Source of the DNA: Niallia alba
Lineage (GTDB): Bacteria; Bacillota; Bacilli; Bacillales; Cytobacillaceae
Reading direction: 5' to 3'
Assembly (NCBI RefSeq): GCF_012933555.1
Contig: NZ_JABBPK010000001.1
Coordinates: 5,124,001-5,188,000 of the forward strand
DNA: 64,000 nucleotides
Position numbers and translations under genes: made by a program. Below the pieces are notes generated by a model. The model was not told the origin of the DNA. It worked only from the letters and a program-made list of their open reading frames with translations, and did no database searches. Positions 1 to 64,000 of this stretch are shown in pieces (position 1 is the stretch's first letter; the number at the start of each line of letters is the position of its first letter).

Positions 1-73
1 GGGGCTTGCCTATTGTAAAAACGGATTTTCTAATAATTAGTGGAATATAAGTACTATGAATATAGGACATAAG

Positions 74-105
74 CCCTATCCGAATAATTCTCAGATAGGG
101 TTTTT
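74..105 (+). terminator. Intrinsic terminator of a gene left of the window
   Basis: CCCTATC (74-80) pairs with GATAGGG (94-100) across a 13-nt loop, followed by TTTTT. It faces right, so it should end a transcript entering from outside the window. Confidence 0.75.
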
Positions 106-224
106 GCCATGTAACGACAGATGATGAAGAGGCTACTAACCCCTTATTTATTAGAATATTCTTTATTCCACCTTTCTCAAATGCTATTATATTATTGTGA
201 ATAATTGTAAAAGGGGGATTTATT

Positions 225-719
225 TTGACAATAACTACAAACGATGGAGCAATTACTAATGAGGTTACAATTAATGCATCTTTAAATTTAGTTTGGTATG
301 CTTGGACAATCTCTGAACGAGTTTCCGAATGGTTCGCACCTGAAACTGTGATTGAGGCAAGAGAAGGCGGAGCATATGAACTTTACTTTATTCCAGGGAA
401 TAAAACTGCAATGAATACAAAAGGGTGCAATATAATTAAAATGGTTGAAGAAAAAGAATTGCAATTCACTTGGAAAGCCCCAGACCAATTTGAATCTATT
501 ATGAATAATGAAAATGAATTAACTACTGTCAAAGTAAAATTCGAATCAGTAAAGTCTGACTCCACAAGAGTTGTTGTAGAACATTTTGGGTTTAAAGACG
601 ACAAAAACTGGAAAGATGCAATTGAATGGCATAAAATGGCTTGGGCTGGTGTTCTAAGCAGTTTAAAATCCGCTCTTGAAGAAGATAAAGGAAATTTGTG
701 TTGCCAACCAATAAAGTAG
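225..719 (+). CDS. SRPBCC/AHSA1-family protein
   Basis: A 164-residue protein of the AHSA1/START-like (SRPBCC) superfamily, which forms a hydrophobic ligand-binding cup. The N-terminal pattern (ASLNLVWYAWTISERVSEWF) and the C-terminal Trp-rich helix (EWHKMAWAGVLSSLKSAL) are typical, as is the length. The start is TTG at 225, placed 7 nt after AAGGGGGA, with no competing ATG. In this family, stand-alone members in Firmicutes are usually uncharacterised, so ligand and function are unknown. It stands alone, with a terminator upstream. Confidence 0.85.
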   Translation: MTITTNDGAITNEVTINASLNLVWYAWTISERVSEWFAPETVIEAREGGAYELYFIPGNKTAMNTKGCNIIKMVEEKELQFTWKAPDQFESIMNNENELTTVKVKFESVKSDSTRVVVEHFGFKDDKNWKDAIEWHKMAWAGVLSSLKSALEEDKGNLCCQPIK

Positions 720-831
720 AAATATTAATCGGTTTTTTTTAGCCACTTATTTCATATAAATAATTGTCTTTCGTGCAAGACTTTATCGTTTAAACCGATT
801 CCTTTTGCATATTTGTGCATATCAACAATTA

Positions 832-868
832 AACAGGGTATAGAACCTACGCGATTCTATACCCTGTT
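832..868. terminator. Long hairpin, possible bidirectional terminator
   Basis: A perfect 14-bp stem, AACAGGGTATAGAA (832-845) with TTCTATACCCTGTT (855-868), and a 9-nt loop. The T-run on either side is poor, so termination is likely but not certain. It lies between the converging AHSA1 gene and the sigma factor gene. Confidence 0.5.
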
Positions 869-898
869 TGTGTTGCTGACTAGTAATAACAACTCAAG

Positions 899-932
899 AA
901 AAACTTTAACTTTCTGCTTACCCTATTTGTGA
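899..932. repeat. Attachment-site-like repeat, copy A
   Basis: This segment matches the outer flank of the cassette end at 4129-4160: both read roughly CTT-AACT-T-TGCTT-ACC followed by CTATTTGTGA. On the minus strand it contains TTTCACAAATAG, close to the TATCACAAATAG (Tyr-His-Lys-stop) of the repeat at 4150. It may be a diverged attachment site marking an older insertion between here and 4150. The match is partial. Confidence 0.45.
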
Positions 933-1006
933 AACATTACTGTTCAGTTCTATATTTTTATAAAACCTATAGTATGTTGTGTTGGTGTGAATATAGTTTA
1001 TGTTAA

Positions 1007-1648
1007 CTAGGATATTATTTCTAAAATATTTCCGTCCGGGTCTACAACATGGAATACGGAATGCAAAGAACTTCTTCTTACCTGAAAATTTTTCGACTCT
1101 AATAGTCGATAAAAATAAAATATTTGCATCGGCTTAGACTCCCGTATTGCTTTAGTGAGTGCTAAAATAATTTCGTGATTAGGGGTTAGGACTTCCAAAT
1201 CTATATTACTGTTTTTAAACTTTAGTTTCTTTCTAGAGCGATGAAGTGCTGTTTTAATAGATTCATTACTCACCCTTAACATTGACGCTATTTCTTTTGA
1301 AGTGTAGCCAAATACATCTTTCAAGGTAATAAGCATAGACTGTTTCAATGGCAAAGTGGTAAGTAAAATTTCAATTAAACTAAAGTGTTCTATTGAATCA
1401 TATACTTCTCCATAAAATTCCTCTTTAAAATGTATTATTTCTTTACTTTTTCTTTTTTCGTCAATAAAAAGATTTTTAGCCACAGTACATAGAAAAGAGA
1501 AGTTGAACTCTCTATTCGGTTCTGTCTTTTTTAATCTATAAACCTTTAGCATCGTTTCTTGTACTAGATCCTCGGCTATCCAAGGTGACCCTGACAACTT
1601 TAGGCAATATTTATAAAGTTTCTTAATCTCAAACTCGGTGTTTGTCAA
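1007..1648 (-). CDS. ECF-type RNA polymerase sigma factor
   Basis: A 213-residue sigma-70 family protein. Region 2 is near residues 10-70 (AEDLVQETMLKVYRL, which binds core polymerase and the -10 element). Region 4 is near residues 90-145 (YTSKEIASMLRVSNESIKTALHRSRKKL, a helix-turn-helix for the -35 element). After region 4 there is a tail of about 60 residues ending FHVVDPDGNILEIIS, which looks like the last strand of a glyoxalase-type domain. No anti-sigma gene is next to it, so that tail may carry regulation. Target promoters cannot be inferred. Confidence 0.85.
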   Translation of the reverse strand: MTNTEFEIKKLYKYCLKLSGSPWIAEDLVQETMLKVYRLKKTEPNREFNFSFLCTVAKNLFIDEKRKSKEIIHFKEEFYGEVYDSIEHFSLIEILLTTLPLKQSMLITLKDVFGYTSKEIASMLRVSNESIKTALHRSRKKLKFKNSNIDLEVLTPNHEIILALTKAIRESKPMQIFYFYRLLESKNFQVRRSSLHSVFHVVDPDGNILEIIS

Positions 1649-1718
1649 GATAGTTGTCGCATTTAACTTGTTTACTAGTGTAAGAACGTAAGGGTAACTA
1701 CCGCGCTTTGCTTGGTGG

Positions 1719-1764
1719 CCTTCTCATCAAAGAACAGAATTCATTCTGTTCTTTGATGAGAAGG
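1719..1764. repeat. Perfect 22-bp inverted repeat
   Basis: CCTTCTCATCAAAGAACAGA plus AT (1719-1740) is followed by TC and then its exact reverse complement (1743-1764). A further match, AACTACC (1696-1702) with GGTAGTT (1769-1775), extends the cruciform. It has no T-run, so it is not a normal terminator. It sits against the left edge of the IS and upstream of the sigma factor start. Confidence 0.85.
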
Positions 1765-1796
1765 GAATGGGTAGTTCAAGCTCAGTCGCAGTGGGG

Positions 1797-2849
1797 CTAT
1801 TTTGTTCCATCCTTTTCTATCTTGTCCTTTATTGGGTTTAAAGCCACTGAATCATGTGCACTCCAGTCTCTAGTTGAGCGCGTCCAACGTTCTGGATGCT
1901 TTTGTTTCGCTAGTTCATAAACTTCTTTGCGCTTTTTCAGTATCCCAATATGCGCACCTGTGTGGCATTGTTCTGGCGTCACAAAATTTATACCACTGTG
2001 TAAATGTATACAGTTATACCAATTCACAAATCTTAATGCCCATTCACGTGCAGCCTCAAGTGTTTCAAAGCCTCTGTACGGGAATTCAGGTCGATATTTC
2101 AGAGTCCGAAACATTGCTTCAGAATAGGGATTGTCATTACTTACTCTTGGTCTTGAATAAGAGCTTTGGATCCCTAATTTTTCAAGTAATACCTGAAATG
2201 TTGCGGCTTTCATGGGACTGCCATTATCGGAATGTAAAACGAGTGGTTTACCTTGGATTTTTTCACTAATAATCGTCTTCTTCATTAAATCTTCAGCGTG
2301 TTTTGCCTCCTCTGACTCCCAAATCTCCCAACCTACGATTTTTCTACTAAAAATATCGATAATTAAGTAGAGTCGATAAAACAAGCCTTTCACCGGCCCT
2401 TTTAACCACGTTATATCCCATGTCCATACCTGGTTTGGGGCTACTGCTAAATGACTTTCTGGTAATCTACCCTCGGGCTTTTTGCTTCTTCCCCGATGAT
2501 TTTGCATTTTATGCTCACGAAGAACTCTATAAAAGCTAGATTCGGAGGCGATATAAATGCATTGATCTGCTAATTTTGGCACGATTTGAGTAGGCGGTAG
2601 GTCTACAAATTCCTCTTTTTTAACAACCTCCAGTATCTCTTGTTTTTCCTCTATCGTTAATTTATTTTTTGGCTCTGGACGTAACGCAATAGGGCGTTGA
2701 TCCTCCTTGATTCCACCTTCTGAAATCCAGCGTTCATAGGTGCGAACGCTAATGTTCAATTCTTTACACGCCGGGGCTAATCGCGCACCATTTTGGTTTG
2801 CTTCTTGGATGAGTTCTACTGCTAGTGCGCGATCTGACGGGCTGATCAT
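1797..2849 (-). CDS. IS3-family transposase OrfB (DDE integrase domain)
   Basis: A 350-residue transposase catalytic subunit. It has an N-terminal helix-turn-helix, an HTH_21-like segment, and an RNase H-fold rve domain with the DDE triad: Asp in WTWDITWL, Asp in LHSDNGSP and Glu in SEAMFRTLK. The start codon overlaps the stop of OrfA (ATGA), giving translational coupling. All catalytic residues are present, so the element may be active. Confidence 0.92.
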   Translation of the reverse strand: MISPSDRALAVELIQEANQNGARLAPACKELNISVRTYERWISEGGIKEDQRPIALRPEPKNKLTIEEKQEILEVVKKEEFVDLPPTQIVPKLADQCIYIASESSFYRVLREHKMQNHRGRSKKPEGRLPESHLAVAPNQVWTWDITWLKGPVKGLFYRLYLIIDIFSRKIVGWEIWESEEAKHAEDLMKKTIISEKIQGKPLVLHSDNGSPMKAATFQVLLEKLGIQSSYSRPRVSNDNPYSEAMFRTLKYRPEFPYRGFETLEAAREWALRFVNWYNCIHLHSGINFVTPEQCHTGAHIGILKKRKEVYELAKQKHPERWTRSTRDWSAHDSVALNPIKDKIEKDGTK

Positions 2850-3358
2850 TCGTCCTCTTGGTCCCCCCAGATCGCTTGGGCCTTTTTTCTTAATAGTAAT
2901 AAGGCTGCAGCTTCTGCCAATGCTTTTTCTTTTTTACGCAAATCTTTCTCTAATGCCTTTCCTCGCTTTTTCTCCTCTTTTAATTCTTGATTTAACTGCT
3001 TTGTTTGACTAGATTCTCGCCCATTTGCATTAAGGCATGAATCTCGCCATGCGTCAATCTGTTCTTTATAAAGTCCCTTTTTTCGACAATACTCCGCTAG
3101 CTCCGCACCATTCATTGAGTATGTTTCCATAACTATGAGAAACTTATCTTCACTGCTCCAGTGTTCAGAACTTTGTCCATCTCCGGGTGTGGGGTTTCCA
3201 GATGATCTAGCCTCTTTTCTCCACTTGTAAAGCGTGGGTTCAGTAATGCCCAACTCTTCACTTAATTGGCCAACCGATTCATTAGTGGGGGGCATCATTC
3301 TCTTAATAATTGATGCTTTCTCTTCCTTTGTATAACGTTTACCATTATTACTTTTCAT
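2846..3358 (-). CDS. IS3-family transposase OrfA
   Basis: A DNA-binding subunit of 170 residues. The N-terminal helix-turn-helix (KASIIKRMMPPTNESVGQLS through ITEPTLYKWRKEA) should recognise the element ends. A charged coiled coil near the C-terminus (EKKRGKALEKDLRKKEKALA) suits oligomerisation with OrfB. The ATG at 3358 is preferred because GGAGG lies just upstream; the frame stays open 12 codons further but without a ribosome site. Confidence 0.88.
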   Translation of the reverse strand: MKSNNGKRYTKEEKASIIKRMMPPTNESVGQLSEELGITEPTLYKWRKEARSSGNPTPGDGQSSEHWSSEDKFLIVMETYSMNGAELAEYCRKKGLYKEQIDAWRDSCLNANGRESSQTKQLNQELKEEKKRGKALEKDLRKKEKALAEAAALLLLRKKAQAIWGDQEDE

Positions 3359-3549
3359 GTCGATCAACCTCCGTGTATGATTTAAACTATACACTAAAGT
3401 TCCCTACGACATCTATCCTAACAGAGGGGGAACTCTAAATTCTCAAAAACCATTTTTTCCACCTTTTTATTTAAATTTATTTATGTAAGTGTAACTTTTA
3501 CACTATTATATTCGTTATAAGTAAGAATTTCATTTCAAGGAGGAATATT

Positions 3550-3978
3550 ATGTTTAAAGTAGGTAGTATATTTATTCCAGTTACAGACATTGAAAAATCT
3601 ACAGATTGGTATGTAAAGTTTCTTGGTGTAAAGATAATCGATAGTTGGGGAGATGGTGCTGGCTTTTATTTACCAACTGGGTCAACACAATTATCCTTAG
3701 TAAAAGTTAAATCCCCGCAACCCACTGAGTTTATTACCGAGGGTGACCAGAAGAATTCCTATTTTAATTTTGTCGTTGATGATATTGAATCTGCACATCA
3801 ACATTTTAAAAATAATGGCATAGTTACTACTGAAATCGATGATTTTGGTGGAATGAAATTTTTTGATTTCTTTGACTTGGACGGTAATCCATTTAGTGTA
3901 GTTAATGAAGTTGATGGTTCTCCTTACCACTCAGATAATGTTAGAAAAATGCAAGAAAGAGATAAAAAGAATAAATAA
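3550..3978 (+). CDS. VOC/glyoxalase-family protein
   Basis: A 142-residue vicinal-oxygen-chelate protein with one pair of beta-alpha-beta-beta-beta modules: PVTDIEKSTDWYVKFLGVKI at the start and FFDLDGNPFSVVNE near residues 105-120. The family includes glyoxalases, ring-cleaving dioxygenases and antibiotic-binding proteins, so the substrate is unknown. AAGGAGGA at 3538-3545 gives a strong start. A terminator follows directly. Confidence 0.85.
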   Translation: MFKVGSIFIPVTDIEKSTDWYVKFLGVKIIDSWGDGAGFYLPTGSTQLSLVKVKSPQPTEFITEGDQKNSYFNFVVDDIESAHQHFKNNGIVTTEIDDFGGMKFFDFFDLDGNPFSVVNEVDGSPYHSDNVRKMQERDKKNK

Positions 3979-3987
3979 ATATTTATA

Positions 3988-4026
3988 AAAAAGAATTACC
4001 ATTCAAATAGAATTGGTAATTCTTTT
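3988..4026 (+). terminator. Intrinsic terminator after the VOC gene
   Basis: AAAGAATTACCA pairs with TGGTAATTCTTT across a 12-nt loop and runs into TTTTT at about 4022-4026. Confidence 0.85.
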
Positions 4027-4149
4027 TAATATTTGCTTTCAACAGGAGCGTTTTTTTTCATGTGCACTTCCAAAAAGTAATTTAAATATGTTTAATGATT
4101 TTTTCTAGCCACTCTTTATCAAGCACAACTTCAACTCTTTGCTTTACCA

Positions 4150-4170
4150 CTATTTGTGATACGGTTCACC
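4150..4170 (-). repeat. Left cassette attachment repeat (RlmH-tail-like), copy B
   Basis: Read on the minus strand, these 21 bases encode Gly-Glu-Pro-Tyr-His-Lys-stop (GGTGAACCG TATCACAAATAG), the conserved C-terminus of RlmH, where SCC cassettes of staphylococci insert. A second copy at 26449-26469 is in the same orientation and differs at only four third-codon positions. No rlmH body is attached here, as expected for the distal end of an integrated cassette. Confidence 0.75.
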
Positions 4171-4200
4171 GTAATGTATTTAAATGAGGTTTTTTATTAA
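4160..4200. repeat. Left terminal inverted repeat of the SCC-like element
   Basis: The palindrome TACGGT-TC-ACCGTA (4160-4173) is followed by 7 bases and then TAAATGAGGTTTTTT. The minus strand at 26472 to 26431 reads TACGGT-GA-ACCGTA, 7 bases, then the same 15 bases. Both copies point inward, so they bound an element of about 22.3 kb. The stop codon of the TIR-domain gene (4197-4199) lies inside this end. Confidence 0.75.
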
Positions 4201-5039
4201 TCTAATGAATCTAATACAACTTGATGAATTTGATTCACCATTTCGTCTAATGTCTGCTTACTTGTATTAAACGCATATTTGTCGACTATATAAGGATTGT
4301 ATTGTCTAACATCATCTACAGAAACTTCATGCCAAATTGGAAGAATAATGACTCTTTTCTCATTGATTTCTCTATTTAAAAAGCTTTTAAATTCATATTG
4401 CGACCAACCGCTATCAATAAAGTTTTTGGATAAGAAAATTACAACAAACCTCGAATTTAATATCCCCATATTCATCATATCCGTTTGACTCTGTCCTATT
4501 TTAAATACCTTGACATCTTCAAAAACTTTCAATCCTTTATTACTAAGATTCTCCGATAACTCCGAAACAAAAATATCTTTATCGAGGCTAGAATGTGATA
4601 GGAATACATCAAACTCTATTATTTCTTTATCCTTAACTGAATGCTTAATATCTAATGAAAGTTCATTTAATTTTTCCGACATCTCAGAATAACTGTTTAA
4701 ATACTCTAAATTTGTATTCGCTTGTGATTCCATTGATTTTAGCATGGTTTTAAATTGCTTTTCCTGCTCTTTTGCTAGCCGACCTTTATACCTGTTCATA
4801 CTTTCAGTATTTTTACGTATTTGTTCAACAAGCGATGTAATATCTTTATCTTGTTTTAGTAATTCTTTATTATATTGACCTATTTTTTGAATGTCCATTT
4901 TCGTTATACTTCTCTTACCTGAAAGTTTTAGTATCTTATCGGCTTTTAAATCCCTTTTCTTTCTAGCATCTGTCAATTTCTTTTGAAGTTGAATATCCTT
5001 TTCTGTAATCCTTTTTAAGTTAGTTTCATTTATCCCCAT
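4197..5039 (-). CDS. Coiled-coil TIR-domain protein
   Basis: A 280-residue protein. Residues 1-140 are highly charged and helical, with heptad-like spacing and no membrane segment. Residues 143-280 form a TIR domain: FDVFLSHSSLDKDIFVSELS, then FVVIFLSKNFIDSGWSQYEF. The Glu in WSQYEF aligns with the catalytic Glu of NAD-cleaving TIR domains. Bacterial TIR proteins often act as NADase effectors in antiphage defence, and here the coiled coil could be the sensor or oligomeriser. AAGAGGGTG precedes the ATG. No Thoeris ThsA partner is adjacent, so it is a solitary effector or an undescribed arrangement. Confidence 0.85.
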   Translation of the reverse strand: MGINETNLKRITEKDIQLQKKLTDARKKRDLKADKILKLSGKRSITKMDIQKIGQYNKELLKQDKDITSLVEQIRKNTESMNRYKGRLAKEQEKQFKTMLKSMESQANTNLEYLNSYSEMSEKLNELSLDIKHSVKDKEIIEFDVFLSHSSLDKDIFVSELSENLSNKGLKVFEDVKVFKIGQSQTDMMNMGILNSRFVVIFLSKNFIDSGWSQYEFKSFLNREINEKRVIILPIWHEVSVDDVRQYNPYIVDKYAFNTSKQTLDEMVNQIHQVVLDSLD

Positions 5040-5135
5040 TAATACACCCTCTTACGATATAATATAAAACACGAAACAAACATATGTTTCCATTTTACAA
5101 TATAAGAGAATTTTTTTCAATTTTCTATAATTCCT

Positions 5136-5210
5136 TCATCTTCTCTGAGAAACATCTGACGCTAAACTAGTAACTATCCCAACTAATGTACCCAATACAA
5201 AATAAGGCAT
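5136..5210 (-). CDS. Tiny hydrophobic peptide (24 aa), paralogue 1
   Basis: A 24-residue frame starting MPYFVLGTLVGIV and ending in SQRR, with AAAGGAGAGAGGG just upstream. A central hydrophobic segment with a basic tail suggests a single membrane helix. Its best support is a paralogue at 7770-7841 that starts MPYFLLGTVVGIV. The function is unknown; size and composition resemble type I toxins or small membrane regulators. Confidence 0.6.
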   Translation of the reverse strand: MPYFVLGTLVGIVTSLASDVSQRR

Positions 5211-5245
5211 ATCCCTCTCTCCTTTCATTTTAAGTACCTAAATAA

Positions 5246-5279
5246 AAAAGAGAATAGCTTCTATCAGCCATTCTCATCT
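5246..5279 (-). terminator. Intrinsic terminator
   Basis: On the minus strand GAGAATGGC pairs with GCTATTCTC, followed by TTTTTT. It ends transcripts from the small membrane genes to its right, before the 24-aa peptide gene. Confidence 0.75.
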
Positions 5280-5296
5280 TAGTTGTTATTTCTGTA

Positions 5297-5467
5297 CTAC
5301 CTTCTTTGTTTCTTCCTGATAAAGTACAGGATAATTAAAATCACCCATGTTATTGGGCTAAATATAATCATTATTGCGACTCTTAATATTACAATCCCAA
5401 AAGTTCCGATAAAGGCAACCATTAACAGGCATAAAATAATCAACAAAGCTAACCAGAATTTTTTCAT
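5297..5467 (-). CDS. Small membrane protein (56 aa)
   Basis: A 56-residue frame starting MKKFWLALLIILCLLMV with two hydrophobic stretches and a basic end (RKKQRR). An AGGA sequence lies upstream of the ATG. It follows the next membrane gene on the same strand by 20 bases, so the two are probably co-transcribed. No family recognised. Confidence 0.6.
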   Translation of the reverse strand: MKKFWLALLIILCLLMVAFIGTFGIVILRVAIMIIFSPITWVILIILYFIRKKQRR

Positions 5468-5486
5468 ATACAATTCCTCATGTAGT

Positions 5487-5702
5487 TTATCCCACTATAA
5501 TTTTCTTTACCATAAAAATAAATGCTATTATTATGCCCACAAATAAGGCTAATCCAAATAAGAAGCCGAATAAGGCAAGCGCAATAACAGATAAGAAGGT
5601 AGCTATTGTCCATGCAATGAAGAAGGTAATAATTCCTCCACCAACATTCCTTACAAATATCCACGCAATAATGAGACCTGCAATTAATCCAAAGACTTCC
5701 AA
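5487..5702 (-). CDS. Small membrane protein (about 71 aa)
   Basis: Two or three strongly hydrophobic helices (FGLIAGLIIAWIFV, GIITFFIAWTIATFLSVIAL, FGFLFGLALFVGIIIAFIFM). The frame is open to an ATG at 5729, but that codon has no ribosome site. TTG at 5702 follows GGAGGG by 6 nt and is the preferred start. It resembles short phage-shock or stress membrane proteins only in its hydrophobicity; no function can be assigned. Confidence 0.6.
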   Translation of the reverse strand: MEVFGLIAGLIIAWIFVRNVGGGIITFFIAWTIATFLSVIALALFGFLFGLALFVGIIIAFIFMVKKIIVG

Positions 5703-5762
5703 CCTAAGCCCTCCACTATATTGATTCATTTTGAAAATTGTTTATAGCCGATACTGCACCTA

Positions 5763-6209
5763 TTATCTAGCAAAATATTCACTGATATGAAATGATGCTA
5801 CCTCTCCTAACTTCGTTTCCTTCCAACGGAATTTCTCTATTAATGTTAGGTCATCAAATGTAGTAGTTAGTAAATCTGTAACTTCATCTATCATGTAATA
5901 TTCGACGCTCATAATAACGTTTAACTTCCAGTCACTAATATAAAAATGTCCATCTGACTGTATCGCTTCTTTTAAGATAGCCTTGAAATTATATGTCCAA
6001 GATTGACCATCAAGCGAATACAAGAGCATCCATCCCAATGCAATCCCTTTTCTAAATCCCTGTGGAACAAATTCGGGTCTTGATGGTAAGAAAGTAACTT
6101 GTCCAATGGGATGGCATACTATTCTCTCTTGTTCAAATTGTTCAAAGATATATTTTACTCCGCCTATTACAACAGCTTCTAACTGTTTAACGGATTGTAT
6201 TTCAATCAT
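5763..6209 (-). CDS. Hypothetical protein, 148 aa
   Basis: Not recognised. A soluble, mixed alpha/beta-looking protein rich in aromatic residues (GIALGWMLLYSLDGQSWTYN near the middle), without signal peptide or membrane helix. AGGGGGAACAG precedes the ATG. It is divergent from the small XRE repressor gene at 6361 and shares its 150-base promoter region. Confidence 0.65.
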   Translation of the reverse strand: MIEIQSVKQLEAVVIGGVKYIFEQFEQERIVCHPIGQVTFLPSRPEFVPQGFRKGIALGWMLLYSLDGQSWTYNFKAILKEAIQSDGHFYISDWKLNVIMSVEYYMIDEVTDLLTTTFDDLTLIEKFRWKETKLGEVASFHISEYFAR

Positions 6210-6268
6210 TCTGTTCCCCCTATAAACTTATTAAATATCTATTATTCTGATGATGATTTCCAACACAC

Positions 6269-6320
6269 TTGGTACGCATTCAAGTACCAATTATATCCTA
6301 ATAATATGGTACGTTTATAC
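6269..6320. promoter_or_regulatory. Candidate operator for the XRE-family regulator
   Basis: A perfect 7-bp inverted repeat TTGGTAC (6269-6275) / GTACCAA (6284-6290), and a second dyad TACG-N6-CGTA near 6310. Both lie between the divergent genes at 6209 and 6361, where a Cro-like repressor would act. Binding is inferred. Confidence 0.5.
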
Positions 6321-6360
6321 GTATAGTCAATAGACAAATAACCCATAAAGGATAATTGCT

Positions 6361-6585
6361 ATGCAAAAGAAATTGACCGTTAAAATAAAAGAACTAACTG
6401 AAAAGCACAATATTTCTATTCGTGAATTATCACGACTAACAGATATCCGTCATGCTACGCTAAGTGAACTTGCAAATGAAAAACGTCAAAATATCAATTT
6501 CGGTCATATTGAAAGAATTGCTGAAGCCTTTGACATTGAAGATATTAGAGAAATTATCGACTTTAAAAATAGTAAAAATAATTAA
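6361..6585 (+). CDS. Cro/C1-type (XRE) transcriptional regulator, 74 aa
   Basis: A single-domain lambda-repressor-type helix-turn-helix. The recognition region (NISIRELSRLTDIRHATLSE) sits at residues 16-35 and IERIAEAFDIEDIREII closes the fold. The protein is almost only the DNA-binding domain, like phage Cro and YozG-type regulators. AAAGGA precedes the ATG. It likely controls itself and the divergent gene at 6209 through the dyads between them. Confidence 0.85.
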   Translation: MQKKLTVKIKELTEKHNISIRELSRLTDIRHATLSELANEKRQNINFGHIERIAEAFDIEDIREIIDFKNSKNN

Positions 6586-6713
6586 TAGATTTGGTTATTT
6601 ATATCCATAGACAGATACACTAAAAGACATCGCCAGTTGCGAATTTTGCTCATCATAAACGTCTAACATCGTAAACTCATCCTTAAATTATCTAATAATT
6701 ATTGCTTTCAAAT

Positions 6714-7337
6714 TTAAATAAATACTTTCTTAGCTGTTTTCCCAATAATATTTGTCCCAATTCCATCTACAGTTCCTCCAATAAAACCACCTATTAGAGG
6801 TACAGCTTTACCAAGGTTAACAACACCTTTTTCTCCGAACTTAGTGACTAGTCTAAAACCAACTGCTTTATTTATTGATTTAATAATTTCCCCGGGTATT
6901 TTCTTGATAGCTTGTTTGGTAAGTGCAGTTCCTGCTTTAATTCCAGCCTGTTTTAAAATATCTGAGGCTGACTGACCTGTTAAACATACAAAGACGAATG
7001 TTTTTACTTGGTCATCTTTTAAATCATATCCTCTCATATGTGCAATCGCTGCAATCATTCTCATTTGTACATAAGTGACAGAAGCTATATTGGCTGGTAT
7101 CGCTACTGGTAAAGTAATCAATCCCCCTAAACCTGTTAAAAATCCACTCGTTACGGATTTAGTATTCTGCCAGCGAACTAGACTGTTAATAGCATTATCT
7201 GTGGAATCGTGTTTCGCCATAAAATTCTCGGCTAATTCATAAGCTGTATCCGTTCCTGGTATTCCATTTATAGACTTTTCATAAGCCCAATCCAACAATT
7301 TACCCACTTTACTCTCTGTTAATTGATTATCTGACAT
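6714..7337 (-). CDS. EcsC-family protein
   Basis: A 207-residue protein of the EcsC family. The family core is visible: a hydrophobic segment (TSGFLTGLGGLITLPVAIPA), then VQMRMIAAIAHMRGYDLKDD and FVFVCLTGQSASDILKQAGI. Gly-rich hydrophobic segments at the C-terminus (VPLIGGFIGGTVDGIG) suggest membrane association. EcsC-like proteins are widespread in Gram-positives but their biochemical role is unsettled. It is part of a run of minus-strand genes between the cassette end and the recombinase. Confidence 0.8.
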   Translation of the reverse strand: MSDNQLTESKVGKLLDWAYEKSINGIPGTDTAYELAENFMAKHDSTDNAINSLVRWQNTKSVTSGFLTGLGGLITLPVAIPANIASVTYVQMRMIAAIAHMRGYDLKDDQVKTFVFVCLTGQSASDILKQAGIKAGTALTKQAIKKIPGEIIKSINKAVGFRLVTKFGEKGVVNLGKAVPLIGGFIGGTVDGIGTNIIGKTAKKVFI

Positions 7338-7436
7338 AAAACCCTTCCTTTATAGGATAAATTTACTAATTATATTTTAATACAAAAGTGGGGGAAATGA
7401 AAAAATATTTTAATATTTTCAAAATCTTTATATCCT

Positions 7437-7754
7437 TTAATCATTTATGATAGCGTAGCAAAGCTGAATATCATCTGATTGCCTTATACCAATTCGTAAT
7501 ACTATTATGCTTTTCAAACAAACTTTCTCCATAAATTCTAGTTCTATTTGGTTTCTAGTTAGTTCAACTAATTCTTTTTCTGCTTCTAATACCATCACCG
7601 CCTGACAAAAAGGAAGCGTAAATTCTTCTATATTTTCACCATTGTTTAGATATTCATATAGACCGTAAAATTCCTCCTCTAGATACTGCATAAAGTCCTC
7701 ATGAAATTCTTGTTTTAATGCCAATAACTCCATTTTACTTTGAATTCTTTTCAT
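7437..7754 (-). CDS. Hypothetical protein, 105 aa
   Basis: Not recognised. Mostly helical and acidic (MELLALKQEFHEDFMQYLEE), with a C-terminal LKSIIVLRIGIRQSDDIQLC segment. There is no signal or membrane segment. GGAGGCT-like spacing upstream supports the ATG at 7754. A tiny peptide gene precedes it by 15 bases on the same strand. Confidence 0.6.
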   Translation of the reverse strand: MKRIQSKMELLALKQEFHEDFMQYLEEEFYGLYEYLNNGENIEEFTLPFCQAVMVLEAEKELVELTRNQIELEFMEKVCLKSIIVLRIGIRQSDDIQLCYAIIND

Positions 7755-7769
7755 ATTCTTAGCCTCCGA

Positions 7770-7841
7770 TTATCTTTGAGTACGCTCTGTTATCACACAG
7801 ACAACAATCCCTACAACAGTTCCTAATAAAAAATATGGCAA
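7770..7841 (-). CDS. Tiny hydrophobic peptide (23 aa), paralogue 2
   Basis: It starts with TTG at 7841 (MPYFLLGTVVGIV) and ends TERTQR, with GGTGA upstream. It shares the PYF-LLG-hydrophobic-basic plan with the 24-aa frame at 5136-5210. Two independent copies in one element argue for real translation. The role is unknown; a single membrane-spanning peptide is likely. Confidence 0.55.
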   Translation of the reverse strand: MPYFLLGTVVGIVVCVITERTQR

Positions 7842-7888
7842 TATAATCACCTTTTTTCATTCTTTTAATCTCTTGCTCTCAGAATCTA

Positions 7889-7987
7889 TTAAGCTCGCAA
7901 TTTATCCTCACTAAAGCCCTTTTTAGCAAGTGCATAAATAGATAATCCAAATACCACTCCTGCCTTAAATAAATCAATCGGTGACAT
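7889..7987 (-). CDS. Small membrane peptide (32 aa)
   Basis: A 32-residue frame starting MSPIDLFKAGVVFGLSIYAL and ending in a charged tail. AAGGAGGTGAG, a near-perfect ribosome site, lies 5 nt upstream. One predicted membrane helix. No family recognised. Confidence 0.6.
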   Translation of the reverse strand: MSPIDLFKAGVVFGLSIYALAKKGFSEDKLRA

Positions 7988-8106
7988 GTGCTCACCTCCT
8001 TATCAGTAAAATTACGCACGAAAAAAGAGACGATAACTCTTTAAGAGCAAACCTCTCCGACCTTTTATCATATTAAGTTGTCCTGTATACTTATCTGCCA
8101 GTGGCT

Positions 8107-8397
8107 TTACAGAAAGCATATAGGCTTAATAAGTTCACCACCTTTCAATAAACCAATTCCTAAATCCTGCAATCCCTGTTTATCCTGTAACAAGAAAACA
8201 ACATTCGATTCACCGCCATCATAGAAGAATACCCAACATGTTAATTCCCCCTTAAATTCATTTGGAATACTAGCCTTAAGCTCCTCGTTCTTTAAATCAT
8301 CTGCCGATGAGACCCTAACATCTACTTTCCAATCTTTCCATGCTAGATGTGGGTGGTGCTCCTCCATGTAGCTCCTAAATACCTTAATAACGCTCAT
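8107..8397 (-). CDS. Hypothetical protein, 96 aa
   Basis: Not recognised. A compact soluble protein with alternating hydrophobic strands (ELTCWVFFYDGGESNVVFLL). It begins 18 bases after the recombinase stop on the same strand, so it may be read from the same transcript if the hairpin at 8435-8485 is bypassed. AAGGA lies upstream of the ATG. Confidence 0.6.
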   Translation of the reverse strand: MSVIKVFRSYMEEHHPHLAWKDWKVDVRVSSADDLKNEELKASIPNEFKGELTCWVFFYDGGESNVVFLLQDKQGLQDLGIGLLKGGELIKPICFL

Positions 8398-8414
8398 ATC
8401 TTGTTCGTTCCTTT

Positions 8415-10103
8415 CTATAAGTCGATTAAAATAGAAAAAGGAGAAGAGAAATCATCTTCAGTTGACGATTTCTCTTCTCCTTTTTTTGTGAAGTGCCGAA
8501 CCACTTCATTGTTAAGTTGTATTTGAATTGAGTCGATTTCTCGACTTTCTCCAATTTTGATTTCTCGTATGAGCAAGTGCAATAATCGTTTCTTTTGTTC
8601 AGTCGATATTGTATTTCTATAGTTTGCTGCAAAGTTAGACATCACCTCCTTAACCAATCCGTAATCAACGTTTATATGATTCTGCCCTGATAGCTGCAGC
8701 TCTAAAGGTGACAATCGCTCTTGCATTAGCTTTTTTTCATCATTTAACTTCTCTAGTCTTTCAACTAAATCAACCTTTTCTATTACACCATCTTCATATA
8801 ACCCAAGAACTTTGTCCTTTTTAGATTGGTTTTCACTAAGGGATTTCTTTAATACTTCATATTCTTTACGCAAAGGGGATTCTTTCTCTTTCAATCCACC
8901 ATTAATCCTAGTTACCACATCCCTAATCAAATTGTCGCTGTTAGCCAACCTTCCAATTTTATTTAGCACATATTTATCAGCATACTCAGTTCTAATTCCA
9001 TTAGAGCGACAAACCGCTGTTCCTTTGTTTTTCCATGCACCACAAACATAATACTCAAGAACACGCTTACTACCATCCTTATTTCGGTTAGTGGTTCTTC
9101 CCAATACCATGCCTGCTCCACATGCTGGACATTTCATTACACCAGTTAGTGGATATTCTCCGCTGTGAACACGATTAGGCGTTTTACTCCTATTCTTTAG
9201 TATCGCTTGTGCCTTTTCCCATGTTTCTTCTGATATAATCGGATCATGTTGCCCTTTTTCAATTACAGGATTGGGATTGATATTGTTTCTTCTTTTTTCA
9301 CTCCAATCTTGTCTTACGTTATATCTAATGAAGCCTACATAAATAGGATTTGTAAGTATAGTCCTAATCGCATTAATAGAAAATGAATTTCCCTTTTTAC
9401 TGCGATGTCCTTCTTTGTTAACCTTATTTGCTATTGCTTTATATCCGTGTCCTCCCGTATAAAGCTCAAATATCCGTCTAACTGTTTGGGCTTCTTTATC
9501 ATTTATAACTAGCTTGGATATTTTCCTTTTCCTATTATCACTAGGGGTACTCACTACATCATAACCAAGGACTTGTCCACCATTCCACGAACCTTCTCGG
9601 GCTCGTGCTAACATACCCATTTTGACATTTTCAGCAATATTAGCACGTTCAAATTCGGCTATTGCAGCCATCATTTGAAATTGTAACCTTCCAGATGGAG
9701 TTTCCGTTTCATACCGTTCTGTATAGGAGCGAAAGCCGATCCCTTTATTCTGCAATCTTTCTACGATTGTTAGAAGGTCAATACTTTTTCTTGAAAGTCG
9801 ATTCATTTTCCACACTAATACAACATCAAAACATTTCTGATTAGCATCATGAAGAAGTTCCTGAATAGCTGGTCTACCTTTAATGTTTTTACCGCTTATT
9901 CCTCGGTCAACGTATTCTTTATAGACAACATAACCCTCTCGCTCACACCATTGTCTTATGACGTTTATCTGCTCATCAATACTGTAACCTTCCTCAGCTT
10001 GTTCTACTGTAGAAACACGAGCATATATAGAAGCTCTTTTCTGTGTTCCAGCTTGATTACTATAGTCAAGCTGGTCGTATAGATTCAATGCATGGCTCTG
10101 CAC
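8415..10103 (-). CDS. Large serine recombinase (Ccr-type cassette recombinase)
   Basis: About 562 residues. A resolvase catalytic domain comes first (SIYARVSTVEQ with the nucleophilic Ser; WKMNRLSRKSIDLL with both catalytic Arg). It is followed by a recombinase domain (NAIRTILTNPIYVGFIRYN), a zinc ribbon (MKCPACGAGM ... YYVCGAWKNKGTAVC) and a coiled coil near residues 410-470. Length and plan match cassette chromosome recombinases and phage integrases of the serine type. Neighbours (DUF927 ATPase, DUF950/960/1643, RadC) point to the Ccr role of excising and inserting the element. GTG at 10103 is preferred: GAAAGGAG is 9 nt upstream, while the ATG at 10112 is only 1 nt from it. Confidence 0.9.
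   Translation of the reverse strand: MQSHALNLYDQLDYSNQAGTQKRASIYARVSTVEQAEEGYSIDEQINVIRQWCEREGYVVYKEYVDRGISGKNIKGRPAIQELLHDANQKCFDVVLVWKMNRLSRKSIDLLTIVERLQNKGIGFRSYTERYETETPSGRLQFQMMAAIAEFERANIAENVKMGMLARAREGSWNGGQVLGYDVVSTPSDNRKRKISKLVINDKEAQTVRRIFELYTGGHGYKAIANKVNKEGHRSKKGNSFSINAIRTILTNPIYVGFIRYNVRQDWSEKRRNNINPNPVIEKGQHDPIISEETWEKAQAILKNRSKTPNRVHSGEYPLTGVMKCPACGAGMVLGRTTNRNKDGSKRVLEYYVCGAWKNKGTAVCRSNGIRTEYADKYVLNKIGRLANSDNLIRDVVTRINGGLKEKESPLRKEYEVLKKSLSENQSKKDKVLGLYEDGVIEKVDLVERLEKLNDEKKLMQERLSPLELQLSGQNHINVDYGLVKEVMSNFAANYRNTISTEQKKRLLHLLIREIKIGESREIDSIQIQLNNEVVRHFTKKGEEKSSTEDDFSSPFSILIDL
8435..8485 (-). terminator. Terminator-like hairpin inside the recombinase 3' end
   Basis: AAAAAGGAGAAGAGAAATC (8435-8453) is the exact complement of GATTTCTCTTCTCCTTTTT (8467-8485). 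On the minus strand the stem is followed by TTTTTCTATTTT. It lies 18 bases or more before the recombinase stop codon (8415), so termination here would yield a message without a stop codon. Confidence 0.7.
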
Positions 10104-10608
10104 TAGATTCATCTCCTTTCATGCATGCCCCTTTGGTCATTATCAACCTCGCCAGGGAAGATAATGAAATATCTCTTTTACACGCAAGATGCTCGTGTTC
10201 AAGTAATTCCGCCATCCATTGGAAATGCAACATACTATCCGGTGTTGAGGTGTCAAATGGTTCCGTAGCTGAACACAACTCCACATTATATTGAGCTAGA
10301 AATCGATGAATATTTAATAAATCTGTCGGGTTTGAAGTTAAACTAAATAAATCCCACACTAACACCACATCAATTTTCCCTAAAAATGCATCCAAAAATA
10401 ATCGCATTAGTTCAGGTCTTCTTTTTGGATTATAACATCCAATTTCAGAGTATATTCCTTGGATTTTATATCCCATTCTTTCATACTTTTCTTTTAATAC
10501 TTGGATGTCACGATAGCGTCTGCGACCTTCTGGTTGTTCAGTGGATGTGTTCCGAGTATAGATAGAAATTCTAACCTCTTGCAATTGGTCATTTTTCAGC
10601 ATTTGCAT
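10066..10608 (-). CDS. Degenerate resolvase-domain protein
   Basis: About 180 residues, matching only the catalytic domain of serine recombinases and lacking the recombinase and zinc-ribbon domains. Key residues are altered. The Tyr-x-Arg-x-Ser motif reads IYTRNTSTEQ, so Thr occupies the nucleophile position. The Arg-x-x-Arg motif reads LFSLTSN and both arginines are gone. It is probably inactive as a recombinase and may pair with, or regulate, the full-size enzyme. The ATG at 10608 follows AAGGAGAGGGAA. Its 3' end overlaps the recombinase start, indicating coupling. Confidence 0.75.
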   Translation of the reverse strand: MQMLKNDQLQEVRISIYTRNTSTEQPEGRRRYRDIQVLKEKYERMGYKIQGIYSEIGCYNPKRRPELMRLFLDAFLGKIDVVLVWDLFSLTSNPTDLLNIHRFLAQYNVELCSATEPFDTSTPDSMLHFQWMAELLEHEHLACKRDISLSSLARLIMTKGACMKGDESSAEPCIESIRPA

Positions 10609-10720
10609 TTCCCTCTCCTTCATTTCGTTTTGGATTAGTAGTCAAATAGTTTTTGACCATTTCCGCTAATATGTCTATTAGTGTTTGATATTTGTATTCC
10701 GCTGCTTCTTCCATGCTCAT
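10589..10720 (-). CDS. Small protein (43 aa) upstream of the recombinase pair
   Basis: Starts MSMEEAAEYKYQTLIDILAE and overlaps the start of the resolvase-like gene by about 20 bases. GAGAGGGA lies upstream of the ATG. It is acidic and helical, with no recognised family. The overlap suggests a three-gene unit with the two recombinase-like genes. Confidence 0.55.
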   Translation of the reverse strand: MSMEEAAEYKYQTLIDILAEMVKNYLTTNPKRNEGEGNANAEK

Positions 10721-10855
10721 GCTGTAATCCCTCTCATCCGATTTATGATATATATTTTATTTTGCTTATGATTTTAGGAAAGGGTGGCGGGAAAATGGAA
10801 ATCTATTATTTGAGTTGTTTCCTCACTTTTCCCCAATACCACTTTTTATTTTCCA

Positions 10856-10985
10856 TCCCCCTGTCCCCCTACTCCACCGCAATTATTTGCAACAAGGTTA
10901 TATAAAACAATTTGTATCCATAACTCCTAATCATTAATATTAGATCCTTGATAAAATGATTAGAGGGAGGAGGGGGACAGGGGGA
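10856..10985. repeat. G/C-rich inverted repeats between the ATPase and recombinase genes
   Basis: TCCCCCTGTCCCCCT (10856-10870) is repeated in inverse orientation as AGGGGGACAGGGGGA (10971-10985), with CTCC/GGAG extensions. These stand out in an AT-rich region. The 275-base gap between the DUF927 gene end (11000) and the 43-aa gene (10720) has no other gene. It could hold the recombinase promoter with its control site, or a replication start used by the DUF927 ATPase. Confidence 0.6.
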
Positions 10986-10999
10986 CATAATGCATAGAA

Positions 11000-12802
11000 T
11001 CAACTTACTAATTCATTGAATAGCTCTTCCCCATAAACAATACAAATAGTGTAATCGCCTTTTTCAGCAAATCCCTCTTTACCCGTTAGTTCTTCTCGAA
11101 GTTGAACCTCATCCTTGGAAAAAATAAGCTTCTTTTTTTGTGACTTGTTTTTATCGTGCATGAGAACATCCATGGTTTTCAGTTCATTTAAGAGTATCCT
11201 TGTGTCAGTAAAATTGAATTCTTTTGCAATTTTATTGAAAATAACAGGGAGAATATAACAGTAGGTTTTCCCGCTTCGAGTTTCAATTCTCCCCCATATC
11301 TCTTGATATTGAAGAGAAGGTTTGTCTTGGATTTTGAAATTCTTTCTGTACTGTATGATGTACTGCCTTAGTTGATTATAAAATTTAGGAGCCATTTCTC
11401 TTTCAGTCATTGACTCTTGTTCTTGGTCAATCAACATCTGAATAATCTCTTCCACAGATAGCCTTATCTCGAATGTTTCTTCAAAGAGTTCAGCGGCAGT
11501 TGTGATTAAGGCATGTTTTAGAGCTATTCTTGAAGTAAGCCTATTTTTCGGTAAAATTTTCACAAGCTTTTCTTTGTTATCGTTCAGCATATTAAGAATT
11601 GCTGTGGGACCATATTCAATCATCTTTTTAGCGATAATCGGAGCAATGAACCCATAATTATTTAAAAGACCCTTTTTCAGACGGTCAGCATTTTCTGCAT
11701 TTTTAGTCCACTGTATTCTAGGGAATTCAAACAGCCTTACCCTCAATCCTTCATTCTGATTTAACCTACTAATAATGGAATTTTCACCAGTAGACATGAC
11801 AGTAGTGCTCCATGATCCAGGGTCTTTTCTCTCGGATTCTTTACTTAATCTTAGGCGTCCACGATTTTGGGAAACCTCATACGAGAATGAGCTCAAAGCT
11901 TCCGAACTCATATCGTTCATAGAAAACTCATCAAAAGCAATAGGAACTCCATTGTTTCCTATCAAACTATTGGACAATGCATTTTTTGTGCCATTGAATG
12001 ACTGTACTAAGCCGCCTTTATCTTTTATACTTGGGGAACCTGCAGTTGAGGTATATAACATCGCAGCGGTTGTCTTCCCCGTTGTGGTTCTTCCAGGTAA
12101 ATGAACCCATAAAGTATCTAGTTCTGCAACACCAGCGCAATTTAGCATCCCAATTATTAAAGAAGAGATCCCTAAACAAATTGCCAATTCCAGCGGTGCA
12201 TAGCCTATAGCCTCACGAATTAATAGACTTTTGTAATCATTGTAAGAGCCTACGGGCCTTATATTTAATTCTCCAGCATAGGTTGACTGATTTGATGTTC
12301 CAACAATTGTGAAATGTTTATATACTAATTCACCATTTACTAGATCCCAACCAATACCTGTATGGATATTGGCTGGCTTTATCTGTTTCTCTTGTTTACT
12401 TAGGAATGAAAATACATGGGAAACTTGGGAGTCTTGTATGATATCCATCCCTTTTGAAACTAATTTCTTTAAGTCTCTCTTATTCAGTTCCCCTCGATTT
12501 ATAGCAATAGTTTCCCACCTGTCATAAGCCCAAAAGGCAATTTCTAAATCTATGTCTTTTGTTTCAAGATTCCTACTAATTCGATTTATCTTAACAGCCT
12601 TACAAATAGGATGATATTTTTTCTCATTTGCTTCCCAAATCATCAAATTTTCCCCTTCAATTTTATAAGGAAATTCTGTTACATCTTCTGTTTGAATTTG
12701 ACGCATTGGGATCTCTTTATTTTCTTCCCCTTCTAACTCTCTTTTTGGAAGTGGTTCTTTTTCAACTGTCTTAACAGGTCGTCTTACTTTCCTGATTGCC
12801 AT
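11000..12802 (-). CDS. DUF927-domain ATPase (Cch-like SCC replication helicase)
   Basis: A 600-residue protein whose middle part (about 150-400) is a DUF927 domain. The P-loop is HLPGRTTTGKTTAAMLYTST, the Walker B-like stretch is GVPIAFDEFSM, and VMSTGENSIISRL resembles a sensor region. In staphylococcal SCC elements the DUF927 protein Cch is an MCM-like helicase thought to support replication of the excised cassette. Its place next to the recombinase genes supports the same role here. The start overlaps the stop of the preceding gene (TAATG), so they are coupled. Confidence 0.85.
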   Translation of the reverse strand: MAIRKVRRPVKTVEKEPLPKRELEGEENKEIPMRQIQTEDVTEFPYKIEGENLMIWEANEKKYHPICKAVKINRISRNLETKDIDLEIAFWAYDRWETIAINRGELNKRDLKKLVSKGMDIIQDSQVSHVFSFLSKQEKQIKPANIHTGIGWDLVNGELVYKHFTIVGTSNQSTYAGELNIRPVGSYNDYKSLLIREAIGYAPLELAICLGISSLIIGMLNCAGVAELDTLWVHLPGRTTTGKTTAAMLYTSTAGSPSIKDKGGLVQSFNGTKNALSNSLIGNNGVPIAFDEFSMNDMSSEALSSFSYEVSQNRGRLRLSKESERKDPGSWSTTVMSTGENSIISRLNQNEGLRVRLFEFPRIQWTKNAENADRLKKGLLNNYGFIAPIIAKKMIEYGPTAILNMLNDNKEKLVKILPKNRLTSRIALKHALITTAAELFEETFEIRLSVEEIIQMLIDQEQESMTEREMAPKFYNQLRQYIIQYRKNFKIQDKPSLQYQEIWGRIETRSGKTYCYILPVIFNKIAKEFNFTDTRILLNELKTMDVLMHDKNKSQKKKLIFSKDEVQLREELTGKEGFAEKGDYTICIVYGEELFNELVS

Positions 12803-13302
12803 TATGCAACCGCCTCTACTTTCTCGTTTAGTATCAAAACCTTTATTTTTTCTCCCTCTAATCCAAAACTTGTAGAGGAAAAAGTAGGTGAATAATTAAT
12901 CATTTCATTCGGTGCCCCCCACACTGTTCTATCAGGACTTTCCATTAGGCACCGTTTAAGAAATTGAATATTAGACTGTGCGTTACTTAAAAAGAACAGA
13001 AATTGAATGATTAACTTTAAATATTGACTTCGAGTCATTACCATCTGAAATTCTTTTGCATACCAGTGGATTTCGATGCGATCAGGAAAAACTACTATTT
13101 CATTTGGTACTACCGACCAAGTTTCTATATTTTGTAAAAGTTCATAAAGCTGCTTTCCCAGGCTTACTTTCTCCCCTAAGGAATCTTTCTCTATTACAGC
13201 TGAGAGACGATATAAAGCGTTAATTCCATCATAATGATCCTCTCGTATCGGACTGGACTTTAATAGTTGAAGCCAAATAATAAATTGATGTAGGTTTTTC
13301 AT
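12802..13302 (-). CDS. Hypothetical protein, 166 aa, coupled to the DUF927 gene
   Basis: Not recognised. Helical N-terminal half (NLHQFIIWLQLLKSSPIRED), then a strand-rich part (NEIVVFPDRIEIHWYAKEFQ). It overlaps the DUF927 start by one base and follows the 140-aa gene by 17 bases. That operon position suggests a partner of the helicase, as in SCC elements where small proteins travel with Cch. Confidence 0.65.
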   Translation of the reverse strand: MKNLHQFIIWLQLLKSSPIREDHYDGINALYRLSAVIEKDSLGEKVSLGKQLYELLQNIETWSVVPNEIVVFPDRIEIHWYAKEFQMVMTRSQYLKLIIQFLFFLSNAQSNIQFLKRCLMESPDRTVWGAPNEMINYSPTFSSTSFGLEGEKIKVLILNEKVEAVA

Positions 13303-13319
13303 TTTGCTACTACTCCCTT

Positions 13320-13742
13320 CTAATTTACGAGTGCTTCAATATTTATTGAAAATGTAAATGTATCAATAGCGTTGTTGAGATACCAACCAATAACCAATGA
13401 ATCATCTTTCACTTCATAACCTACTGGTTTCACATCAAATACATCTAAATTATCAATGAGAAATTGAATTGTGGTATTACGTTCTTCTTCTTCCATATCA
13501 GCTAGTGGGCAACGTTTATAATGTGTTATTTCCGCAAAGACCATAATATTCTTTAACGGATTTGCATTATCAAGCACCCAAAAATCATTCTCACTACCAT
13601 TTGAACTTTCCAGATCATCAGCTATAATACTTCTCAATTCCTTTTCCTTTACATTTCCTAGACTTTCATATTGTTGTTGTGCATCATCAAATAGGGTAAG
13701 ATTACCCCGATAATACCTTTTGACTAATTTTTCTACTGACAT
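13320..13742 (-). CDS. Hypothetical protein, 140 aa
   Basis: Not recognised. Soluble and acidic, starting MSVEKLVKRYYRGNLTLFDD. It is the first gene of the unit with the 166-aa protein and the DUF927 ATPase, and AGGGAGGC lies upstream of the ATG. A role in cassette replication is inferred from position only. Confidence 0.65.
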   Translation of the reverse strand: MSVEKLVKRYYRGNLTLFDDAQQQYESLGNVKEKELRSIIADDLESSNGSENDFWVLDNANPLKNIMVFAEITHYKRCPLADMEEEERNTTIQFLIDNLDVFDVKPVGYEVKDDSLVIGWYLNNAIDTFTFSINIEALVN

Positions 13743-13885
13743 GAGAAATGCCTCCCTTGAAATTTGAATTTTTTAAACCTTACCTGAGCAATGTGTTTTT
13801 TATAGGTCGATCATCTTAATTTCACATCTCATCCTCCTTGTTTTGTGCGTCTGTTGTTATACTACCGCATTAAATCTAATAAAAA

Positions 13886-13924
13886 ATGGTTGAATCGGGA
13901 TAAAAAAAATCCGATTCAACCATT
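13886..13924 (-). terminator. Strong intrinsic terminator
   Basis: AATGGTTGAATCGG pairs with CCGATTCAACCATT across a T/A-rich loop. It follows the stop of the 306-aa gene on the minus strand and runs into TTTTTATT. Confidence 0.88.
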
Positions 13925-13927
13925 GAT

Positions 13928-14848
13928 TTAAAGTGTATTTTTTTCTATAGTATCCAGTTCTACAGCAAACTTCTCCATCAGCTGTTTCTTAATTAATGAT
14001 ATATCCGCTTCATTTTCGTCATCCTTCATTACATGTTCCCAATATGTTTCCGTATAGTATTTGCTAGTGTCAAAACTAAACTCTATATCCTCTTTCAATT
14101 TGTTTAGCTTTTTCATTGACTCAATAATTGCTATTTCTTGCGACATAACTCCTTCGACTTTTTCCAAGGCAAATATAACTTCAGCTATTGCATCCATTAG
14201 CTTAGCCGCTGAGCTTCTTTTGTTCGCTTTTAATAGTTCCGGGTAAGCACATTTTGCTAGTATTTGACCAATACCTGAGTCTATTTCTCCATCTAACACA
14301 CCAGACATTTTAATACTTTTTTCAATATCCTGTATATTTTTCTTAGCATCTTTAATATTTAAATCACTGCCAACTAAAGTGGGAAGCAAATCTTCATCAA
14401 TTTTTTCACTCCAATTGTAATGCTTTAAAACCCCTAAACATTTGTATGCTTCCAGTAACCATTCCCTATTGGCATTAATTACTTTCTCAGACGGAGATTT
14501 ACCTGTTATTAATAAGGATTTCGCTTGCTTATGCATTGAATCGTATCTTTTATGTGTTGAATTCCTTAGCATTATTATTAGTATTGTAAATTCCTCTAAG
14601 CTCCAAAATTCCTCTGAATCAGATGGCAGACTTTCACCATTAAACCCCTTTATATTTTCAAATCTGTTTAGATAGCCCTTAGCTTGAATAGAAAGACTAT
14701 TATCAGAAGTAATAGCCTTTATTACAGTAGATAGAAATTCCAAACTTTGATTCAACATACTTTTCATTAAACCAACAACATTACTATTTGCACCCATATC
14801 TTTCATGGCGCAGATAAAAAGGATATTAGTTGGGTATTTTTTCTCCAT
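13928..14848 (-). CDS. Hypothetical protein, 306 aa
   Basis: Not recognised. Predominantly helical and charged, without membrane or signal sequences. The ATG at 14848 is chosen because AAGGAGATGTAGG lies 5-8 nt upstream; the frame is open 6 codons further only through a TTG inside that site. A hairpin at 14880-14898 with a T-run sits just before it, so it is either separately promoted or attenuated from the upstream DUF960 gene. A strong terminator follows. Probably cargo rather than part of the conserved SCC set. Confidence 0.65.
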   Translation of the reverse strand: MEKKYPTNILFICAMKDMGANSNVVGLMKSMLNQSLEFLSTVIKAITSDNSLSIQAKGYLNRFENIKGFNGESLPSDSEEFWSLEEFTILIIMLRNSTHKRYDSMHKQAKSLLITGKSPSEKVINANREWLLEAYKCLGVLKHYNWSEKIDEDLLPTLVGSDLNIKDAKKNIQDIEKSIKMSGVLDGEIDSGIGQILAKCAYPELLKANKRSSAAKLMDAIAEVIFALEKVEGVMSQEIAIIESMKKLNKLKEDIEFSFDTSKYYTETYWEHVMKDDENEADISLIKKQLMEKFAVELDTIEKNTL

Positions 14849-14867
14849 TCCTACATCTCCTTGCAAA

Positions 14868-14898
14868 AAAAATAAGAAGGGTGGCCTCTATAGCCACC
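14868..14898 (-). terminator. Terminator or attenuator between DUF960 and the 306-aa gene
   Basis: On the minus strand GGTGGC pairs with GCCACC over a 7-nt loop, then CTTCTTATTTTTTTT. It ends right before the ribosome site of the next gene. Confidence 0.7.
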
Positions 14899-14952
14899 TA
14901 TCTATTAATATTATAATCATTTCATTAAAAGAAATTAACAGCGATGATTAAA

Positions 14953-15264
14953 TTAATAATCCTTCGGAAACAACATTGTACGATATTCAAGATCATCAAT
15001 AATCCACACAATAGTATCCTCAATATTCATTGAACCTTGTTTCATTATCATTAACTCTTCCGTCATGGTGGGCTGTTCCTGTCGATTAATTATTTTTATA
15101 TTATCACCTTGATTAACAATTTCAAAAACCTGCAAATAATCCATTTTATCTTTCCTTTTAACTTCAATTGAGTCCAACAGCTCCCACAGAAGGACTTGTA
15201 TTTCTATATTTAGTTCCTCATTAATCGCTTTCGTAACATACCGCTGCTTTCTTTGTTCAGCCAT
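14953..15264 (-). CDS. DUF960-family SCC protein
   Basis: About 103 residues. RYVTKAINEELNIEIQVLLW and DYLQVFEIVNQGDNIKIINR are the DUF960 hallmarks. This family is found mostly beside ccr genes in staphylococcal cassettes, and its biochemical role is unknown. ATG at 15264 is preferred because GAGGGAGAAAG lies just upstream; the frame is open 6 codons further. It overlaps the end of the SAUGI-like gene by 8 bases, so the two are coupled. Confidence 0.8.
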   Translation of the reverse strand: MAEQRKQRYVTKAINEELNIEIQVLLWELLDSIEVKRKDKMDYLQVFEIVNQGDNIKIINRQEQPTMTEELMIMKQGSMNIEDTIVWIIDDLEYRTMLFPKDY

Positions 15265-15571
15265 TTTTACTTTCTCCCTCATTTAGTAATTTTTCAAAAA
15301 CTCTTACTTCATCTTTCAAACAAACTAAAAAGAGTGGATTATTGGTTTCTGCTTCTAAAGCAATTCCAATAATCCACTCTGATTTTTCAATGTATATATA
15401 TGTTTGAAACAATACTGGATTCGGCAATATTTGCAACACAACTTCTGAAATGATTTGCTCGTCCAGTTCATCATGATATAAAAGTACCGTTTCCTCTCCT
15501 ACCTCATCTGATTCAACTGCTATACCAAATTCTTCTTTCATAAAATCTATTAATTGCTCAATATCAAACAT
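15257..15571 (-). CDS. DUF950/SAUGI-like protein (possible uracil-DNA glycosylase inhibitor)
   Basis: 104 residues from the ATG at 15571, which follows GAAAGGAG; the open frame reaches 15625 but without a ribosome site. SCC elements carry a DUF950 protein of about 112 residues next to DUF960 and DUF1643. In staphylococci this protein (SAUGI) inhibits uracil-DNA glycosylase. The resemblance here is weak (acidic, similar size, a -FQTYIYIEK- stretch like -LQTYTYYSD-). The call therefore rests mainly on its place between DUF1643 and DUF960. Confidence 0.55.
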   Translation of the reverse strand: MFDIEQLIDFMKEEFGIAVESDEVGEETVLLYHDELDEQIISEVVLQILPNPVLFQTYIYIEKSEWIIGIALEAETNNPLFLVCLKDEVRVFEKLLNEGESKNG

Positions 15572-15599
15572 AGAACGACTCCTTTCAACTATAATATTA

Positions 15600-16115
15600 T
15601 TATTTCTCATTATGGCTAACGTCATACGGTACTAACTTCCACTGATGTTTCACAGCAGGATAGAGAGGATGGAAACCTTTCCGACCAAAATTCGCTTCTA
15701 TTTGAAGAATGTTTGCCTTCTTATCTAGCAATATGGCTAAAATCATTTTTATCCGTTCAATAGCCTTCTTGTTTGTCTCTACACCCTTTCCCACCGCAAT
15801 AATGACATCATCTACTCTTGGGATGGCTTCTTGAATACACTTCAAATTTTCAATAACAGACTCTTTGGTTTCATCTCCTTCTGTAGATGGAAATAGATTT
15901 ACAATATCGACGACACCGTATTCCAACTTAGAAAGGTTATTAATGACATACATCGTTGTTTGGTCTTGCACAATTTCATCTGCCTGACCTGCGTTTTTCA
16001 TGATGACTAGAGCCTTTTTCTTATTCTTGTCCCACTCTTTCCTAATAAGATACTTGTTTTTCATTTCATCATCATAAGTGACTTCTGTTTTTAACGTGCT
16101 TTTTATTGTTTTCAC
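15600..16115 (-). CDS. DUF1643-family protein
   Basis: 171 residues from a GTG at 16115, nine bases after GGAG. Family features are ALVIMKNAGQAD, YGVVDIVNLFPSTEG and VDDVIIAVGKGVETNKKAIE. DUF1643 is one of the three small genes that accompany ccr genes in SCC elements, and its function is not established. It begins a minus-strand series with the SAUGI-like and DUF960 genes and overlaps the open frame of the former. Confidence 0.85.
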   Translation of the reverse strand: MKTIKSTLKTEVTYDDEMKNKYLIRKEWDKNKKKALVIMKNAGQADEIVQDQTTMYVINNLSKLEYGVVDIVNLFPSTEGDETKESVIENLKCIQEAIPRVDDVIIAVGKGVETNKKAIERIKMILAILLDKKANILQIEANFGRKGFHPLYPAVKHQWKLVPYDVSHNEK

Positions 16116-16130
16116 TGTTTTTTACTCCAT

Positions 16131-16577
16131 TCAGATTATGCCTTTCTCTTTTAATGAGATAAAGGTTTCATCGCCAACGATTATGTGGTCAAGAACATCT
16201 ATGCCAATAATTTTTCCTGCTTCTACTAGTCTTTTAGTCACCTCTATATCTTCTTTGCTTGGTTCTACCTTTCCCGATGGATGATTATGACCAATGATTA
16301 TACTTGCTGCTGAGGATAAAATTGCTGACTTCATAACCTCCCTAGGATGAACGATGCTGGCGTTTAAGCTCCCAATATGGCAGATATTAATTGATACTGG
16401 CTGGTTTTTAGTATCAAGTGAAGCTACGATAAAATGCTCACGGTCTTTGTCTTCTAAGAATAACTTCATTAATTGATAACCATCTTCTGGTGACCTTACA
16501 GATCGTTCTTTGTATAGTATGCTTGATTCTTTTACCAATTTTAATGATACAATGTTAATTCGTTTTGCTGATTGCAT
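16131..16577 (-). CDS. RadC-like JAB-domain protein
   Basis: 148 residues covering the RadC JAB1/MPN domain (DUF2466). The metal-binding motif is IIIGHNHPSGKVEPSKED, with the conserved Glu/His region before it (FIVASLDTKNQPV). The N-terminal UPF0758 helical part of chromosomal RadC is missing, as is usual for plasmid and SCC copies. RadC-like genes are regular members of SCC modules, but the biochemical role is unclear. It is transcribed away from hsdR. Confidence 0.88.
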   Translation of the reverse strand: MQSAKRINIVSLKLVKESSILYKERSVRSPEDGYQLMKLFLEDKDREHFIVASLDTKNQPVSINICHIGSLNASIVHPREVMKSAILSSAASIIIGHNHPSGKVEPSKEDIEVTKRLVEAGKIIGIDVLDHIIVGDETFISLKEKGII

Positions 16578-16773
16578 TTTAATACCTCCTATTCTGTATT
16601 CAAGTTAATAATATATATTCAACTTTTGATTAAAAACGGATGCTGTTAGCTGCTAACCGTATTTATAAGAGAGTACTTATTGCAAGCCATTATTGGAAAA
16701 TTTTATAAAAATAAAACCAAGCCATACGAATTTAAGTATAATATAGTAGAGATAGGATTAAGGGGGTTACAGC
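16578..16773. promoter_or_regulatory. Divergent promoter region of radC-like gene and hsdR
   Basis: 196 bases between two divergent genes. A TATAAT lies near 16737-16742, with AAGGGGG before the hsdR ATG. No clear operator is seen. Confidence 0.5.
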
Positions 16774-19527
16774 ATGGGGTATCAACCAGAAGCAGAACTA
16801 GAGAAAAATTTACATAAACAACTTGTAAATCAAGGATACAAAGCGGTTAAGATTGCGAACTATGACGCATTATTAGCCAATTTCAAGCAACAACTTAATT
16901 TATTCAACGAACATAAACTAAACGGTCAACCGATATCAGATATAGAATTTAAGAGAATCCTTACGTTAATCGAAGGAAAGAGCATTTATGATTCTGCAAA
17001 GATCTTACGCGATAAACTGTTAGTTGAACGTGAAGATGGTACGCAACTATACGTAGAGTTGCTAAACACAAAAGATTGGTGTAAGAACCTTTTTCAAGTC
17101 ACGACACAAACAACAATAACTGGTAAATACACAAACCGCTATGACGTGACAATCCTTATTAACGGCTTACCACTCGTTCAAATAGAATTAAAAAGGCGTG
17201 GACTAGACTTTAAAGAAGCATTCAATCAAATCCAGCGTTATCGTCGTCACACATTTACTGGTTTGTATCGTTTCCTACAAATCTTTGTCGTAAGTAATGG
17301 GGTCGATACAAAATACTTTTCGAACTCTGATTACGACATTCAATTTGGCTTTACATTTTTCTGGTCCGATGAGATGAATGAATTGATTACAAGCTTACAG
17401 GACTTCAGTAGAGCTTTCTTACAACCGTGCCATCTAGCAAAAATGATTAGTCGTTACATGGTCATTAATGATACAGATAAAGCTTTAATGGTCATGCGCC
17501 CATATCAGGTTTATGCAGTAGAAGCACTTGTTAAGCGTGCAACGGAAACAAAGAACAATGGCTTCATTTGGCATACAACAGGGTCAGGGAAAACATTAAC
17601 CTCTTTTAAAGCTGGACAAATCCTAGCAGACGAGGAAAGTATTAAAAAAGTATTTTTCCTTGTAGATCGTCGAGATCTAGATAGCCAAACGATTCAAGAA
17701 TTTAATAAGTTTCAAAAAGGTTCCGTTGACCGAACAGAAAAGACAGACATACTTATTGAACAAATAAAAGATCCAATGAGGTCTTTTATAGTTACAACAA
17801 TAGATAAAATGAATAATGCTGTAAAAAACCCTAAATATACAGAAGTGATGGCACCTTACAAACAGGAGCGTGTCGTCTTTATCATCGATGAGTGCCACCG
17901 TAGTCAATTTGGTGATATGCGCAAAGAGATTGATCGTCATTTCCAGAATGCTCAATACTTTGGATTTACAGGAACACCACGCTTTGTCGAGAATAAGAGC
18001 CAAGATGGACGTACAACTGCTGACCTTTTTGAGAAATGTTTACATCATTATCTCATCAAAGATGCAATTCGTGATGGTAATGTACTTGGCTTCTCTGTTG
18101 AATATATTCGTACGTTTAATGCTAATATCAATGAAGAAGATACTACAAAAGTACAAGCGATTGATACGGATGAAGTTTGGCATGATGAGCGACGTCTTAA
18201 CCTTGTTGCAGACCATATATTAGATAATCATATTCGCCGTTCAAAGAGCAAAGGTTATTGTGCCATGTTTACAGTTGACTCAATTCCAACACTCATTAAG
18301 TACTATGATATCTTCAAAAAGAAGAACCAAAAATTAAAGATTGCTGGGATTTATTCATATGGACAAAATGAGGAAAGCGATGGTACTGGTGAGCATTCTC
18401 GTGAAGCATTAGACCGTATGATTGTGGACTATAACAAATTGTACAACACTGACTATTCAACAGAAACTTGGGATCGTTACTTTTCCGATGTTTCAAAGAA
18501 AGTAAAACATGCACAGATTGACATTTTACTTGTTGTGAAAATGTTCCTAACTGGTTTTGATAGTAAACCACTCAACACTTTATATGTAGATAAAAACATG
18601 GTGTATCATGACTTACTTCAAGCATATAGCCGTACCAATCGTGTTGAAAAATCAACAAAGCCATACGGTAACGTCATTTGCTATCGAAATTTAAAAGACA
18701 ATACTGATGATGCAATTAAACTATTCTCTCGAACAGATAATGTTGATACGGTATTAATGGCTAGTTATGAAGAATACCTAAAAGCTTTTAAAGAAGCACT
18801 AAGAAATCTACGAGAAATTGCAGTAATCCCAGAAGAAGTAGACGAACTTGAACGTGAAGAAGATAAGCGAAAGTTCATCGTCGCATTTAAAAATGTAACA
18901 AAAATGCTCCAACGTTTACAGTCATTTTCTGATTTTGAGTTTGATGAAACAGAACTGATGATTTCACAACAAACATATGAAGATTACAAAAGCAAATACT
19001 TCAAAGTGTATGAAGAGTTTAAGCGTAGTGAAGTGTCAAAAGAGTCTATTCTTCATGACATAGACTTTGAATTAGAGCTTATGCATACAGACAAAATTAA
19101 TGTCAGTTACATTTTAAATCTGATTGCAAGCCTTAACACAGAAAATGAAAAAGAACGTGACAAAGAGATTCGTTTCATCAAACAAGAATTAGACCATGCG
19201 TCTGATCCGAAGTTACGTCTTAAAATTGAATTGATTAAAGGTTTCTTAGATAAAGTTGCACCAACTTTAGCGCCTGATGAATCTGTCATCGATGCATACA
19301 ATCGTTACGAGGAAGAAATGAGTGAGCAAGAGCTCTCATCATTTGCGAAAGAAGTAGATATCGAAGATAGTGTATTACGTGAACAAGTATCAACATATGA
19401 GTATTCCAACTTAATCGAAAAAAATGCGATTATGGATTCTTTATCAGGATCGTTCTTGAAGAAGAATAAAGCAATTAAACATATTACTTCGTTCATTCGT
19501 GACTTTACAGATAAATACGGTGCATAG
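16774..19527 (+). CDS. hsdR: Type I restriction enzyme R subunit
   Basis: 917 residues. The N-terminal PD-(D/E)xK nuclease is visible as RYDVTILINGLPLVQIELKR. It is followed by a superfamily 2 translocase: Walker A WHTTGSGKTLTSF, Walker B VFIIDECHRSQFGD, FGFTGTPRF, and a C-terminal helical part that binds the methylase. HsdR pulls DNA through the complex and cuts at a distance from an unmethylated site. The length is slightly under the usual 1000. A terminator follows, so hsdR is transcribed apart from hsdM and hsdS. Confidence 0.95.
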   Translation: MGYQPEAELEKNLHKQLVNQGYKAVKIANYDALLANFKQQLNLFNEHKLNGQPISDIEFKRILTLIEGKSIYDSAKILRDKLLVEREDGTQLYVELLNTKDWCKNLFQVTTQTTITGKYTNRYDVTILINGLPLVQIELKRRGLDFKEAFNQIQRYRRHTFTGLYRFLQIFVVSNGVDTKYFSNSDYDIQFGFTFFWSDEMNELITSLQDFSRAFLQPCHLAKMISRYMVINDTDKALMVMRPYQVYAVEALVKRATETKNNGFIWHTTGSGKTLTSFKAGQILADEESIKKVFFLVDRRDLDSQTIQEFNKFQKGSVDRTEKTDILIEQIKDPMRSFIVTTIDKMNNAVKNPKYTEVMAPYKQERVVFIIDECHRSQFGDMRKEIDRHFQNAQYFGFTGTPRFVENKSQDGRTTADLFEKCLHHYLIKDAIRDGNVLGFSVEYIRTFNANINEEDTTKVQAIDTDEVWHDERRLNLVADHILDNHIRRSKSKGYCAMFTVDSIPTLIKYYDIFKKKNQKLKIAGIYSYGQNEESDGTGEHSREALDRMIVDYNKLYNTDYSTETWDRYFSDVSKKVKHAQIDILLVVKMFLTGFDSKPLNTLYVDKNMVYHDLLQAYSRTNRVEKSTKPYGNVICYRNLKDNTDDAIKLFSRTDNVDTVLMASYEEYLKAFKEALRNLREIAVIPEEVDELEREEDKRKFIVAFKNVTKMLQRLQSFSDFEFDETELMISQQTYEDYKSKYFKVYEEFKRSEVSKESILHDIDFELELMHTDKINVSYILNLIASLNTENEKERDKEIRFIKQELDHASDPKLRLKIELIKGFLDKVAPTLAPDESVIDAYNRYEEEMSEQELSSFAKEVDIEDSVLREQVSTYEYSNLIEKNAIMDSLSGSFLKKNKAIKHITSFIRDFTDKYGA

Positions 19528-19574
19528 AGACCATATTGTTAATTAATCCAAATAAATATTCCATTTATAAAGGA

Positions 19575-19602
19575 AGAGCGCAAAAAATGCGCTCTTTTTT
19601 TG
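19575..19602 (+). terminator. Terminator after hsdR
   Basis: AGAGCGCA pairs with TGCGCTCT over a short A-rich loop, followed by a T-run. It merges with the first operator-like palindrome at 19601. Confidence 0.85.
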
Positions 19603-19703
19603 ATATATTTTAAAATATCAAAAATAAAATTAAAAATTTATTGATATTTTTAAAAATATCAGTTATAATAAGTTTAGTGGTGTTGATATATTAAAAAATA
19701 TCA
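19601..19703 (+). promoter_or_regulatory. Three phased palindromes around the promoter of the HsdS-like gene
   Basis: Three 20-bp dyads with TGATAT-N8-ATATCA arms lie at 19601-19620, 19642-19661 (perfect) and 19684-19703. Their starts are 41 and 42 bp apart, about four helical turns. A promoter fits in the middle: TTGATA (19641-19646), 17 bp, TATAAT (19664-19669). The second dyad overlaps the -35 box and the third runs into the ribosome site. Confidence 0.8.
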
Positions 19704-19716
19704 TAGGGGGGTTATT

Positions 19717-20307
19717 GTGAAACTTAATCAAATCGCACAATTTACACAAGGGGCTTTTGCAAATCGATTAGAAACTTTCTCTAACAACATCGAGACAACA
19801 AAAGTTAGACTGCTTTCACTCAAACAATTTAACGAAACCCTTGGACTGACTTATCGAATATCAAATGAGAAAAGTGCTGAAATAACTGTACCAAAAGAAA
19901 AATTAACTCCACAACTCTTAACAGATACAAATAGTTTAATATTACACACACATACCCAAAAAGTTGCTTTGTTACCTGATAAATATAGCGGGTTATTATT
20001 AACAAATAACTTTATTAAAATTCAAATGACAGGCAACGTAGATGCCTCCTTCTTTGAATGGTACTTTAATGAACATCCATCCATTCAAAAACAGCTTTCT
20101 GTGTTAAGTGAAGGAACAGTCATTTCATTACTGAAACTTTCTCATTTAAAGGATTTAGAAATTGACTTACCACCTATTCAAAAGCAAATAACTATTGGAA
20201 AAATTGCTCAGTTGAAAAAGTTACAAGAGTCACTGATGGCTGAAAAACGCGAATTACAACAGATTTATATTCAACAGAGGCTAATTCAAAGTATCAACGT
20301 GAATTAA
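19717..20307 (+). CDS. Half-size HsdS-like protein
   Basis: 196 residues: one target-recognition-domain-like half plus one C-terminal coiled coil (PPIQKQITIGKIAQLKKLQE). Full HsdS has two of each and is encoded 1.6 kb downstream. It sits between hsdR and hsdM under a promoter with three phased palindromes, and ends 23 bases before hsdM. It might form a dimer that gives the methylase a second specificity. It might also bind DNA as a regulator of the locus, given the bipartite dyads. GTG at 19717 is the start, preceded by AGGGGGG. Confidence 0.8.
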   Translation: MKLNQIAQFTQGAFANRLETFSNNIETTKVRLLSLKQFNETLGLTYRISNEKSAEITVPKEKLTPQLLTDTNSLILHTHTQKVALLPDKYSGLLLTNNFIKIQMTGNVDASFFEWYFNEHPSIQKQLSVLSEGTVISLLKLSHLKDLEIDLPPIQKQITIGKIAQLKKLQESLMAEKRELQQIYIQQRLIQSINVN

Positions 20308-20330
20308 TAATAACTAAGGAGGAACTTATT

Positions 20331-21884
20331 ATGACGACAAGTGAAAAACAACGCCAACAACAAGCTGAATTACATAAAAAATTATGGGCGATGGCAAATG
20401 ATTTACGAGGTCAAATGGATGCCAACGAATTTAAGGATTATATTTTAGGATTAATTTTCTATCGTTACTTATCTGAAAAGGTAGAAGCACGTGCAAAAAA
20501 ATTACTAAAAGACGATAACATTTCTTATACAGAGGCCTGGGAAAATGAAGAGTACCGTGAGGACTTAGCAGAATATCTTATAGAAGAGTTAGGTTATGTA
20601 GTAGAGCCTCAATTCCTATTCTCACGTTTCCTTGAGGAAATTGAAAAAGGAGCAAATGGTAACTTCGATGTAGAGATGCTACAAAACGGTGTAAAAGCAA
20701 TTGAATCATCTACTTTAGGTACTGAAAGCCAAGACGATTTCCAAAATCTATTCGACGATATGGATTTAACTTCTTCCCGCTTAGGGCGTACAGTGAAGGA
20801 TCGTACAAATTTAATCAGTAAAGTAATTGTCAACATTGCTGATATTCCATTTTTACAAGATGATGTAGAAATTGATATTTTAGGTGATGCATACGAATAC
20901 ATGATTTCTCAATTCGCAGCTAATGCAGGGAAGAAAGCTGGCGAGTTCTATACGCCACAACAAGTATCTAAAATCTTAGCGAAGATTGTAACTGCGGGAA
21001 AATCAGAAATACGTGATGTGTATGACGGAGCTTGTGGTTCAGGATCTTTGCTACTTCGTGTAGGTAAAGAAGCGAAAGTACACAAATATTACGGACAAGA
21101 AAAAGTATCAACAACATACAACTTAGCTCGTATGAATATGTTGCTACATGATGTCCCTTACCAACGTTTCGATATTCAAAATGCAGATACATTAGAAGAA
21201 CCGCAACATATCGACCAGCGCTTTGAAGCAATCGTTGCCAATCCTCCGTACTCAGCAAAATGGAGCGCAGATGACAATTTCAAAGAAGATGAGCGCTTTA
21301 GTGCCTATGCAAAACTAGCACCAAAATCAAAAGCGGACTTCGCCTTCATCCAGCACTTTATTCATCAACTAGATGATAATGGGACAATGGCTGTTGTATT
21401 ACCACATGGTGTTCTATTCCGTGGCGCAGCAGAAGCAACAATCCGTAAGTATCTGATCGAAGAAAAAAACTACTTAGATGCAGTAATCGGATTACCAGCC
21501 AATATTTTTTACGGCACAAGTATCCCAACGTGTATCCTTGTATTCAAAAAATGCCGTAAACATGATGATAATGTACTATTCATTGATGCATCTAATGAGT
21601 TTGAAAAAGGTAAAAATCAAAACCATTTAGCTGATGAACATGTGGAAAAAATCATTGTAACACTCCAAAGACGTGAAATGATCGATAAGTTTTCATACGC
21701 AGCAACCTTGGATGAAATCAAAGAAAATGACTACAACTTAAATATCCCTCGTTACGTGGATACATTTGAAGAAGAAGCACCGATTGATTTAAAAACAGTG
21801 AAGCATCGTCTAAAAGAAATTGATGATGAAATTGAAAAAGTGGATCGAGAGTTAGAGAAGTATTTTAAAGAGTTGGAGGTGTAA
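20331..21884 (+). CDS. hsdM: Type I restriction-modification methylase M subunit
   Basis: 517 residues. N-terminal HsdM_N helical domain (LWAMANDLRGQMDANEFKDY). SAM-binding motif VYDGACGSGSLLL and the adenine-N6 catalytic motif IVANPPYSAKW. C-terminal helices contact HsdS. It methylates adenine in the target chosen by HsdS. AAGGAGG precedes the ATG. The stop is 4 bases before hsdS, so M and S are co-translated. Confidence 0.95.
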   Translation: MTTSEKQRQQQAELHKKLWAMANDLRGQMDANEFKDYILGLIFYRYLSEKVEARAKKLLKDDNISYTEAWENEEYREDLAEYLIEELGYVVEPQFLFSRFLEEIEKGANGNFDVEMLQNGVKAIESSTLGTESQDDFQNLFDDMDLTSSRLGRTVKDRTNLISKVIVNIADIPFLQDDVEIDILGDAYEYMISQFAANAGKKAGEFYTPQQVSKILAKIVTAGKSEIRDVYDGACGSGSLLLRVGKEAKVHKYYGQEKVSTTYNLARMNMLLHDVPYQRFDIQNADTLEEPQHIDQRFEAIVANPPYSAKWSADDNFKEDERFSAYAKLAPKSKADFAFIQHFIHQLDDNGTMAVVLPHGVLFRGAAEATIRKYLIEEKNYLDAVIGLPANIFYGTSIPTCILVFKKCRKHDDNVLFIDASNEFEKGKNQNHLADEHVEKIIVTLQRREMIDKFSYAATLDEIKENDYNLNIPRYVDTFEEEAPIDLKTVKHRLKEIDDEIEKVDRELEKYFKELEV

Positions 21885-21887
21885 TAG

Positions 21888-23105
21888 ATGAGTGCACCTA
21901 AGTTAAGATTTAAGACTTTTCACAATGAATGGAAAGTGACTCTCCTTAGTGATTTAATGTCCTTTAATAATGGAATCAATGCAGATAAGGGCAGCTATGG
22001 TCATGGCCGTAAATTTATTAACGTATTAGATATCTTAAACAATAATTCAATAGAATATGACAACATTATTGGTTCTGTATCTGTCTCTAAAAATGTTGAA
22101 GATAATAATAAAGTTGAATATGGTGATTTACTATTCCTTCGTAGTTCAGAAAATAGAGAAGATGTAGGTAAAAGTACTGTCTATTTAGATAAAGATAAAT
22201 TTGCTCTATTCGGTGGTTTTGTCATTCGTGGCAAAAAGCATGGAGATTATCATCCTTACTTTTTGAAACTTAATTTAGAATCACCTAGAATTAGACATCA
22301 AATTGGTTCTAAAGCAGGAGGAAGTACACGTTTTAATGTTAGTCAGTCCATTTTAAACTCTATTGAAGTTTCTATGCCCTCACCAAATGAACAAAAAAAG
22401 ATCGCGGAGTTTATGGAACATTTTAATAAGAAACTAAAACTGCAACAAGATAAAATTGAATTATTGAAAGAACAGAAAAAAGGCTATTTGCAGAAAGTCT
22501 TTAAGCAAGATATACGGTTTAAAGATAATAAGGGTAATGAATTCCAGGAATGGAAAGAGACATCTTTTAATGATTTGTTTGAATCAAGAAATATTAAACA
22601 AATTCCGACAGCAGATGCTCCATTAATGGCGTTTACGTCAACAGGTGGGGTCGAGGAAAAAGGCGATAGATTTAATAGAGAATTTCTTGTGAAAAATGAA
22701 AATAAAACCTATAAGAGAACGGAATTGAATGACCTTATTTATAGTTCAAATAATTTGGATGTCGGAGCTATCGGCAGAAATAAATATGGTTCAGCGGTTA
22801 TATCTGATGTATATGAAATTTTCAAAGTGAAAAATACAACTACTCCCGAATTTGCTGAAATTTTAATTCAACAAAAAAATATACTGCATGAAATTTTAAA
22901 GTATAGACAAGGGGCTTTATATGGTCAATATAGAATTCATGCATTTGATTTTCTAAGTGTGATCGCTAAAATACCATCAATAGAAGAACAAGAAAAAATA
23001 GGAGCTTTTTTTTCAATATTAGATGCAAAGATTCAGTTAGAAAAAGAAAAATTATCAGCACTTGAAAAACAAAGAACAGCCCTCATGCAACAAATGTTCA
23101 TTTAG
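21888..23105 (+). CDS. hsdS: Type I restriction-modification specificity subunit
   Basis: 405 residues with the standard two-repeat plan. The first target recognition domain is at 1-155, and a conserved helix at about 160-205 (NEQKKIAEFMEHFNKKLKLQ). The second recognition domain is at 215-355, and a second helix at the end (IEEQEKIGAFFSILDAKIQL). The target sequence cannot be read from the protein. ATG follows GGAGG at hsdM's end. No inverted repeats for phase variation are obvious inside it. Confidence 0.93.
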   Translation: MSAPKLRFKTFHNEWKVTLLSDLMSFNNGINADKGSYGHGRKFINVLDILNNNSIEYDNIIGSVSVSKNVEDNNKVEYGDLLFLRSSENREDVGKSTVYLDKDKFALFGGFVIRGKKHGDYHPYFLKLNLESPRIRHQIGSKAGGSTRFNVSQSILNSIEVSMPSPNEQKKIAEFMEHFNKKLKLQQDKIELLKEQKKGYLQKVFKQDIRFKDNKGNEFQEWKETSFNDLFESRNIKQIPTADAPLMAFTSTGGVEEKGDRFNREFLVKNENKTYKRTELNDLIYSSNNLDVGAIGRNKYGSAVISDVYEIFKVKNTTTPEFAEILIQQKNILHEILKYRQGALYGQYRIHAFDFLSVIAKIPSIEEQEKIGAFFSILDAKIQLEKEKLSALEKQRTALMQQMFI

Positions 23106-23112
23106 TGAAAAC

Positions 23113-23147
23113 AGCACCAGTCCATTTAATTTGGAATGGTGCCTTTC
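23113..23147 (+). terminator. Terminator after hsdS
   Basis: GCACCA (23113-23118) pairs with TGGTGC (23137-23142), followed by a C/T-rich run. It lies between hsdS and the convergent helicase gene. Confidence 0.65.
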
Positions 23148-23192
23148 CTTTATTTATAAAACTTTATTTATGGTTCGGTTCTACATGATAAT

Positions 23193-25379
23193 CTATGTGA
23201 AACTTATTAAATTTTGAATTTTTTTCTTTTCATAATTTAAGAGACTACTCTCATTCAAAACTTTCTCATCCCTAATAAATTTTAGAACATGATTTATAGG
23301 TAAATCCTTAGGAATAAATCTTTCAATTTTTTTAATCGCTGAAGAAGGAACACCTAAATCTATTAGATGTGCTAAATTACTAGAGACGTATTCATTTTCT
23401 AATAAGCTAGCATATATTTTATAATTGCCAGGCTTTATTCCATTTTTATGACAAACTTCAGTTTGAAGCTTATCAATTACATTTAACCATTTAGGTACCT
23501 TATACTTTAACCAATGTCTATGAACCTGCATTGTATTTAGAATTGCTAAATCTAAAATTTGGTTCTTATTTTTATTTTTGTTAGCTGTTTGCTTAGATTG
23601 ATATATGTATTCAGACCGTATAGAGTCTATAAAACCATCTTTCACTCCAAAATTATTAGTTATAAAAACTAATTTTCCTTTTGTCATTGGTAAGGTAGTC
23701 TCACCAGGTTTTAAAAGATTATCCCAACCTAACTCTAATATATATGATAATTGTTTATATGTGGGAATACCCTCCCAACATATCATATTTTGATGGTCAG
23801 CGAGATTTTCCTCTATTTCTTTTATAATTTTTAGTTGTCCATTAACGGATATATTATTATTTTTGACAACCTCAAAATAATCGCCTAAAGTGTCAACTAA
23901 GTTGTTATAACGTTCAGTTTGTTCTTTTTTTATATTATCTTTTTCCAGGCTAATAATAACTTCATCTGAAGCTTCAACCTGATCAAAAAAAGGAATATCT
24001 ATTATTACATCATTATTACTAGGAATTTCATTAAATAAATAAACCTTCCCTAATATATGCTTCATAAATCTTCCCGATCTACCTTTAATATTACTAAAAT
24101 CGAAATAGTCAATTTCTTTTCCACCCTTAATGTTATCGAATATTACTACATTTTTTGCAGTAGTATTCACTCCCTCGATAAGAGTAGAAGTACAAAATAA
24201 ATAGTTTAATTTTTGATTATTAAAATAATCGACAACACTTTCATTGATATGCTTAATTATTGCTCCATTATGAACTCCAATTTTATATTTTAAAAGTTTA
24301 TTATAGGTCCATTGTGGAGTTAAATTTTCATTAATCCATTCAATTAATTCGAGTTCTTCTTCATTTTCTACTTTTCCTTTTTGCATAAGGTAATCCAAGA
24401 ACTTTATAGATAAGCTCATTACCCTATTTGGTGAAGAGCAATATATAATAGTCTGTTCTTCTTTTAAGTTAAATAATAACTCAAATAAAAGATTTTCTTT
24501 AAATTTTATTTTCCCTGGAGAATTAAGCTCTTTTTTATATTTTGTATATAAATCAATAATGTCGTTATTTACTAAAGAATAATTGGTTTTGTAGAAAATT
24601 GCATTATATTTCTCTGCGAAACCTGGTGAGATATTGGTTATGTTGGGTCCTAGTAAATAAAATTGAGCTCTATGTTTATTTATTAGTAAATTAGCTGCCA
24701 TATTTAAAATATCTGACCGTTCATCATCTCTCTTGGAACTTAACTTATAAAACTCATCTATTATTACAAAATCAATTTTGGGGAGATTATTAAACTCTAT
24801 TACTCTTTCTGCAGTTAATATAAAAATATTATTTTCATTATTCTCAACTTCTTGACTTGTAGTTACTATAATATTATAGGTATTATTATATTTAACTAAT
24901 TTTTTGAATGTTTCATGTATAAGTGCAAGAGTAGGTTGTATAATTACTATATTTTTATACTTTCTACTTGCTACTATCTCCTCTATTAAAAGACTTTTCC
25001 CAAAGCTTGTTGGAGCACTTACAACCAGGTTTTTATTATTTTCTAAATAATCTAAAAGTATTTTTTGCTCTCTATGTAAAGTAATATTACCAATATTACT
25101 CGATTCGTGATAATATGTCCTAATTTCTTGACCTAAATCTTTAATGTCATTGCTGTCATAAACTTTTAAATATGGATAGAAACCTGCTGAGTCTAATAAG
25201 TCTATCCAAATCTTTTTCGTTCCTTGTTCAACTTTTTCCCAATTATCAATTATCGCCAACAATATGTCTCTTCCCATTTGTTCATCCATACTTCTCAGGT
25301 ACCTTGAACAAATACTCGTTAAAGCAAAACTATACTCAAAATCAATAAATTCCTTATTATAAATATCTTCTATATTCAT
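23193..25379 (-). CDS. hamB: Hachiman helicase HamB
   Basis: 728-residue superfamily 2 helicase. Motif I is VVSAPTSFGKSLLIEEI, motif II is FVIIDEFYKLSS (DEFY instead of the usual DEAH), and motif VI is KGRSGRFMKH. FCTSTLIEGVNTTAKNVVIF lies between. It starts directly after the HamA stop (TAAATG), with AGGTGA inside the end of hamA as its ribosome site. In Hachiman defence HamB senses damaged or phage DNA and releases the HamA nuclease. Both genes are intact. Confidence 0.85.
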   Translation of the reverse strand: MNIEDIYNKEFIDFEYSFALTSICSRYLRSMDEQMGRDILLAIIDNWEKVEQGTKKIWIDLLDSAGFYPYLKVYDSNDIKDLGQEIRTYYHESSNIGNITLHREQKILLDYLENNKNLVVSAPTSFGKSLLIEEIVASRKYKNIVIIQPTLALIHETFKKLVKYNNTYNIIVTTSQEVENNENNIFILTAERVIEFNNLPKIDFVIIDEFYKLSSKRDDERSDILNMAANLLINKHRAQFYLLGPNITNISPGFAEKYNAIFYKTNYSLVNNDIIDLYTKYKKELNSPGKIKFKENLLFELLFNLKEEQTIIYCSSPNRVMSLSIKFLDYLMQKGKVENEEELELIEWINENLTPQWTYNKLLKYKIGVHNGAIIKHINESVVDYFNNQKLNYLFCTSTLIEGVNTTAKNVVIFDNIKGGKEIDYFDFSNIKGRSGRFMKHILGKVYLFNEIPSNNDVIIDIPFFDQVEASDEVIISLEKDNIKKEQTERYNNLVDTLGDYFEVVKNNNISVNGQLKIIKEIEENLADHQNMICWEGIPTYKQLSYILELGWDNLLKPGETTLPMTKGKLVFITNNFGVKDGFIDSIRSEYIYQSKQTANKNKNKNQILDLAILNTMQVHRHWLKYKVPKWLNVIDKLQTEVCHKNGIKPGNYKIYASLLENEYVSSNLAHLIDLGVPSSAIKKIERFIPKDLPINHVLKFIRDEKVLNESSLLNYEKKKIQNLISFT

Positions 25380-26324
25380 TTATTCACCTAAATTCTGCAT
25401 AATAACAAGTTTTTTATGCAATCCTTTGACTAAATCAACTTTAGATTTTACAGGAAATAATATTACTATTATATTTAAATGACCTTTTAGAGGATGATCA
25501 TAGTTATCATCAAAATATTTCTTTAATTTCTTTATCTCATTCTCATAAGCTTGAATAAAATCGTCATTTCTTTCATCTGAATGTTGATTAAACAAATCAC
25601 ATGAATAAGTACAAATTAACGGTATTACAATTTGATTTAATTGGTCAGCTAATTTTGTTGTAGTGTCTAATAAACTTAACCAATAATCCACTTTTTCATT
25701 AGGTTCTGTGTCTTTAAGCCTATTCGATATAATTGTAAATTCGTCATTTAAATAGTCCCTTTTAAAATGTTCTTTAAGATCTTCAATTAAAGCTAACAGC
25801 CCTTTTTTTCCATCTGTATAAAGTTTAGATTCTCCCAACCACAAAGTCCTATCTAATTCGTTGATATGTACAGAATCGAAACCATGAACTGCATGTCCAT
25901 ACGAGTCTTTAAAATAAACTTTTGATATTAATGGAACTGTTCCATGGAAGTTTTTTAAGATAAAGTGTAATATTATTTCTCCAAACTCTCCTCTCTTCAA
26001 ATACTTTTTATCAATTTCTATATCATCTTCAAGTTCTTGGCCTGTTAAATACAAGTCTGAAACTTCTCTAAACTCTTTAATCTTATATATTGACTTCGCT
26101 GCTTGATATATTTTATTAACAATTTCATCATTAGAAGTTTTGGTTCCTTGATGAAACCCAAAAGCAAACTCTGGAATGATGTTTATTAGATAACTTATAA
26201 ATTCATTTAGTCGATACACCATCTCTCCATCATCGTTCAAGTCATAGCCTATATAATATGTAACTAAGTCATTTTCCATTATTCTTGTATTTAGTATTTT
26301 TGAAGCTCTAGCAACAGTAGTCAT
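25380..26324 (-). CDS. hamA: Hachiman nuclease HamA (DUF1837)
   Basis: 314 residues of the DUF1837 family. A PD-(D/E)xK-like active site can be traced: Glu in RGEFGEIILHFILKNF, Asp in AVHGFDSVHI, and Glu-x-Lys in LWLGESKLYTDG, at about residues 130-185. HamA is the effector of the two-gene Hachiman system and cuts DNA when freed from HamB. It lies upstream of and abuts hamB. A TATAAT-like -10 is present on the minus strand at 26376-26381. Confidence 0.85.
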   Translation of the reverse strand: MTTVARASKILNTRIMENDLVTYYIGYDLNDDGEMVYRLNEFISYLINIIPEFAFGFHQGTKTSNDEIVNKIYQAAKSIYKIKEFREVSDLYLTGQELEDDIEIDKKYLKRGEFGEIILHFILKNFHGTVPLISKVYFKDSYGHAVHGFDSVHINELDRTLWLGESKLYTDGKKGLLALIEDLKEHFKRDYLNDEFTIISNRLKDTEPNEKVDYWLSLLDTTTKLADQLNQIVIPLICTYSCDLFNQHSDERNDDFIQAYENEIKKLKKYFDDNYDHPLKGHLNIIVILFPVKSKVDLVKGLHKKLVIMQNLGE

Positions 26325-26383
26325 ATAACCTCCAACTATTAAAAAACCTTGTTAGGAATTGGTAATTTTATATAAATTATACC

Positions 26384-26414
26384 ATAAAAAAAGCCTAACT
26401 GAATAAGTTAGGCT
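26384..26414 (-). terminator. Terminator facing hamA from the right
   Basis: AGCCTAACT (26392-26400) pairs with AGTTAGGCT (26406-26414) and has seven T on the minus strand. It would stop transcripts entering the cassette from outside, just before the hamA promoter. Confidence 0.75.
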
Positions 26415-26430
26415 ACGGCTACTAATACCG

Positions 26431-26472
26431 TTAACAAAAAAACCTCATTTACTTATGGTACGGTTCACCGTA
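26431..26472. repeat. Right terminal inverted repeat of the SCC-like element
   Basis: Read on the minus strand from 26472: TACGGT-GA-ACCGTA, 7 bases, TAAATGAGGTTTTTT, then TGTTAA. The left end at 4160-4200 has the same plan with identical spacing. See the left repeat. Confidence 0.75.
26449..26469 (-). repeat. Right cassette attachment repeat (RlmH-tail-like), copy C
   Basis: On the minus strand it encodes Gly-Glu-Pro-Tyr-His-Lys-stop as GGTGAACCG TACCATAAGTAA, matching copy B in the same orientation. The upstream codons do not encode the rest of RlmH. The sequence to the right (CCGTAGTTATTTAA) instead resembles another cassette end. Confidence 0.75.
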
Positions 26473-26651
26473 GTTATTTAAGAGGCAAAAAATGAAATAA
26501 ATCAGTTGTTTGTAACTAGTACACCCTTTTCATTATAATTGTTATAACAATTTTACTAAATGCATTACGAACCATCATGAATCTAGGATTGTAGCTGCTT
26601 GAACAACTTGGGAGTAAGTAAACGAAAAAAAAGTTCTTCGAAAGGAAAATT

Positions 26652-27086
26652 ATGAACAGCAAACAAGTTGCGGAAATGTTTGACCTATCGGTGGATACTC
26701 TTCGTTATTATGAAAAGATTGGTGTGATACCACCAGTTACACGTGATAAAAATGGTTACCGTAATTATCAAACCAGTGATCTAAATTGGATTTTTCTTGC
26801 CAAAAGTCTGCGTTCAGCAGGATTGTCCATTGAATCATTGATTGAATTTGCTTCACTTGCGGGACTTAGTGAAACCCAAAATGTAGAGGACGCTCAAAAA
26901 CAAATATTGGTAGACCAATTAGAGGAAATTGAAGAAAATATAAAGAAAATGAAAGATGTGCGCTCTCTCTTACAATATAAGATTGACACCTATGACGCTC
27001 ATCTAGCCAAGTATAAAAGTGGTGAATGGTCGGAAGATACAGTGGAAAAGTTATGGGAGATGAAACCTTCTAAAAAATCACAGTAA
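26652..27086 (+). CDS. MerR-family regulator
   Basis: 144 residues. N-terminal winged helix (KQVAEMFDLSVDTLRYYEKIGVIPP would be the family core; residues 3-30), then a long dimerisation coil (EEIEENIKKMKDVRSLLQYK). There is no Cys-rich metal loop, so it is of the small-molecule or aldehyde-sensing type. A MerR-type promoter with a 19-bp spacer lies just downstream, before the aldo/keto reductase gene, which is its probable target. Confidence 0.9.
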   Translation: MNSKQVAEMFDLSVDTLRYYEKIGVIPPVTRDKNGYRNYQTSDLNWIFLAKSLRSAGLSIESLIEFASLAGLSETQNVEDAQKQILVDQLEEIEENIKKMKDVRSLLQYKIDTYDAHLAKYKSGEWSEDTVEKLWEMKPSKKSQ

Positions 27087-27091
27087 ACTTC

Positions 27092-27122
27092 TTGCTATGG
27101 AGTTGACTCCATAGTTTATAGT
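27092..27122 (+). promoter_or_regulatory. MerR-type promoter of the aldo/keto reductase gene
   Basis: TTGCTA (27092-27097), 19 bp, TATAGT (27117-27122). The long spacer holds the dyad TATGGAGTTGACTCCATA. Overlong 19-bp spacers with a central dyad are typical of MerR activators. Confidence 0.75.
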
Positions 27123-27157
27123 AGCTTATGTAATTAAGCTATTAGGAGGTAGAGAAA

Positions 27158-28006
27158 ATGAAAACTGTACAACTTAATAACGGTGTTAAAATTCCAATTT
27201 TGGGTTTTGGTGTATTCCAAATCCCTGCTGAAAAAACAGAACAAGCTGTGATTGATGCTATCAAAGTTGGCTACCGTCATATTGATACAGCTCAATCATA
27301 TATGAATGAAACGGAAGTCGGATTAGGAATAAAAAATTCTGGCGTCGATCGTGAAGATATTTTTATTACAACAAAAATTTGGATTGAAAATGTGTCTTAT
27401 AATGGAGTGATGGATTCTTTTCAAGGGTCACTTACTCGTCTAGGTTTAGAATATGTTGATTTATTGCTTATACACCAGCCTTATCATGATGTTTATGGTG
27501 CATGGCGTGCAATGGAGGAACTTCAAAAAGAAGGGAAAATACGTGCCATTGGTATTTCAAATTTTGCGGTTGACCGTGCAGTAGATCTATCATTGTTCAA
27601 TGAAGTAACACCTGCTATCAACCAGATTGAGATTAACCCCTTCAATCAAAAAACAAAAGCTATCGAAGCGTTAAAAGCGGAAGGAATTTGTCCTGAAGCA
27701 TGGGCGCCTTTTGCAGAAGGAAAAAATGGAATTTTTCAAAATGAAATTCTTAGTGAAATAGGTAAGAAGTATAATAAGTCCGTTGCACAAGTTATTTCAC
27801 GTTGGCTTGTGGAGCAAGAAATTGTAGTCTTAGCAAAAACGACAAATCCAGACCGTATGGCGGAAAATATAGATGTATTTGACTTTTGCTTAACTGATGA
27901 AGACAAAGCAGCTATCGCTACATTAAATGTTGGAGAAAGCCAATTCTTCTCGCATGCCGATCCAAATATGATTAAGTGGTTAGCCGAAAGAAAATTAGGG
28001 TTATAA
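27158..28006 (+). CDS. Aldo/keto reductase
   Basis: 282 residues, a complete TIM-barrel NADPH oxidoreductase of the 2,5-diketo-gluconate reductase-like group. Signatures: GYRHIDTAQSYMNETEVG (catalytic Asp and Tyr), LIHQPYHDVYGAWRAMEE (catalytic His) and KTTNPDRMAENIDVFDF (NADPH binding). The start follows AGGAGG. It reduces small aldehydes or ketones, and with the adjacent MerR gene probably forms an aldehyde or electrophile stress unit. Confidence 0.93.
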   Translation: MKTVQLNNGVKIPILGFGVFQIPAEKTEQAVIDAIKVGYRHIDTAQSYMNETEVGLGIKNSGVDREDIFITTKIWIENVSYNGVMDSFQGSLTRLGLEYVDLLLIHQPYHDVYGAWRAMEELQKEGKIRAIGISNFAVDRAVDLSLFNEVTPAINQIEINPFNQKTKAIEALKAEGICPEAWAPFAEGKNGIFQNEILSEIGKKYNKSVAQVISRWLVEQEIVVLAKTTNPDRMAENIDVFDFCLTDEDKAAIATLNVGESQFFSHADPNMIKWLAERKLGL

Positions 28007-28153
28007 AATTGGTTCTTTTACAAATATTTTAGCACCTGTTGATTATCTATGTAACTCCAACAAAAACCGATAAATAAGGAATGCTTTCTTATAAAATCCA
28101 AGTGTTACCACACGAACTTTTATGAGAGAGAGCGTTTGCTATGAAACAGATTG

Positions 28154-28215
28154 TACCGTAGTTATTTAATAGCATAAAAACAGACAGGATATAGATTTTC
28201 CTGTCTGTTTTAGTT
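28154..28215 (+). repeat. Cassette-end-like repeat with terminator, copy D
   Basis: ACCGTAGTTATTTAA is followed by a hairpin, AAAACAGACAGGA (28177-28189) with TCCTGTCTGTTTT (28199-28211). The same two-part unit recurs at 31319-31379. Its first part also matches the right flank of the cassette end at 26468. It terminates the aldo/keto reductase transcript. Confidence 0.75.
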
Positions 28216-28327
28216 TATTCAATGAAGGATTTGTACGCAGCAAAGGACCTTTGTTTGTTGTTCTTCTTCAACATACCCAGCTTGCTTTGAATATCACAAT
28301 CTGAATTCCCTAAGTGATAAATCTTAT

Positions 28328-28855
28328 TCACTCATTCTCATCCGCCAAATCAAAAGCGACATTTATATCACCGTCTCCGACAGCTTGAACAAAGCGACTT
28401 GCCTCTTCAATATACCCAAGACGAGTGTAGCTATAAGTACTTGAGAAGGTTTCATAAAACAATACCAGACCATTATCCCCATACAACATGATATCTCCTG
28501 CAACAATCTCACCGGGTCTCTCAGAATTTGTTGGAAGTTTTTCTTGGAAGCTATAGAATTTCTCATTACTATTAACATCGCTCATGTTTATGTCTAATGG
28601 TAGTTTTTTAATTAATGCCTGTGTGGTTTGGTTATCGTAAAGCTTTGCAGAAAATACCTGATCGCCTATTGTTATGTTTAAATCTATCATCGTTGATGGG
28701 TTTGACATATCAATTTCCCTCGATTCTTGAATTGAGTTACTGGATGGCAATTCTTCTTGATTTGTTTCTTCTCTTTCATTCGTTTCACTACTAGCACAGG
28801 CAGTCAGACCAAGACAGAAAAAAATCAAACAAAGGATAAAAAAGAATTTTTTCAT
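28328..28855 (-). CDS. Cyclophilin-like-fold lipoprotein
   Basis: 175 residues. Lipoprotein signal with lipobox Leu-Thr-Ala-Cys after a hydrophobic stretch (FFILCLIFFCLGLTACASSE), so it should be anchored outside the membrane. The mature part has a cyclophilin-like fold, seen as IGDQVFSAKLYDNQTTQALI and EIVAGDIMLYGDNGLVLFYE. These proteins lack evident isomerase residues, and their role is unknown. Often found beside aldo/keto reductases and acetyltransferases in Firmicutes. Confidence 0.8.
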   Translation of the reverse strand: MKKFFFILCLIFFCLGLTACASSETNEREETNQEELPSSNSIQESREIDMSNPSTMIDLNITIGDQVFSAKLYDNQTTQALIKKLPLDINMSDVNSNEKFYSFQEKLPTNSERPGEIVAGDIMLYGDNGLVLFYETFSSTYSYTRLGYIEEASRFVQAVGDGDINVAFDLADENE

Positions 28856-28950
28856 TCTATGTAATCCTTTCTACATGCTTTTACTCAAAATAAAATTAAT
28901 TCTGTTTCACGATGGAAACTTGCACCGCCAACATAAGGAATCACATAGAA

Positions 28951-29529
28951 TTATTCCTGACTGGTTTCAATTTTCTTTAATATCTTCGCAGGCACCCCTC
29001 CTACGATAACATTTGGGGGGACATCCTTTGTCACTACCGCACCAGCTGCGATAATAGCTCCATCACCAATGGTTACACCGGGAACGACTGTGGCATTTGC
29101 TCCAATCCAGACATCATTACCAATTGTAATGGGGGCAGGATGCATTGTGCCACGCTTTCTAGGGTCAATATCGTGATTAAGAGTAGCCAAAACTACATTG
29201 TGTCCAATGAGAACACCATCGCCAATGGTAATTCCACCTTGATCCTGAAAGCGACAGCCTGAGTTAATGAAGACATTCTTGCCCACCTTAATGTTTTTCC
29301 CACAATCCGTATAAAAAGGAGGAAACATGGCAAATGTTTTGTCTACTGGTTTGCCAATTAATCGGGAAAACAGTTCCTGAACTTCATGGGGAGTATGATA
29401 ATGTCCATTCAACTCAGCGGTTAATTTCAATGCTTCTTGCGAGACTTTGTGCATTACTTGATGCATCTCCGACCCTCCCTCAACCACTTCACCTCGGTTC
29501 AAGTGTGCTAAAAAGTCATGAATATCCAT
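28951..29529 (-). CDS. Hexapeptide sugar O-acetyltransferase
   Basis: 192 residues. N-terminal Mac-type helical segment, then left-handed beta-helix repeats ([55 protein letters not shown]). The His in ATLNHD is the probable catalytic base. It belongs with maltose/galactoside O-acetyltransferases and NodL; the acceptor is unknown. A MerR-type promoter lies upstream on the minus strand, pointing to control by the MerR gene at 29789. Confidence 0.88.
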
Positions 29530-29587
29530 TAAAATCCTCCTTGTCGATTACTAAGACTATCTCTTATATACTTATCAATTAAATACC

Positions 29588-29618
29588 ATTTTAAATCTTA
29601 GAGTTAACTATAGGTCAA
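29588..29618 (-). promoter_or_regulatory. MerR-type promoter of the acetyltransferase gene
   Basis: On the minus strand TTGACC (29618-29613), 19 bp, TAAAAT (29593-29588). The spacer contains a dyad around AGTTAACT. It resembles the operator before the hydrolase gene at 30236. Confidence 0.75.
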
Positions 29619-29788
29619 GTGGTAAAGATACCGAATTGATATTGCAATTTAGGTTGCAATAATTACATATAAGAAAAGCAAAAAATCAAAGATCATTACT
29701 ACTTTGACACTCTATATAGGCCATGATAATATACATTTCAAAAATATAAAGTTAACTAGAGGTTTATATCCTAAAGAGAGGAAGATGC

Positions 29789-30208
29789 ATGATGGCCACA
29801 TATTCGATTGGGGAAGTAGCAAAAGAATTAAACCTTACAGTATATACTTTGCGTTACTATGACAAAGAGGGGCTTATGCCTTTTGTAGAACGAACGCCAA
29901 GTGGTACAAGAGTGTTTAAGGACTCAGATATCGATGCTTTAAAAATTGTTGAATGCCTGAAGTCTACAGGAATGCCAATAAAGGAGATTAAAACGTTCTT
30001 TGAATGGTGTTCTGAGGGAGACTCTTCGTTAAAACAAAGATACGAAATGTTTATGGAACGAAAATCCTGTGTGGAAGCTCAAATGGAAGCACTAAAAAAA
30101 ACACTGGAACTTATTGATCATAAATGTTGGTATTATAAGACGGCATTAGATGCAGGAACGGAAGATATTCATAAGCAGAATAGTATTGAAATTCCTACAA
30201 ATAAATAA
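29789..30208 (+). CDS. MerR-family regulator
   Basis: 139 residues. Winged helix at the N-terminus (YSIGEVAKELNLTVYTLRYY), a Phe-Val-rich wing (FVERTPSGTRVF), and a long coil with one Cys (RKSCVEAQMEA) and a second (DHKCWYY). Related to AdhR-like regulators that respond to aldehydes. Two matching 19-bp-spacer promoters flank it, so it probably activates both the acetyltransferase and the hydrolase genes. ATG follows GAGAGGAAG. Confidence 0.9.
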   Translation: MMATYSIGEVAKELNLTVYTLRYYDKEGLMPFVERTPSGTRVFKDSDIDALKIVECLKSTGMPIKEIKTFFEWCSEGDSSLKQRYEMFMERKSCVEAQMEALKKTLELIDHKCWYYKTALDAGTEDIHKQNSIEIPTNK

Positions 30209-30235
30209 ATAAATAAAAACCTACCTGTACATCTA

Positions 30236-30266
30236 TTGACCTAGAGTTAGCTTTAGGGATTATCCT
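30236..30266 (+). promoter_or_regulatory. MerR-type promoter of the alpha/beta-hydrolase gene
   Basis: TTGACC (30236-30241), 19 bp, TATCCT (30261-30266), with dyad CTAGAGTTAGCTTTAG in the spacer. Confidence 0.75.
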
Positions 30267-30317
30267 AATAGTGCATTCACAAATTCATGGCAAATAGGTA
30301 TAGGAGTGGAATAAGAG

Positions 30318-31289
30318 ATGAAAGAAGAGTTAACGATTACACAAGAATGGGATAAAGTTTTTCCTAAAAATGAAAAAGTGAATCATCGGAAAGTTATTTT
30401 CCACAATCGGTATGGAATTACATTGGCAGCCGACTTATATGAACCGAAACAGTTTGAAGGAAAGCTTCCAGCAATCGCTGTCTCCGGTCCATTTGGAGCA
30501 GTTAAGGAGCAATCATCGGGTTTATATGCTCAAACGATGGCCGAGAAAGGATTTTTAACCATTGCCTTTGACCCCTCTTTTACAGGTGAAAGTGGAGGAA
30601 CCCCTCGCTATGTGGCATCACCAGACATCAATACAGAGGATTTTCAAGCGGCTGTAGACTTCTTGTCCGTTCAAAAGAATGTGAATCCTGACAAAATAGG
30701 CATTATCGGCATTTGTGGCTGGGGAGGAATGGCTTTAAATGCTGCTGCTATTGATACAAGAATCAAAGCAACGGTGGCCTCTACCATGTATGATATGTCT
30801 CGTGTGATGGCACGAGGATACCATGATGCAATGGCTGAACATGCACGATATGAAACTAGAAAAAGTTTAAATGCACAGAGAACTTTAGATTACAAAAATG
30901 GAGAGTATGCAAGAGCCGGTGGAGTAGTAGACCCTCTTCCAGAAGAGGCCCCATCGTTCGTAAAAGATTATTTCGATTACTATAAAACAAATCGTGGGTA
31001 TCATGAGCGCTCATTAAATTCTAATGATGGATGGAACGTTACTACAGCTTTATCATTTATGAATATGCCACTTTTACAATATAGTAATGAAATTCGCAGT
31101 GCTGTTCTCATGATACATGGTGAGAAAGCTCATTCTTTATACTTTAGTCAGGACGCATTTAAAAAATTAACAGGTGAAAATAAAAAACTGACGGTGATTC
31201 CGAATGCAAGTCATACAGATTTGTATGACAAGACTGATATCATACCATTTGAGGAAATTACAGAATTCTTTCATAAAAATATGATTTAA
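30318..31289 (+). CDS. Alpha/beta-hydrolase (YcjY-like)
   Basis: 323 residues. The nucleophile elbow is GIIGICGWGGMALNAAAID, with Cys where many relatives have Ser, as in the dienelactone-hydrolase/YcjY group. The catalytic His is likely in IPNASHTDLYD near the end. The substrate is unknown. It sits in a MerR-controlled set with an acetyltransferase and ends just before repeat copy E, which carries its terminator. Confidence 0.87.
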   Translation: MKEELTITQEWDKVFPKNEKVNHRKVIFHNRYGITLAADLYEPKQFEGKLPAIAVSGPFGAVKEQSSGLYAQTMAEKGFLTIAFDPSFTGESGGTPRYVASPDINTEDFQAAVDFLSVQKNVNPDKIGIIGICGWGGMALNAAAIDTRIKATVASTMYDMSRVMARGYHDAMAEHARYETRKSLNAQRTLDYKNGEYARAGGVVDPLPEEAPSFVKDYFDYYKTNRGYHERSLNSNDGWNVTTALSFMNMPLLQYSNEIRSAVLMIHGEKAHSLYFSQDAFKKLTGENKKLTVIPNASHTDLYDKTDIIPFEEITEFFHKNMI

Positions 31290-31318
31290 TTAGTTATACA
31301 AAATGGTAATTAGAGTTG

Positions 31319-31379
31319 CCGTAGTTAATTAAGCGACATAAAACAGACAGGATAAATATTTTTCTGTCTGTTTTAGTAT
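31319..31379 (+). repeat. Cassette-end-like repeat with terminator, copy E
   Basis: GCCGTAGTTAATTAA is followed by the hairpin AAAACAGACAG (31340-31350) / CTGTCTGTTTT (31364-31374). It is homologous to copy D over both parts. Confidence 0.75.
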
Positions 31380-31621
31380 ATTTAAAAAAGAAAGAATTTG
31401 AATACAGTATGTCTAACTCTTTAACACATTTCTAACTAATGAAATTGGATATCGAAGGTAAATATAATGTTGACACTTTAACAACAAAAGTTACTTTAAG
31501 CACAGATATTTATTTAACTTGATTGAAGGCAGCCTTACTTTGTAAAATAATAATTACTTACAAAAATCGGGATAAAACATTGAGCTTACAACCGTTTATC
31601 TTAAACAATGGGGGTTACGTA

Positions 31622-31825
31622 ATGATACGAAATACTCGCGATAGATTAGCTAAAGAAATATCCAATGAAAAAGGGATAGATCTAATTCAAGTGCAAGAAA
31701 TTATCGATTTATTTTTGCAACTAATTTATGAAGAAGATTACGTCGTTATAAAACAAAATACACAATTCGCAAAAAAACAGATGGATAGTTCATTAAGTAG
31801 TTCAGATAACGTGGAGAAAACATAA
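31622..31825 (+). CDS. Hypothetical protein, 67 aa
   Basis: Not recognised. Starts MIRNTRDRLAKEISNEKGID after GGGGG; the frame is open further upstream but without a ribosome site. Helical, with a polar Ser-rich end. The N-terminal half resembles a small DNA-binding or bacteriophage-type helical domain only in general character. Confidence 0.5.
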   Translation: MIRNTRDRLAKEISNEKGIDLIQVQEIIDLFLQLIYEEDYVVIKQNTQFAKKQMDSSLSSSDNVEKT

Positions 31826-31895
31826 AATTTCAACTAAAAAATGATTTCTCCACATAAATAGCAAGTAAATTAACAATTAAATTAACACAAAAAAG

Positions 31896-31920
31896 CTTTT
31901 CCCAAGCTTTTTGTTTTAAA
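31896..31920. terminator. Terminator hairpin
   Basis: AAAAGCTT pairs with AAGCTTTT across TTCCC, flanked by A- and T-runs, so it can act in both directions. Confidence 0.65.
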
Positions 31921-31971
31921 TGTGGGTGCTCTTATTCCATTAAGCCTCCCCTTTGTTCAAGAAGAAAATAT

Positions 31972-32115
31972 CTAAAAGCCAGACATTCCAAACATAAATA
32001 AAGCGATAATGACCAGATAGCCCACAGGAAGTACAATTAAAATAGTCGCTGATGCCTTCCTCCAAAATCCGCTCTTACTGTACCAAGAAGCAATTGCTGA
32101 ACAATATATATTACT
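31972..32115 (-). pseudogene. C-terminal fragment of a membrane protein
   Basis: An open frame without a start codon ends in SWYSKSGFWRKASATILIVL and a second hydrophobic part closing with MFGMSGF-stop. It looks like the last transmembrane helix of a larger transporter. The family cannot be named from 47 residues. Confidence 0.45.
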
Positions 32116-32129
32116 TCATTCCTTTTATA

Positions 32130-32165
32130 GTTACAAAAAGAAAAGCTGCCTAATGGCAGCTTCGA
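32130..32165 (-). terminator. Terminator of the arsenic operon
   Basis: AAGCTGCC pairs with GGCAGCTT over TAAT, with TTTTCTTTTT following on the minus strand. Confidence 0.8.
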
Positions 32166-32199
32166 CTATTATTGTTTTGCGACTCTAATATTTTTTCCT

Positions 32200-32475
32200 T
32201 TAACAACAGTTACTAGCACCAATTAAAACTAATCCTGTACCATTTTGGCCTTCTTCTATGTCTAGAGTTAATTCCTCCGTACCGTTAACTTGTGAATCGA
32301 AGGCTACTTTAATTCCATTAATCGTTTCGATCTTATCCGATTCTATCGGTGCATCTAAGGTGATCGTAAATTGTGGGCCACAACATCCCGCAACAGTAGA
32401 AAGACGAATTCCTTCTGCTCCTTTTTCTTGTAAAAAATTCTCTAACAGTTGTTTAGCCTCGTCTGTAATTTTCAT
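32200..32475 (-). CDS. HesB/IscA-like protein (CC-rich)
   Basis: 91 residues from the ATG at 32475 (GAGGGAGAG upstream). A HesB-like iron-sulfur biogenesis fold: MKITDEAKQLLENFLQEKGA and TLDIEEGQNGTGLVLIGASN. Its cysteines are unusual: a GCCGP motif in the middle and Cys-Cys at the very end, unlike the Cys-x-Cys-Gly of IscA. This may bind a metal(loid) or arsenite. It is the last gene of the ars operon. Confidence 0.75.
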   Translation of the reverse strand: MKITDEAKQLLENFLQEKGAEGIRLSTVAGCCGPQFTITLDAPIESDKIETINGIKVAFDSQVNGTEELTLDIEEGQNGTGLVLIGASNCC

Positions 32476-32498
32476 TTTATTTCTCTCCCTCATCTTTA

Positions 32499-32927
32499 CT
32501 ATGCATTTGGATAAATTCTTCTCAATGCCTCTTTCATCTCTGGTTTCACACTAATTTTTGGTCGTACGCTCTTAGCCATCTCTTCTGCTTCTTCGATTGT
32601 ACTTGCTTTTCCCAAAGCCAATAATATACCAATTGCAACAGTACCTGTACGATTACTCCCACCTTGACAGTGGAAATAAACGTTTTTCCCTTCATTATAC
32701 GCATTCACAACCTGTTCAATGGATTTCTTAACAGATTCATCTTGGCGTTCAGCATCGTCCACAATAGGGCTGTGTATACGATTATAATTAGAGCTAGCCT
32801 TTGGAGATTCTGCTCTTAAATCAAAGATGACATCTACTTTTTCATTTTTCATCATATCTTCTACATCATCTGCACCACCGATGTAAATACGTTCCTTTAC
32901 TAATTCTTGATAATTCTTTGTTGTCAT
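32499..32927 (-). CDS. Dual-specificity/tyrosine phosphatase-like protein
   Basis: 142 residues from ATG 32927 after GGAGGG. The phosphatase loop HCQGGSNRTG (His-Cys-x5-Arg) is intact and an Asp-rich general-acid loop precedes it (IHSPIVDDAE). It lies between trxB and the HesB-like gene in the ars operon. The link to arsenic is not obvious, but arsenate resembles phosphate, and Cys-based phosphatases and arsenate reductases share chemistry. Arsenate-related activity is an inference. Confidence 0.78.
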   Translation of the reverse strand: MTTKNYQELVKERIYIGGADDVEDMMKNEKVDVIFDLRAESPKASSNYNRIHSPIVDDAERQDESVKKSIEQVVNAYNEGKNVYFHCQGGSNRTGTVAIGILLALGKASTIEEAEEMAKSVRPKISVKPEMKEALRRIYPNA

Positions 32928-32940
32928 GTTTTCCCTCCTG

Positions 32941-33888
32941 CTATGATGATTGACTCCAATCATGAACTGCATTTCCTTCTAAATATCTTTCTGCATCTAG
33001 TGCTGCCATACATCCCGTACCGGCGGCAGTAATCGCTTGACGGTATTTTTTGTCTTGTACATCCCCACAAGCAAATACCCCCGGAACATTGGTTTCAGTA
33101 GTACCGGGTACAACATTGATATACCCTGTTTCATCTGTATCTATCTGACCATTCAAAAATGATGTATTTGGTTTATGTCCGATAGCGACAAAAATCCCAT
33201 CCGTTTCAATAATCTCTTCTTCATTGGTCTCATTATTTTTCACTTTTAACCCTGTAACACCATTTTCTCCTGCCATTACTTCTAGTGGTGTTTTATTAAG
33301 TTTCCAAGATATTTTTGCATTTTCTCTCGCACGATCCTGCATAATTTTTGAAGCTCGGAGTTCATCTCTTCTATGGACAATGATGACTTCACTTGCAAAC
33401 TTTGTTAGAAAATTCGCTTCTTCCATTGCAGAATCCCCACCGCCAACGATAATCACTTTTTTACCGCGAAAGAAAAACCCATCACAAGTGGCACACGTAC
33501 TAACTCCGCGACCTATGTTCTGTTTCTCTCCCGGTATATTTAAAAGTTTTGCGGAAGCACCTGTTGAAAGGATAAGTGATTCCGTTTCAATTTCACCAAT
33601 ACCGCTAACATCTAAGCGAAATGGTTTCTTTGATAAATCTATATTTGTAACCCAACCTCTTTTAAATTCAGCCCCAAAACGCTCTGCTTGCTTTCTCATA
33701 TTCTCCATTAATTCTGGTCCCATAACTCCGTTAGGAAAACCCGGAAAGTTTTCTACCTCCGTTGTAAGAGTCAACTGTCCGCCCGGTTGATCTCCCTCAA
33801 TCACAACTGGTTTCATATTTGCTCTTGCAAGGTAAATAGCAGCTGTTAACCCTGCTGGACCTGTTCCCAAAACCACCACTTTTTCCAT
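32941..33888 (-). CDS. trxB: Thioredoxin reductase
   Basis: 315 residues. FAD motif VVLGTGPAGLTAAIYLARAN, NADPH motif IIVGGGDSAMEEANFL, and redox centre CATCDGFF. It reduces thioredoxin, which in turn recycles the ArsC arsenate reductase encoded in the same operon. The ATG at 33888 follows GGAGGA; the open frame begins 5 codons earlier with GTG. It is a second copy beyond the housekeeping trxB expected elsewhere. Confidence 0.93.
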   Translation of the reverse strand: MEKVVVLGTGPAGLTAAIYLARANMKPVVIEGDQPGGQLTLTTEVENFPGFPNGVMGPELMENMRKQAERFGAEFKRGWVTNIDLSKKPFRLDVSGIGEIETESLILSTGASAKLLNIPGEKQNIGRGVSTCATCDGFFFRGKKVIIVGGGDSAMEEANFLTKFASEVIIVHRRDELRASKIMQDRARENAKISWKLNKTPLEVMAGENGVTGLKVKNNETNEEEIIETDGIFVAIGHKPNTSFLNGQIDTDETGYINVVPGTTETNVPGVFACGDVQDKKYRQAITAAGTGCMAALDAERYLEGNAVHDWSQSS

Positions 33889-33906
33889 ACTCAATTCCTC
33901 CACTGA

Positions 33907-35673
33907 TTATTGATGAATATAATCTTTTAACTTGTCGTATCCAATTTTTTCTTCTGGTAACCACGGAATAACGGCACACTTTTCAGACTTGTTATCCCTC
34001 ACTTCTTGAATCCATTCTTTTTCTGTCAATGCTTTCCCTTTTAAAATAGGATCGTTTGTATTAGTAGCAGATAAACTTTGATTAATGACCCACCATTTTG
34101 GATTTATACTTGCCCGTCTTAAATCGTCTTGTAATCTAGATGCTTCTAAAACAGGTGTCGCTTCTGCCAGTGTGACAATCACTACAGATGTTTCTTTTGG
34201 ATTTCGAATTTGTGGCAACAGTTTTCTTGCACTTTCTGGCACTTCTCCTGTTGACCTTTCGATTTCTTTACTATAAGACTCTGAGGCATCTAATAATAGT
34301 AAGGTATGCCCTGTGGGTGCTGTATCAATGACGACAATCTCATTTTCCGATTTAGCTACAACTTCTGCAAAGGCTTGGAAAACGGCAATTTCTTCTGTAC
34401 ATGGTGATTCTAAATCTTCTCTTAAATAAGCAAGTCCAGCTTCATCTAAATCCTTACTCGATTTCGAAAGCACTTCAGCTTTGTACTTTTCAACCTCCTT
34501 TTTCGGACTAATGCTGCTAATGGTTAGGTTTTGATTTAGATGACCACTTTGGAATTGATAGTCCAAATGTGCTGCCGGATCTGTAGTGGTTAAATGGACC
34601 TGATGTCCTTTTTCAACTAAGCCAACTGCGATAGCTGATGCAACAGTTGTTTTTCCAACACCACCTTTACCCATTGTAAAAATCAACTTTGTACCATTTA
34701 CTGAAAAGTCATCAATGACAGCTTGTAATCCCGGAAGATTTACGGATGGTATTTCTTCATTCAAAGTTGCTAAAACTTTGGATGGTTCAAACAAGTTTCG
34801 AAGGTTTTCTACACCTGTTAAAGAATAGGAAACATACGGTAACGAGTACGTAATAGTCTCATGTAAATTATCCGGAATTTGTTTTAACGCATCTCTTTGT
34901 CGATGATAAAAAGCAGATGATATTTCATCGTTCTCATTGTGATTTTGAAGAAGGCCATTAATAATGAGCATTTGGTTTTTAATCCCAATTTCTTTCAGTT
35001 CCTTTGAAGCACGATCTGCTTCTAAAAGAGATGAAACATCTGGTCTGGTTACCAATATAAGCGTCGTTTTAGAAGGGTTAGAAAGGGCAGATACTGCGTT
35101 TGAATAAAGACTCTTTTTATCTGCTAACCCAGATAAAGGGCCTAAACAGGATGCGCCATGCGTACTTTCTTCTAAAAATCCATTCCAAGCTGTTGGGAGT
35201 TGTAAAAGGCGTAACGTATGACCAGTTGGCGCTGTATCAAAAATAATATGGTCATATTGATCTGTAATTTCACTATTTGTAAGAAAACCCGTAAACTCAT
35301 CAAATGCAGCAATTTCAACCGTACAAGCACCTGACAATTGTTCTTCCATCGTAGCCACTACTGCTTCTGGAAATTTATCACGATATGGACCAACCACACT
35401 TTCACGGTAAGCTTTTGCGGATGCCTCTGGGTCAATATTGCTTGCAAATAAATTTTCAACGGCTGGCACTGCTTTTGGGGTGCTTGTAAGTTCGATTCCA
35501 AATACATCTTGCAGATTAGAAGCAGGATCTGTACTTATTAACAATACACTTTTTCCACTATCCGCCAATGCTACTGCTGTTGCACAAGCTGTCGATGTTT
35601 TTCCTACTCCGCCTTTTCCTGTTAAAAATAAAAATTGAGTATCAACATGATTCGGACTAAATAATGGATACAT
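33907..35673 (-). CDS. arsA: Arsenite-pump ATPase ArsA
   Basis: 588 residues in two homologous halves. Each half has a P-loop (FLTGKGGVGKTSTACATA and FTMGKGGVGKTTVASAIA) and the ArsA signature DTAPTGHTLRLL / DTAPTGHTLLLL. It drives arsenite export through ArsB. The AAGAAGG site supports the ATG. It is encoded next to its chaperone ArsD, as usual. Confidence 0.96.
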   Translation of the reverse strand: MYPLFSPNHVDTQFLFLTGKGGVGKTSTACATAVALADSGKSVLLISTDPASNLQDVFGIELTSTPKAVPAVENLFASNIDPEASAKAYRESVVGPYRDKFPEAVVATMEEQLSGACTVEIAAFDEFTGFLTNSEITDQYDHIIFDTAPTGHTLRLLQLPTAWNGFLEESTHGASCLGPLSGLADKKSLYSNAVSALSNPSKTTLILVTRPDVSSLLEADRASKELKEIGIKNQMLIINGLLQNHNENDEISSAFYHRQRDALKQIPDNLHETITYSLPYVSYSLTGVENLRNLFEPSKVLATLNEEIPSVNLPGLQAVIDDFSVNGTKLIFTMGKGGVGKTTVASAIAVGLVEKGHQVHLTTTDPAAHLDYQFQSGHLNQNLTISSISPKKEVEKYKAEVLSKSSKDLDEAGLAYLREDLESPCTEEIAVFQAFAEVVAKSENEIVVIDTAPTGHTLLLLDASESYSKEIERSTGEVPESARKLLPQIRNPKETSVVIVTLAEATPVLEASRLQDDLRRASINPKWWVINQSLSATNTNDPILKGKALTEKEWIQEVRDNKSEKCAVIPWLPEEKIGYDKLKDYIHQ

Positions 35674-35697
35674 ATCTTTTGCCTTCTTTCGAATGGT

Positions 35698-36060
35698 TTA
35701 TAGTTGATTTAAATTAAACGAAATTCGTGATTTTGGTTTTTCGTATAATTCTTCTGGTTTTACTCCAAACCATTCTGCAAATTCTTCATTTGTAGGGTAG
35801 CTCCCCACTTTTACTAACTTGTCATTAACTAAAACAACTGGTAAGGCATTCGGTCCTTTTTCTATAAATACACGGTTTATTTCTTCATTTTCCGCAAATT
35901 TATCAGGATCACTTGTTAGTTGGTATCGTTTAATATTAAAGCCCTTTGACTCTAATGAATAAACAGCAGACGCTACTCTAGTTAACTCTGGATCAACACT
36001 TGGTCCACATACTCCCGTGGAACAACACATTGCAGGATCAAAAATCTCAACTTTATTCAT
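35698..36060 (-). CDS. arsD: Arsenic metallochaperone ArsD
   Basis: 120 residues from the ATG at 36060, after GGGAGG. Conserved cysteines MCCSTGVCGP (Cys12, Cys13, Cys18 type) bind arsenite and pass it to ArsA. The thioredoxin-like fold continues with GPNALPVVLVNDKLVKVGSY. A palindrome AAATAAGCATTTGCTTATTT lies upstream, so arsDA may have its own regulated promoter. Confidence 0.95.
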   Translation of the reverse strand: MNKVEIFDPAMCCSTGVCGPSVDPELTRVASAVYSLESKGFNIKRYQLTSDPDKFAENEEINRVFIEKGPNALPVVLVNDKLVKVGSYPTNEEFAEWFGVKPEELYEKPKSRISFNLNQL

Positions 36061-36084
36061 GTAAAAGCCTCCCAATATATTATT

Positions 36085-36104
36085 AAATAAGCATTTGCTT
36101 ATTT
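36085..36104. promoter_or_regulatory. Palindrome upstream of arsD
   Basis: AAATAAGCATTTGCTTATTT, symmetrical at all but the centre. It sits in the arsC-arsD gap after the arsC hairpin and could bind ArsR or ArsD. Confidence 0.6.
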
Positions 36105-36111
36105 GTTTAGT

Positions 36112-36146
36112 TAAAGAAAACCAAGAGGAAATCCTCTTGGTTATTC
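36112..36146 (-). terminator. Hairpin between arsC and arsD
   Basis: AACCAAGAGGA pairs with TCCTCTTGGTT, with TTCTTT following on the minus strand. It may partly end the arsRBC transcript. Confidence 0.7.
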
Positions 36147-36156
36147 TATTGTCTGC

Positions 36157-36576
36157 TTATTCTCCCGTTTCCGCAAAGCGTTGGATTCTTTCACCAATTT
36201 CATCGCGAACACGTTGGAATACAGCCCACTTTTCTTCCTCTGTACCTTCTGCTTTTGCGGGATCATCAAAGCCCCAATGATCACGTTTTACATGCGGGGG
36301 TGTCATCGGACATTTATCCGCAGCGTCCCCACATAAAGTTACAACAAAGTCAGCATTATTTAGAATTTCAGGATCAATAATGTCTGAAGTTTGATTTGAA
36401 ATGTCAATACCCACTTCACTCATTGCTTTAACAGCATTTGGATTTAATCCATGTGCTTCAATCCCGGCACTTTTTACTTCCCATTCATCGCCGAGATGCT
36501 TTTTTGCCCATCCTTCTGCCATCTGGCTACGGCATGAATTACCTGTACATAAGAAATAGATTGTTTTTTTAGACAT
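36157..36576 (-). CDS. arsC: Arsenate reductase (thioredoxin-coupled)
   Basis: 139 residues. The P-loop [16 protein letters not shown] carries the nucleophilic Cys, and two further cysteines appear later ([12 protein letters not shown]) for the disulfide relay. This is the low-molecular-weight phosphatase-like class that reduces arsenate to arsenite using thioredoxin. GGAG precedes the ATG. Confidence 0.96.
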
Positions 36577-36591
36577 AATATCATTCTCCTT

Positions 36592-37887
36592 TTAGATAAT
36601 TAATAAAGTTAAAAATAGACCTAGTAAAGTGATAAATAAAATTGGGATTGTTAAAACAATACCCGTTTTGAAATAAGTTCCCCATGAAATTTTAACCCCT
36701 TTTTGGGATAGAACATGAAGCCACACTAAGGTTGCAAGAGAACCGATCGGTGTAATCTTTGGACCCAAGTCTGAGCCAATGATATTTGCATATATTAGCG
36801 CTTCTCTAATTACACCTGAAGTATTTGTTTCGGCAATGGCTAATGCATCAATCATAACAGTCGGCATATTATTCATGACGGATGACAGGAAAGCTGCAAT
36901 AAAGCCCATTCCTATCGTTGCAGCAAATAATCCTTGATCGGCAGTTGCCTGAATAACACTAGCTAATGAATGGGTTAGCCACGCATTTCCTAAACCATAT
37001 ACAACAATGTACATTCCAATTGAGAAAAACACGATATTCCACGGAGCGCCTTTAATAACTGCTTTTGTTTTAACGACTTTACTCCTTCTAGCCACCAATA
37101 AAAAGACAATGGCAATTATACCTGCCACAATTGAAACAGGAATATTAATGAATTCACTTGAAAAGTATCCAATTAGTAATATCCCCAAAACAACCCATGA
37201 GAGACGAAACATTTTTGGATCTTTAATGGCATCTATCGGTTGTCTTAATTTAGATAAATCATACGTTTTTGAGATGTTTTTTCTAAAATACACTAATAAC
37301 ACCGTAATCGTTGCAATCAATGAGAATAAGTTCGGTATAACCATCCTAAAGGCATATTCAACGAATCCAATTCCAAAGAAATCGGCAGATACAATGTTAA
37401 CTAAGTTACTGACAACAAATGGAAGCGAAGTTGTATCTGCTATAAACCCACTTGCCATAATAAAAGGAAATACCAGTTTTTCTTTAAAATTCAAATTACG
37501 CACCATCGCTAGGACAATCGGTGTCAGGATTAAGGCAGCCCCATCATTAGCAAATAATGCAGCAACAATCGCTCCTAAAATACTGACATAGACAAACATT
37601 TTTACTCCATTACCCTTAGCAGCTCTAGCCATATGCAGTGCGGCCCATTCAAATAATCCAATCTCATCTAAAATTAATGAAATAATGATAATAGCGACAA
37701 AAGATAATGTTGCGTTCCAAGTAATGCCGATGACTTCGAACACATCGTTAAAACCGACTACACCCACTAGTAAAGCTAGGATGGCTCCACCACAGGCAGA
37801 CCAACCGATATTCAATCCTTTAGGCTGCCAGATTACTAAAATGAGTGTTGCTAAAAAAATGACTGATGCTAATATTGCTGTTATCAA
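36592..37887 (-). CDS. arsB: Arsenite efflux transporter ArsB
   Basis: About 431 residues with around 11 hydrophobic helices. [40 protein letters not shown] and [20 protein letters not shown] are typical of ArsB/NhaD-type carriers. It exports arsenite and antimonite. TTG at 37887 is chosen as start because GGAGGTAAGG precedes it; the open frame runs 5 codons further, into that site. Confidence 0.94.
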
Positions 37888-37901
37888 ATTCCTTACCTCC
37901 A

Positions 37902-38246
37902 TTAGTCACACGAGATACGTAATCCCTGTTCCTCTAATTCCTGTAGTTTATAATCTTGGTTAGGAAGATGTTGCAGTAAATCTGTGATTAATGGATAATT
38001 CTCACTATCTTTATTCAATGAGTAAATAATCCATTGCCCTTTTCTAGTTTCTGTAATAATTCCCAAATCCTTTAATTTACGGACGTGCTGACTAATAGCT
38101 GGCTGACTCACTTTAAAGATTTCAACAAATTCACAAACACAATAATTATTCGTGGCGAGCATTTTTACCATCGTTAATCTTGTCTTATCACCTAAGAGCT
38201 TTAAGATTGCTGCAACTTTTTCAATCTCTAACGTGGCTAATTGCAA
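37902..38246 (-). CDS. arsR: Arsenic-responsive repressor ArsR
   Basis: 114 residues from TTG 38246 (GGGAGG upstream); the open frame extends further but without a ribosome site. Winged helix ([20 protein letters not shown]) with the metalloid-binding motif [12 protein letters not shown], Cys-x-Cys in the recognition helix. It heads the operon and represses it until arsenite binds. Confidence 0.93.
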
Positions 38247-38285
38247 GATGTACACCTCCCACATTGATCTAAATATAAATAAATA

Positions 38286-38317
38286 ATAATTCACTTATAT
38301 AATAATTTACTTATATA
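38286..38317 (-). promoter_or_regulatory. Tandem 16-bp operator-like repeats upstream of arsR
   Basis: ATAATTCACTTATATA (38286-38301) is followed at once by ATAATTTACTTATATA (38302-38317). They lie upstream of the arsR start on the minus strand, where ArsR is expected to bind. The adjacent tandem arrangement differs from a simple dyad. Confidence 0.7.
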
Positions 38318-38567
38318 TATTTCGCAACTATTTTTTGATAAATTTATTAATGTTTTCATTTAGCTCTACATTCTTAACTGTATTTATGATTAGAACTCCC
38401 ATTATTTCCATTTTTATTCAAGAACGGTACTTCTTCCTTCTTTATTATTTATTATTTATTATTTATTGTCTCAAAAAAATCCTTCTCAATTCATTTAAGA
38501 TTCTTTAATAGAACATTCGTAAATAATCTGTTCACTAATAGCTCATAATAAAATACTAAAAAACTAG

Positions 38568-38579
38568 AAAACTAGTTTT
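38568..38579 (+). promoter_or_regulatory. Palindrome upstream of the second ArsR-type gene
   Basis: AAAACTAGTTTT, preceded by AAACTAGA, 27 bases before the ATG at 38606. A candidate autoregulatory operator. Confidence 0.5.
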
Positions 38580-38605
38580 ATAATAAAGATAGGAGGTTGA
38601 ATCAT

Positions 38606-38962
38606 ATGCATATGGAAATACCACTTACAACAAAAACAGCTGTAAAAGATAATCAGGAAACCAAAAACATTGTAATTCAATCTGAAGAAGAACTACCATT
38701 TATTAAAGAAAATGATAAACGATTGGAAAAAGCAGAGTTTTTCAAAGCGATGGGAGATGAAACGCGATTAAGAATTATTGGAATGTTAGCGATTGATGAC
38801 TTATGTATGTGTGAAATTGTTTCTGGATTGGATATTCCATCTTCTACCGTTTCCCACCATTTGAAACTTTTAGAAAGAGGAAGTGTGATCGAGTGCCGGA
38901 AAGAAAGACGTTTCACCGTCTATCGTCTGCAAAGAGAAAAAGTTCTTCCTTATTTAAGGTAA
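38606..38962 (+). CDS. Second ArsR/SmtB-family repressor
   Basis: 118 residues from ATG 38606, after AGGAGG. Winged helix with a Cys pair in DDLCMCEIVSGLDIPSSTVS (Cys-x-Cys), so an arsenite-type sensor. It carries an N-terminal extension of about 40 polar residues not present in the first ArsR. It controls the downstream permease unit, which is now broken, so this may be a remnant regulator. Confidence 0.88.
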   Translation: MHMEIPLTTKTAVKDNQETKNIVIQSEEELPFIKENDKRLEKAEFFKAMGDETRLRIIGMLAIDDLCMCEIVSGLDIPSSTVSHHLKLLERGSVIECRKERRFTVYRLQREKVLPYLR

Positions 38963-38984
38963 GAACAAAAGAAAGAAGGAAAAT

Positions 38985-39486
38985 ATGCTGGAGATATTTT
39001 CATGGCTGAATGATCAGCTTCTCAAAATGGAATGGCTTTTCGATCTAGTCAAATTGCTTGTAGAAAGAGTTTTTCAACTCCCAATTAATGAAAGACTCGG
39101 AGGAAGTATACATTTTTTTATCTACGATACCATTAAAATTTTATCTTAATGACTGTTTTAATCTTTTTCATATACTATATCCAAAGTATTTTCCACCTGA
39201 AAGGACAAAAAGTCTTTTGGGCGGAAGTAGAGGGGTAAAAGGAAATATACTAGGTGCATTACTTGGAACAATTACTCCATTCTGTAGTTGTTCTAGTAAA
39301 CCTATCTTTATCGGTTTTACATCTGCAGGATTACCATTAGGTGTCACTTTTTCTTTTTTAATTTCTTCAGCGATGGTAGACCTTGCTTCTTTTCTTATAT
39401 TAACGTCATTCTTCGGAGTGAAAATCGCTGCCATTAACGTAATTTGTTGGTTTAATCCTTGCCGTAATTGGCGGTACAAGTATTAG
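38985..39486 (+). pseudogene. Decayed ArsP-like permease gene
   Basis: Reads as the N-terminal part of a DUF318 permease (MLEIFSWLNDQLLKMEWLFD, then GNILGALLGTITPFCSCSSK and VTFSFLISSAMVDLASFLIL). The frame breaks near 39138 (a base missing in a T-run), near 39184, and again near 39440. The second half of the transporter is absent. The original product was probably an organoarsenical or metalloid permease under control of the upstream ArsR-type gene. Confidence 0.8.
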
Positions 39487-39699
39487 GACCCCGGCTGTGC
39501 AAATTGTAAAAGATTAGTAAACAATGTAGAAGTAGCAATGGAAGAACTTGGTATAAACGTTGCTATTGAAAAGGTAACAGATTTTAAGAAAATCGCAAAA
39601 TATGGGGTTATGAGTACACCTGAACTCGTTGTTGACGAACAGTTAATAGTTTCAGGAAAAGATCCTAAATCTGAGGAAATTAAAAAGTATCTACAATAG
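39487..39699 (+). pseudogene. N-terminally truncated thioredoxin-like disulfide protein
   Basis: An in-frame stretch from the decayed permease junction: GCANCKRLVNNVEVAMEELG, then VMSTPELVVDEQLIVSGKDP, ending at TAG 39697-39699. It matches the small redox-active disulfide proteins often paired with DUF318 permeases, but has lost its start. A deletion has joined it to the permease middle. Confidence 0.75.
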
Positions 39700-39710
39700 A
39701 TATAAATAGG

Positions 39711-39752
39711 AGGAATGGTTGCTCGTTAAAAATGAACAACCATTCCTTTTTT
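39711..39752 (+). terminator. Terminator after the decayed unit
   Basis: AGGAATGGTTG (39711-39721) pairs with CAACCATTCCT (39737-39747), followed by TTTTT. Confidence 0.88.
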
Positions 39753-40024
39753 ATCCTTCTTACTGAGTGAAGAGATAGTAAAAGTAAATAATTAATGAAT
39801 ACATTGCTCCGCAATCTGGCCCGTTTGTGAAAGACTGGTCTTATTGAAAATTATTTCACTACATTAAATAGTTATTTAATGCAGTGATTCTTTTTCTCTA
39901 GATATATCTGGATTAATAAATTTATGAAAATATACACTATATTTCGTTATGTAAGAGGTAAAGAAAGGCGTCATATCTCTCGACTGTAGCTTCACTACGA
40001 TTTTTGAGGAGCTATCTGGATAGG
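39753..40024. other. Intergenic stretch with one hairpin
   Basis: No gene is seen. A stem around 39857-39886 (CACTACATTAAA with TTTAATGCAGTG) runs into TTCTTTTTCT and could be a terminator. The rest shows no feature. Confidence 0.5.
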
Positions 40025-40113
40025 TTACACTTAGCTGGACAAAAAAATTAAGGGCTAGCAGACTGATAGAGAAATAAGTATATCAACCCTTAGAACGGGA
40101 AAGAGTGATACTA

Positions 40114-40227
40114 GTAACTTTATATGGAGGGGTGGGTATGCTAGCCTGCTAGGCAAGCCAGCGATCCTTTGGGAGCTGGTTGCCTGGCTGGAATGAGCAT
40201 ACCCACAGAGGCTCCATGTCAAGTTAC
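40114..40227 (-). repeat. Structured repeat, copy 1 (inside the IS leader)
   Basis: On the minus strand this forms nested stems. GTAACTT pairs with AAGTTAC, ATGGAG with CTCCAT, GGGTAT with ATACCC, and an inner AGGCA-CCAGC arm with GCTGG-TGCCT. Copy 2 at 50512-50630 is homologous in the opposite orientation, and the stems keep pairing where the bases differ. It is either a structured RNA or a small mobile DNA repeat. Confidence 0.8.
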
Positions 40228-40282
40228 GGATACCTGCACTCCACTCGTAGTCTGCTACGTACCAGTTAAGGAGACTGATAAT

Positions 40283-40561
40283 ATGGGAACAAGACGAACA
40301 TTTACAGATGAGTTTAAGGCACAAATGGTTAAGTTATATGAAAGCGGTAAGTCAAGAAAAGACATTGTAATGGAATATGAATTAACACCTTCTGCCTTAG
40401 ATAGATGGATTATTCAAAGCCAAGGAACAGGTTCATTTAAAGAAAAGGATAACCGTTCACCTGAAGAAAATGAATTAATTGAATTACGTAAAGAAAACAA
40501 GCGTTTACAAATGGAGAACGATATTTTAAAGCAAGCAGCGCTGATAATAGGACGAAGGTAA
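40283..40561 (+). CDS. IS3-family transposase OrfA
   Basis: 92 residues from the ATG at 40283 after AAGGAG. Helix-turn-helix (EYELTPSALDRWIIQSQGTG) and a C-terminal leucine zipper (NELIELRKENKRLQMENDIL) ending LIIGRR, typical of IS3 OrfA proteins. OrfB lies in the -1 frame, so a fusion by frameshifting is likely. Confidence 0.92.
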   Translation: MGTRRTFTDEFKAQMVKLYESGKSRKDIVMEYELTPSALDRWIIQSQGTGSFKEKDNRSPEENELIELRKENKRLQMENDILKQAALIIGRR

Positions 40562-40563
40562 AT

Positions 40564-41400
40564 GTGATTAGGCAAAATGCCCACAAGTACCCTGTATCAG
40601 CAATGTGTAAAGTCCTACAAATCCAGAGAAGCACCTATTATTATGAATCAAAAGCTAGGGAAAACAATGATAATGAATTGACCATTACCATTACTGAAAT
40701 ATTTCATAAAAGCCGTCAAAATTATGGCACTCGTAAGATTAAACAAGAGTTGAAAAAACAGGGTTTACAGGTATCTAGAAGACGTATTGGACGTATCATG
40801 AACGAGAATGGACTAGTATCCAAATACACAGTTGCCCAGTTTAAACCACATGTTGAAAAGCCAAATGAGTCAGCGGTAAAAAATGAACTAAACAGGAAAT
40901 TTAATCAGAATACCCCTCTAGCTGTTGTAGTGAGTGATTTGACATATGTAAGGGTCCAAAATTCGTGGCATTATATATGTTTATTTGTCGACCTTTTCAA
41001 TAGGGAAATCATTGGATTTAGTGCAGGTCAAAATAAAGATGCCCAGCTTGTGTATCGTGCTTTATCAACGATTAAAGTTGATTTACGAAAGATTCGTATG
41101 TTCCACACAGATCGTGGAAGTGAATTCAAAAACAAAGTAATTGACGAGGCTTTGGAGACATTCGAAATACAGCGTTCATTAAGCTTAAAAGGTTGTCCTT
41201 ATGACAACGCCGTAGCTGAAGCGACGTTTAAGATAATAAAAATAGAATTCTGTAAGGGGCAAACATTTGAAAGCTTGGAAGAGCTACATAGTAAATTAAG
41301 TGAATATGTGGGATGGTTTAACCACGAAAGAATTCATGGAACGCTTGACTATCTAAGTCCCATTGAATATAAAAATATTCACCTTAAAAAAAGTGTCTAG
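40564..41400 (+). CDS. IS3-family transposase OrfB
   Basis: 278 residues. HTH_21 region (GTRKIKQELKKQGLQVSRRR) and rve integrase fold with DDE residues: Asp in VVSDLTYV, Asp in FHTDRGSEF and Glu in DNAVAEATFKIIK. All are intact, so the element may be mobile. The start used is GTG at 40564, unless it is made only as a frameshift fusion with OrfA. Confidence 0.93.
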   Translation: MIRQNAHKYPVSAMCKVLQIQRSTYYYESKARENNDNELTITITEIFHKSRQNYGTRKIKQELKKQGLQVSRRRIGRIMNENGLVSKYTVAQFKPHVEKPNESAVKNELNRKFNQNTPLAVVVSDLTYVRVQNSWHYICLFVDLFNREIIGFSAGQNKDAQLVYRALSTIKVDLRKIRMFHTDRGSEFKNKVIDEALETFEIQRSLSLKGCPYDNAVAEATFKIIKIEFCKGQTFESLEELHSKLSEYVGWFNHERIHGTLDYLSPIEYKNIHLKKSV

Positions 41401-41440
41401 TTTAGTGTTGACATACCAATCTCCCCCAAGCTAAACTCTA

Positions 41441-41686
41441 TTACAATTTGGTATATTTCCCTCTCTCCATGAACCAGTTATTACTCCTTTTAACAGCCCA
41501 CCAGATAGATTTTCGTATTGCCGTCTTATAATAAGACTGCACCACCTCGTTGTAGAAAGAGGACGATTCAAACAGCTTTACCAATTCCTTATTTGTAAAA
41601 ACTCTACCCTTTTCAACTCTCTTTTCGAAATCAAGTATAAAATTCAACGTTTCTTCATTAAGGTTATACTTTTCAACCATCACCAA
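41441..41686 (-). CDS. Hypothetical protein, 81 aa
   Basis: Not recognised. Helical N-terminal half (EETLNFILDFEKRVEKGRVF), Trp-rich end (SIWWAVKRSNNWFM). Starts with TTG at 41686, eight bases after GGAG. There is no close operon partner; a membrane-protein gene lies 57 bases upstream on the same strand. Confidence 0.55.
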   Translation of the reverse strand: MVMVEKYNLNEETLNFILDFEKRVEKGRVFTNKELVKLFESSSFYNEVVQSYYKTAIRKSIWWAVKRSNNWFMERGKYTKL

Positions 41687-41742
41687 TGGAATTTCTCCTT
41701 TTCAAATTAATAACAGTATCCGAAGAGATAACTTGTTGCTGC

Positions 41743-42225
41743 TTAACACGGTATTTTAAATTTACTAAGCAATTGGAAGAATACTTGGATGCTCAAACGT
41801 GCCAATGGTACAGTCAAAGGCAACATAATAAAAGCATAAATGGTTCCCCAAATTAAGACACCCTCTATATTAACGCCTGTAAAACCACCCGCTGTATAAG
41901 TTCTAAGGCTTCCTCCCCTGACAAGATACTCACCAAATAAAGCTCCAATAGTACCACTATAAAGGGTAATAAACAATGCCGATATTAGACTCAATAACCA
42001 AAATTTTTTGTTTGATACATTTTCCCGTTTTGCAAAGTAAGATCCTAATATTGAAAAGGTTAATACAAAGGGAATAAACGTTGCGTAGTATAACCATCTC
42101 TCTCCAAATAAAGATGTAAAGCCACCTGCTATTCCTTGTGCAACTACCATAAATATAAATGAAAAACAGAACGATAAAATTAAACCGAAAATAATTCCAA
42201 TTATAATCCCCTTTGTAATTTTCAT
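41743..42225 (-). CDS. Membrane protein, 160 aa
   Basis: Four transmembrane helices are evident (GIIIGIIFGLILSFCFSFIF, YYATFIPFVLTFSILGSYFA, FWLLSLISALFITLYSGTIG, LIWGTIYAFIMLPLTVPLAR). No family recognised and no catalytic motif. The initiating ATG has GGGGG upstream. Confidence 0.7.
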   Translation of the reverse strand: MKITKGIIIGIIFGLILSFCFSFIFMVVAQGIAGGFTSLFGERWLYYATFIPFVLTFSILGSYFAKRENVSNKKFWLLSLISALFITLYSGTIGALFGEYLVRGGSLRTYTAGGFTGVNIEGVLIWGTIYAFIMLPLTVPLARLSIQVFFQLLSKFKIPC

Positions 42226-42408
42226 TACGATGGTCCCCCCTTAATATATGAAATTGATTTTCAACCTAACTTATTATAAATATCCCTTTTATTTTAACAG
42301 AAATATCCAAATAATTTTACGATTTTTCTTGTAGAATCATTCACACAAGTAAAATTAGTTATCCACCAATAAAATGGTAAAAATAGGGGTATTCCTAATG
42401 AACCTAAA

Positions 42409-42437
42409 AAAAACCGTCTAAATTGAAGACGGTTTTT
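42409..42437. terminator. Bidirectional terminator
   Basis: AAAACCGTCT pairs with AGACGGTTTT, with A-run and T-run on either side. It ends the recombinase-like operon on the minus strand. Confidence 0.85.
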
Positions 42438-42443
42438 AATTCA

Positions 42444-42620
42444 TTATTGGTATCCATTCTGAAGAATTTCCGTAGCTATTCTAATTCGCCTGTATTCTTC
42501 TAAGAAGCAGTTCAACTCGTTTAACAATTTTTCTTCAAATTGTTGTAGCATCCTTTTATCATTTACTCTTACATAGCCTAATCCTTTTTTCGATACAATG
42601 TCATTCGTGCGTTTTCTCAA
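42444..42620 (-). CDS. Small protein (58 aa) downstream of the permuted recombinase
   Basis: Starts with TTG at 42620 behind GAGAGGTG; the open frame begins 6 codons earlier, within that site. Basic at the start, then a helical coil (RMLQQFEEKLLNELNCFLEE). Its start is 28 bases after the recombinase-like stop, so the two are co-transcribed. Not recognised. Confidence 0.55.
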   Translation of the reverse strand: MRKRTNDIVSKKGLGYVRVNDKRMLQQFEEKLLNELNCFLEEYRRIRIATEILQNGYQ

Positions 42621-42647
42621 GCTTATAACACCTCTCAAATATTTTTA

Positions 42648-43502
42648 TTAATTGCAGATGACTACTTCAACACCGTTTGTACGAAGAAAGTCTAATACTT
42701 TAGCTAAATTCGCATTTTTTCTGCTAATACGGTTATAATCCTTTATTACCACCTTTCCAATCATTCCGGCTTCAATGTCTTTTTTCATTTTCTGAAACGA
42801 ACCTCTTTTAAAAGGATCAGATGTACCTGAGCATGAATCATCAATATAAAATTTATCAATATTATTAAACTTACCCTTTAGTATTTGAGCGATTGGTTGA
42901 TAATCTTCTTTACTTCCAAAATTTGTTCTATGGTAAAATGCAATTTTCTTATTGCTAGTCATATTATTTTCCTCCAGTTTAATCTTTTTAACTGTCTTCA
43001 TTGATAAAATCCTTTGAACTCTGTTGAAAAGTTCTGGTGTCACAATTGATGGCACACTTATTTTTTTCCATTTACTTTGAGGATTTTTAATGATTTGAGA
43101 TTTGCCGTCATCTAAATACCGAGTTATTGTCTTGTTAAAATATAGTTCCCCAATATAAATAGGAGATTTTGCTATTAATCTGATATCACGTGGAGTCCAA
43201 GGCCTCTTCTTATAAGAATATCCTTGACTATTAAGCAAGTTAGAAACCCTCTTATAAGATTTCTCTGCGGCTAAATATTGAAATACTTTTTCTACAACTT
43301 TAGCTTCTTGTACATCGATTAGTAGTTTTCCATATGAGGAACGGTAACCAAAAGGTACTCTGCTAATAATAACCTGCCCTTGTTCTCTTGCTCTTTTTAA
43401 TCCTAATGCTATCCTCGCAGCTTTATACTTTCTTTCTTCTTCTAAAAAGTACTGATATAAGTTTTCATTGTTTCCTTGCTCTAAACTATCCCTTTTTGAC
43501 AT
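42648..43502 (-). CDS. Circularly permuted serine-recombinase-like protein
   Basis: About 284 residues from ATG 43502 (AGAGAGTGA upstream). The usual domain order is reversed. The recombinase domain comes first: the helix ERKYKAARIALGLKRAREQG, then IRLIAKSPIYIGELYFNKTI and VTPELFNRVQRIL. The resolvase-like catalytic fold is at the C-terminus: KKIAFYHRTNFGS, then YIDDSCSGTSDPFKRGSFQK and VIKDYNRISRKNANLAKVLD. The second Arg motif (Asn-Arg-Ile-Ser-Arg) is kept. At the nucleophile position Tyr-x-Arg-x-Ser reads Tyr-His-Arg-Thr-Asn, so it may be catalytically dead or use the Ser three residues later. No zinc ribbon. Confidence 0.8.
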   Translation of the reverse strand: MSKRDSLEQGNNENLYQYFLEEERKYKAARIALGLKRAREQGQVIISRVPFGYRSSYGKLLIDVQEAKVVEKVFQYLAAEKSYKRVSNLLNSQGYSYKKRPWTPRDIRLIAKSPIYIGELYFNKTITRYLDDGKSQIIKNPQSKWKKISVPSIVTPELFNRVQRILSMKTVKKIKLEENNMTSNKKIAFYHRTNFGSKEDYQPIAQILKGKFNNIDKFYIDDSCSGTSDPFKRGSFQKMKKDIEAGMIGKVVIKDYNRISRKNANLAKVLDFLRTNGVEVVICN

Positions 43503-43541
43503 ATAAATCACTCTCTTTTCTATATTTTTGCTTAAATACGA

Positions 43542-43610
43542 CAAAAAACCCCAACGAATAAACCTACGAATTAATTAATATCGTAAATTTATTTGTTGGG
43601 GTTTTCCCTT
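43542..43610. terminator. Long bidirectional terminator
   Basis: AAAACCCCAAC pairs with GTTGGGGTTTT, with an extended inner match (AATAAACCTACGA against TCGTAAATTTATT). It separates the 64-aa gene from the recombinase-like gene. Confidence 0.85.
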
Positions 43611-43677
43611 GTTCGTTTATTAAGTTGTAAAGATAATAACACCTACATTAGCATTTTGCAATAGCTAATTTATAGTT

Positions 43678-43872
43678 TTATTGAATTTTAAAAATTAGGG
43701 TTTTAATCGCTCTTCCTCTATTTCTAAGAGGAACAATTTTCTTAAATCGTATTCCTTTCTCCCTTAAAACATCTTCAAGATAAAATTGAGCATCACAATC
43801 TGTTAATGGTACTTTAACTTCGCCTTTCTTGATTATCTCATCTATCAGGTTATCATATAAAGAATCTGACAT
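43678..43872 (-). CDS. Hypothetical protein, 64 aa
   Basis: Not recognised. Acidic start (MSDSLYDNLIDEIIKKGEVK) and basic end. AGGTGA precedes the ATG, the same leader type as the 49-aa gene at 51984. Strong terminator downstream. Confidence 0.6.
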   Translation of the reverse strand: MSDSLYDNLIDEIIKKGEVKVPLTDCDAQFYLEDVLREKGIRFKKIVPLRNRGRAIKTLIFKIQ

Positions 43873-43954
43873 TGAAATTCACCTACAACCTACTGCGTAA
43901 TAACATATCATTTTTTTTCGGGTCTGTTTAACGATGCGGTTGATAAATCTTTAC

Positions 43955-44121
43955 TTATAGCAAATAGAATTCATTAATAATGAAATCAATCAAATCTTTA
44001 TCATCATCTGATAAAATAAACTTCTATTGAATTACTTTCATTGAAATCCTTCTTAGCAACCCAATTGCTATGATTAAAATTTTTTCATCGCTAGAACTAT
44101 GCTCAATTTATCTTTATTCAT
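43955..44121 (-). pseudogene. Decayed copy of the 49-aa small protein
   Basis: One frame reads SSSDEKILIIAI and later KFILSDDDKDLIDFIINEF. These parallel FSDDETIIRAI and KFNLSEDDLELIEFVMNDF of the intact gene at 51984-52133. A stop codon (TAG) interrupts the middle and the start is out of frame. The remainder of the 43873-44154 gap shows nothing else. Confidence 0.6.
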
Positions 44122-44154
44122 CTATATAACACCTCTAAAGTAAAAAAATAGTGC

Positions 44155-44415
44155 TTAGAACCTCTTAAAAAAAGTCTCACAGTTCTTAGGGATGACAAAA
44201 GCGGTGAATTCCTTACCCATTCCTTCATTCGGTTGATGCTTAATTGCCTGTATCAAAGATGAATTAGTAAAGCCAAGGGGCAATGCAAATTCACCAGTAT
44301 ATTCGGCAAGTTGCTGATTTATATATTTCCCCTTACTTCTGCCGCATCTGCAGCTCTTTTCATACATGTCCAGACTGAATACATCATTACAATTAAGACA
44401 CATAAGAAGCTTCAT
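44155..44415 (-). CDS. Zinc-ribbon small protein, 86 aa (last gene of unknown operon)
   Basis: Two Cys pairs near the N-terminus (LMCLNCNDVFSLDMYEKSCR, then CGRSKG) suggest a small zinc ribbon. The rest reads GEFALPLGFTNSSLIQAIKH and FTAFVIPKNCETFF. GAGGTG precedes the ATG. It follows the 589-aa gene by 9 bases on the same strand. Not a named family to my knowledge. Confidence 0.7.
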   Translation of the reverse strand: MKLLMCLNCNDVFSLDMYEKSCRCGRSKGKYINQQLAEYTGEFALPLGFTNSSLIQAIKHQPNEGMGKEFTAFVIPKNCETFFKRF

Positions 44416-44424
44416 TCAGACACC

Positions 44425-46194
44425 TCAATCTCTATTAGTGTTCTTTTCCTTATCAATCATTTCTTGAATGTGGGTTATTACTTTGGGATCTTCTCTATAC
44501 TCTGTTATTTTTTCAGTGATTAGTTTGTTTTCAAACATGCCCCTTAACAGCTTGTAGTTGTCAGCTTTCCTTTTTAAATTATAAAAGTCATCGAGTATTA
44601 GCTTTGCAAGTAGCGTTACAATAAACTCTTCCTCTAGAACTTCTTCAAGCCATAGCCAAGCATCTTCGGTAAGATATATCTGAAACTTTTCAGTAAGCAT
44701 CTTTCCGAGTATTAGCTTCATCGATCCAATATCATACCCATACAACCGTTCTTTAATTTCAGGATTTTTGGTTAAAAATTTTTCAATGCTAAATGCTACT
44801 GTTTTTAAATGAAAGTCCTGCTCTTCGGACAGCAAAACCGAATGATTATCAAAATAAAGAAAAGCATCCTCATTATCCAAATAACTGCCTTCGCTTTCCT
44901 TCTTGTTATTTAGAGCCAACATAGGAGCAATACTCTTATAGAATTCCAGAAGTTCATCTTCTATCCTACTATTTTCCTGTTGTAATAAAAGTCTCGCTTT
45001 TTTCTCCCAATCTGGAAAACAAGAGGTGAATTTTTCCACTACCTCGGTTAAAGGGATATAGGTTTTAATTTCACGGCCCGGAAACCTGATATCCATCACC
45101 ATCATTCCAAATTTTCTTTCAACAATAGCTGGATGACCTTCAATTTTGCGAAAAGCGTCCAAAAAATCATAGTTTTGTGGAGGGATACTTACCCAAGTAA
45201 GGGTAATTGCCCTTAACATTTCTTCAGGTATATACTTGGGGCCATCTTCTTCCTTGCATGCCATAGAAAACAAGCTATTAAGGTCCCTAACTAGATTCAA
45301 ATAATAGACCAAGAGCTTAACAGCTCCAATTTGTGTTGGAGAAGAGTACTTAACTAATTTTTCCTTAATCCACTTGTGGAAGGTTTCTTTATCAGAGTAC
45401 GTATAAACTAGCTCTAAGATTTTTTCCTGATCTGCAATAATCCATTTTTCAATCAATTCTATTTTTTCACTTTCATTTTTAGGAGAAAATCGGTTTAGCA
45501 ACTGCCGTGGATCAACACGTAACGGTAACTTTATTGGGGTTGAGAGATGATTGTCTGCCCATTGTTTTGCTTTTACACACTGCAGATGATCTATATCTCC
45601 ACTTACACTAGCAAACTTGGGGAAACGGCTCTCAATTAGCATAGCTATGGCTAATATGTAAAGATGGTATGGATATCCTTGGGTCTTAGCATTAAAAACA
45701 ACAACTGAGCTTTCGTATCCCTTTAAAATATCTGTTTCATTATTAAAAGCTGGCGCAGCCTCCCTATACATTTTAATATCAGAGTAAAGCCTGAAAGTTT
45801 CTGCAAACTTCTTACTGCCTAAGTTCCCACATGTTCTCCAAAATCGAGAAGGCTCTTCATGTTCTTCGGATTTAACATATACAGGGATCTGAATATCAAA
45901 TAACTTTTTTTCTCCTAAATCTGCAAAATCATAAGCTTTCAGTAATTTCACGGTTTCTTTATAAACACTTATCCAATCTTGTTGTGAAATCTGATGAGGA
46001 AGAATAGACAGACGAACATAAGTACCCACCCAAAACCACACCCTTTTTTCAGTTACAATTAAAAGAGAACTCGCTTCTCCTTTATTGCGATGTTTTAATA
46101 TCGCCGAAAAAAAGGCTATCCCAACATTAATAAGATAACCTTTTAGTTGTTTTCTAGAATTGCCTGCACAGCCCAGAATTATAAAAAGCTGCAA
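44425..46194 (-). CDS. Large protein of unknown function, 589 aa
   Basis: Not recognised. Mostly helical and soluble. An N-terminal strand-rich part (EASSLLIVTEKRVWFWVGTY) precedes long helical repeats with many charged residues. No P-loop, nuclease or HEPN motif is evident. The TTG at 46194 is the only upstream start in frame, and its ribosome site is weak; a stop codon lies just upstream. It follows the HisKA-like gene by 21 bases and is the main product of a five-gene minus-strand operon. Confidence 0.7.
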   Translation of the reverse strand: MQLFIILGCAGNSRKQLKGYLINVGIAFFSAILKHRNKGEASSLLIVTEKRVWFWVGTYVRLSILPHQISQQDWISVYKETVKLLKAYDFADLGEKKLFDIQIPVYVKSEEHEEPSRFWRTCGNLGSKKFAETFRLYSDIKMYREAAPAFNNETDILKGYESSVVVFNAKTQGYPYHLYILAIAMLIESRFPKFASVSGDIDHLQCVKAKQWADNHLSTPIKLPLRVDPRQLLNRFSPKNESEKIELIEKWIIADQEKILELVYTYSDKETFHKWIKEKLVKYSSPTQIGAVKLLVYYLNLVRDLNSLFSMACKEEDGPKYIPEEMLRAITLTWVSIPPQNYDFLDAFRKIEGHPAIVERKFGMMVMDIRFPGREIKTYIPLTEVVEKFTSCFPDWEKKARLLLQQENSRIEDELLEFYKSIAPMLALNNKKESEGSYLDNEDAFLYFDNHSVLLSEEQDFHLKTVAFSIEKFLTKNPEIKERLYGYDIGSMKLILGKMLTEKFQIYLTEDAWLWLEEVLEEEFIVTLLAKLILDDFYNLKRKADNYKLLRGMFENKLITEKITEYREDPKVITHIQEMIDKEKNTNRD

Positions 46195-46215
46195 GCCCTA
46201 TATTATTGCACCATG

Positions 46216-46512
46216 TTACTCAATTCTAAAAGTAGATCTGTTAGCTTTGTTATATACTCGTTGTACATCTTTCTTGGATTGTTCTACATATGACTTAATC
46301 ATTAAATAATCGTTCGGGTTAGCATCTTCTACTTTCTCCAATGTTGCTCCTACACTTCCAGCCAAATATCCAGCTGCCCCCAGTATCGTTCGCAGTTCGT
46401 GTGTCACTTCTAAAGTTAATGCTTCATGAGCATTATTTTTCATAATGTTTTTATCTGCATCATCAACAATTGTTGCTAAATCTATTACCAGCTTTCCTGA
46501 ATATACCTGCAT
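46216..46512 (-). CDS. HisKA-like helical hairpin protein, 98 aa
   Basis: The stretch ALTLEVTHELRTILGAAGYL strongly resembles the phospho-acceptor helix of histidine kinases (His-Glu-Leu-Arg-Thr). It is followed by a second helix (YVEQSKKDVQRVYNKANRST). No kinase ATP-binding domain is present in it or visible in the neighbours. It may act as a phosphotransfer or dimerisation module. GGGAGG precedes the ATG. Confidence 0.65.
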   Translation of the reverse strand: MQVYSGKLVIDLATIVDDADKNIMKNNAHEALTLEVTHELRTILGAAGYLAGSVGATLEKVEDANPNDYLMIKSYVEQSKKDVQRVYNKANRSTFRIE

Positions 46513-46588
46513 CTCAGATGCCTCCCTCTTATAACTATTTATTAGTCCTCCCTAGCGCTCACCTTTAATAGCGAATATACTGCTTTTT

Positions 46589-46855
46589 TCAGCTGTTATT
46601 TTCCTTCTCTATTCTCTTTCCTGCCTTTATAAGTGACAGGTGAAAAATATCCTTTTTGTCGCAATCTTCACTACTAGTAAAGTCAAAAATAAAGTTTTCA
46701 GTTACAACCTCGTACTTTGCAAGGAGGGTTATTATATCCATTAAAAGTTCATCATAAATATCGGTACGAGGATCCTGATATATTTCTGTAATTCTATATA
46801 AGTCCACTTGAATAAATCCTAAATGTTTAGAATATGCCAAAGATAAGCCTCCCAT
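46589..46855 (-). CDS. Hypothetical protein, 88 aa
   Basis: Not recognised. Strand-helix mix (HLGFIQVDLYRITEIYQDPR; LLAKYEVVTENFIFDFTSSE). Its ATG overlaps the stop of the upstream gene (TAATG), so translation is coupled. Confidence 0.6.
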   Translation of the reverse strand: MGGLSLAYSKHLGFIQVDLYRITEIYQDPRTDIYDELLMDIITLLAKYEVVTENFIFDFTSSEDCDKKDIFHLSLIKAGKRIEKENNS

Positions 46856-47151
46856 TAAAACATTTTCTGCGGATTTACTAAGGTGTTTATTGCAAACACG
46901 AGGGCATCATTAAAAGCAGTGCGATATGCTAATTTCGTTTGGATATGTACCTGCTCAAAAATGTTAGCTCTAATATCATCAATAAATTCATCTTTTTTTG
47001 TTTCATCCTCAAACTTCCCAAATTGGGCAAGTTTTTCATCTAGATCTTTATGGAGTAATTCTGAATACATCACATACTCATCACTTGTGATAATTTGTTC
47101 GAGTCTTTCTTCAATTAACTTGTTTACTACCTTTTGAAAGCCGTCAATCAA
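46855..47151 (-). CDS. Hypothetical protein, 98 aa (first gene of unknown operon)
   Basis: Not recognised. Fully helical, acidic (RLEQIITSDEYVMYSELLHK; IDDIRANIFEQVHIQTKLAY). It faces the XRE regulator gene at 47293 across a 140-base promoter region with a dyad. First of five co-oriented genes down to 44155. Confidence 0.6.
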   Translation of the reverse strand: MIDGFQKVVNKLIEERLEQIITSDEYVMYSELLHKDLDEKLAQFGKFEDETKKDEFIDDIRANIFEQVHIQTKLAYRTAFNDALVFAINTLVNPQKMF

Positions 47152-47179
47152 CGTGGAACAACTCCTTAAACATGTATAT

Positions 47180-47214
47180 TTGCGTAAAATGAATATTTAT
47201 TTCATCAAACGCAA
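47180..47214. promoter_or_regulatory. Candidate operator between the unknown operon and its XRE regulator
   Basis: TTGCGT (47180-47185) and ACGCAA (47209-47214) are inverted, with an inner ATGAA/TTCAT match. It lies centrally in the divergent promoter region. Confidence 0.55.
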
Positions 47215-47292
47215 TTATACTATGGTACGTCTTGAATGTAAAACCAAAAAAATATACGATTAAGGAAAATAACTTTATTCGAGGCAGAACTT

Positions 47293-47658
47293 ATGATCAA
47301 TATAGCGGTTGGAAAATTAATAAAAAAATTGAGACTGGAAAAAGAGATAACTATGAGTGATTTCGCTAAACAAATCAAGCTATCCCAGTCATCATTATCT
47401 AGAATAGAAAATGGCACTCAAGAACTTTCTTTATCAATGATTGCTACCATCTGTGAAAAACTAGGTATTTCTTTAAGTAATTTTTTTTGGAAATTAGAAT
47501 TTCTTTCACAAGACAAAGCAAAGGATTTTTGGATTCATTACAATGCTGGTGAGCCTATGCAAGACTTAGAAAGTGACTTAATAAATTGGATTGCCTCATT
47601 AACTGATGATCAAAAAAAGGCTTTATACACCTTAGTTCACTCTTACAATAGAGATTAA
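47293..47658 (+). CDS. XRE-family regulator, 121 aa
   Basis: N-terminal lambda-type helix-turn-helix (MSDFAKQIKLSQSSLSRIEN; residues 20-45). The C-terminal half of 55 residues is helical (DFWIHYNAGEPMQDLESDLI), perhaps for dimerisation or sensing. Divergent from the five-gene operon. Followed by a strong terminator. Probably the operon's repressor. Confidence 0.88.
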   Translation: MINIAVGKLIKKLRLEKEITMSDFAKQIKLSQSSLSRIENGTQELSLSMIATICEKLGISLSNFFWKLEFLSQDKAKDFWIHYNAGEPMQDLESDLINWIASLTDDQKKALYTLVHSYNRD

Positions 47659-47677
47659 TATTTATTGCTCTGATCTT

Positions 47678-47728
47678 AAAAAAGACCTAAATCATGGGTT
47701 TGTTCCATCCATGATTTAGGTCTTTTTC
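47678..47728 (+). terminator. Terminator after the XRE gene
   Basis: AAAAAGACCTAAATCATGG pairs with CCATGATTTAGGTCTTTTT around an 11-nt loop. Confidence 0.92.
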
Positions 47729-47928
47729 TTTTACAAACCTGTCTATACTACCGTGGTCAAATCCACATCCTCTCTGATATTACTTTTAAGGTATTTAGGG
47801 AATCATCAAAAATTCTTCTCCCCTAACTTTTCCCCTTACTGTAACTAGCATTATTAACAATAAGGGTAATTAGGAACCTGTTTACTTATTTTCAAACAAA
47901 AATAAAAAAATTTACTAAAGGGGTTCGA

Positions 47929-47985
47929 ATGAGAGAAAACAGATGGTATCGTGTTACAGCTTTAACCAATATTAATAAATTTTAA
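47929..47985 (+). CDS. Possible 18-aa leader peptide
   Basis: ATG at 47929 after AAAGGGG starts MRENRWYRVTALTNINKF-stop, ending 17 bases before the DUF3987 ATG. It could be a leader that couples translation to the next gene. It has no homology support, so confidence is low. The rest of the 47729-48002 gap shows no feature. Confidence 0.35.
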   Translation: MRENRWYRVTALTNINKF

Positions 47986-48002
47986 GAAGGGAACAAATAA
48001 CA

Positions 48003-49619
48003 ATGACAAACGAAAACTCTCGCAACAACCCAAAAAAGGAATTAACTAAAGAGGAAAAGCTTTCTATGCGTGCTAACAGAAAAGTAACCGCAGGAAATGA
48101 CGAACTGTACAATGACGTTATGAAATCAATTGAAACAGGGATTGTAAAACAACCTCGGCAATCCAGTGAAGAGGAATGGTCAATGCCTGTAACTTTTGAT
48201 GAGTATGATACAATTCCATTTCCAATCGAAATTTTTCCAGCCACCATTCAAAATATGGTGAAAGCAGTGGCTATCGATACTCAAACTCCAATCGATTTAG
48301 CGGCGATGGTTTGCATTGGAGTGTTATCGACTGCATTAAGTAAGAAATTCGCAATTGAACCAAAAACAGGTTGGAAGGAACCATTAAATACGTATACAGC
48401 AACACTTTTACCTTCGGGATTAAGGAAATCAGCTGTTTATAATGCTATGACGAAAGTTTTATATAAATATGCCCAAGAACTTTATGAAGAGATGGAACCA
48501 AAAATCGAAAAAAGGAAATTAAAGAGGCAGGCTCTCGAAAAAAGGATTGATAAACTTCAAACCGATTATGCAAAAACGAATAATCCTGAATTACTACAAG
48601 AAATTGAAGCCATCAGCGACGAACTGCAAAAACATCCAGAGCTTTCAGCGCCTAAACTAACGGTCGATAATGAAACTTCCGAAAATTTGGTTATAGAATT
48701 AAAGAAGAATAACGAAAAAATTTCTATTATGTCCCCCGAAGGTGACTTATTTATTAAATTTAATGATCCAGCTGAAAAAGGAAAGCATGATGTTTATCTT
48801 AAAGGATATAGTGGAGATCACCTCCAAGTAGGCCGAGTTTCACGACCGGGGGAAATTTTAACTGAGCCGTTATTGACCATCTGCATCGTAGCGCAGCCAA
48901 CAGTAGTTCAAAATTTCCCATCCTACGTTCATGAAAGAGGAATACCTGCAAGGTTTCTATTTTCTATGCCAAACGATAATCAAGGCTTCCGTGAGCCTTT
49001 TCCTCCTTCAACAGCAGTCGAAATTTCTAGGGCATATCAAGAATTGATTAGAAAGCTGCTGATGTTTACGCCGAACGAAACAATTTGCTTACGGTTAAGT
49101 GAAGACTCTATAAACATTTTAAAAGATCTCATTATGGATATTGAAAAAGAGTTCAGAGACAATGGCATTTTCGAAGGTCATCTAAGGTTTTGGGGAAGTA
49201 AATTGGTTGGCCAGATTTTACGGGTAGCTGGGTTATTGCATGTTGCTCATTCAGCTGATTCTTCTAATCTGGAGGAAATAACATCCGAAGTCAGTCTGGA
49301 CATTTGCAAAAAGGCCTTTTTGCTAGAAGATTACTTCATTACTCATGCACAAAAGGTATTTGGGGTGATGAAACGCAATGATACATTCAATGATGCAATT
49401 TATTTACGTGATAAAATCTTAAATGAGAAAAAACTAGTAGTCGATAAACAGACAATTCATCAGAAAACGAAAAAGAGGATTCAAGGCAAAGATCGGTTTT
49501 CACGTGCTTATGACCTGCTTGAATATCACTCTTATATTAAACAAGTAAAAGGCGGTAAATACGGAAACAAGGGAATGATCCTAGTAAATCCTGCTCTATT
49601 GAAAAATGATAGCAATTAA
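48003..49619 (+). CDS. DUF3987-family protein
   Basis: 538 residues. The family core is visible: FPIEIFPATIQNMVKAVAID, a degenerate P-loop region (LLPSGLRKSAVYN), and PLLTICIVAQPTVVQNFPSY with ARFLFSMPND. DUF3987 proteins are ATPase-like and usually encoded on plasmids and integrative elements beside replication genes, often with primases. GAAGGG precedes the ATG. It probably belongs to the replication module with the gene at 52554. Confidence 0.85.
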   Translation: MTNENSRNNPKKELTKEEKLSMRANRKVTAGNDELYNDVMKSIETGIVKQPRQSSEEEWSMPVTFDEYDTIPFPIEIFPATIQNMVKAVAIDTQTPIDLAAMVCIGVLSTALSKKFAIEPKTGWKEPLNTYTATLLPSGLRKSAVYNAMTKVLYKYAQELYEEMEPKIEKRKLKRQALEKRIDKLQTDYAKTNNPELLQEIEAISDELQKHPELSAPKLTVDNETSENLVIELKKNNEKISIMSPEGDLFIKFNDPAEKGKHDVYLKGYSGDHLQVGRVSRPGEILTEPLLTICIVAQPTVVQNFPSYVHERGIPARFLFSMPNDNQGFREPFPPSTAVEISRAYQELIRKLLMFTPNETICLRLSEDSINILKDLIMDIEKEFRDNGIFEGHLRFWGSKLVGQILRVAGLLHVAHSADSSNLEEITSEVSLDICKKAFLLEDYFITHAQKVFGVMKRNDTFNDAIYLRDKILNEKKLVVDKQTIHQKTKKRIQGKDRFSRAYDLLEYHSYIKQVKGGKYGNKGMILVNPALLKNDSN

Positions 49620-49760
49620 GGTCCTAACCTCCCTAAAATACTGTAAACTATTGATATCCCTACTCAAAAACAAGGGAATGAGAGAATCCTAAAGTTCCCT
49701 CATTCCCCTAATTTACATAACAGAAAATGTATTCCTTAACCGTAACTAGGAGGATCAACA

Positions 49761-49971
49761 ATGAAATTCAAGTTCTTTAACGATACTGCAGAAAAGTAAC
49801 GATACATCCAGCTACTTATCAACATGGCTGCTATGTTGATAATAATCATGCAATTATGCCATTACAAGAACGATTATTTATTCTGCCAAACGCGGTACCT
49901 ATCCCTTCGTCAAACCATGGGATTACGGGGTAAGAAATGGACTTCAGCTACTGGTTTCACCAATAGAGTAA
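49761..49971 (+). pseudogene. Small frameshifted protein
   Basis: AGGAGG precedes an ATG. Reading in three successive frames gives MKFKFFNDTAEK, then TIHPATYQHGCYVDNNHAIM through PLQERLFILPN, then GTYPFVKPWDYGVRNGLQLL to a stop at 49969. That adds up to a coherent protein of about 67 residues with two single-base indels. The function is unknown. Confidence 0.65.
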
Positions 49972-50058
49972 TAGAGCGTTGTCATTTGATGCTCCTAAGT
50001 ATAACTTTTCTAAATATCTAAAAAGGAGCGCTTTTCAGCTACCCCCTTCAAAAAGTAT

Positions 50059-50382
50059 TTAAAATCCTAATTGCTTCGCAACCCACTCTTGACCAGCTTT
50101 CCCTTTCATATCTTCCCATCCGGAAAATCTACTATGGTTTCGTACGTACTCATCAAGCTCACTTTCATTAATTTTATCAAAGTCTTCTTCAGTCTGAATC
50201 TCAAAAGGACTCTTATCAAAGAATTCATCAATATTATTAAATTTAGTATGTATCTGCATGAACCGGTCGTTAAATAAGTCTGTAAAGCTTACTGTTGTTC
50301 CTTTTTCCAATTCTTTTGCTTTATTACCCATTTGCTTTAACCGTTTGTTGAAATCGTCGAAACCCTTTGTTTTTACACCCAT
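50059..50382 (-). CDS. Hypothetical protein, 107 aa
   Basis: Not firmly recognised. Starts MGVKTKGFDDFNKRLKQMGN, reminiscent of phage tail-completion (gp10-type) N-termini, then helical and acidic (EEDFDKINESELDEYVRNHS). GGGAGGAT precedes the ATG. It stands alone on its strand. Confidence 0.6.
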   Translation of the reverse strand: MGVKTKGFDDFNKRLKQMGNKAKELEKGTTVSFTDLFNDRFMQIHTKFNNIDEFFDKSPFEIQTEEDFDKINESELDEYVRNHSRFSGWEDMKGKAGQEWVAKQLGF

Positions 50383-50469
50383 TCAAAATCCTCCCAATTT
50401 TGTTTTAGAAGAAAATATCCTCAGATGAAATCACTATTTCTAGTATATCGCATAGAATTGGTGTATTTT

Positions 50470-50700
50470 GCAAAGAAAGAATACATAGTATTGCAATTGC
50501 AACTACACAATGTTGCAACTTGACATGGAGCCTCTGCGGGCATGAGTCTCAAGCCAAGAAGCCAGCAAGATCAAGGGCTGGCTTTGCCACGAAAGGCTAT
50601 CATGCCCACCACTCCATGTAAAGTCGCAACGACAAATCAGCTTGCAATACTCTGCACTTTTATTTTGCAATACACAATTGGTGACATTGCAACTTTTAGA
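50470..50700. repeat. Cluster of TTGCAA-type motifs
   Basis: TTGCAA or close forms occur at least six times on both sides of structured repeat copy 2. Two longer units, each with TACACAAT and TTGCAACTT, lie at about 50491-50521 and 50674-50698. The arrangement resembles binding sites of a replication initiator or partition protein. Confidence 0.55.
50512..50630 (+). repeat. Structured repeat, copy 2
   Basis: Nested stems on the plus strand: ACATGGAG (50523-50530) with CTCCATGT (50612-50619), GGGCATGA with TCATGCCC, and AGCCAGC with GCTGGCT as the inner hairpin. The outer arm GCAACTT pairs loosely with AAGTCGC. Homologous to the minus strand of 40114-40227. Confidence 0.8.
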
Positions 50701-51175
50701 AAGGGGATTTTTGAATATCAATCCAATCGATGTCTTATCTGCTTTAGACTTTACAAAGTCTAAAGAAAGTTTGAATGTATAACTGATTTTCTGTGGCAGT
50801 GCGAAACTAAAATACTCTCTCCCTTATTGATGAATAGGAAGGGAATTCAACAAATAATTCCATATTGATAGATCCGTAAGTCCTTTGAAAATTTTACTTT
50901 TAAGTAAATTATCGTTCCGATAGAATTTATTAACTACCTGAAACACTTGTTAAACATCAACTCTAATTAAAGTTAGCTATAACTTAAATGAAATTAAACT
51001 GAGTCTTAATGAAGTGAATTAGAAACGATTATTTTCTATTTGATTTAAATATAACTCAATAATAGTTCAACCTAAATTTGAATTTAAGCCAATATTTTTT
51101 ATTCCTGCTCTTCGAATAGGCTTAATTCCAAGCTAAAATGTTTTTACCTTTAAGTGAAAGGAGGGGAAAAACAAA
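50701..51175. other. Long non-coding stretch
   Basis: No gene is visible. It contains a dyad, TTAGACTTT with AAAGTCTAA (about 50743-50762), and a C/G stem near 50815-50840. AAAGGAGG at its end is the ribosome site for the gene at 51176. Confidence 0.5.
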
Positions 51176-51760
51176 GTGGAAATAGACATTGATAATGCAT
51201 CCTTGAGAGACATCATTTCACTCATAAAAGCTGGGAAAACGGATCTTGAGATCGGAGCAATGAAAAATTACACTTCAGGCTCTACTGTTTATAGACGTTT
51301 AAGGATTGCTGGAGCCGATAAATCATCGAAAAAGTGGGACTTCACCAACATTGATGAGAGCATGTTAGATCAAAATTTTTGGGACATCAGTGAAAAAGAC
51401 CAGATAAATGAAACTAACCAGAACATCACTTCATTCTCTGAAGAGCAAATTAATGCACTTAAAATTATTGCAGATGATTATATAAATCGAAATTCTCATA
51501 GCGAGGATTCAGATGATGAAGATACTAAATATAAAATGTTTGGCAAACTACATTTGGAGAACGCTCGTTTCAAAAATAAGGACAACACTACCAAGCAATT
51601 GAATGTTCCAGTCTTAGATGCTGTTATGTCGCAATTAGACAGCTTTATTAATTCCAGTGGACTAGAAAAAAAATTCGTGGTTAACAAAGCACTTGAAGTG
51701 TTTTTAGAAATGCACCATAAGGATTGGCAAGAGCAAGAGGATTATGCAAATCAGTCGTAA
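51176..51760 (+). CDS. Putative DNA-binding protein, 194 aa
   Basis: Starts with GTG at 51176 after GAAAGGAGG. Residues 5-45 look like a resolvase-type helix-turn-helix (LRDIISLIKAGKTDLEIGAM). The C-terminal part (VLDAVMSQLDSFINSSGLEK, KALEVFLEMH) resembles a ribbon-helix-helix. An acidic linker separates them. The layout suits a partition or copy-control protein acting on nearby repeats; this is inference. Confidence 0.65.
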   Translation: MEIDIDNASLRDIISLIKAGKTDLEIGAMKNYTSGSTVYRRLRIAGADKSSKKWDFTNIDESMLDQNFWDISEKDQINETNQNITSFSEEQINALKIIADDYINRNSHSEDSDDEDTKYKMFGKLHLENARFKNKDNTTKQLNVPVLDAVMSQLDSFINSSGLEKKFVVNKALEVFLEMHHKDWQEQEDYANQS

Positions 51761-51774
51761 CTATGCACGTTAGA

Positions 51775-51810
51775 GTATACGCGTTGAGGGTGTCCGTTCA
51801 ACGTGTATAC
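51775..51810 (+). terminator. Hairpin after the 194-aa gene
   Basis: GTATACGCGTTGA (51775-51787) pairs with TCAACGTGTATAC (51798-51810). It has no long T-run, so it is a possible but weak terminator. Confidence 0.5.
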
Positions 51811-51983
51811 TTAGATTTACTTCAAACCTAGTCTTTTCAACGGTTCTCGCTCGGTACAGACAATACCTTTTAATGCCGACTATATAAGAAAATAACTACC
51901 CGTATTCAGATAATTAAAGGTCTTTTACCGACACTCTTTCTCTGAGCAATGAAGATAAGCAAAATGGTTGGCTATGGATGTAT

Positions 51984-52133
51984 TTAGAAATCGTTCATAA
52001 CAAATTCTATTAGTTCTAAATCATCTTCTGACAAATTGAATTTTTTCTGAACTTCCTTTTCTGTTAACCCTTTTTCAATTTCTTTGATTGCCCTGATGAT
52101 CGTTTCATCGTCGCTAAAATTACAACTGTTCAT
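51984..52133 (-). CDS. Small acidic helical protein, 49 aa
   Basis: ATG 52133 after AGGTGA; starts MNSCNFSDDETIIRAIKEIE and contains LTEKEVQKKFNLSEDDLELI. It looks like a short helix-turn-helix-type fold. A decayed paralogue lies at 43955-44121, which supports that this is a real gene. Function unknown. Confidence 0.65.
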   Translation of the reverse strand: MNSCNFSDDETIIRAIKEIEKGLTEKEVQKKFNLSEDDLELIEFVMNDF

Positions 52134-52344
52134 ATCGATATTCACCTATGTAAAGATATATTGGGCTGGTGTAGCAGATAAGCAAGATATAAGTATGTTA
52201 AAGAATAAAACCTCTACGAAAGACGTTATAAGTAAAGAAAAATATAAGCTTAACACTACTTTAACCTAAACATATGCGTATTTTATATACGATAATGGCC
52301 ATAATTCATTTAGTTTCCAAGTAGCTTTAAAGCCATCTACCTTT

Positions 52345-52425
52345 AAGGGAAAACCCCATCATAATACTTAAACGATTATATCTCCTGTTACGTTTAAGTA
52401 TGAGGTTGGGTTTTTTATTTTAGAA
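52345..52425 (+). terminator. Large hairpin before the replication-relaxation-like gene
   Basis: AACCCCATCATAATACTTAA plus ACG pairs with CGTTTAAGTATGAGGTTGGG plus TT, then TTTTTTATTTT. It is a long imperfect stem. The rest of 52134-52553 shows nothing clear. Confidence 0.7.
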
Positions 52426-52553
52426 ATATCAGGGGAGCAGTATAAGCGGCTTCTGCTAACTTAATAGGAAAAAAACAATAGATAATCTGATGGCGCTTTT
52501 TCTTCATGGAGAATGTGCCTTTGTATTGCAAAAAAAAATAGGAGTCTAGAGAA

Positions 52554-54131
52554 ATGAAAATCTATTACTATTTAACAAAATCACAAAGACACCGTATTCA
52601 ATTAGAAAGGAGAGATGTATACACGCTGCTATTCTTGAATGAACAGAGCATCCTATCACAGCCACAACTTTACGAGTTTTATTCGTTCTTCACCAATATT
52701 AGTGATGCAGCTTTCCGAAGAAAAATGAGTCGCTGGAACGATGCTAATATTATTAACAAAAGAAAAGTTAAAATGGAGAACGGCTATGAGTTAGCAATCA
52801 TTGAATTAACTCTTGCCGGCCAAAGCATCCTTAAAAAACTCGGTTACTTAAACGAGGACGAAAAGTTGAAATACCAAGCAAAAAGCAATTTAGATCACAC
52901 CCTTGCTATTAAACAATCCGTCATTGAAGTTTTAAGGAATGTTAGCGATATTGACCCTTTCTATATTGCTGATGGAGGAAAATACATCATCCCATTCAGA
53001 GAAGGAGATAACGAGGATGAATTAGAGCAGACTGCCATTATATTCAAAAACCAAAACTTCGGCAGTGACTTTATCCCCCCTTTTAAATCAAAATACAGCT
53101 CGGATGATATTGAGAAATTCAAAAACACCGGCGTAGTCCAATCGTTCGTCCCACAAGACTTTGAACATATAAAAGAACATTTCGGAAAAGGACACCTTAT
53201 TGATAAATCGGGGTTAAAGCCGGACTGGATTTTTAAAGTGAAAGGCACTTTTATATATATTGAAGTGGATAGTGGAAATGAAAAAATAAAAACTAAACGT
53301 GATCATACCAATACTATAATCGAAAAGCATGATGTTAAATCTATCGAAGGAAAATTGTATCGCTATGAACAGTTGGCTAAGAGCGATAGGGAGCATAACC
53401 ACAAAGTCATCTTCGCTTTAATGGATGATAGTGACGTGGTAATAACCAAGAACATCCATAGCAACAAAGACATTCGTATTGCCAACTTAAAACATGAAAT
53501 TGCTCATATGAACGACTACAATAACTGGAAAATTGAGGTTTATGTTACCGGTATGAAAAGATTTTACACAGTTTTTGAAGCAGTATATCTAGAACTGATC
53601 AATAACATAAAATCATATACCTATGAAGTTTACAAAAAAGCATTTATCACTTTAATTAAGGCAGGGTTGAAACCAAATTGGAAAAATTTAAAGTTTATGG
53701 TTGTCGCTAAACACTTTTATCCAACTCTTGGCATATCGACAAACAATCTAAACTTCATTCCGGATTTTTTGTTTAGATACTATCAGGATTCAGAAGATAA
53801 ATACGAACAATACTTTATTCCTGTATTTATTAGAGAAGGAAGCGTAAAAGACATGGAGAGGTTGGCTTATTATACAATTCCTACAGCAAATGGCCGGTTC
53901 AAGTACAATGCAAAGATCTTGGCATTGTATGAAAGAAAAGAAGAACTATTTAATGATGTCATTAGGAAAACAAAGAAAGTAAATACCAATAAGATAACGA
54001 GAGAAATAGTTGATAATAACGGAATGGATATAGACAATATAGTATTCGCTGCTATAGATGAAATATCCAACGGTAAACTCCTTCTTTACAATGCTAATAA
54101 GAAGCAAATCGATAAAAGCCAGTTATTCTAG
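52554..54131 (+). CDS. Replication-relaxation-like protein, 525 aa
   Basis: The N-terminal third looks like a winged helix (QRHRIQLERRDVYTLLFLNE; AAFRRKMSRWNDANIINKRK). A domain with FIYIEVDSGNEKIKTKRDHT and SIEGKLYRYEQLAKSDREHN follows, as in replication-relaxation (Replic_Relax) proteins of Gram-positive plasmids and integrative elements. Those have Glu-rich nuclease-like cores and assist replication start or DNA processing. AGGAG is 10 nt upstream. Four large direct repeats follow the gene directly. Confidence 0.65.
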   Translation: MKIYYYLTKSQRHRIQLERRDVYTLLFLNEQSILSQPQLYEFYSFFTNISDAAFRRKMSRWNDANIINKRKVKMENGYELAIIELTLAGQSILKKLGYLNEDEKLKYQAKSNLDHTLAIKQSVIEVLRNVSDIDPFYIADGGKYIIPFREGDNEDELEQTAIIFKNQNFGSDFIPPFKSKYSSDDIEKFKNTGVVQSFVPQDFEHIKEHFGKGHLIDKSGLKPDWIFKVKGTFIYIEVDSGNEKIKTKRDHTNTIIEKHDVKSIEGKLYRYEQLAKSDREHNHKVIFALMDDSDVVITKNIHSNKDIRIANLKHEIAHMNDYNNWKIEVYVTGMKRFYTVFEAVYLELINNIKSYTYEVYKKAFITLIKAGLKPNWKNLKFMVVAKHFYPTLGISTNNLNFIPDFLFRYYQDSEDKYEQYFIPVFIREGSVKDMERLAYYTIPTANGRFKYNAKILALYERKEELFNDVIRKTKKVNTNKITREIVDNNGMDIDNIVFAAIDEISNGKLLLYNANKKQIDKSQLF

Positions 54132-54165
54132 TCTTATGAATAACTGGCTTTTGTATATACTTCCT

Positions 54166-54530
54166 CCTAAAAAGTTCTCCATTTTGGTGTACTCTCTTGC
54201 CTTGTAAACACCTCGCTGGCTGGTAGTAGTTGAACGGTTTTTTATCCATGAAGTACTCTTTTTGTACATTTTCTCTTAAAAAGTTCTCCATTTCGGTGTA
54301 CTCTCTTACCTTATAAACATCCGGCTGATAGCATTTATAATAGGTTTTCCCCTAAGATCTCTCTTATCAGCGCATTTATCTTAAAAAGTTCTCCATTTTG
54401 GTGTACTCTCTTTACCTTATGTACATCGGCTGTTAGCAATTATTCTGGATTTCCCCCTAACATATGTATTATCAGTGCATTTCATCTTAAAAAGTTCTCC
54501 ATTTTAGTGTACTCTCTTTACCTTGTGCAT
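54166..54530. repeat. Four direct repeats with about 106-bp period
   Basis: A 45-bp core, CTTAAAAAGTTCTCCATTTT then GGTGTACTCTCTTACCTTAT then AAACA, occurs at 54166, 54275, 54380 and 54486. Period 109, 105 and 106 bp. The spacers also resemble each other and carry GGCTGATA / TTATCAGC arms. It lies immediately after the replication-relaxation-like gene, so it may be an origin or partition site. Confidence 0.85.
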
Positions 54531-54970
54531 TTCGTTAAAAGGTTTTATTGCATAACAGACAATTTATGTAACGAAATAAAATAAGAGTGCGATAATATCT
54601 ATTTTCGCACTCTGTCTCTTAAATATATTTTAGTGTAATGGTGTTTTCTTAATAAATAATAGCAACCTTTATTTTTCAAACATTTATTAATTCATTTGTT
54701 CATACTGCCCTTTATTTAGCAATATCATAATCACAATTAGCAAGTACTACTAAAAGATAAATTCTTCTGTAGTGGATATTTTCTATTCATTTGTACTCAT
54801 TATTTCATTTTTCTTCGATATGTTTGATGAGTCTGAGTTGTGTGATTCTAATATTTCCTCCTTGATGACTTCTCTTGTTAGAAGTACTAGGTCCACTTTT
54901 TTCATAAAACATCTTATAGTAAAATGTATTATAAGAGATATCTTACCTATAGAGAAAAGGTGGATTTAGT
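54531..54970. other. Intergenic stretch with one hairpin
   Basis: AGAGTGCG (54588-54595) pairs with CGCACTCT about 15 bases on, a possible terminator for either strand. No convincing gene otherwise. Confidence 0.5.
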
Positions 54971-55168
54971 ATGATCTGTATATGTGGTGGTATTTTAGCA
55001 GTTAAGAATATAGAGGAACCTCCTAGAATTCTAAAAAGCCAAAAAAAAATTTTGTACGATAGAGTTTGTGATGTTGAATTCCTAAAATGTGGAAAAGTAC
55101 TTTATTCACAACCGTATGACTTTGGTAGTAATCTGAATACTGTAAAACCAACAATGCCAAAGAAATAG
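54971..55168 (+). CDS. Small Cys-containing protein, 65 aa
   Basis: Not recognised. Starts MICICGGILAVKNIEEPPRI with a Cys-x-Cys and later two more Cys (YDRVCDVEFLKCGKVLYSQP), giving a possible metal site. AGGTGG precedes the ATG, and a second small gene begins 14 bases after its stop. Confidence 0.6.
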   Translation: MICICGGILAVKNIEEPPRILKSQKKILYDRVCDVEFLKCGKVLYSQPYDFGSNLNTVKPTMPKK

Positions 55169-55182
55169 AATAGAGGTTATTT

Positions 55183-55416
55183 ATGGAGTTAAAATTAAAG
55201 AAGAGCCTAGAGCAATTATATTTAAATTACTATGACGGATTATACACAGAACACCAATTAAAATACATGTTATTAAAGCTATATAAACAATCTGATCTTT
55301 CTGATACGAAATGGTCTGAATTGATTCTTGATGCACAGTGGAAGCACGCGACGGAAGAGGATTATGAAAATAAACGGAGACAATTACGTGAAGAAAATAA
55401 AGAAGATGGCGAATAA
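55183..55416 (+). CDS. Hypothetical protein, 77 aa
   Basis: Not recognised. Helical and acidic (MELKLKKSLEQLYLNYYDGL; DYENKRRQLREENKEDGE). Co-transcribed with the 65-aa gene. The bidirectional terminator that follows also closes the convergent dptH gene. Confidence 0.6.
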   Translation: MELKLKKSLEQLYLNYYDGLYTEHQLKYMLLKLYKQSDLSDTKWSELILDAQWKHATEEDYENKRRQLREENKEDGE

Positions 55417-55440
55417 ACTTTAGCCATCTTCTTTATTTTT
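55396..55440. terminator. Bidirectional terminator
   Basis: AAGAAGATGGC pairs with GCCATCTTCTT, with A- and T-runs on both sides; partly inside the end of the 77-aa gene. Confidence 0.85.
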
Positions 55441-58400
55441 ATTCTTTATTTTTAATGAATTGAGTTACATTATAGATTTCGTTACTTGATATAAAAGGTA
55501 CTTGTGCATAAATCAAATTTGGTTCTCCTGACAATCTAGCTGCTAAATGTCCTTTTCCTAATAAATTCTCGGCACCTTTTTCCCCTAATGCAATCTCAGA
55601 TGTACCTGAACTTCCAACTTTCAATATAAGTCTATTCCCTAAATTATCTCTTAGTTGCATTGGTAGCGCATCTTTATCTGGTCTTTGTGCAGCGAATATT
55701 AGATGAATTCCTGCTGCTCTTGCTTTTACCCCTAACCTTTGGACTGTTGAAGACACAGTACTCTTATACTCATCAATTAACATCCAATCTGCGAACTCAT
55801 CATGAATAAGAAAAATGAAAGGTAATTTTGACTCTTCAGGGACTTTTTCGTTGTATTCTTTAAGGTTTGGTACTTTATATTCTCTAAACCTCAAATACCT
55901 ATTTTCCATCTCATTTACAAGCTCTTCTAAAATTTCTGATGCTCGCTGCTGATCTATAACAATGCCTTCACTTAAATGCGGTAGTTCTTCAAGATTCTGA
56001 TAATCAACTCCGTATTTCGGGTCAATCAGGTATATCTTAGCTGTTTTAACTGAGTTTGTGGCGCATATATCAAGTATCAACGTTTGGATTAATACCGATT
56101 TACCACTACCTGTTTCCCCTGCAATTAGCGTATGAGGGGCGTGTTGTTCTAGGCCACCAAATGGTCCACCTAGATTTAAATAGAGCAACTCTCCATCAAC
56201 TTCTTTTATACCCATAACAAAATTTAAATTGGTATCGTGTACATCATTTTTCAAGCTTCTTTTATTCCAAACATTCGCTAATGATATAGTTTCTCTTTCT
56301 GGTCTTTCTACAAACACAACTATTTCACCGGGCTGGGGTAGTACATTAATAATATTTAAAGCGTGTGTGGTTAAAAGTTGTGATTTCTTTTTTTCAATAT
56401 CCTCTACTCTTAATCGATCAGAGCCTTTCAACTTAATAATAGCAGCATTTGGTGTTAATCTAGATTCCAAAACCTTCCCTTGCAGGTTATAGGTTGCCAA
56501 TGCTGATTTTAAAGAATTAACTACATTAGTTAACCATTCTTGATCCGATAAACTATGATTTTCTTCATTGGTATTGTTAACTATCCAACCCTGAAGGCTG
56601 TTGCTACTTTCTCCAGTAAGCTTAGTCTTGGTAACAATAGGTTGTTGCTGTTCTTCTTCTTTATTACTTGGATTGCTTTCTTCTTTACCTTCATTTGTAT
56701 CATTATTCTTACTACTGATCGTATGGTCAGTTACTTCTTGTGTTTCACTTAACTGACTTTGTTCAGAATTCTGATTGTCCGTAGGTAATGAAGGACTGAA
56801 TTTCTTCCATGTTACTTCATTTGAAAATTGCGACCTTACTGTAAATAACGGTTTCTTTTCTAAGAGTGATAGAATTAATCCCCTTACAGACTCCCTTGAA
56901 TATACTTCTTGGTAACAGTTTTCTATATCAGTTATTTTTACTTGCTCACTCTCTATAGTATCTGTGCCATCACTTGTTGGTACAAAAACATGTGAGTATC
57001 CTTTTATTTCTATTTCTACTTTACCTGTTCTAATTAATTCTCTCCATTTTTCAATAGATATTGTAGAGTTTTGCATAAAAATTGTCCCTTCTACAAGTAA
57101 ATCACTTATTTTGGACAACCATAAGTCTCTATCAAGGCGACTAGGTACACCGAATAATGCCTCATTTATTCTCAAGACTGTATCTATAAGTTGTTTTTTT
57201 GAGGTTTTCTTGGAATTCGATAGGTTTTTAATATCTACAAACTTGGCCTCCGTAACCATCAGTTTTAAGTAGTATTTCCCATCCTTCTCAAATGGACTAA
57301 GAGCAAGTATGTCGGCAATCTGCTCTTCTTTTTTGCCTAACCAGCTTGCATAGTCATCAAGAAAATACCAGCCAATGCTTTCCTCTTCTTCAACCTCTTC
57401 TTTGGTAATTAACTTACTAAGGACTACCCCCATTAACTCACTGGCATATCGTCCTATTTTTGCTGCTCTTAAAACAATATCACCTGATAACTCATTAGCT
57501 TCATTTATAAAAAAGTCGGTTAACCAATCGATATCTTCATCATTGATACCTAAATTTAATGCCTTAAATTTTCTTTTTAATATTATTTTTAAGAGTTTAA
57601 GAGATGTTGTTGTAGAAACAACTAGGTTTGGACCATTAGTCTTATTATGTTGGTATTTTATTACATTGACGCCTTGGCTTTTTAAAAGTCTTCTATCTAG
57701 TAGCTCATCATAATTTGCTACCCACTCGCCAAGTTTATGAGACTCTTCAAACACATTTTTAGTTTCACTGTTTTGAAAGGTAATTTGCCTTGCTGGTAAA
57801 AAATACCCTTCTGATTCTTCATCCACACTTTCAGATATACTTCTAATAAAACTTAAATACTGCCATCCCTCGGCTAGCTGACTAGGGCATACTAGATAAG
57901 TAGTAGATTTTAATTCATCTTTTGCTGATGGCCGACGTCGTGACCATCTAGCCGGAAATAACTCTAGATTACTTGGATTATAAGTTGTCTCTACTTTAGT
58001 CCACTCAAAATTAGATTGTCTGGATATTACATCCTGTAAAAACACTATATCGTAAGGTTTACCTTCCTCTTTTTCTGAAACAGAAGATTGATGTGCCATT
58101 ACTCCTATACGAAGCTTTGCCATAAAGTCATTTGTTACTTCACTTGCAACAAACATATCAGGGTCAGAATCAGATCCTTCAACCATCTTTGAATATATCT
58201 GATTTAGTTTATTTGTATCTCTATGTCTTAATACCACTTGACACCTTATATTGTCATTTTTACTATTTAATTTCGAGATAGAGTCCACAATTGAGAGTGG
58301 TAATCTTGTAGAGTCGGAATTGTATAATACGACGCCTAAGTTTGCACCCTCATGGGGTTGCAATTCAAGATATCGCTCTAATAAACCAGTTAGCTTTTCA

Positions 58401-60745
58401 CTTGCATCTCTTGGATCTTCATTTGTTTCTTGATCAGTTACCTTAACAATTGGCATTTCCATTAGACTATAATCATAAAGAGAATCTGTAATTGATAGTA
58501 ATTCAGGGATTTCTTCCCCATTAAACCCTAAGCAAATCTCTGGATAATAAGAATGCTCAATATCATTTATGAGTTCATTGAAGAAAAGCTTTGAATCTCC
58601 AAAGTCTATTTCTTTTGATGATAATAAGTAAATAATTATATTGTTAATTTGTTGCATTTTCGTCGCAAGAGCAGACATCCTGAAAGGGTTCCAAGGAGGT
58701 ATAATTGCTAAAGGTTTCGTGTCTCTTACCTCTACCACTCCTAATTTAATAATTGGATACCAGAGATTAATCCGGTTAATGTCTCCTTTTGCATATTTGG
58801 CAATTTTACTTAATAATTCTCCATATAGTATTGACTGTTGAGTGTGCGACTCATTTATTAAGCCTTCTTCTACCCAATGGTTGAGAGCATTAGTGTACTC
58901 TTTAGAAAACTTCTCCCAAGAGGTTAGTATTTCCTGATAACCGGCTTCATTAACTCTCCCCTCAGCTCTAGAACTTTCTAATTCCCGAAGGAACTGCTTT
59001 GATATATCTTTATCTACCTCATACACTCCTACAAGAGAACCTCTATCTTGCCTATATACTGCCTGCAAGGTATAGATATCGTTTAGAGATATTCCTTGTA
59101 ACTTTCCTTTTTTACTTATTGGGTTTTTTGCTACACTCGTATGTTGAAAAGGATTTTCTTTTAATCTTCTCAAATCATTAAATAGCTCCATCCCAATTGC
59201 ATTTGTTGCACCTTCCCAAACCAATTGAACTTTACAGTCTTGTTCTATGCCGTGTTCATCTTGATAGAATAGTTCAAAATAAAATTTAATTTGCCTTGAA
59301 CCTTTTGATATGGAGTTATTTGGCTTAAAAGGGTTTCCTTTCGCTTTTGCCCTTTTCTTTTCCTCTTCTATAAAGTTATCGTATTCGAAAAGATAACAAG
59401 TATCCCATTCTATAAAAGGTTTTGTTAACTTCTCCAACCCCTTATATCTAGTACAAAAATACAAGCCTAAATCGGTATTTATATTTAGCCAAGCACTTCT
59501 TGAATCCCTCTTTTGTGTTTTGATTTTAATTACCTTTTTCCCACTTGAAGCTTCTGATTGTGCAAAAAGCCTTTCTATTGCTTGCATAAACCCAACTAAG
59601 AAGTCACTACACTCAATAGGCTTCCCATAAATAAACTTATCCCACTTGGCCTTTAACTTCTTATTGTTTTCAATTTGATATCTCTGCTTTTCATAGAATG
59701 CTATATCTTCCTCATTTGGTTCCCTTGCTTTTCTCTTATCCAATAGCTCTAGATAACTCTCATCTTCTTCAGTAATTAAATCTGAATACTCATCCTCTAA
59801 GAATTCCTTAGTTTCCTCGGCTAAAGTTGTTTTTTTGGAGATTTTTATACCTGAGAAAAAAGTACCAATATGGTCTTGTTCCCATTCATAGTTTGCTAAA
59901 GCCTCAGATTCTTCATTCCATCCGGGCTTAGATTCTATGAACTTTAATATGGCAGGGTGTATATCTTCAGGAATGTATTCTTTAGCATCTTCAAAGGAAT
60001 TTTTAAGTTGATCATTTTCTATTACATCTCTAGACGGGGTTAACTTATGAAGAAAATAACTTCTCTTTTCTTTTAATTCTTTAAATGCTGCTGCCCACTT
60101 ATTTTTATAAGTTAAACGATTGTCAGGGATACTATAGAAACAACCGGAATCTCTTGGAATTTTTAAAGCGGGTAATGCCCAACCTAACGCCTCTATAAGA
60201 GAAGTCCCATCTTCATCTATACTTTTTCTGGTACTTACAATAAACTTACTAAACATTTCTAAGCTACAATCGTTAATACTAAGTAATCCTGTTAAGGCTT
60301 TTCCCCATATATTTAGTAACCTATCACTTCCGTTTATAGAGGGTAAATCACCCGATACCACTTTTATCCAAAGGTTAGTATTTACTTTTAAATCATTAGC
60401 TCCTATAGTATAAATATTTCTTAACGATTGGCCTTGATCGTCGTTATTATTTGCCAACAGCAGTACTGGTTTATCAGTATGGGTATGTCGCAACCTAGTC
60501 GTTCTTTCTCTAGTAATAATACTATCAGGTAAATCGTTACCAACCACTAGTTCTAGCGGTATTTTTATATCAATTATGTCTTTAAGATAATTATCATTTA
60601 AGATTTCTTTACATATCTCAGATACCTGCGGACCGGACAATCTATCCAATAAAAATCTAGCAGTTCCATCAGAGGATTCACTCTCTATATTAGATTTTAA
60701 ATATTCAACGGCTACTTTTCCAATTAACTCTAAATGATTCATCAT
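55439..60745 (-). CDS. dptH: DptH-like phosphorothioation-dependent restriction protein (FtsK-type ATPase)
   Basis: About 1768 residues from the ATG at 60745, which overlaps the dptG stop (ATGA); the open frame extends 13 codons further without a ribosome site. The C-terminal 250 residues form an FtsK/HerA-type motor: Walker A TLIAGETGSGKSVLIQTLIL, Walker B LPFIFLIHDEFADWM and AAQRPDKDALPMQLRDNLGN. The long N-terminal part has no motif I can name, apart from a variable Ser/Glu/Gln linker near residue 1340. Size, motor position and gene order match DptH, which with DptF and DptG restricts DNA lacking phosphorothioate marks. HerA-type motors also occur in other defence systems. Confidence 0.65.
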   Translation of the reverse strand: MMNHLELIGKVAVEYLKSNIESESSDGTARFLLDRLSGPQVSEICKEILNDNYLKDIIDIKIPLELVVGNDLPDSIITRERTTRLRHTHTDKPVLLLANNNDDQGQSLRNIYTIGANDLKVNTNLWIKVVSGDLPSINGSDRLLNIWGKALTGLLSINDCSLEMFSKFIVSTRKSIDEDGTSLIEALGWALPALKIPRDSGCFYSIPDNRLTYKNKWAAAFKELKEKRSYFLHKLTPSRDVIENDQLKNSFEDAKEYIPEDIHPAILKFIESKPGWNEESEALANYEWEQDHIGTFFSGIKISKKTTLAEETKEFLEDEYSDLITEEDESYLELLDKRKAREPNEEDIAFYEKQRYQIENNKKLKAKWDKFIYGKPIECSDFLVGFMQAIERLFAQSEASSGKKVIKIKTQKRDSRSAWLNINTDLGLYFCTRYKGLEKLTKPFIEWDTCYLFEYDNFIEEEKKRAKAKGNPFKPNNSISKGSRQIKFYFELFYQDEHGIEQDCKVQLVWEGATNAIGMELFNDLRRLKENPFQHTSVAKNPISKKGKLQGISLNDIYTLQAVYRQDRGSLVGVYEVDKDISKQFLRELESSRAEGRVNEAGYQEILTSWEKFSKEYTNALNHWVEEGLINESHTQQSILYGELLSKIAKYAKGDINRINLWYPIIKLGVVEVRDTKPLAIIPPWNPFRMSALATKMQQINNIIIYLLSSKEIDFGDSKLFFNELINDIEHSYYPEICLGFNGEEIPELLSITDSLYDYSLMEMPIVKVTDQETNEDPRDASEKLTGLLERYLELQPHEGANLGVVLYNSDSTRLPLSIVDSISKLNSKNDNIRCQVVLRHRDTNKLNQIYSKMVEGSDSDPDMFVASEVTNDFMAKLRIGVMAHQSSVSEKEEGKPYDIVFLQDVISRQSNFEWTKVETTYNPSNLELFPARWSRRRPSAKDELKSTTYLVCPSQLAEGWQYLSFIRSISESVDEESEGYFLPARQITFQNSETKNVFEESHKLGEWVANYDELLDRRLLKSQGVNVIKYQHNKTNGPNLVVSTTTSLKLLKIILKRKFKALNLGINDEDIDWLTDFFINEANELSGDIVLRAAKIGRYASELMGVVLSKLITKEEVEEEESIGWYFLDDYASWLGKKEEQIADILALSPFEKDGKYYLKLMVTEAKFVDIKNLSNSKKTSKKQLIDTVLRINEALFGVPSRLDRDLWLSKISDLLVEGTIFMQNSTISIEKWRELIRTGKVEIEIKGYSHVFVPTSDGTDTIESEQVKITDIENCYQEVYSRESVRGLILSLLEKKPLFTVRSQFSNEVTWKKFSPSLPTDNQNSEQSQLSETQEVTDHTISSKNNDTNEGKEESNPSNKEEEQQQPIVTKTKLTGESSNSLQGWIVNNTNEENHSLSDQEWLTNVVNSLKSALATYNLQGKVLESRLTPNAAIIKLKGSDRLRVEDIEKKKSQLLTTHALNIINVLPQPGEIVVFVERPERETISLANVWNKRSLKNDVHDTNLNFVMGIKEVDGELLYLNLGGPFGGLEQHAPHTLIAGETGSGKSVLIQTLILDICATNSVKTAKIYLIDPKYGVDYQNLEELPHLSEGIVIDQQRASEILEELVNEMENRYLRFREYKVPNLKEYNEKVPEESKLPFIFLIHDEFADWMLIDEYKSTVSSTVQRLGVKARAAGIHLIFAAQRPDKDALPMQLRDNLGNRLILKVGSSGTSEIALGEKGAENLLGKGHLAARLSGEPNLIYAQVPFISSNEIYNVTQFIKNKE

Positions 60746-62289
60746 ACACCATCCTTTGCAAAAGGATTCTCTACATATGCACAAGCATCAGACAACCTTC
60801 TTAGTAATCCCATACTAGAAAGCCTTTGTTCTAACCTTTGTGAATTATCCGAGAAAGCTTCTTGATCAGCTTGCCCTGAATTAATAACCTCTGTTGCCTC
60901 TTTATCGCCAATGATAAATCCATACTTTTCAAAAAGCTTTTTCAGAAAGTCTTGGAACTCCATTCTTTCAGGTACATTTGCTAATACTAACGTTTTTAAG
61001 AGACTGTCTGTTGGTGCATACCTAATTCGTTGACTATTTCTACTTGAGGAAAATCCTATTTCTCTTCCCCACACCCTATGGAAGTTGTTAACGTGTTGTT
61101 TATGTCTTGCAATTGCTTTTTCCACTAACTCTTCTACCAATGATTCGATATTTTCCGATAATAAATCATCATTATTTGAAGGCCATAAAAAATGTCTATT
61201 TAATAACTTTTGCGCTTCAAAAAATGGATCAGGAAAGGTTTGTAGGTTTTTCCATTCCTCTGTTTCTTTAATGCTTCTTATATAATGCTCTAAAGCTTGT
61301 CTAGAAAGGTTATTATTGTTAATATAGGAATCTGATGCGAGATCCCTAATAATTGTTTTTTTAGGTGCCAATATTTCTAAAATAAACTGAGTTTTATTGC
61401 TCTGATTAAGAACATCTTTTGATCTATTAAGAAAATAGATAATCATGTGCAGCCCCGTAATATTTACTATATGTGGTATAGTATCGTATGCCGGAATCTT
61501 ATTATTAAATATATTTATCCAATCGTCAGCCATATTAGTGTACTCTGGTAAATATTCATAAGGCAGGTAGGATCCCGTTGAATCTCTTGCCACTTCAGCC
61601 TTTCCATAATTCGGCTGCAATAGTTGGGCTAATCTGTTATAAATTGACTTTGAATTGATTATATTTGGTTCAAGAAAGCTCAAAAGCTCTTCCCCTTTGG
61701 TTGAGCGGGAAAGCATTAAGTATAACAGCTCACCAGTTCTTCCAAAGAACCTTCTATCATTTTGAACTTTATTCCCATTCACCCTCAAATCTTCATATAA
61801 GCACTCTTTGCCATATGGAAAGATAAATTGGGAACTCCATCTTTTATTATTTTCTCCTTCAATAGTATTACTTTGAAGAAATTTAACTGTTTCGTAGAAC
61901 TTGTCGAAGGTATCAAAGTTTTCCTTTAAGTAAGACAGATTCGGATAATCACTTCCTCCGAAATTTTGTTCAGCTAATTTTATCCATTCACTCCAAGCTT
62001 TTTGTTCATCATTGGTTGCTTGATAGTCACGATATACAATTTCCATAAAAGGATTATTAAAAAGTATATTCCTTAAATAAAGTCTGGTATATGGACTATA
62101 TGCCAACGTATTATACTCTTGTTCCATAAATGCTCTTTCTCTTTCGCACTCTGAGTTTAATACTCCCATGAATTCCATTAAACAAAGCCACGGTGTTTGT
62201 TCATCGTATAATCTATGACCCCAAATTGCTTCATCTACCCAAAAATCCGACTTTATATTGTTAGATGTTCGTGGAAGAGTTTTTAGCAT
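60742..62289 (-). CDS. dptG: DptG-like protein
   Basis: 515 residues, helical and soluble with no P-loop or nuclease motif visible. It starts at TAATG overlap with the preceding gene and ends overlapping the dptH start, so all three are translationally coupled. The middle position in a P-loop / unknown / FtsK-motor trio is the DptF-DptG-DptH order. The call rests on that context more than on its own sequence. Confidence 0.55.
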   Translation of the reverse strand: MLKTLPRTSNNIKSDFWVDEAIWGHRLYDEQTPWLCLMEFMGVLNSECERERAFMEQEYNTLAYSPYTRLYLRNILFNNPFMEIVYRDYQATNDEQKAWSEWIKLAEQNFGGSDYPNLSYLKENFDTFDKFYETVKFLQSNTIEGENNKRWSSQFIFPYGKECLYEDLRVNGNKVQNDRRFFGRTGELLYLMLSRSTKGEELLSFLEPNIINSKSIYNRLAQLLQPNYGKAEVARDSTGSYLPYEYLPEYTNMADDWINIFNNKIPAYDTIPHIVNITGLHMIIYFLNRSKDVLNQSNKTQFILEILAPKKTIIRDLASDSYINNNNLSRQALEHYIRSIKETEEWKNLQTFPDPFFEAQKLLNRHFLWPSNNDDLLSENIESLVEELVEKAIARHKQHVNNFHRVWGREIGFSSSRNSQRIRYAPTDSLLKTLVLANVPERMEFQDFLKKLFEKYGFIIGDKEATEVINSGQADQEAFSDNSQRLEQRLSSMGLLRRLSDACAYVENPFAKDGV

Positions 62290-64000
62290 TAGAACACCTC
62301 CAAAGTCTTATGCTCAACTATGCCTTTATCATTTACTTTTAATAGTTTAAGGGAAATTTGCGCCTCTTCAAGTTCACCATCCGCTATTCTTCTATCATCT
62401 AATTTTTTTAATAATCTACTCTTAAATGCTAAGATATCCTCGTAGCATTCTCTTGAAAAACTACCGGGTAATGCTCCTTCTGCCACTCTAGAAATAAACT
62501 CATACCTTACTAATTGTAAGTTAAGTCTCACAGGCTCTAAGTCACTCGCAAAACTTACAACCAAATTTAATCTTTGCTTGTCTTCTCCCATATCAAACTT
62601 GATATATTCGCCTCTTTTTGGAGAAACAGAAACCATTTCCTCCAAGACCCTACTAATTTTGGCTTGAGAGTAATTGCCGGAAGTAGACAAGATTAATTGA
62701 TCATTGTTTTGCACTAATAAACCAGTGGTAATTCTGTTTAAACCTCTTACTAATCGGGTAAGGTATTGAGGCTTCACCCTCTGATTTTCTTTTAAGACTC
62801 GGTAAACTTGGTCTAGGAATTCTCCTGCATATTGAAATGTTGTTAAATTCCACAATTTTAATCTATCTACTAGCTTCTCAGGAATTACAAAAAATAATCT
62901 TTGCCGTTGAGATTTTAGCATTTCTAGAAAATTATCTTTGTCTTCAACATCGCCTTCTAAGTACGCCTTTTTCTCTGAAATAAATACCTTATCAGCTCCG
63001 TATTGTTGATCTAATAGAACAAGTTGTTCGTAAAGTTCATAATACTCCTGATCATCTTCTCCAAATATCAGTATATTATCTACAAGCGTATTCGTTTCTG
63101 ATCCTATACCGAATTTATTCAGTGTTACAAATATATCTGTGGAGTTTCTCTTTCTCTCAGACAGGTTTTCTCCGAATATATTACGGTAAATACTAGCTAG
63201 GTAAGTTGTATTGTTTTCATTTATTTTTGGGATATCGCTACACTTTAATAATTTATCCCTAACATCTGGATGTCCTAGTAACATATTTGAAACTAAGAGT
63301 AGTAATTGCCTTAGTGGCATATGTATCTCATTTATTTCACATAAAGTTAATAAGTCTACTAACCGCTTCGTTATTAAGCTATTTTCTTCTTCTAATCTCT
63401 TCTTGTTTTCAATTATTGGACAAAGGGTTTCATTTGAATTATTAAGTGGGCAATTGGTACATTCTTCCCAGCCGGAATTATTTAATACCTCTGTAATTAT
63501 CTTTGGAAGAAGGTTTGCTGAATTAGTTTTACTTAAATTGTATAATTTTATTAAAAAGCCTGTTTGCTCTTTTTTCCCATCTACTAAAAGGTCCTCAATA
63601 CATTTTTTCGTATCTATAACATTATAGGTTTGATTAACCATCTTCCACGTTTCAAGCAACTGACCATCATTAGCAGCTACTAAAAATACTGTTCTATTTT
63701 CCATACCCATAATCGAATCAGCCATTGTAGACAGGATTTCTCTTTCATCTTCCAATAACTCACTTAAATCCTTTATAAATATTACTTTGTAATCATTAAC
63801 TACTAACTCTTCTATCTTATTATTTTCCGCCCACTTAACTTCAGACCCACCAAGTCTTTTCCAAATTTCACGACAGTAATAGGTTTTGCCATCTCCCGCT
63901 GTACCAGTCAATATCACTGAATAAGGATTTACACTTTTAAAATTTTCAACTAGTTCCTCAAGATATTCCATATCAATTCTAATTGGTGTAACTTTATTTT
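62289..64000 (-). CDS. dptF: DptF-like P-loop ATPase (5' end outside the window)
   Basis: At least 570 residues. The P-loop VILTGTAGDGKTYYCREIWK sits near the start, a Walker B-like ENRTVFLVAANDGQLLE follows, and a Cys cluster (ECTNCPLNNSNETLCPIIEN) probably binds zinc. The first in-window ATG is at 63971, but the frame stays open to the edge (-NKVTPIRID-MEYLEELVEN). The true start is therefore likely beyond 64000. Matches the DptF role as ATPase of the Dnd-linked restriction complex. The dndBCDE modification genes would be expected to the right. Confidence 0.65.
   Translation of the reverse strand, partial: NKVTPIRIDMEYLEELVENFKSVNPYSVILTGTAGDGKTYYCREIWKRLGGSEVKWAENNKIEELVVNDYKVIFIKDLSELLEDEREILSTMADSIMGMENRTVFLVAANDGQLLETWKMVNQTYNVIDTKKCIEDLLVDGKKEQTGFLIKLYNLSKTNSANLLPKIITEVLNNSGWEECTNCPLNNSNETLCPIIENKKRLEEENSLITKRLVDLLTLCEINEIHMPLRQLLLLVSNMLLGHPDVRDKLLKCSDIPKINENNTTYLASIYRNIFGENLSERKRNSTDIFVTLNKFGIGSETNTLVDNILIFGEDDQEYYELYEQLVLLDQQYGADKVFISEKKAYLEGDVEDKDNFLEMLKSQRQRLFFVIPEKLVDRLKLWNLTTFQYAGEFLDQVYRVLKENQRVKPQYLTRLVRGLNRITTGLLVQNNDQLILSTSGNYSQAKISRVLEEMVSVSPKRGEYIKFDMGEDKQRLNLVVSFASDLEPVRLNLQLVRYEFISRVAEGALPGSFSRECYEDILAFKSRLLKKLDDRRIADGELEEAQISLKLLKVNDKGIVEHKTLEVF

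Follow-up and report, generated by a model that had tools for sequence, protein, structure and literature searches.

Downstream of rlmH, Niallia alba very probably carries a mobile cassette of the SCC type, which forms the middle unit of a composite island and for which we propose a mechanism below. In staphylococci, methicillin resistance travels on SCC; the present element has anti-phage genes instead. The element occupies positions 4160-26472 (about 22.3 kb) of the window, meaning the whole 64,000-nucleotide stretch that was analysed, and is intact, cargo-bearing and of the SCC kind. Its ends, target, attP symmetry and gene content can be read from the sequence, as can the active-site loss in a paralogue of its recombinase and the selection acting on it. 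This paralogue, a 185-aa inactive second recombinase that overlaps the gene of the active one and is under purifying selection, looks to be the novel part.

An initial annotation of this DNA described an SCC-like cassette outside the staphylococci with both ends defined, and the ends bear this out. The rlmH-proximal att core (26459..26472, minus strand) reads TACGGTGAACCGTA and then CCATAAGTAA, matches the rlmH 3' end GGNGAACCGTAYCAYAA and is an exact 14-bp copy of the distal core (4160..4173, minus strand), which reads TACGGTGAACCGTA and then, outside the cassette, TCACAAATAG, a sequence of the kind found downstream of rlmH. Read on the minus strand, the repeat overlaps the final rlmH codons (G-E-P-Y-H-K). 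A central GA and the TATCATAA motif serve as att criteria in the available text of PMC10581047 and PMC6222049; the central dinucleotide is GA here, and the cassette ends read GAACCGTACCATAA and GAACCGTATCACAA, each differing from TATCATAA by one base, so that both ends carry an SCC-like rlmH 3'-end core. The inner attP arms, proximal at 26431..26458 (AAATGAGGTTTTTT type on the minus strand) and distal at 4174..4201, are inverted matches to each other, as are the inner ends of SCC. Joined, they form a near-palindrome (25/34), a value as high being reached in 0 of 20000 shuffles. A scan of viral_contigs with the attP pattern for an excised junction returned 0 matches.

The rlmH gene of the same genome was identified as SPOUT_MTase, and the rlmH-end sequence is found there and in relatives. 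From rlmH the island runs through a 48-kb cassette that has ends and a recombinase pair of its own, the 22.3-kb cassette and a 5.8-kb unit without a recombinase; the 22.3-kb copy is hence not inserted directly in rlmH but lies second in a tandem array, about 48 kb downstream. A scan for att sites over 60 kb to the left of the window did not find the start of the core chromosome. In other genomes the sequence outside the cassette's left end sits directly after rlmH. Two relatives (L011 and L016) start at the rlmH 3' end, and the first, a Robertmurraya element, extends from there over 15.6 kb to a matching end, with an attP of 28/34. The cassette reading had been staked partly on conservation of the ends in related strains, and they are conserved in relatives from other genera. 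Among the 397 genomes of the window's order, an rlmH-type end is followed by the inner end of the 22.3-kb cassette in 59 (43 of 136 genera) and, in a search for sites with no such element beside rlmH, by AAATAGTGGTAAA in 29. When 20 loci were drawn from the 30 AAATAGTGGTAAA places, rlmH lay directly in front in 11; the others comprised three with the cassette's inner end (window included), three with a second inner-end type and three that were ambiguous.

The active large serine recombinase (LSR; 565 aa, 8415..10112, minus strand) is assigned to the Ccr group by Pfam domains, motifs and tree. It carries the motifs YARVST and NRLSR, the second of which reads NRFSR in the recombinases of L062-L066. 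Its NCBIfam scores lie below every equivalog cut-off (CcrB 409/900, CcrC 331/900 and CcrA 107/700 bits, score/cut-off), and it is not assigned to a CcrA, CcrB or CcrC allotype. The host belongs to another order than the two genomes with true CcrC encountered in the analysis. The second stake of the annotation was that the recombinase should not cluster with phage integrases. In the recombinase tree it groups instead with CcrB and CcrC with moderate support (93/85, under the tree program's own mark of 95/80), apart from the five phage integrases in the tree. Also outside the Ccr group are CcrA, L022_ccr1 and two further recombinases of the same genome (L005, L006). Long branches were flagged for CcrA_Saureus, L022_ccr1, L094, L095, L006, CcrB_Saureus and L005, and only the split between Ccr group and phage integrases is used from this tree, which leaves out L004_own, read as 25 aa in the chosen frame, and L079_hit, a duplicate of the L065 locus.

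As in SCC, the Ccr-type LSR adjoins a Cch-type helicase (11000..12802, minus strand) with DUF927 and Cch HTH domains, which scores 237 bits against NCBIfam SCCmet_Cch1, below the cut-off of 700, and matches PDB 5dgk (2.5e-50), which we take to be the SCCmec Cch structure. Directly downstream of the helicase gene lies a putative origin (10856..10985), consisting of G-run repeats (GGGGGACAGGGGG) in inverted orientation, spaced by about 90 bp. By regex, 8 of 15 loci have both arms of this pair, five have one and two (L010 and S. aureus L067) have none; with both arms in only 8, a common origin is unproven. On the other side, all on the minus strand, are a 166-aa protein (12802..13302; its ORF end overlaps the Cch start) with homologues in L011, L015 and L062-L066 and no family match in Pfam or NCBIfam, a 140-aa protein (13320..13742) with homologues in L009, L012 and L014, and a 312-aa protein (13928..14866) that is 60-64% identical in L010 and L011.

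The SCC module of SAUGI, DUF960 and DUF1643 is present on the minus strand, the DUF960 protein (14953..15282; PF06124, 2.8e-17) and the DUF1643 protein (15600..16115; PF07799, 2e-19) by Pfam and the SAUGI/Ugi-fold protein (15257..15625), a predicted uracil-DNA glycosylase inhibitor, by predicted fold only. A RadC-like JAB protein follows (16131..16577; PF04002, 8.4e-44). The initial annotation had named all of these together with DUF927; Pfam upholds the other four, and for the SAUGI-like protein there was no sequence match in Pfam, NCBIfam, PDB phmmer or hhalign, the claim standing on its predicted structure, for which SAUGI/Ugi ranked first in a re-comparison among the 1000 chains ranked highest by Foldseek. 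The true start of this protein is probably codon 19, because its homologues begin there.

One full recombinase with a defence cargo had also been foreseen, and both are present. Type I restriction-modification genes (16774..23105, plus strand; HsdR and HsdM by PADLOC, specificity domains by Pfam) encode HsdR (16774-19527), a short HsdS-like protein (19717-20307), HsdM (20331-21884) and HsdS (21888-23105). A Hachiman system (23193..26324, minus strand) comprises HamA (25380-26324; PF08878 1.1e-53, PADLOC 5.2e-126) and HamB (23193-25379; PADLOC 3.4e-258). Candidate defence genes, both on the minus strand, encode a TIR-domain protein (4197..5039; PADLOC PDC-S66; 92% identical in L066, 87.5% in L015) and an EcsC-family protein (6714..7337; PADLOC PDC-S29), found in L066 as two pieces (89% and 70%). 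A Cro/C1-type regulator (6361..6585) lies on the plus strand. Downstream of the LSR on the minus strand are a 96-aa protein (8107..8397, directly adjacent), with a homologue in 11 of 14 other family loci (missing from L013, L015 and L016), and a 105-aa protein (7437..7754) with a homologue in the same 11.

The cassette could be an immobilised remnant, an old entry that now moves only with the composite island or by homologous recombination. With 48 kb and a second cassette separating it from rlmH, it may have lost the ability to move on its own; no recombinase match was obtained in the left-hand neighbouring unit, which has an IS insertion missing from L065; and identity to L066 is 92-97% for four genes of the cassette's left block but 68% for the LSR, so that blocks have been exchanged. 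However, both att cores are exact and the attP arms are symmetric, both the helicase and the recombinase have open ORFs, the latter with its motifs present, and staphylococcal CcrAB also recombines non-canonical att pairs (available text of PMC5595907), and we judge a remnant improbable. Far less plausible still is a prophage, phage satellite or conjugative element whose serine integrase uses rlmH by chance. Identity to the serine integrases of Lactococcus phages is 32-33%, but structural, packaging and conjugation genes are absent among the cassette ORFs scanned with Pfam and PADLOC, whereas the Cch HTH, DUF960, DUF1643 and Ugi-fold protein are of SCC type. The phage integrases lie outside the Ccr group, as noted, and searches of 50,697 phage and 72,556 plasmid records (E<=1e-15) and of viral_contigs gave no match to the recombinase paralogue.

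That paralogue (185 aa, 10066..10623, minus strand) has a resolvase-type N domain only (PF00239, 2.3e-13), and its ORF lies upstream of that of the LSR and overlaps it by 47 nt, counted at its first ATG, an overlap seen in 9/9 paralogues. It might be without function, either as a copy in decay or as a side effect of the overlap with the LSR gene: the recombinase and Zn-ribbon domains are missing from what is a lone catalytic domain, the active-site residues are missing in 9/9 homologues (a serine stands one position past the lost one in eight, an alanine in L061), and six of the nine family members found by recombinase search (window and L009-L016) are without the paralogue, which makes it dispensable. 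We nevertheless think this unlikely, since the ORF is open in 9/9 (that of L065 contains a stretch of N) and dN/dS outside the overlap is 0.16-0.36 for the 15 measurable pairs out of 36, 10 of them from five close sequences, values that indicate purifying selection. In the N-domain tree (28 of 44 recombinase rows, trimmed to the N domain, X letters of dead_L065 removed) the paralogues also cluster as a single clade (100/100) that is nested among window-family recombinases in a group supported at 96/97, and two subgroups of the clade match those of the LSR. The paralogue falls there in a 23-row group that holds L076 and L082 besides the window recombinase family; its branch length is 3.5 and its exact attachment unsure. 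A decayed staphylococcal-type CcrA was considered as well and rejected, given no CcrA match in NCBIfam (CcrB gave 52.6 bits) and the placement with the window family. The structure model is poor (pLDDT 56), so its Foldseek matches, serine recombinase domains, only agree with Pfam. A search of open-licence PMC literature by title and abstract start turned up no description of an inactive recombinase partner, which is weak evidence of absence.

In the mechanism that we propose for the SCC-type cassette, the single active LSR would pair two sites: an attB at the rlmH 3' end, with GGNGAACC as its core and GA as its central dinucleotide, and an attP formed by joining the two inner ends, a near-palindrome of up to 70 bp. 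Integration would leave a core copy at either end, and excision would release a circle with the inner ends rejoined, which Cch and the nearby repeat site may replicate. The Ugi-fold protein, if it has Ugi activity, would shield uracil-containing new DNA from host UNG, and the Hachiman, type I restriction-modification, TIR and EcsC genes are defence cargo. We propose the inactive paralogue as a regulatory subunit that most likely binds the active recombinase via its retained helix E and may tune tetramer assembly or the direction of recombination. More broadly, we see an even chance that, in a non-staphylococcal SCC branch, a duplicate of Ccr has become a dedicated inactive subunit, which joins the active recombinase's tetramer and sets whether or when integration or excision takes place.

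SCC-like islands at rlmH outside staphylococci have already been published, according to the available text of PMC10061031, PMC6222049 and PMC10581047. With the cassette of S. aureus p59736-1 (L067; cch-ccrA-ccrB-SAUGI-DUF960-DUF1643) the present one shares the rlmH-end att core with central GA, the DUF927 helicase upstream of the recombinase, the SAUGI-fold, DUF960 and DUF1643 proteins, tandem units and restriction-modification cargo, the arsenic genes lying here in the neighbouring cassette. In contrast to S. aureus, one active LSR (43% identical over 74% of its length) and an inactive N-domain paralogue replace CcrA and CcrB; the module of DUF1643, Ugi and DUF960 is found, together with RadC, on the upstream side of cch and not downstream of ccrB; and no mec gene was seen. 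As described in the accessible parts of PMC10061031, CcPol-MP-type islands (Bacillus, Geobacillus, Planococcus and others) likewise occur in Bacillota outside staphylococci, mostly at rlmH, with an LSR downstream of a helicase, defence cargo and some composite arrangements; they were chosen for a primase pair (PolA-SSB), which none of the cassette proteins scanned matched, and are said there to lack synteny with SCC. The Enterococcus cassette chromosome (PMC6222049, available text) has in common the rlmH 3' region, att repeats with the TATCATAA motif and Ccr-type recombinases, and its circularisation was demonstrated, but a CcrAB pair makes up its only two conserved genes. The CI ccrDE island of Staphylococcus brunensis (PMC10581047, available text) shares an SCC-like ccr complex, SAUGI, DUF960, DUF1643 and divergent recombinases, but sits in rimL and has two recombinases, polA and cch2.

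The end signature of this cassette type follows the rlmH-type end in 59 of the 397 genomes of this order, and the helicase, Ugi-fold protein and att logic are SCC-like, yet they occur together with defence cargo and with replication modules that vary. The proposed inactive subunit raises a testable question on the control of Ccr reactions. CcrAB is reported to require no separate factor; if the proposal is true, the paralogue would, unlike in CcrAB, be a directionality or activity factor derived from the recombinase itself, and it might offer a means of controlling serine integrases that are used as tools.

The 14-bp sequence TACGGTTCACCGTA occurs as exactly two plus-strand copies in the window, at 4160-4173 and 26459-26472, against a chance expectation of 0.14 matches even with two mismatches allowed. 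This agrees with the initial annotation, which described two matching ends about 22.3 kb apart, and the genes that it named (recombinase, DUF927, DUF1643, DUF960, SAUGI-like and RadC-like) all lie between the copies, as does one that it missed, a 185-aa ORF with a resolvase N domain (10066-10623, minus strand). The minus-strand sequence of both copies is TACGGTGAACCGTA, then YCAYAARTA. The 3' end of rlmH is GGNGAACCGTAYCAYAA, coding G-E-P-Y-H-K, and that of the rlmH gene in the same genome (SPOUT_MTase, locus L022 10348-10827), approximately 48 kb from the right end of the cassette, is GGGGAACCGTACCATAAATAG; the whole 14-mer is absent from rlmH itself because the TAC at the left of the repeat derives from the element side. 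The centre of the att core is GA, described in PMC10581047 as the central dinucleotide of CcrAB sites. When joined, the inner ends are near-palindromic, matching at 25 of 34 positions (none of 20,000 shuffles scored as high; mean 10.8), and the outer ends are symmetric at 16 of 34. The corresponding inner ends score 28/34 in a Robertmurraya element (L011, rlmH 3' end to 15605) and 21/34 and 20/34 in the first two units of an L. sphaericus locus (L016).

The cassette does not adjoin rlmH directly. AGAGGCAAAAAAA, adjoining rlmH in this genome, and TTTTTTGCCTCT, just outside the right end of the cassette, are inverted copies whose joined site is symmetric at 20 of 34 positions (as high in 25 of 20,000 shuffles), and they delimit another cassette, some 48 kb long (window 26473 to L022 10365). 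It has a recombinase pair of its own next to rlmH (L022 7102-8625 and 8695-10545), the arsenic genes ArsA, ArsB and ArsD (33907-37902, Pfam) and SspFGH (55439-63971). Another att copy at C1:5122355 (the window is C1:5124001-5188000 in a 5.24-Mb genome) delimits a 5.8-kb unit on the left side, which has no recombinase match, the order in this composite island being rlmH, 48-kb cassette, 22.3-kb cassette and 5.8-kb unit. Between its two att copies this last unit (window 1-4159 and L069 18355) holds a glyoxalase-like gene. Its product shares 99% identity with a protein encoded next to an att site in L065 (15519-15944), which comes from a genome of another family and lacks the rve-type IS inserted in the window's unit at about 1797-3394.

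Of the 397 genomes of the order, 29 have an rlmH-type end that continues into AAATAGTGGTAAA, which here flanks the cassette on its left, and 59 (43 of 136 genera) have one that continues into this cassette's inner-end signature; both figures count end signatures, not whole elements. Among 20 AAATAGTGGTAAA loci sampled from 30 places, rlmH immediately precedes the site in 11; the other nine are preceded by this cassette's inner end (three, including the window), a second type of end (three) or an unclear sequence (three). Ten sampled inner-end loci lie directly at rlmH (four), after a second-type end (two) or in unclear positions (four, same regular expression). Where this cassette is absent, loci of several genera (for example, L041 and L097-L100) have a short GTG-started frame, about VVKQRVEVVLDKEWLEK, overlapping the stop codon of rlmH; in the window it is at 4082-4150 on the minus strand.

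The 565-aa recombinase (8415-10112, minus strand) scores 409 bits against CcrB, 331 against CcrC and 107 against CcrA in NCBIfam, every score below cut-off, and by score is no CcrA, CcrB or CcrC allotype. Of 398 genomes searched in the class, 47 have a CcrC-family match at E≤1e-60, only two of them above the CcrC cut-off. In a 44-row tree the protein falls in a 16-row clade (support 96/97) with recombinases of Rossellomorea, Metabacillus, Robertmurraya, Oceanobacillus, Sediminibacillus, Lysinibacillus and others. Such a tree had been proposed as a check on the cassette reading, and it groups the recombinase with CcrB and CcrC, at a support (93/85) below the program's 95/80 mark, leaving outside CcrA, the five phage integrases used and three further recombinases from this genome. 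YARVST is present in 15/15 family members, as are the two arginines of NR[LF].R.

The 185-aa ORF is an inactive paralogue of this recombinase. In nine such partners the residue aligned to the active-site serine is Thr (eight) or Val (one), the NRLSR motif has lost its two arginines in all, and eight have a serine one place after the lost one. They form one clade (100/100) on a long branch inside the 96/97 group that also holds the window recombinase family, and two of their subgroups (window, L009 and L061; L062-L066) match the recombinase tree. Computed outside the overlap, dN/dS is 0.16-0.36 in 15 of 36 pairs, the other 21 being saturated; ten of the 15 are among the five close sequences L062-L066, and two are near saturation. 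The partner gene stands directly before the recombinase gene in 9/9 loci, all with candidate recombinase starts inside it (in the window the overlap is 47 nt, counted from the first ATG; 8-17 nt in L014, where one later TTG start follows a gap), and in eight loci such a start has a GAAAGG run in front of it. Homologues occur in three (window, L009, L014) of nine family members from the recombinase search (window plus L009-L016, a count leaving out the five distant loci L017-L021), in seven of the 397 genomes searched in the order (E≤1e-25, window genome counted), and in three of the 348 searched in the class (1e-30), all within that order and among the seven; searches of 72,556 plasmid and 50,697 phage records at 1e-15, and of viral_contigs, gave no homologue. 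The partner is accompanied by Cch (window, L063), a D5-type helicase (L009) or an unclassified 855-aa protein (L014), and therefore tracks the recombinase rather than the helicase. In L013 (7021-9576) and L014 (7046-9613) the position of the helicase, next to a recombinase of this family, is taken by a protein of 851 or 855 aa, with no Pfam or NCBIfam match and only a weak DnaB-like PHROG match in L014. Through its retained helix E the partner, for which the structure model is of low confidence, may bind the active recombinase as a subunit. A dedicated inactive partner is of interest because CcrAB is reported to work without an RDF (PMC5595907).

The DUF927 helicase Cch (11000-12802, minus strand) matches PDB 5dgk at 2.5e-50, and inverted G-runs lie just downstream of its gene (10856-10985), a position at which PMC7581432 places SaPI and Cch2 origins. 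Of 15 loci scanned, eight (window, L009, L011, L012, L062, L064-L066) have such a pair of inverted G-runs after the helicase gene. The pairs accompany Cch-type and D5-type helicases alike and could mark a common origin. The predicted Ugi-fold protein (15257-15625, minus strand) fits the proposal that SaUGI protects new SCC DNA (PMC7581432). With gene functions assigned from profiles, the defence cargo that had been proposed was recovered as PADLOC matches to Hachiman, type I RM, TIR and EcsC proteins. Four cargo genes, TIR to HTH (4197-7337), are 92-97% identical to those in a genome of a different family (L066 6217-9355), whereas the two recombinases are 68% identical; EcsC of L066 is split into two pieces.

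SCC-like islands with large serine recombinases have been described at rlmH in several Bacillota, some composite and some with SCC-locus genes without synteny (PMC10061031), ECC elements at rlmH have been shown to be mobile in Enterococcus faecium (PMC6222049), and further SCC-like islands have been catalogued in other genera (PMC10581047); this kind of element outside the staphylococci is therefore already known. The cassette of N. alba is a well-defined SCC-like variant with a different gene order, a separate recombinase group and an inactive recombinase paralogue that, judged from sequence, would act as a subunit, and the element is predicted to be mobile.
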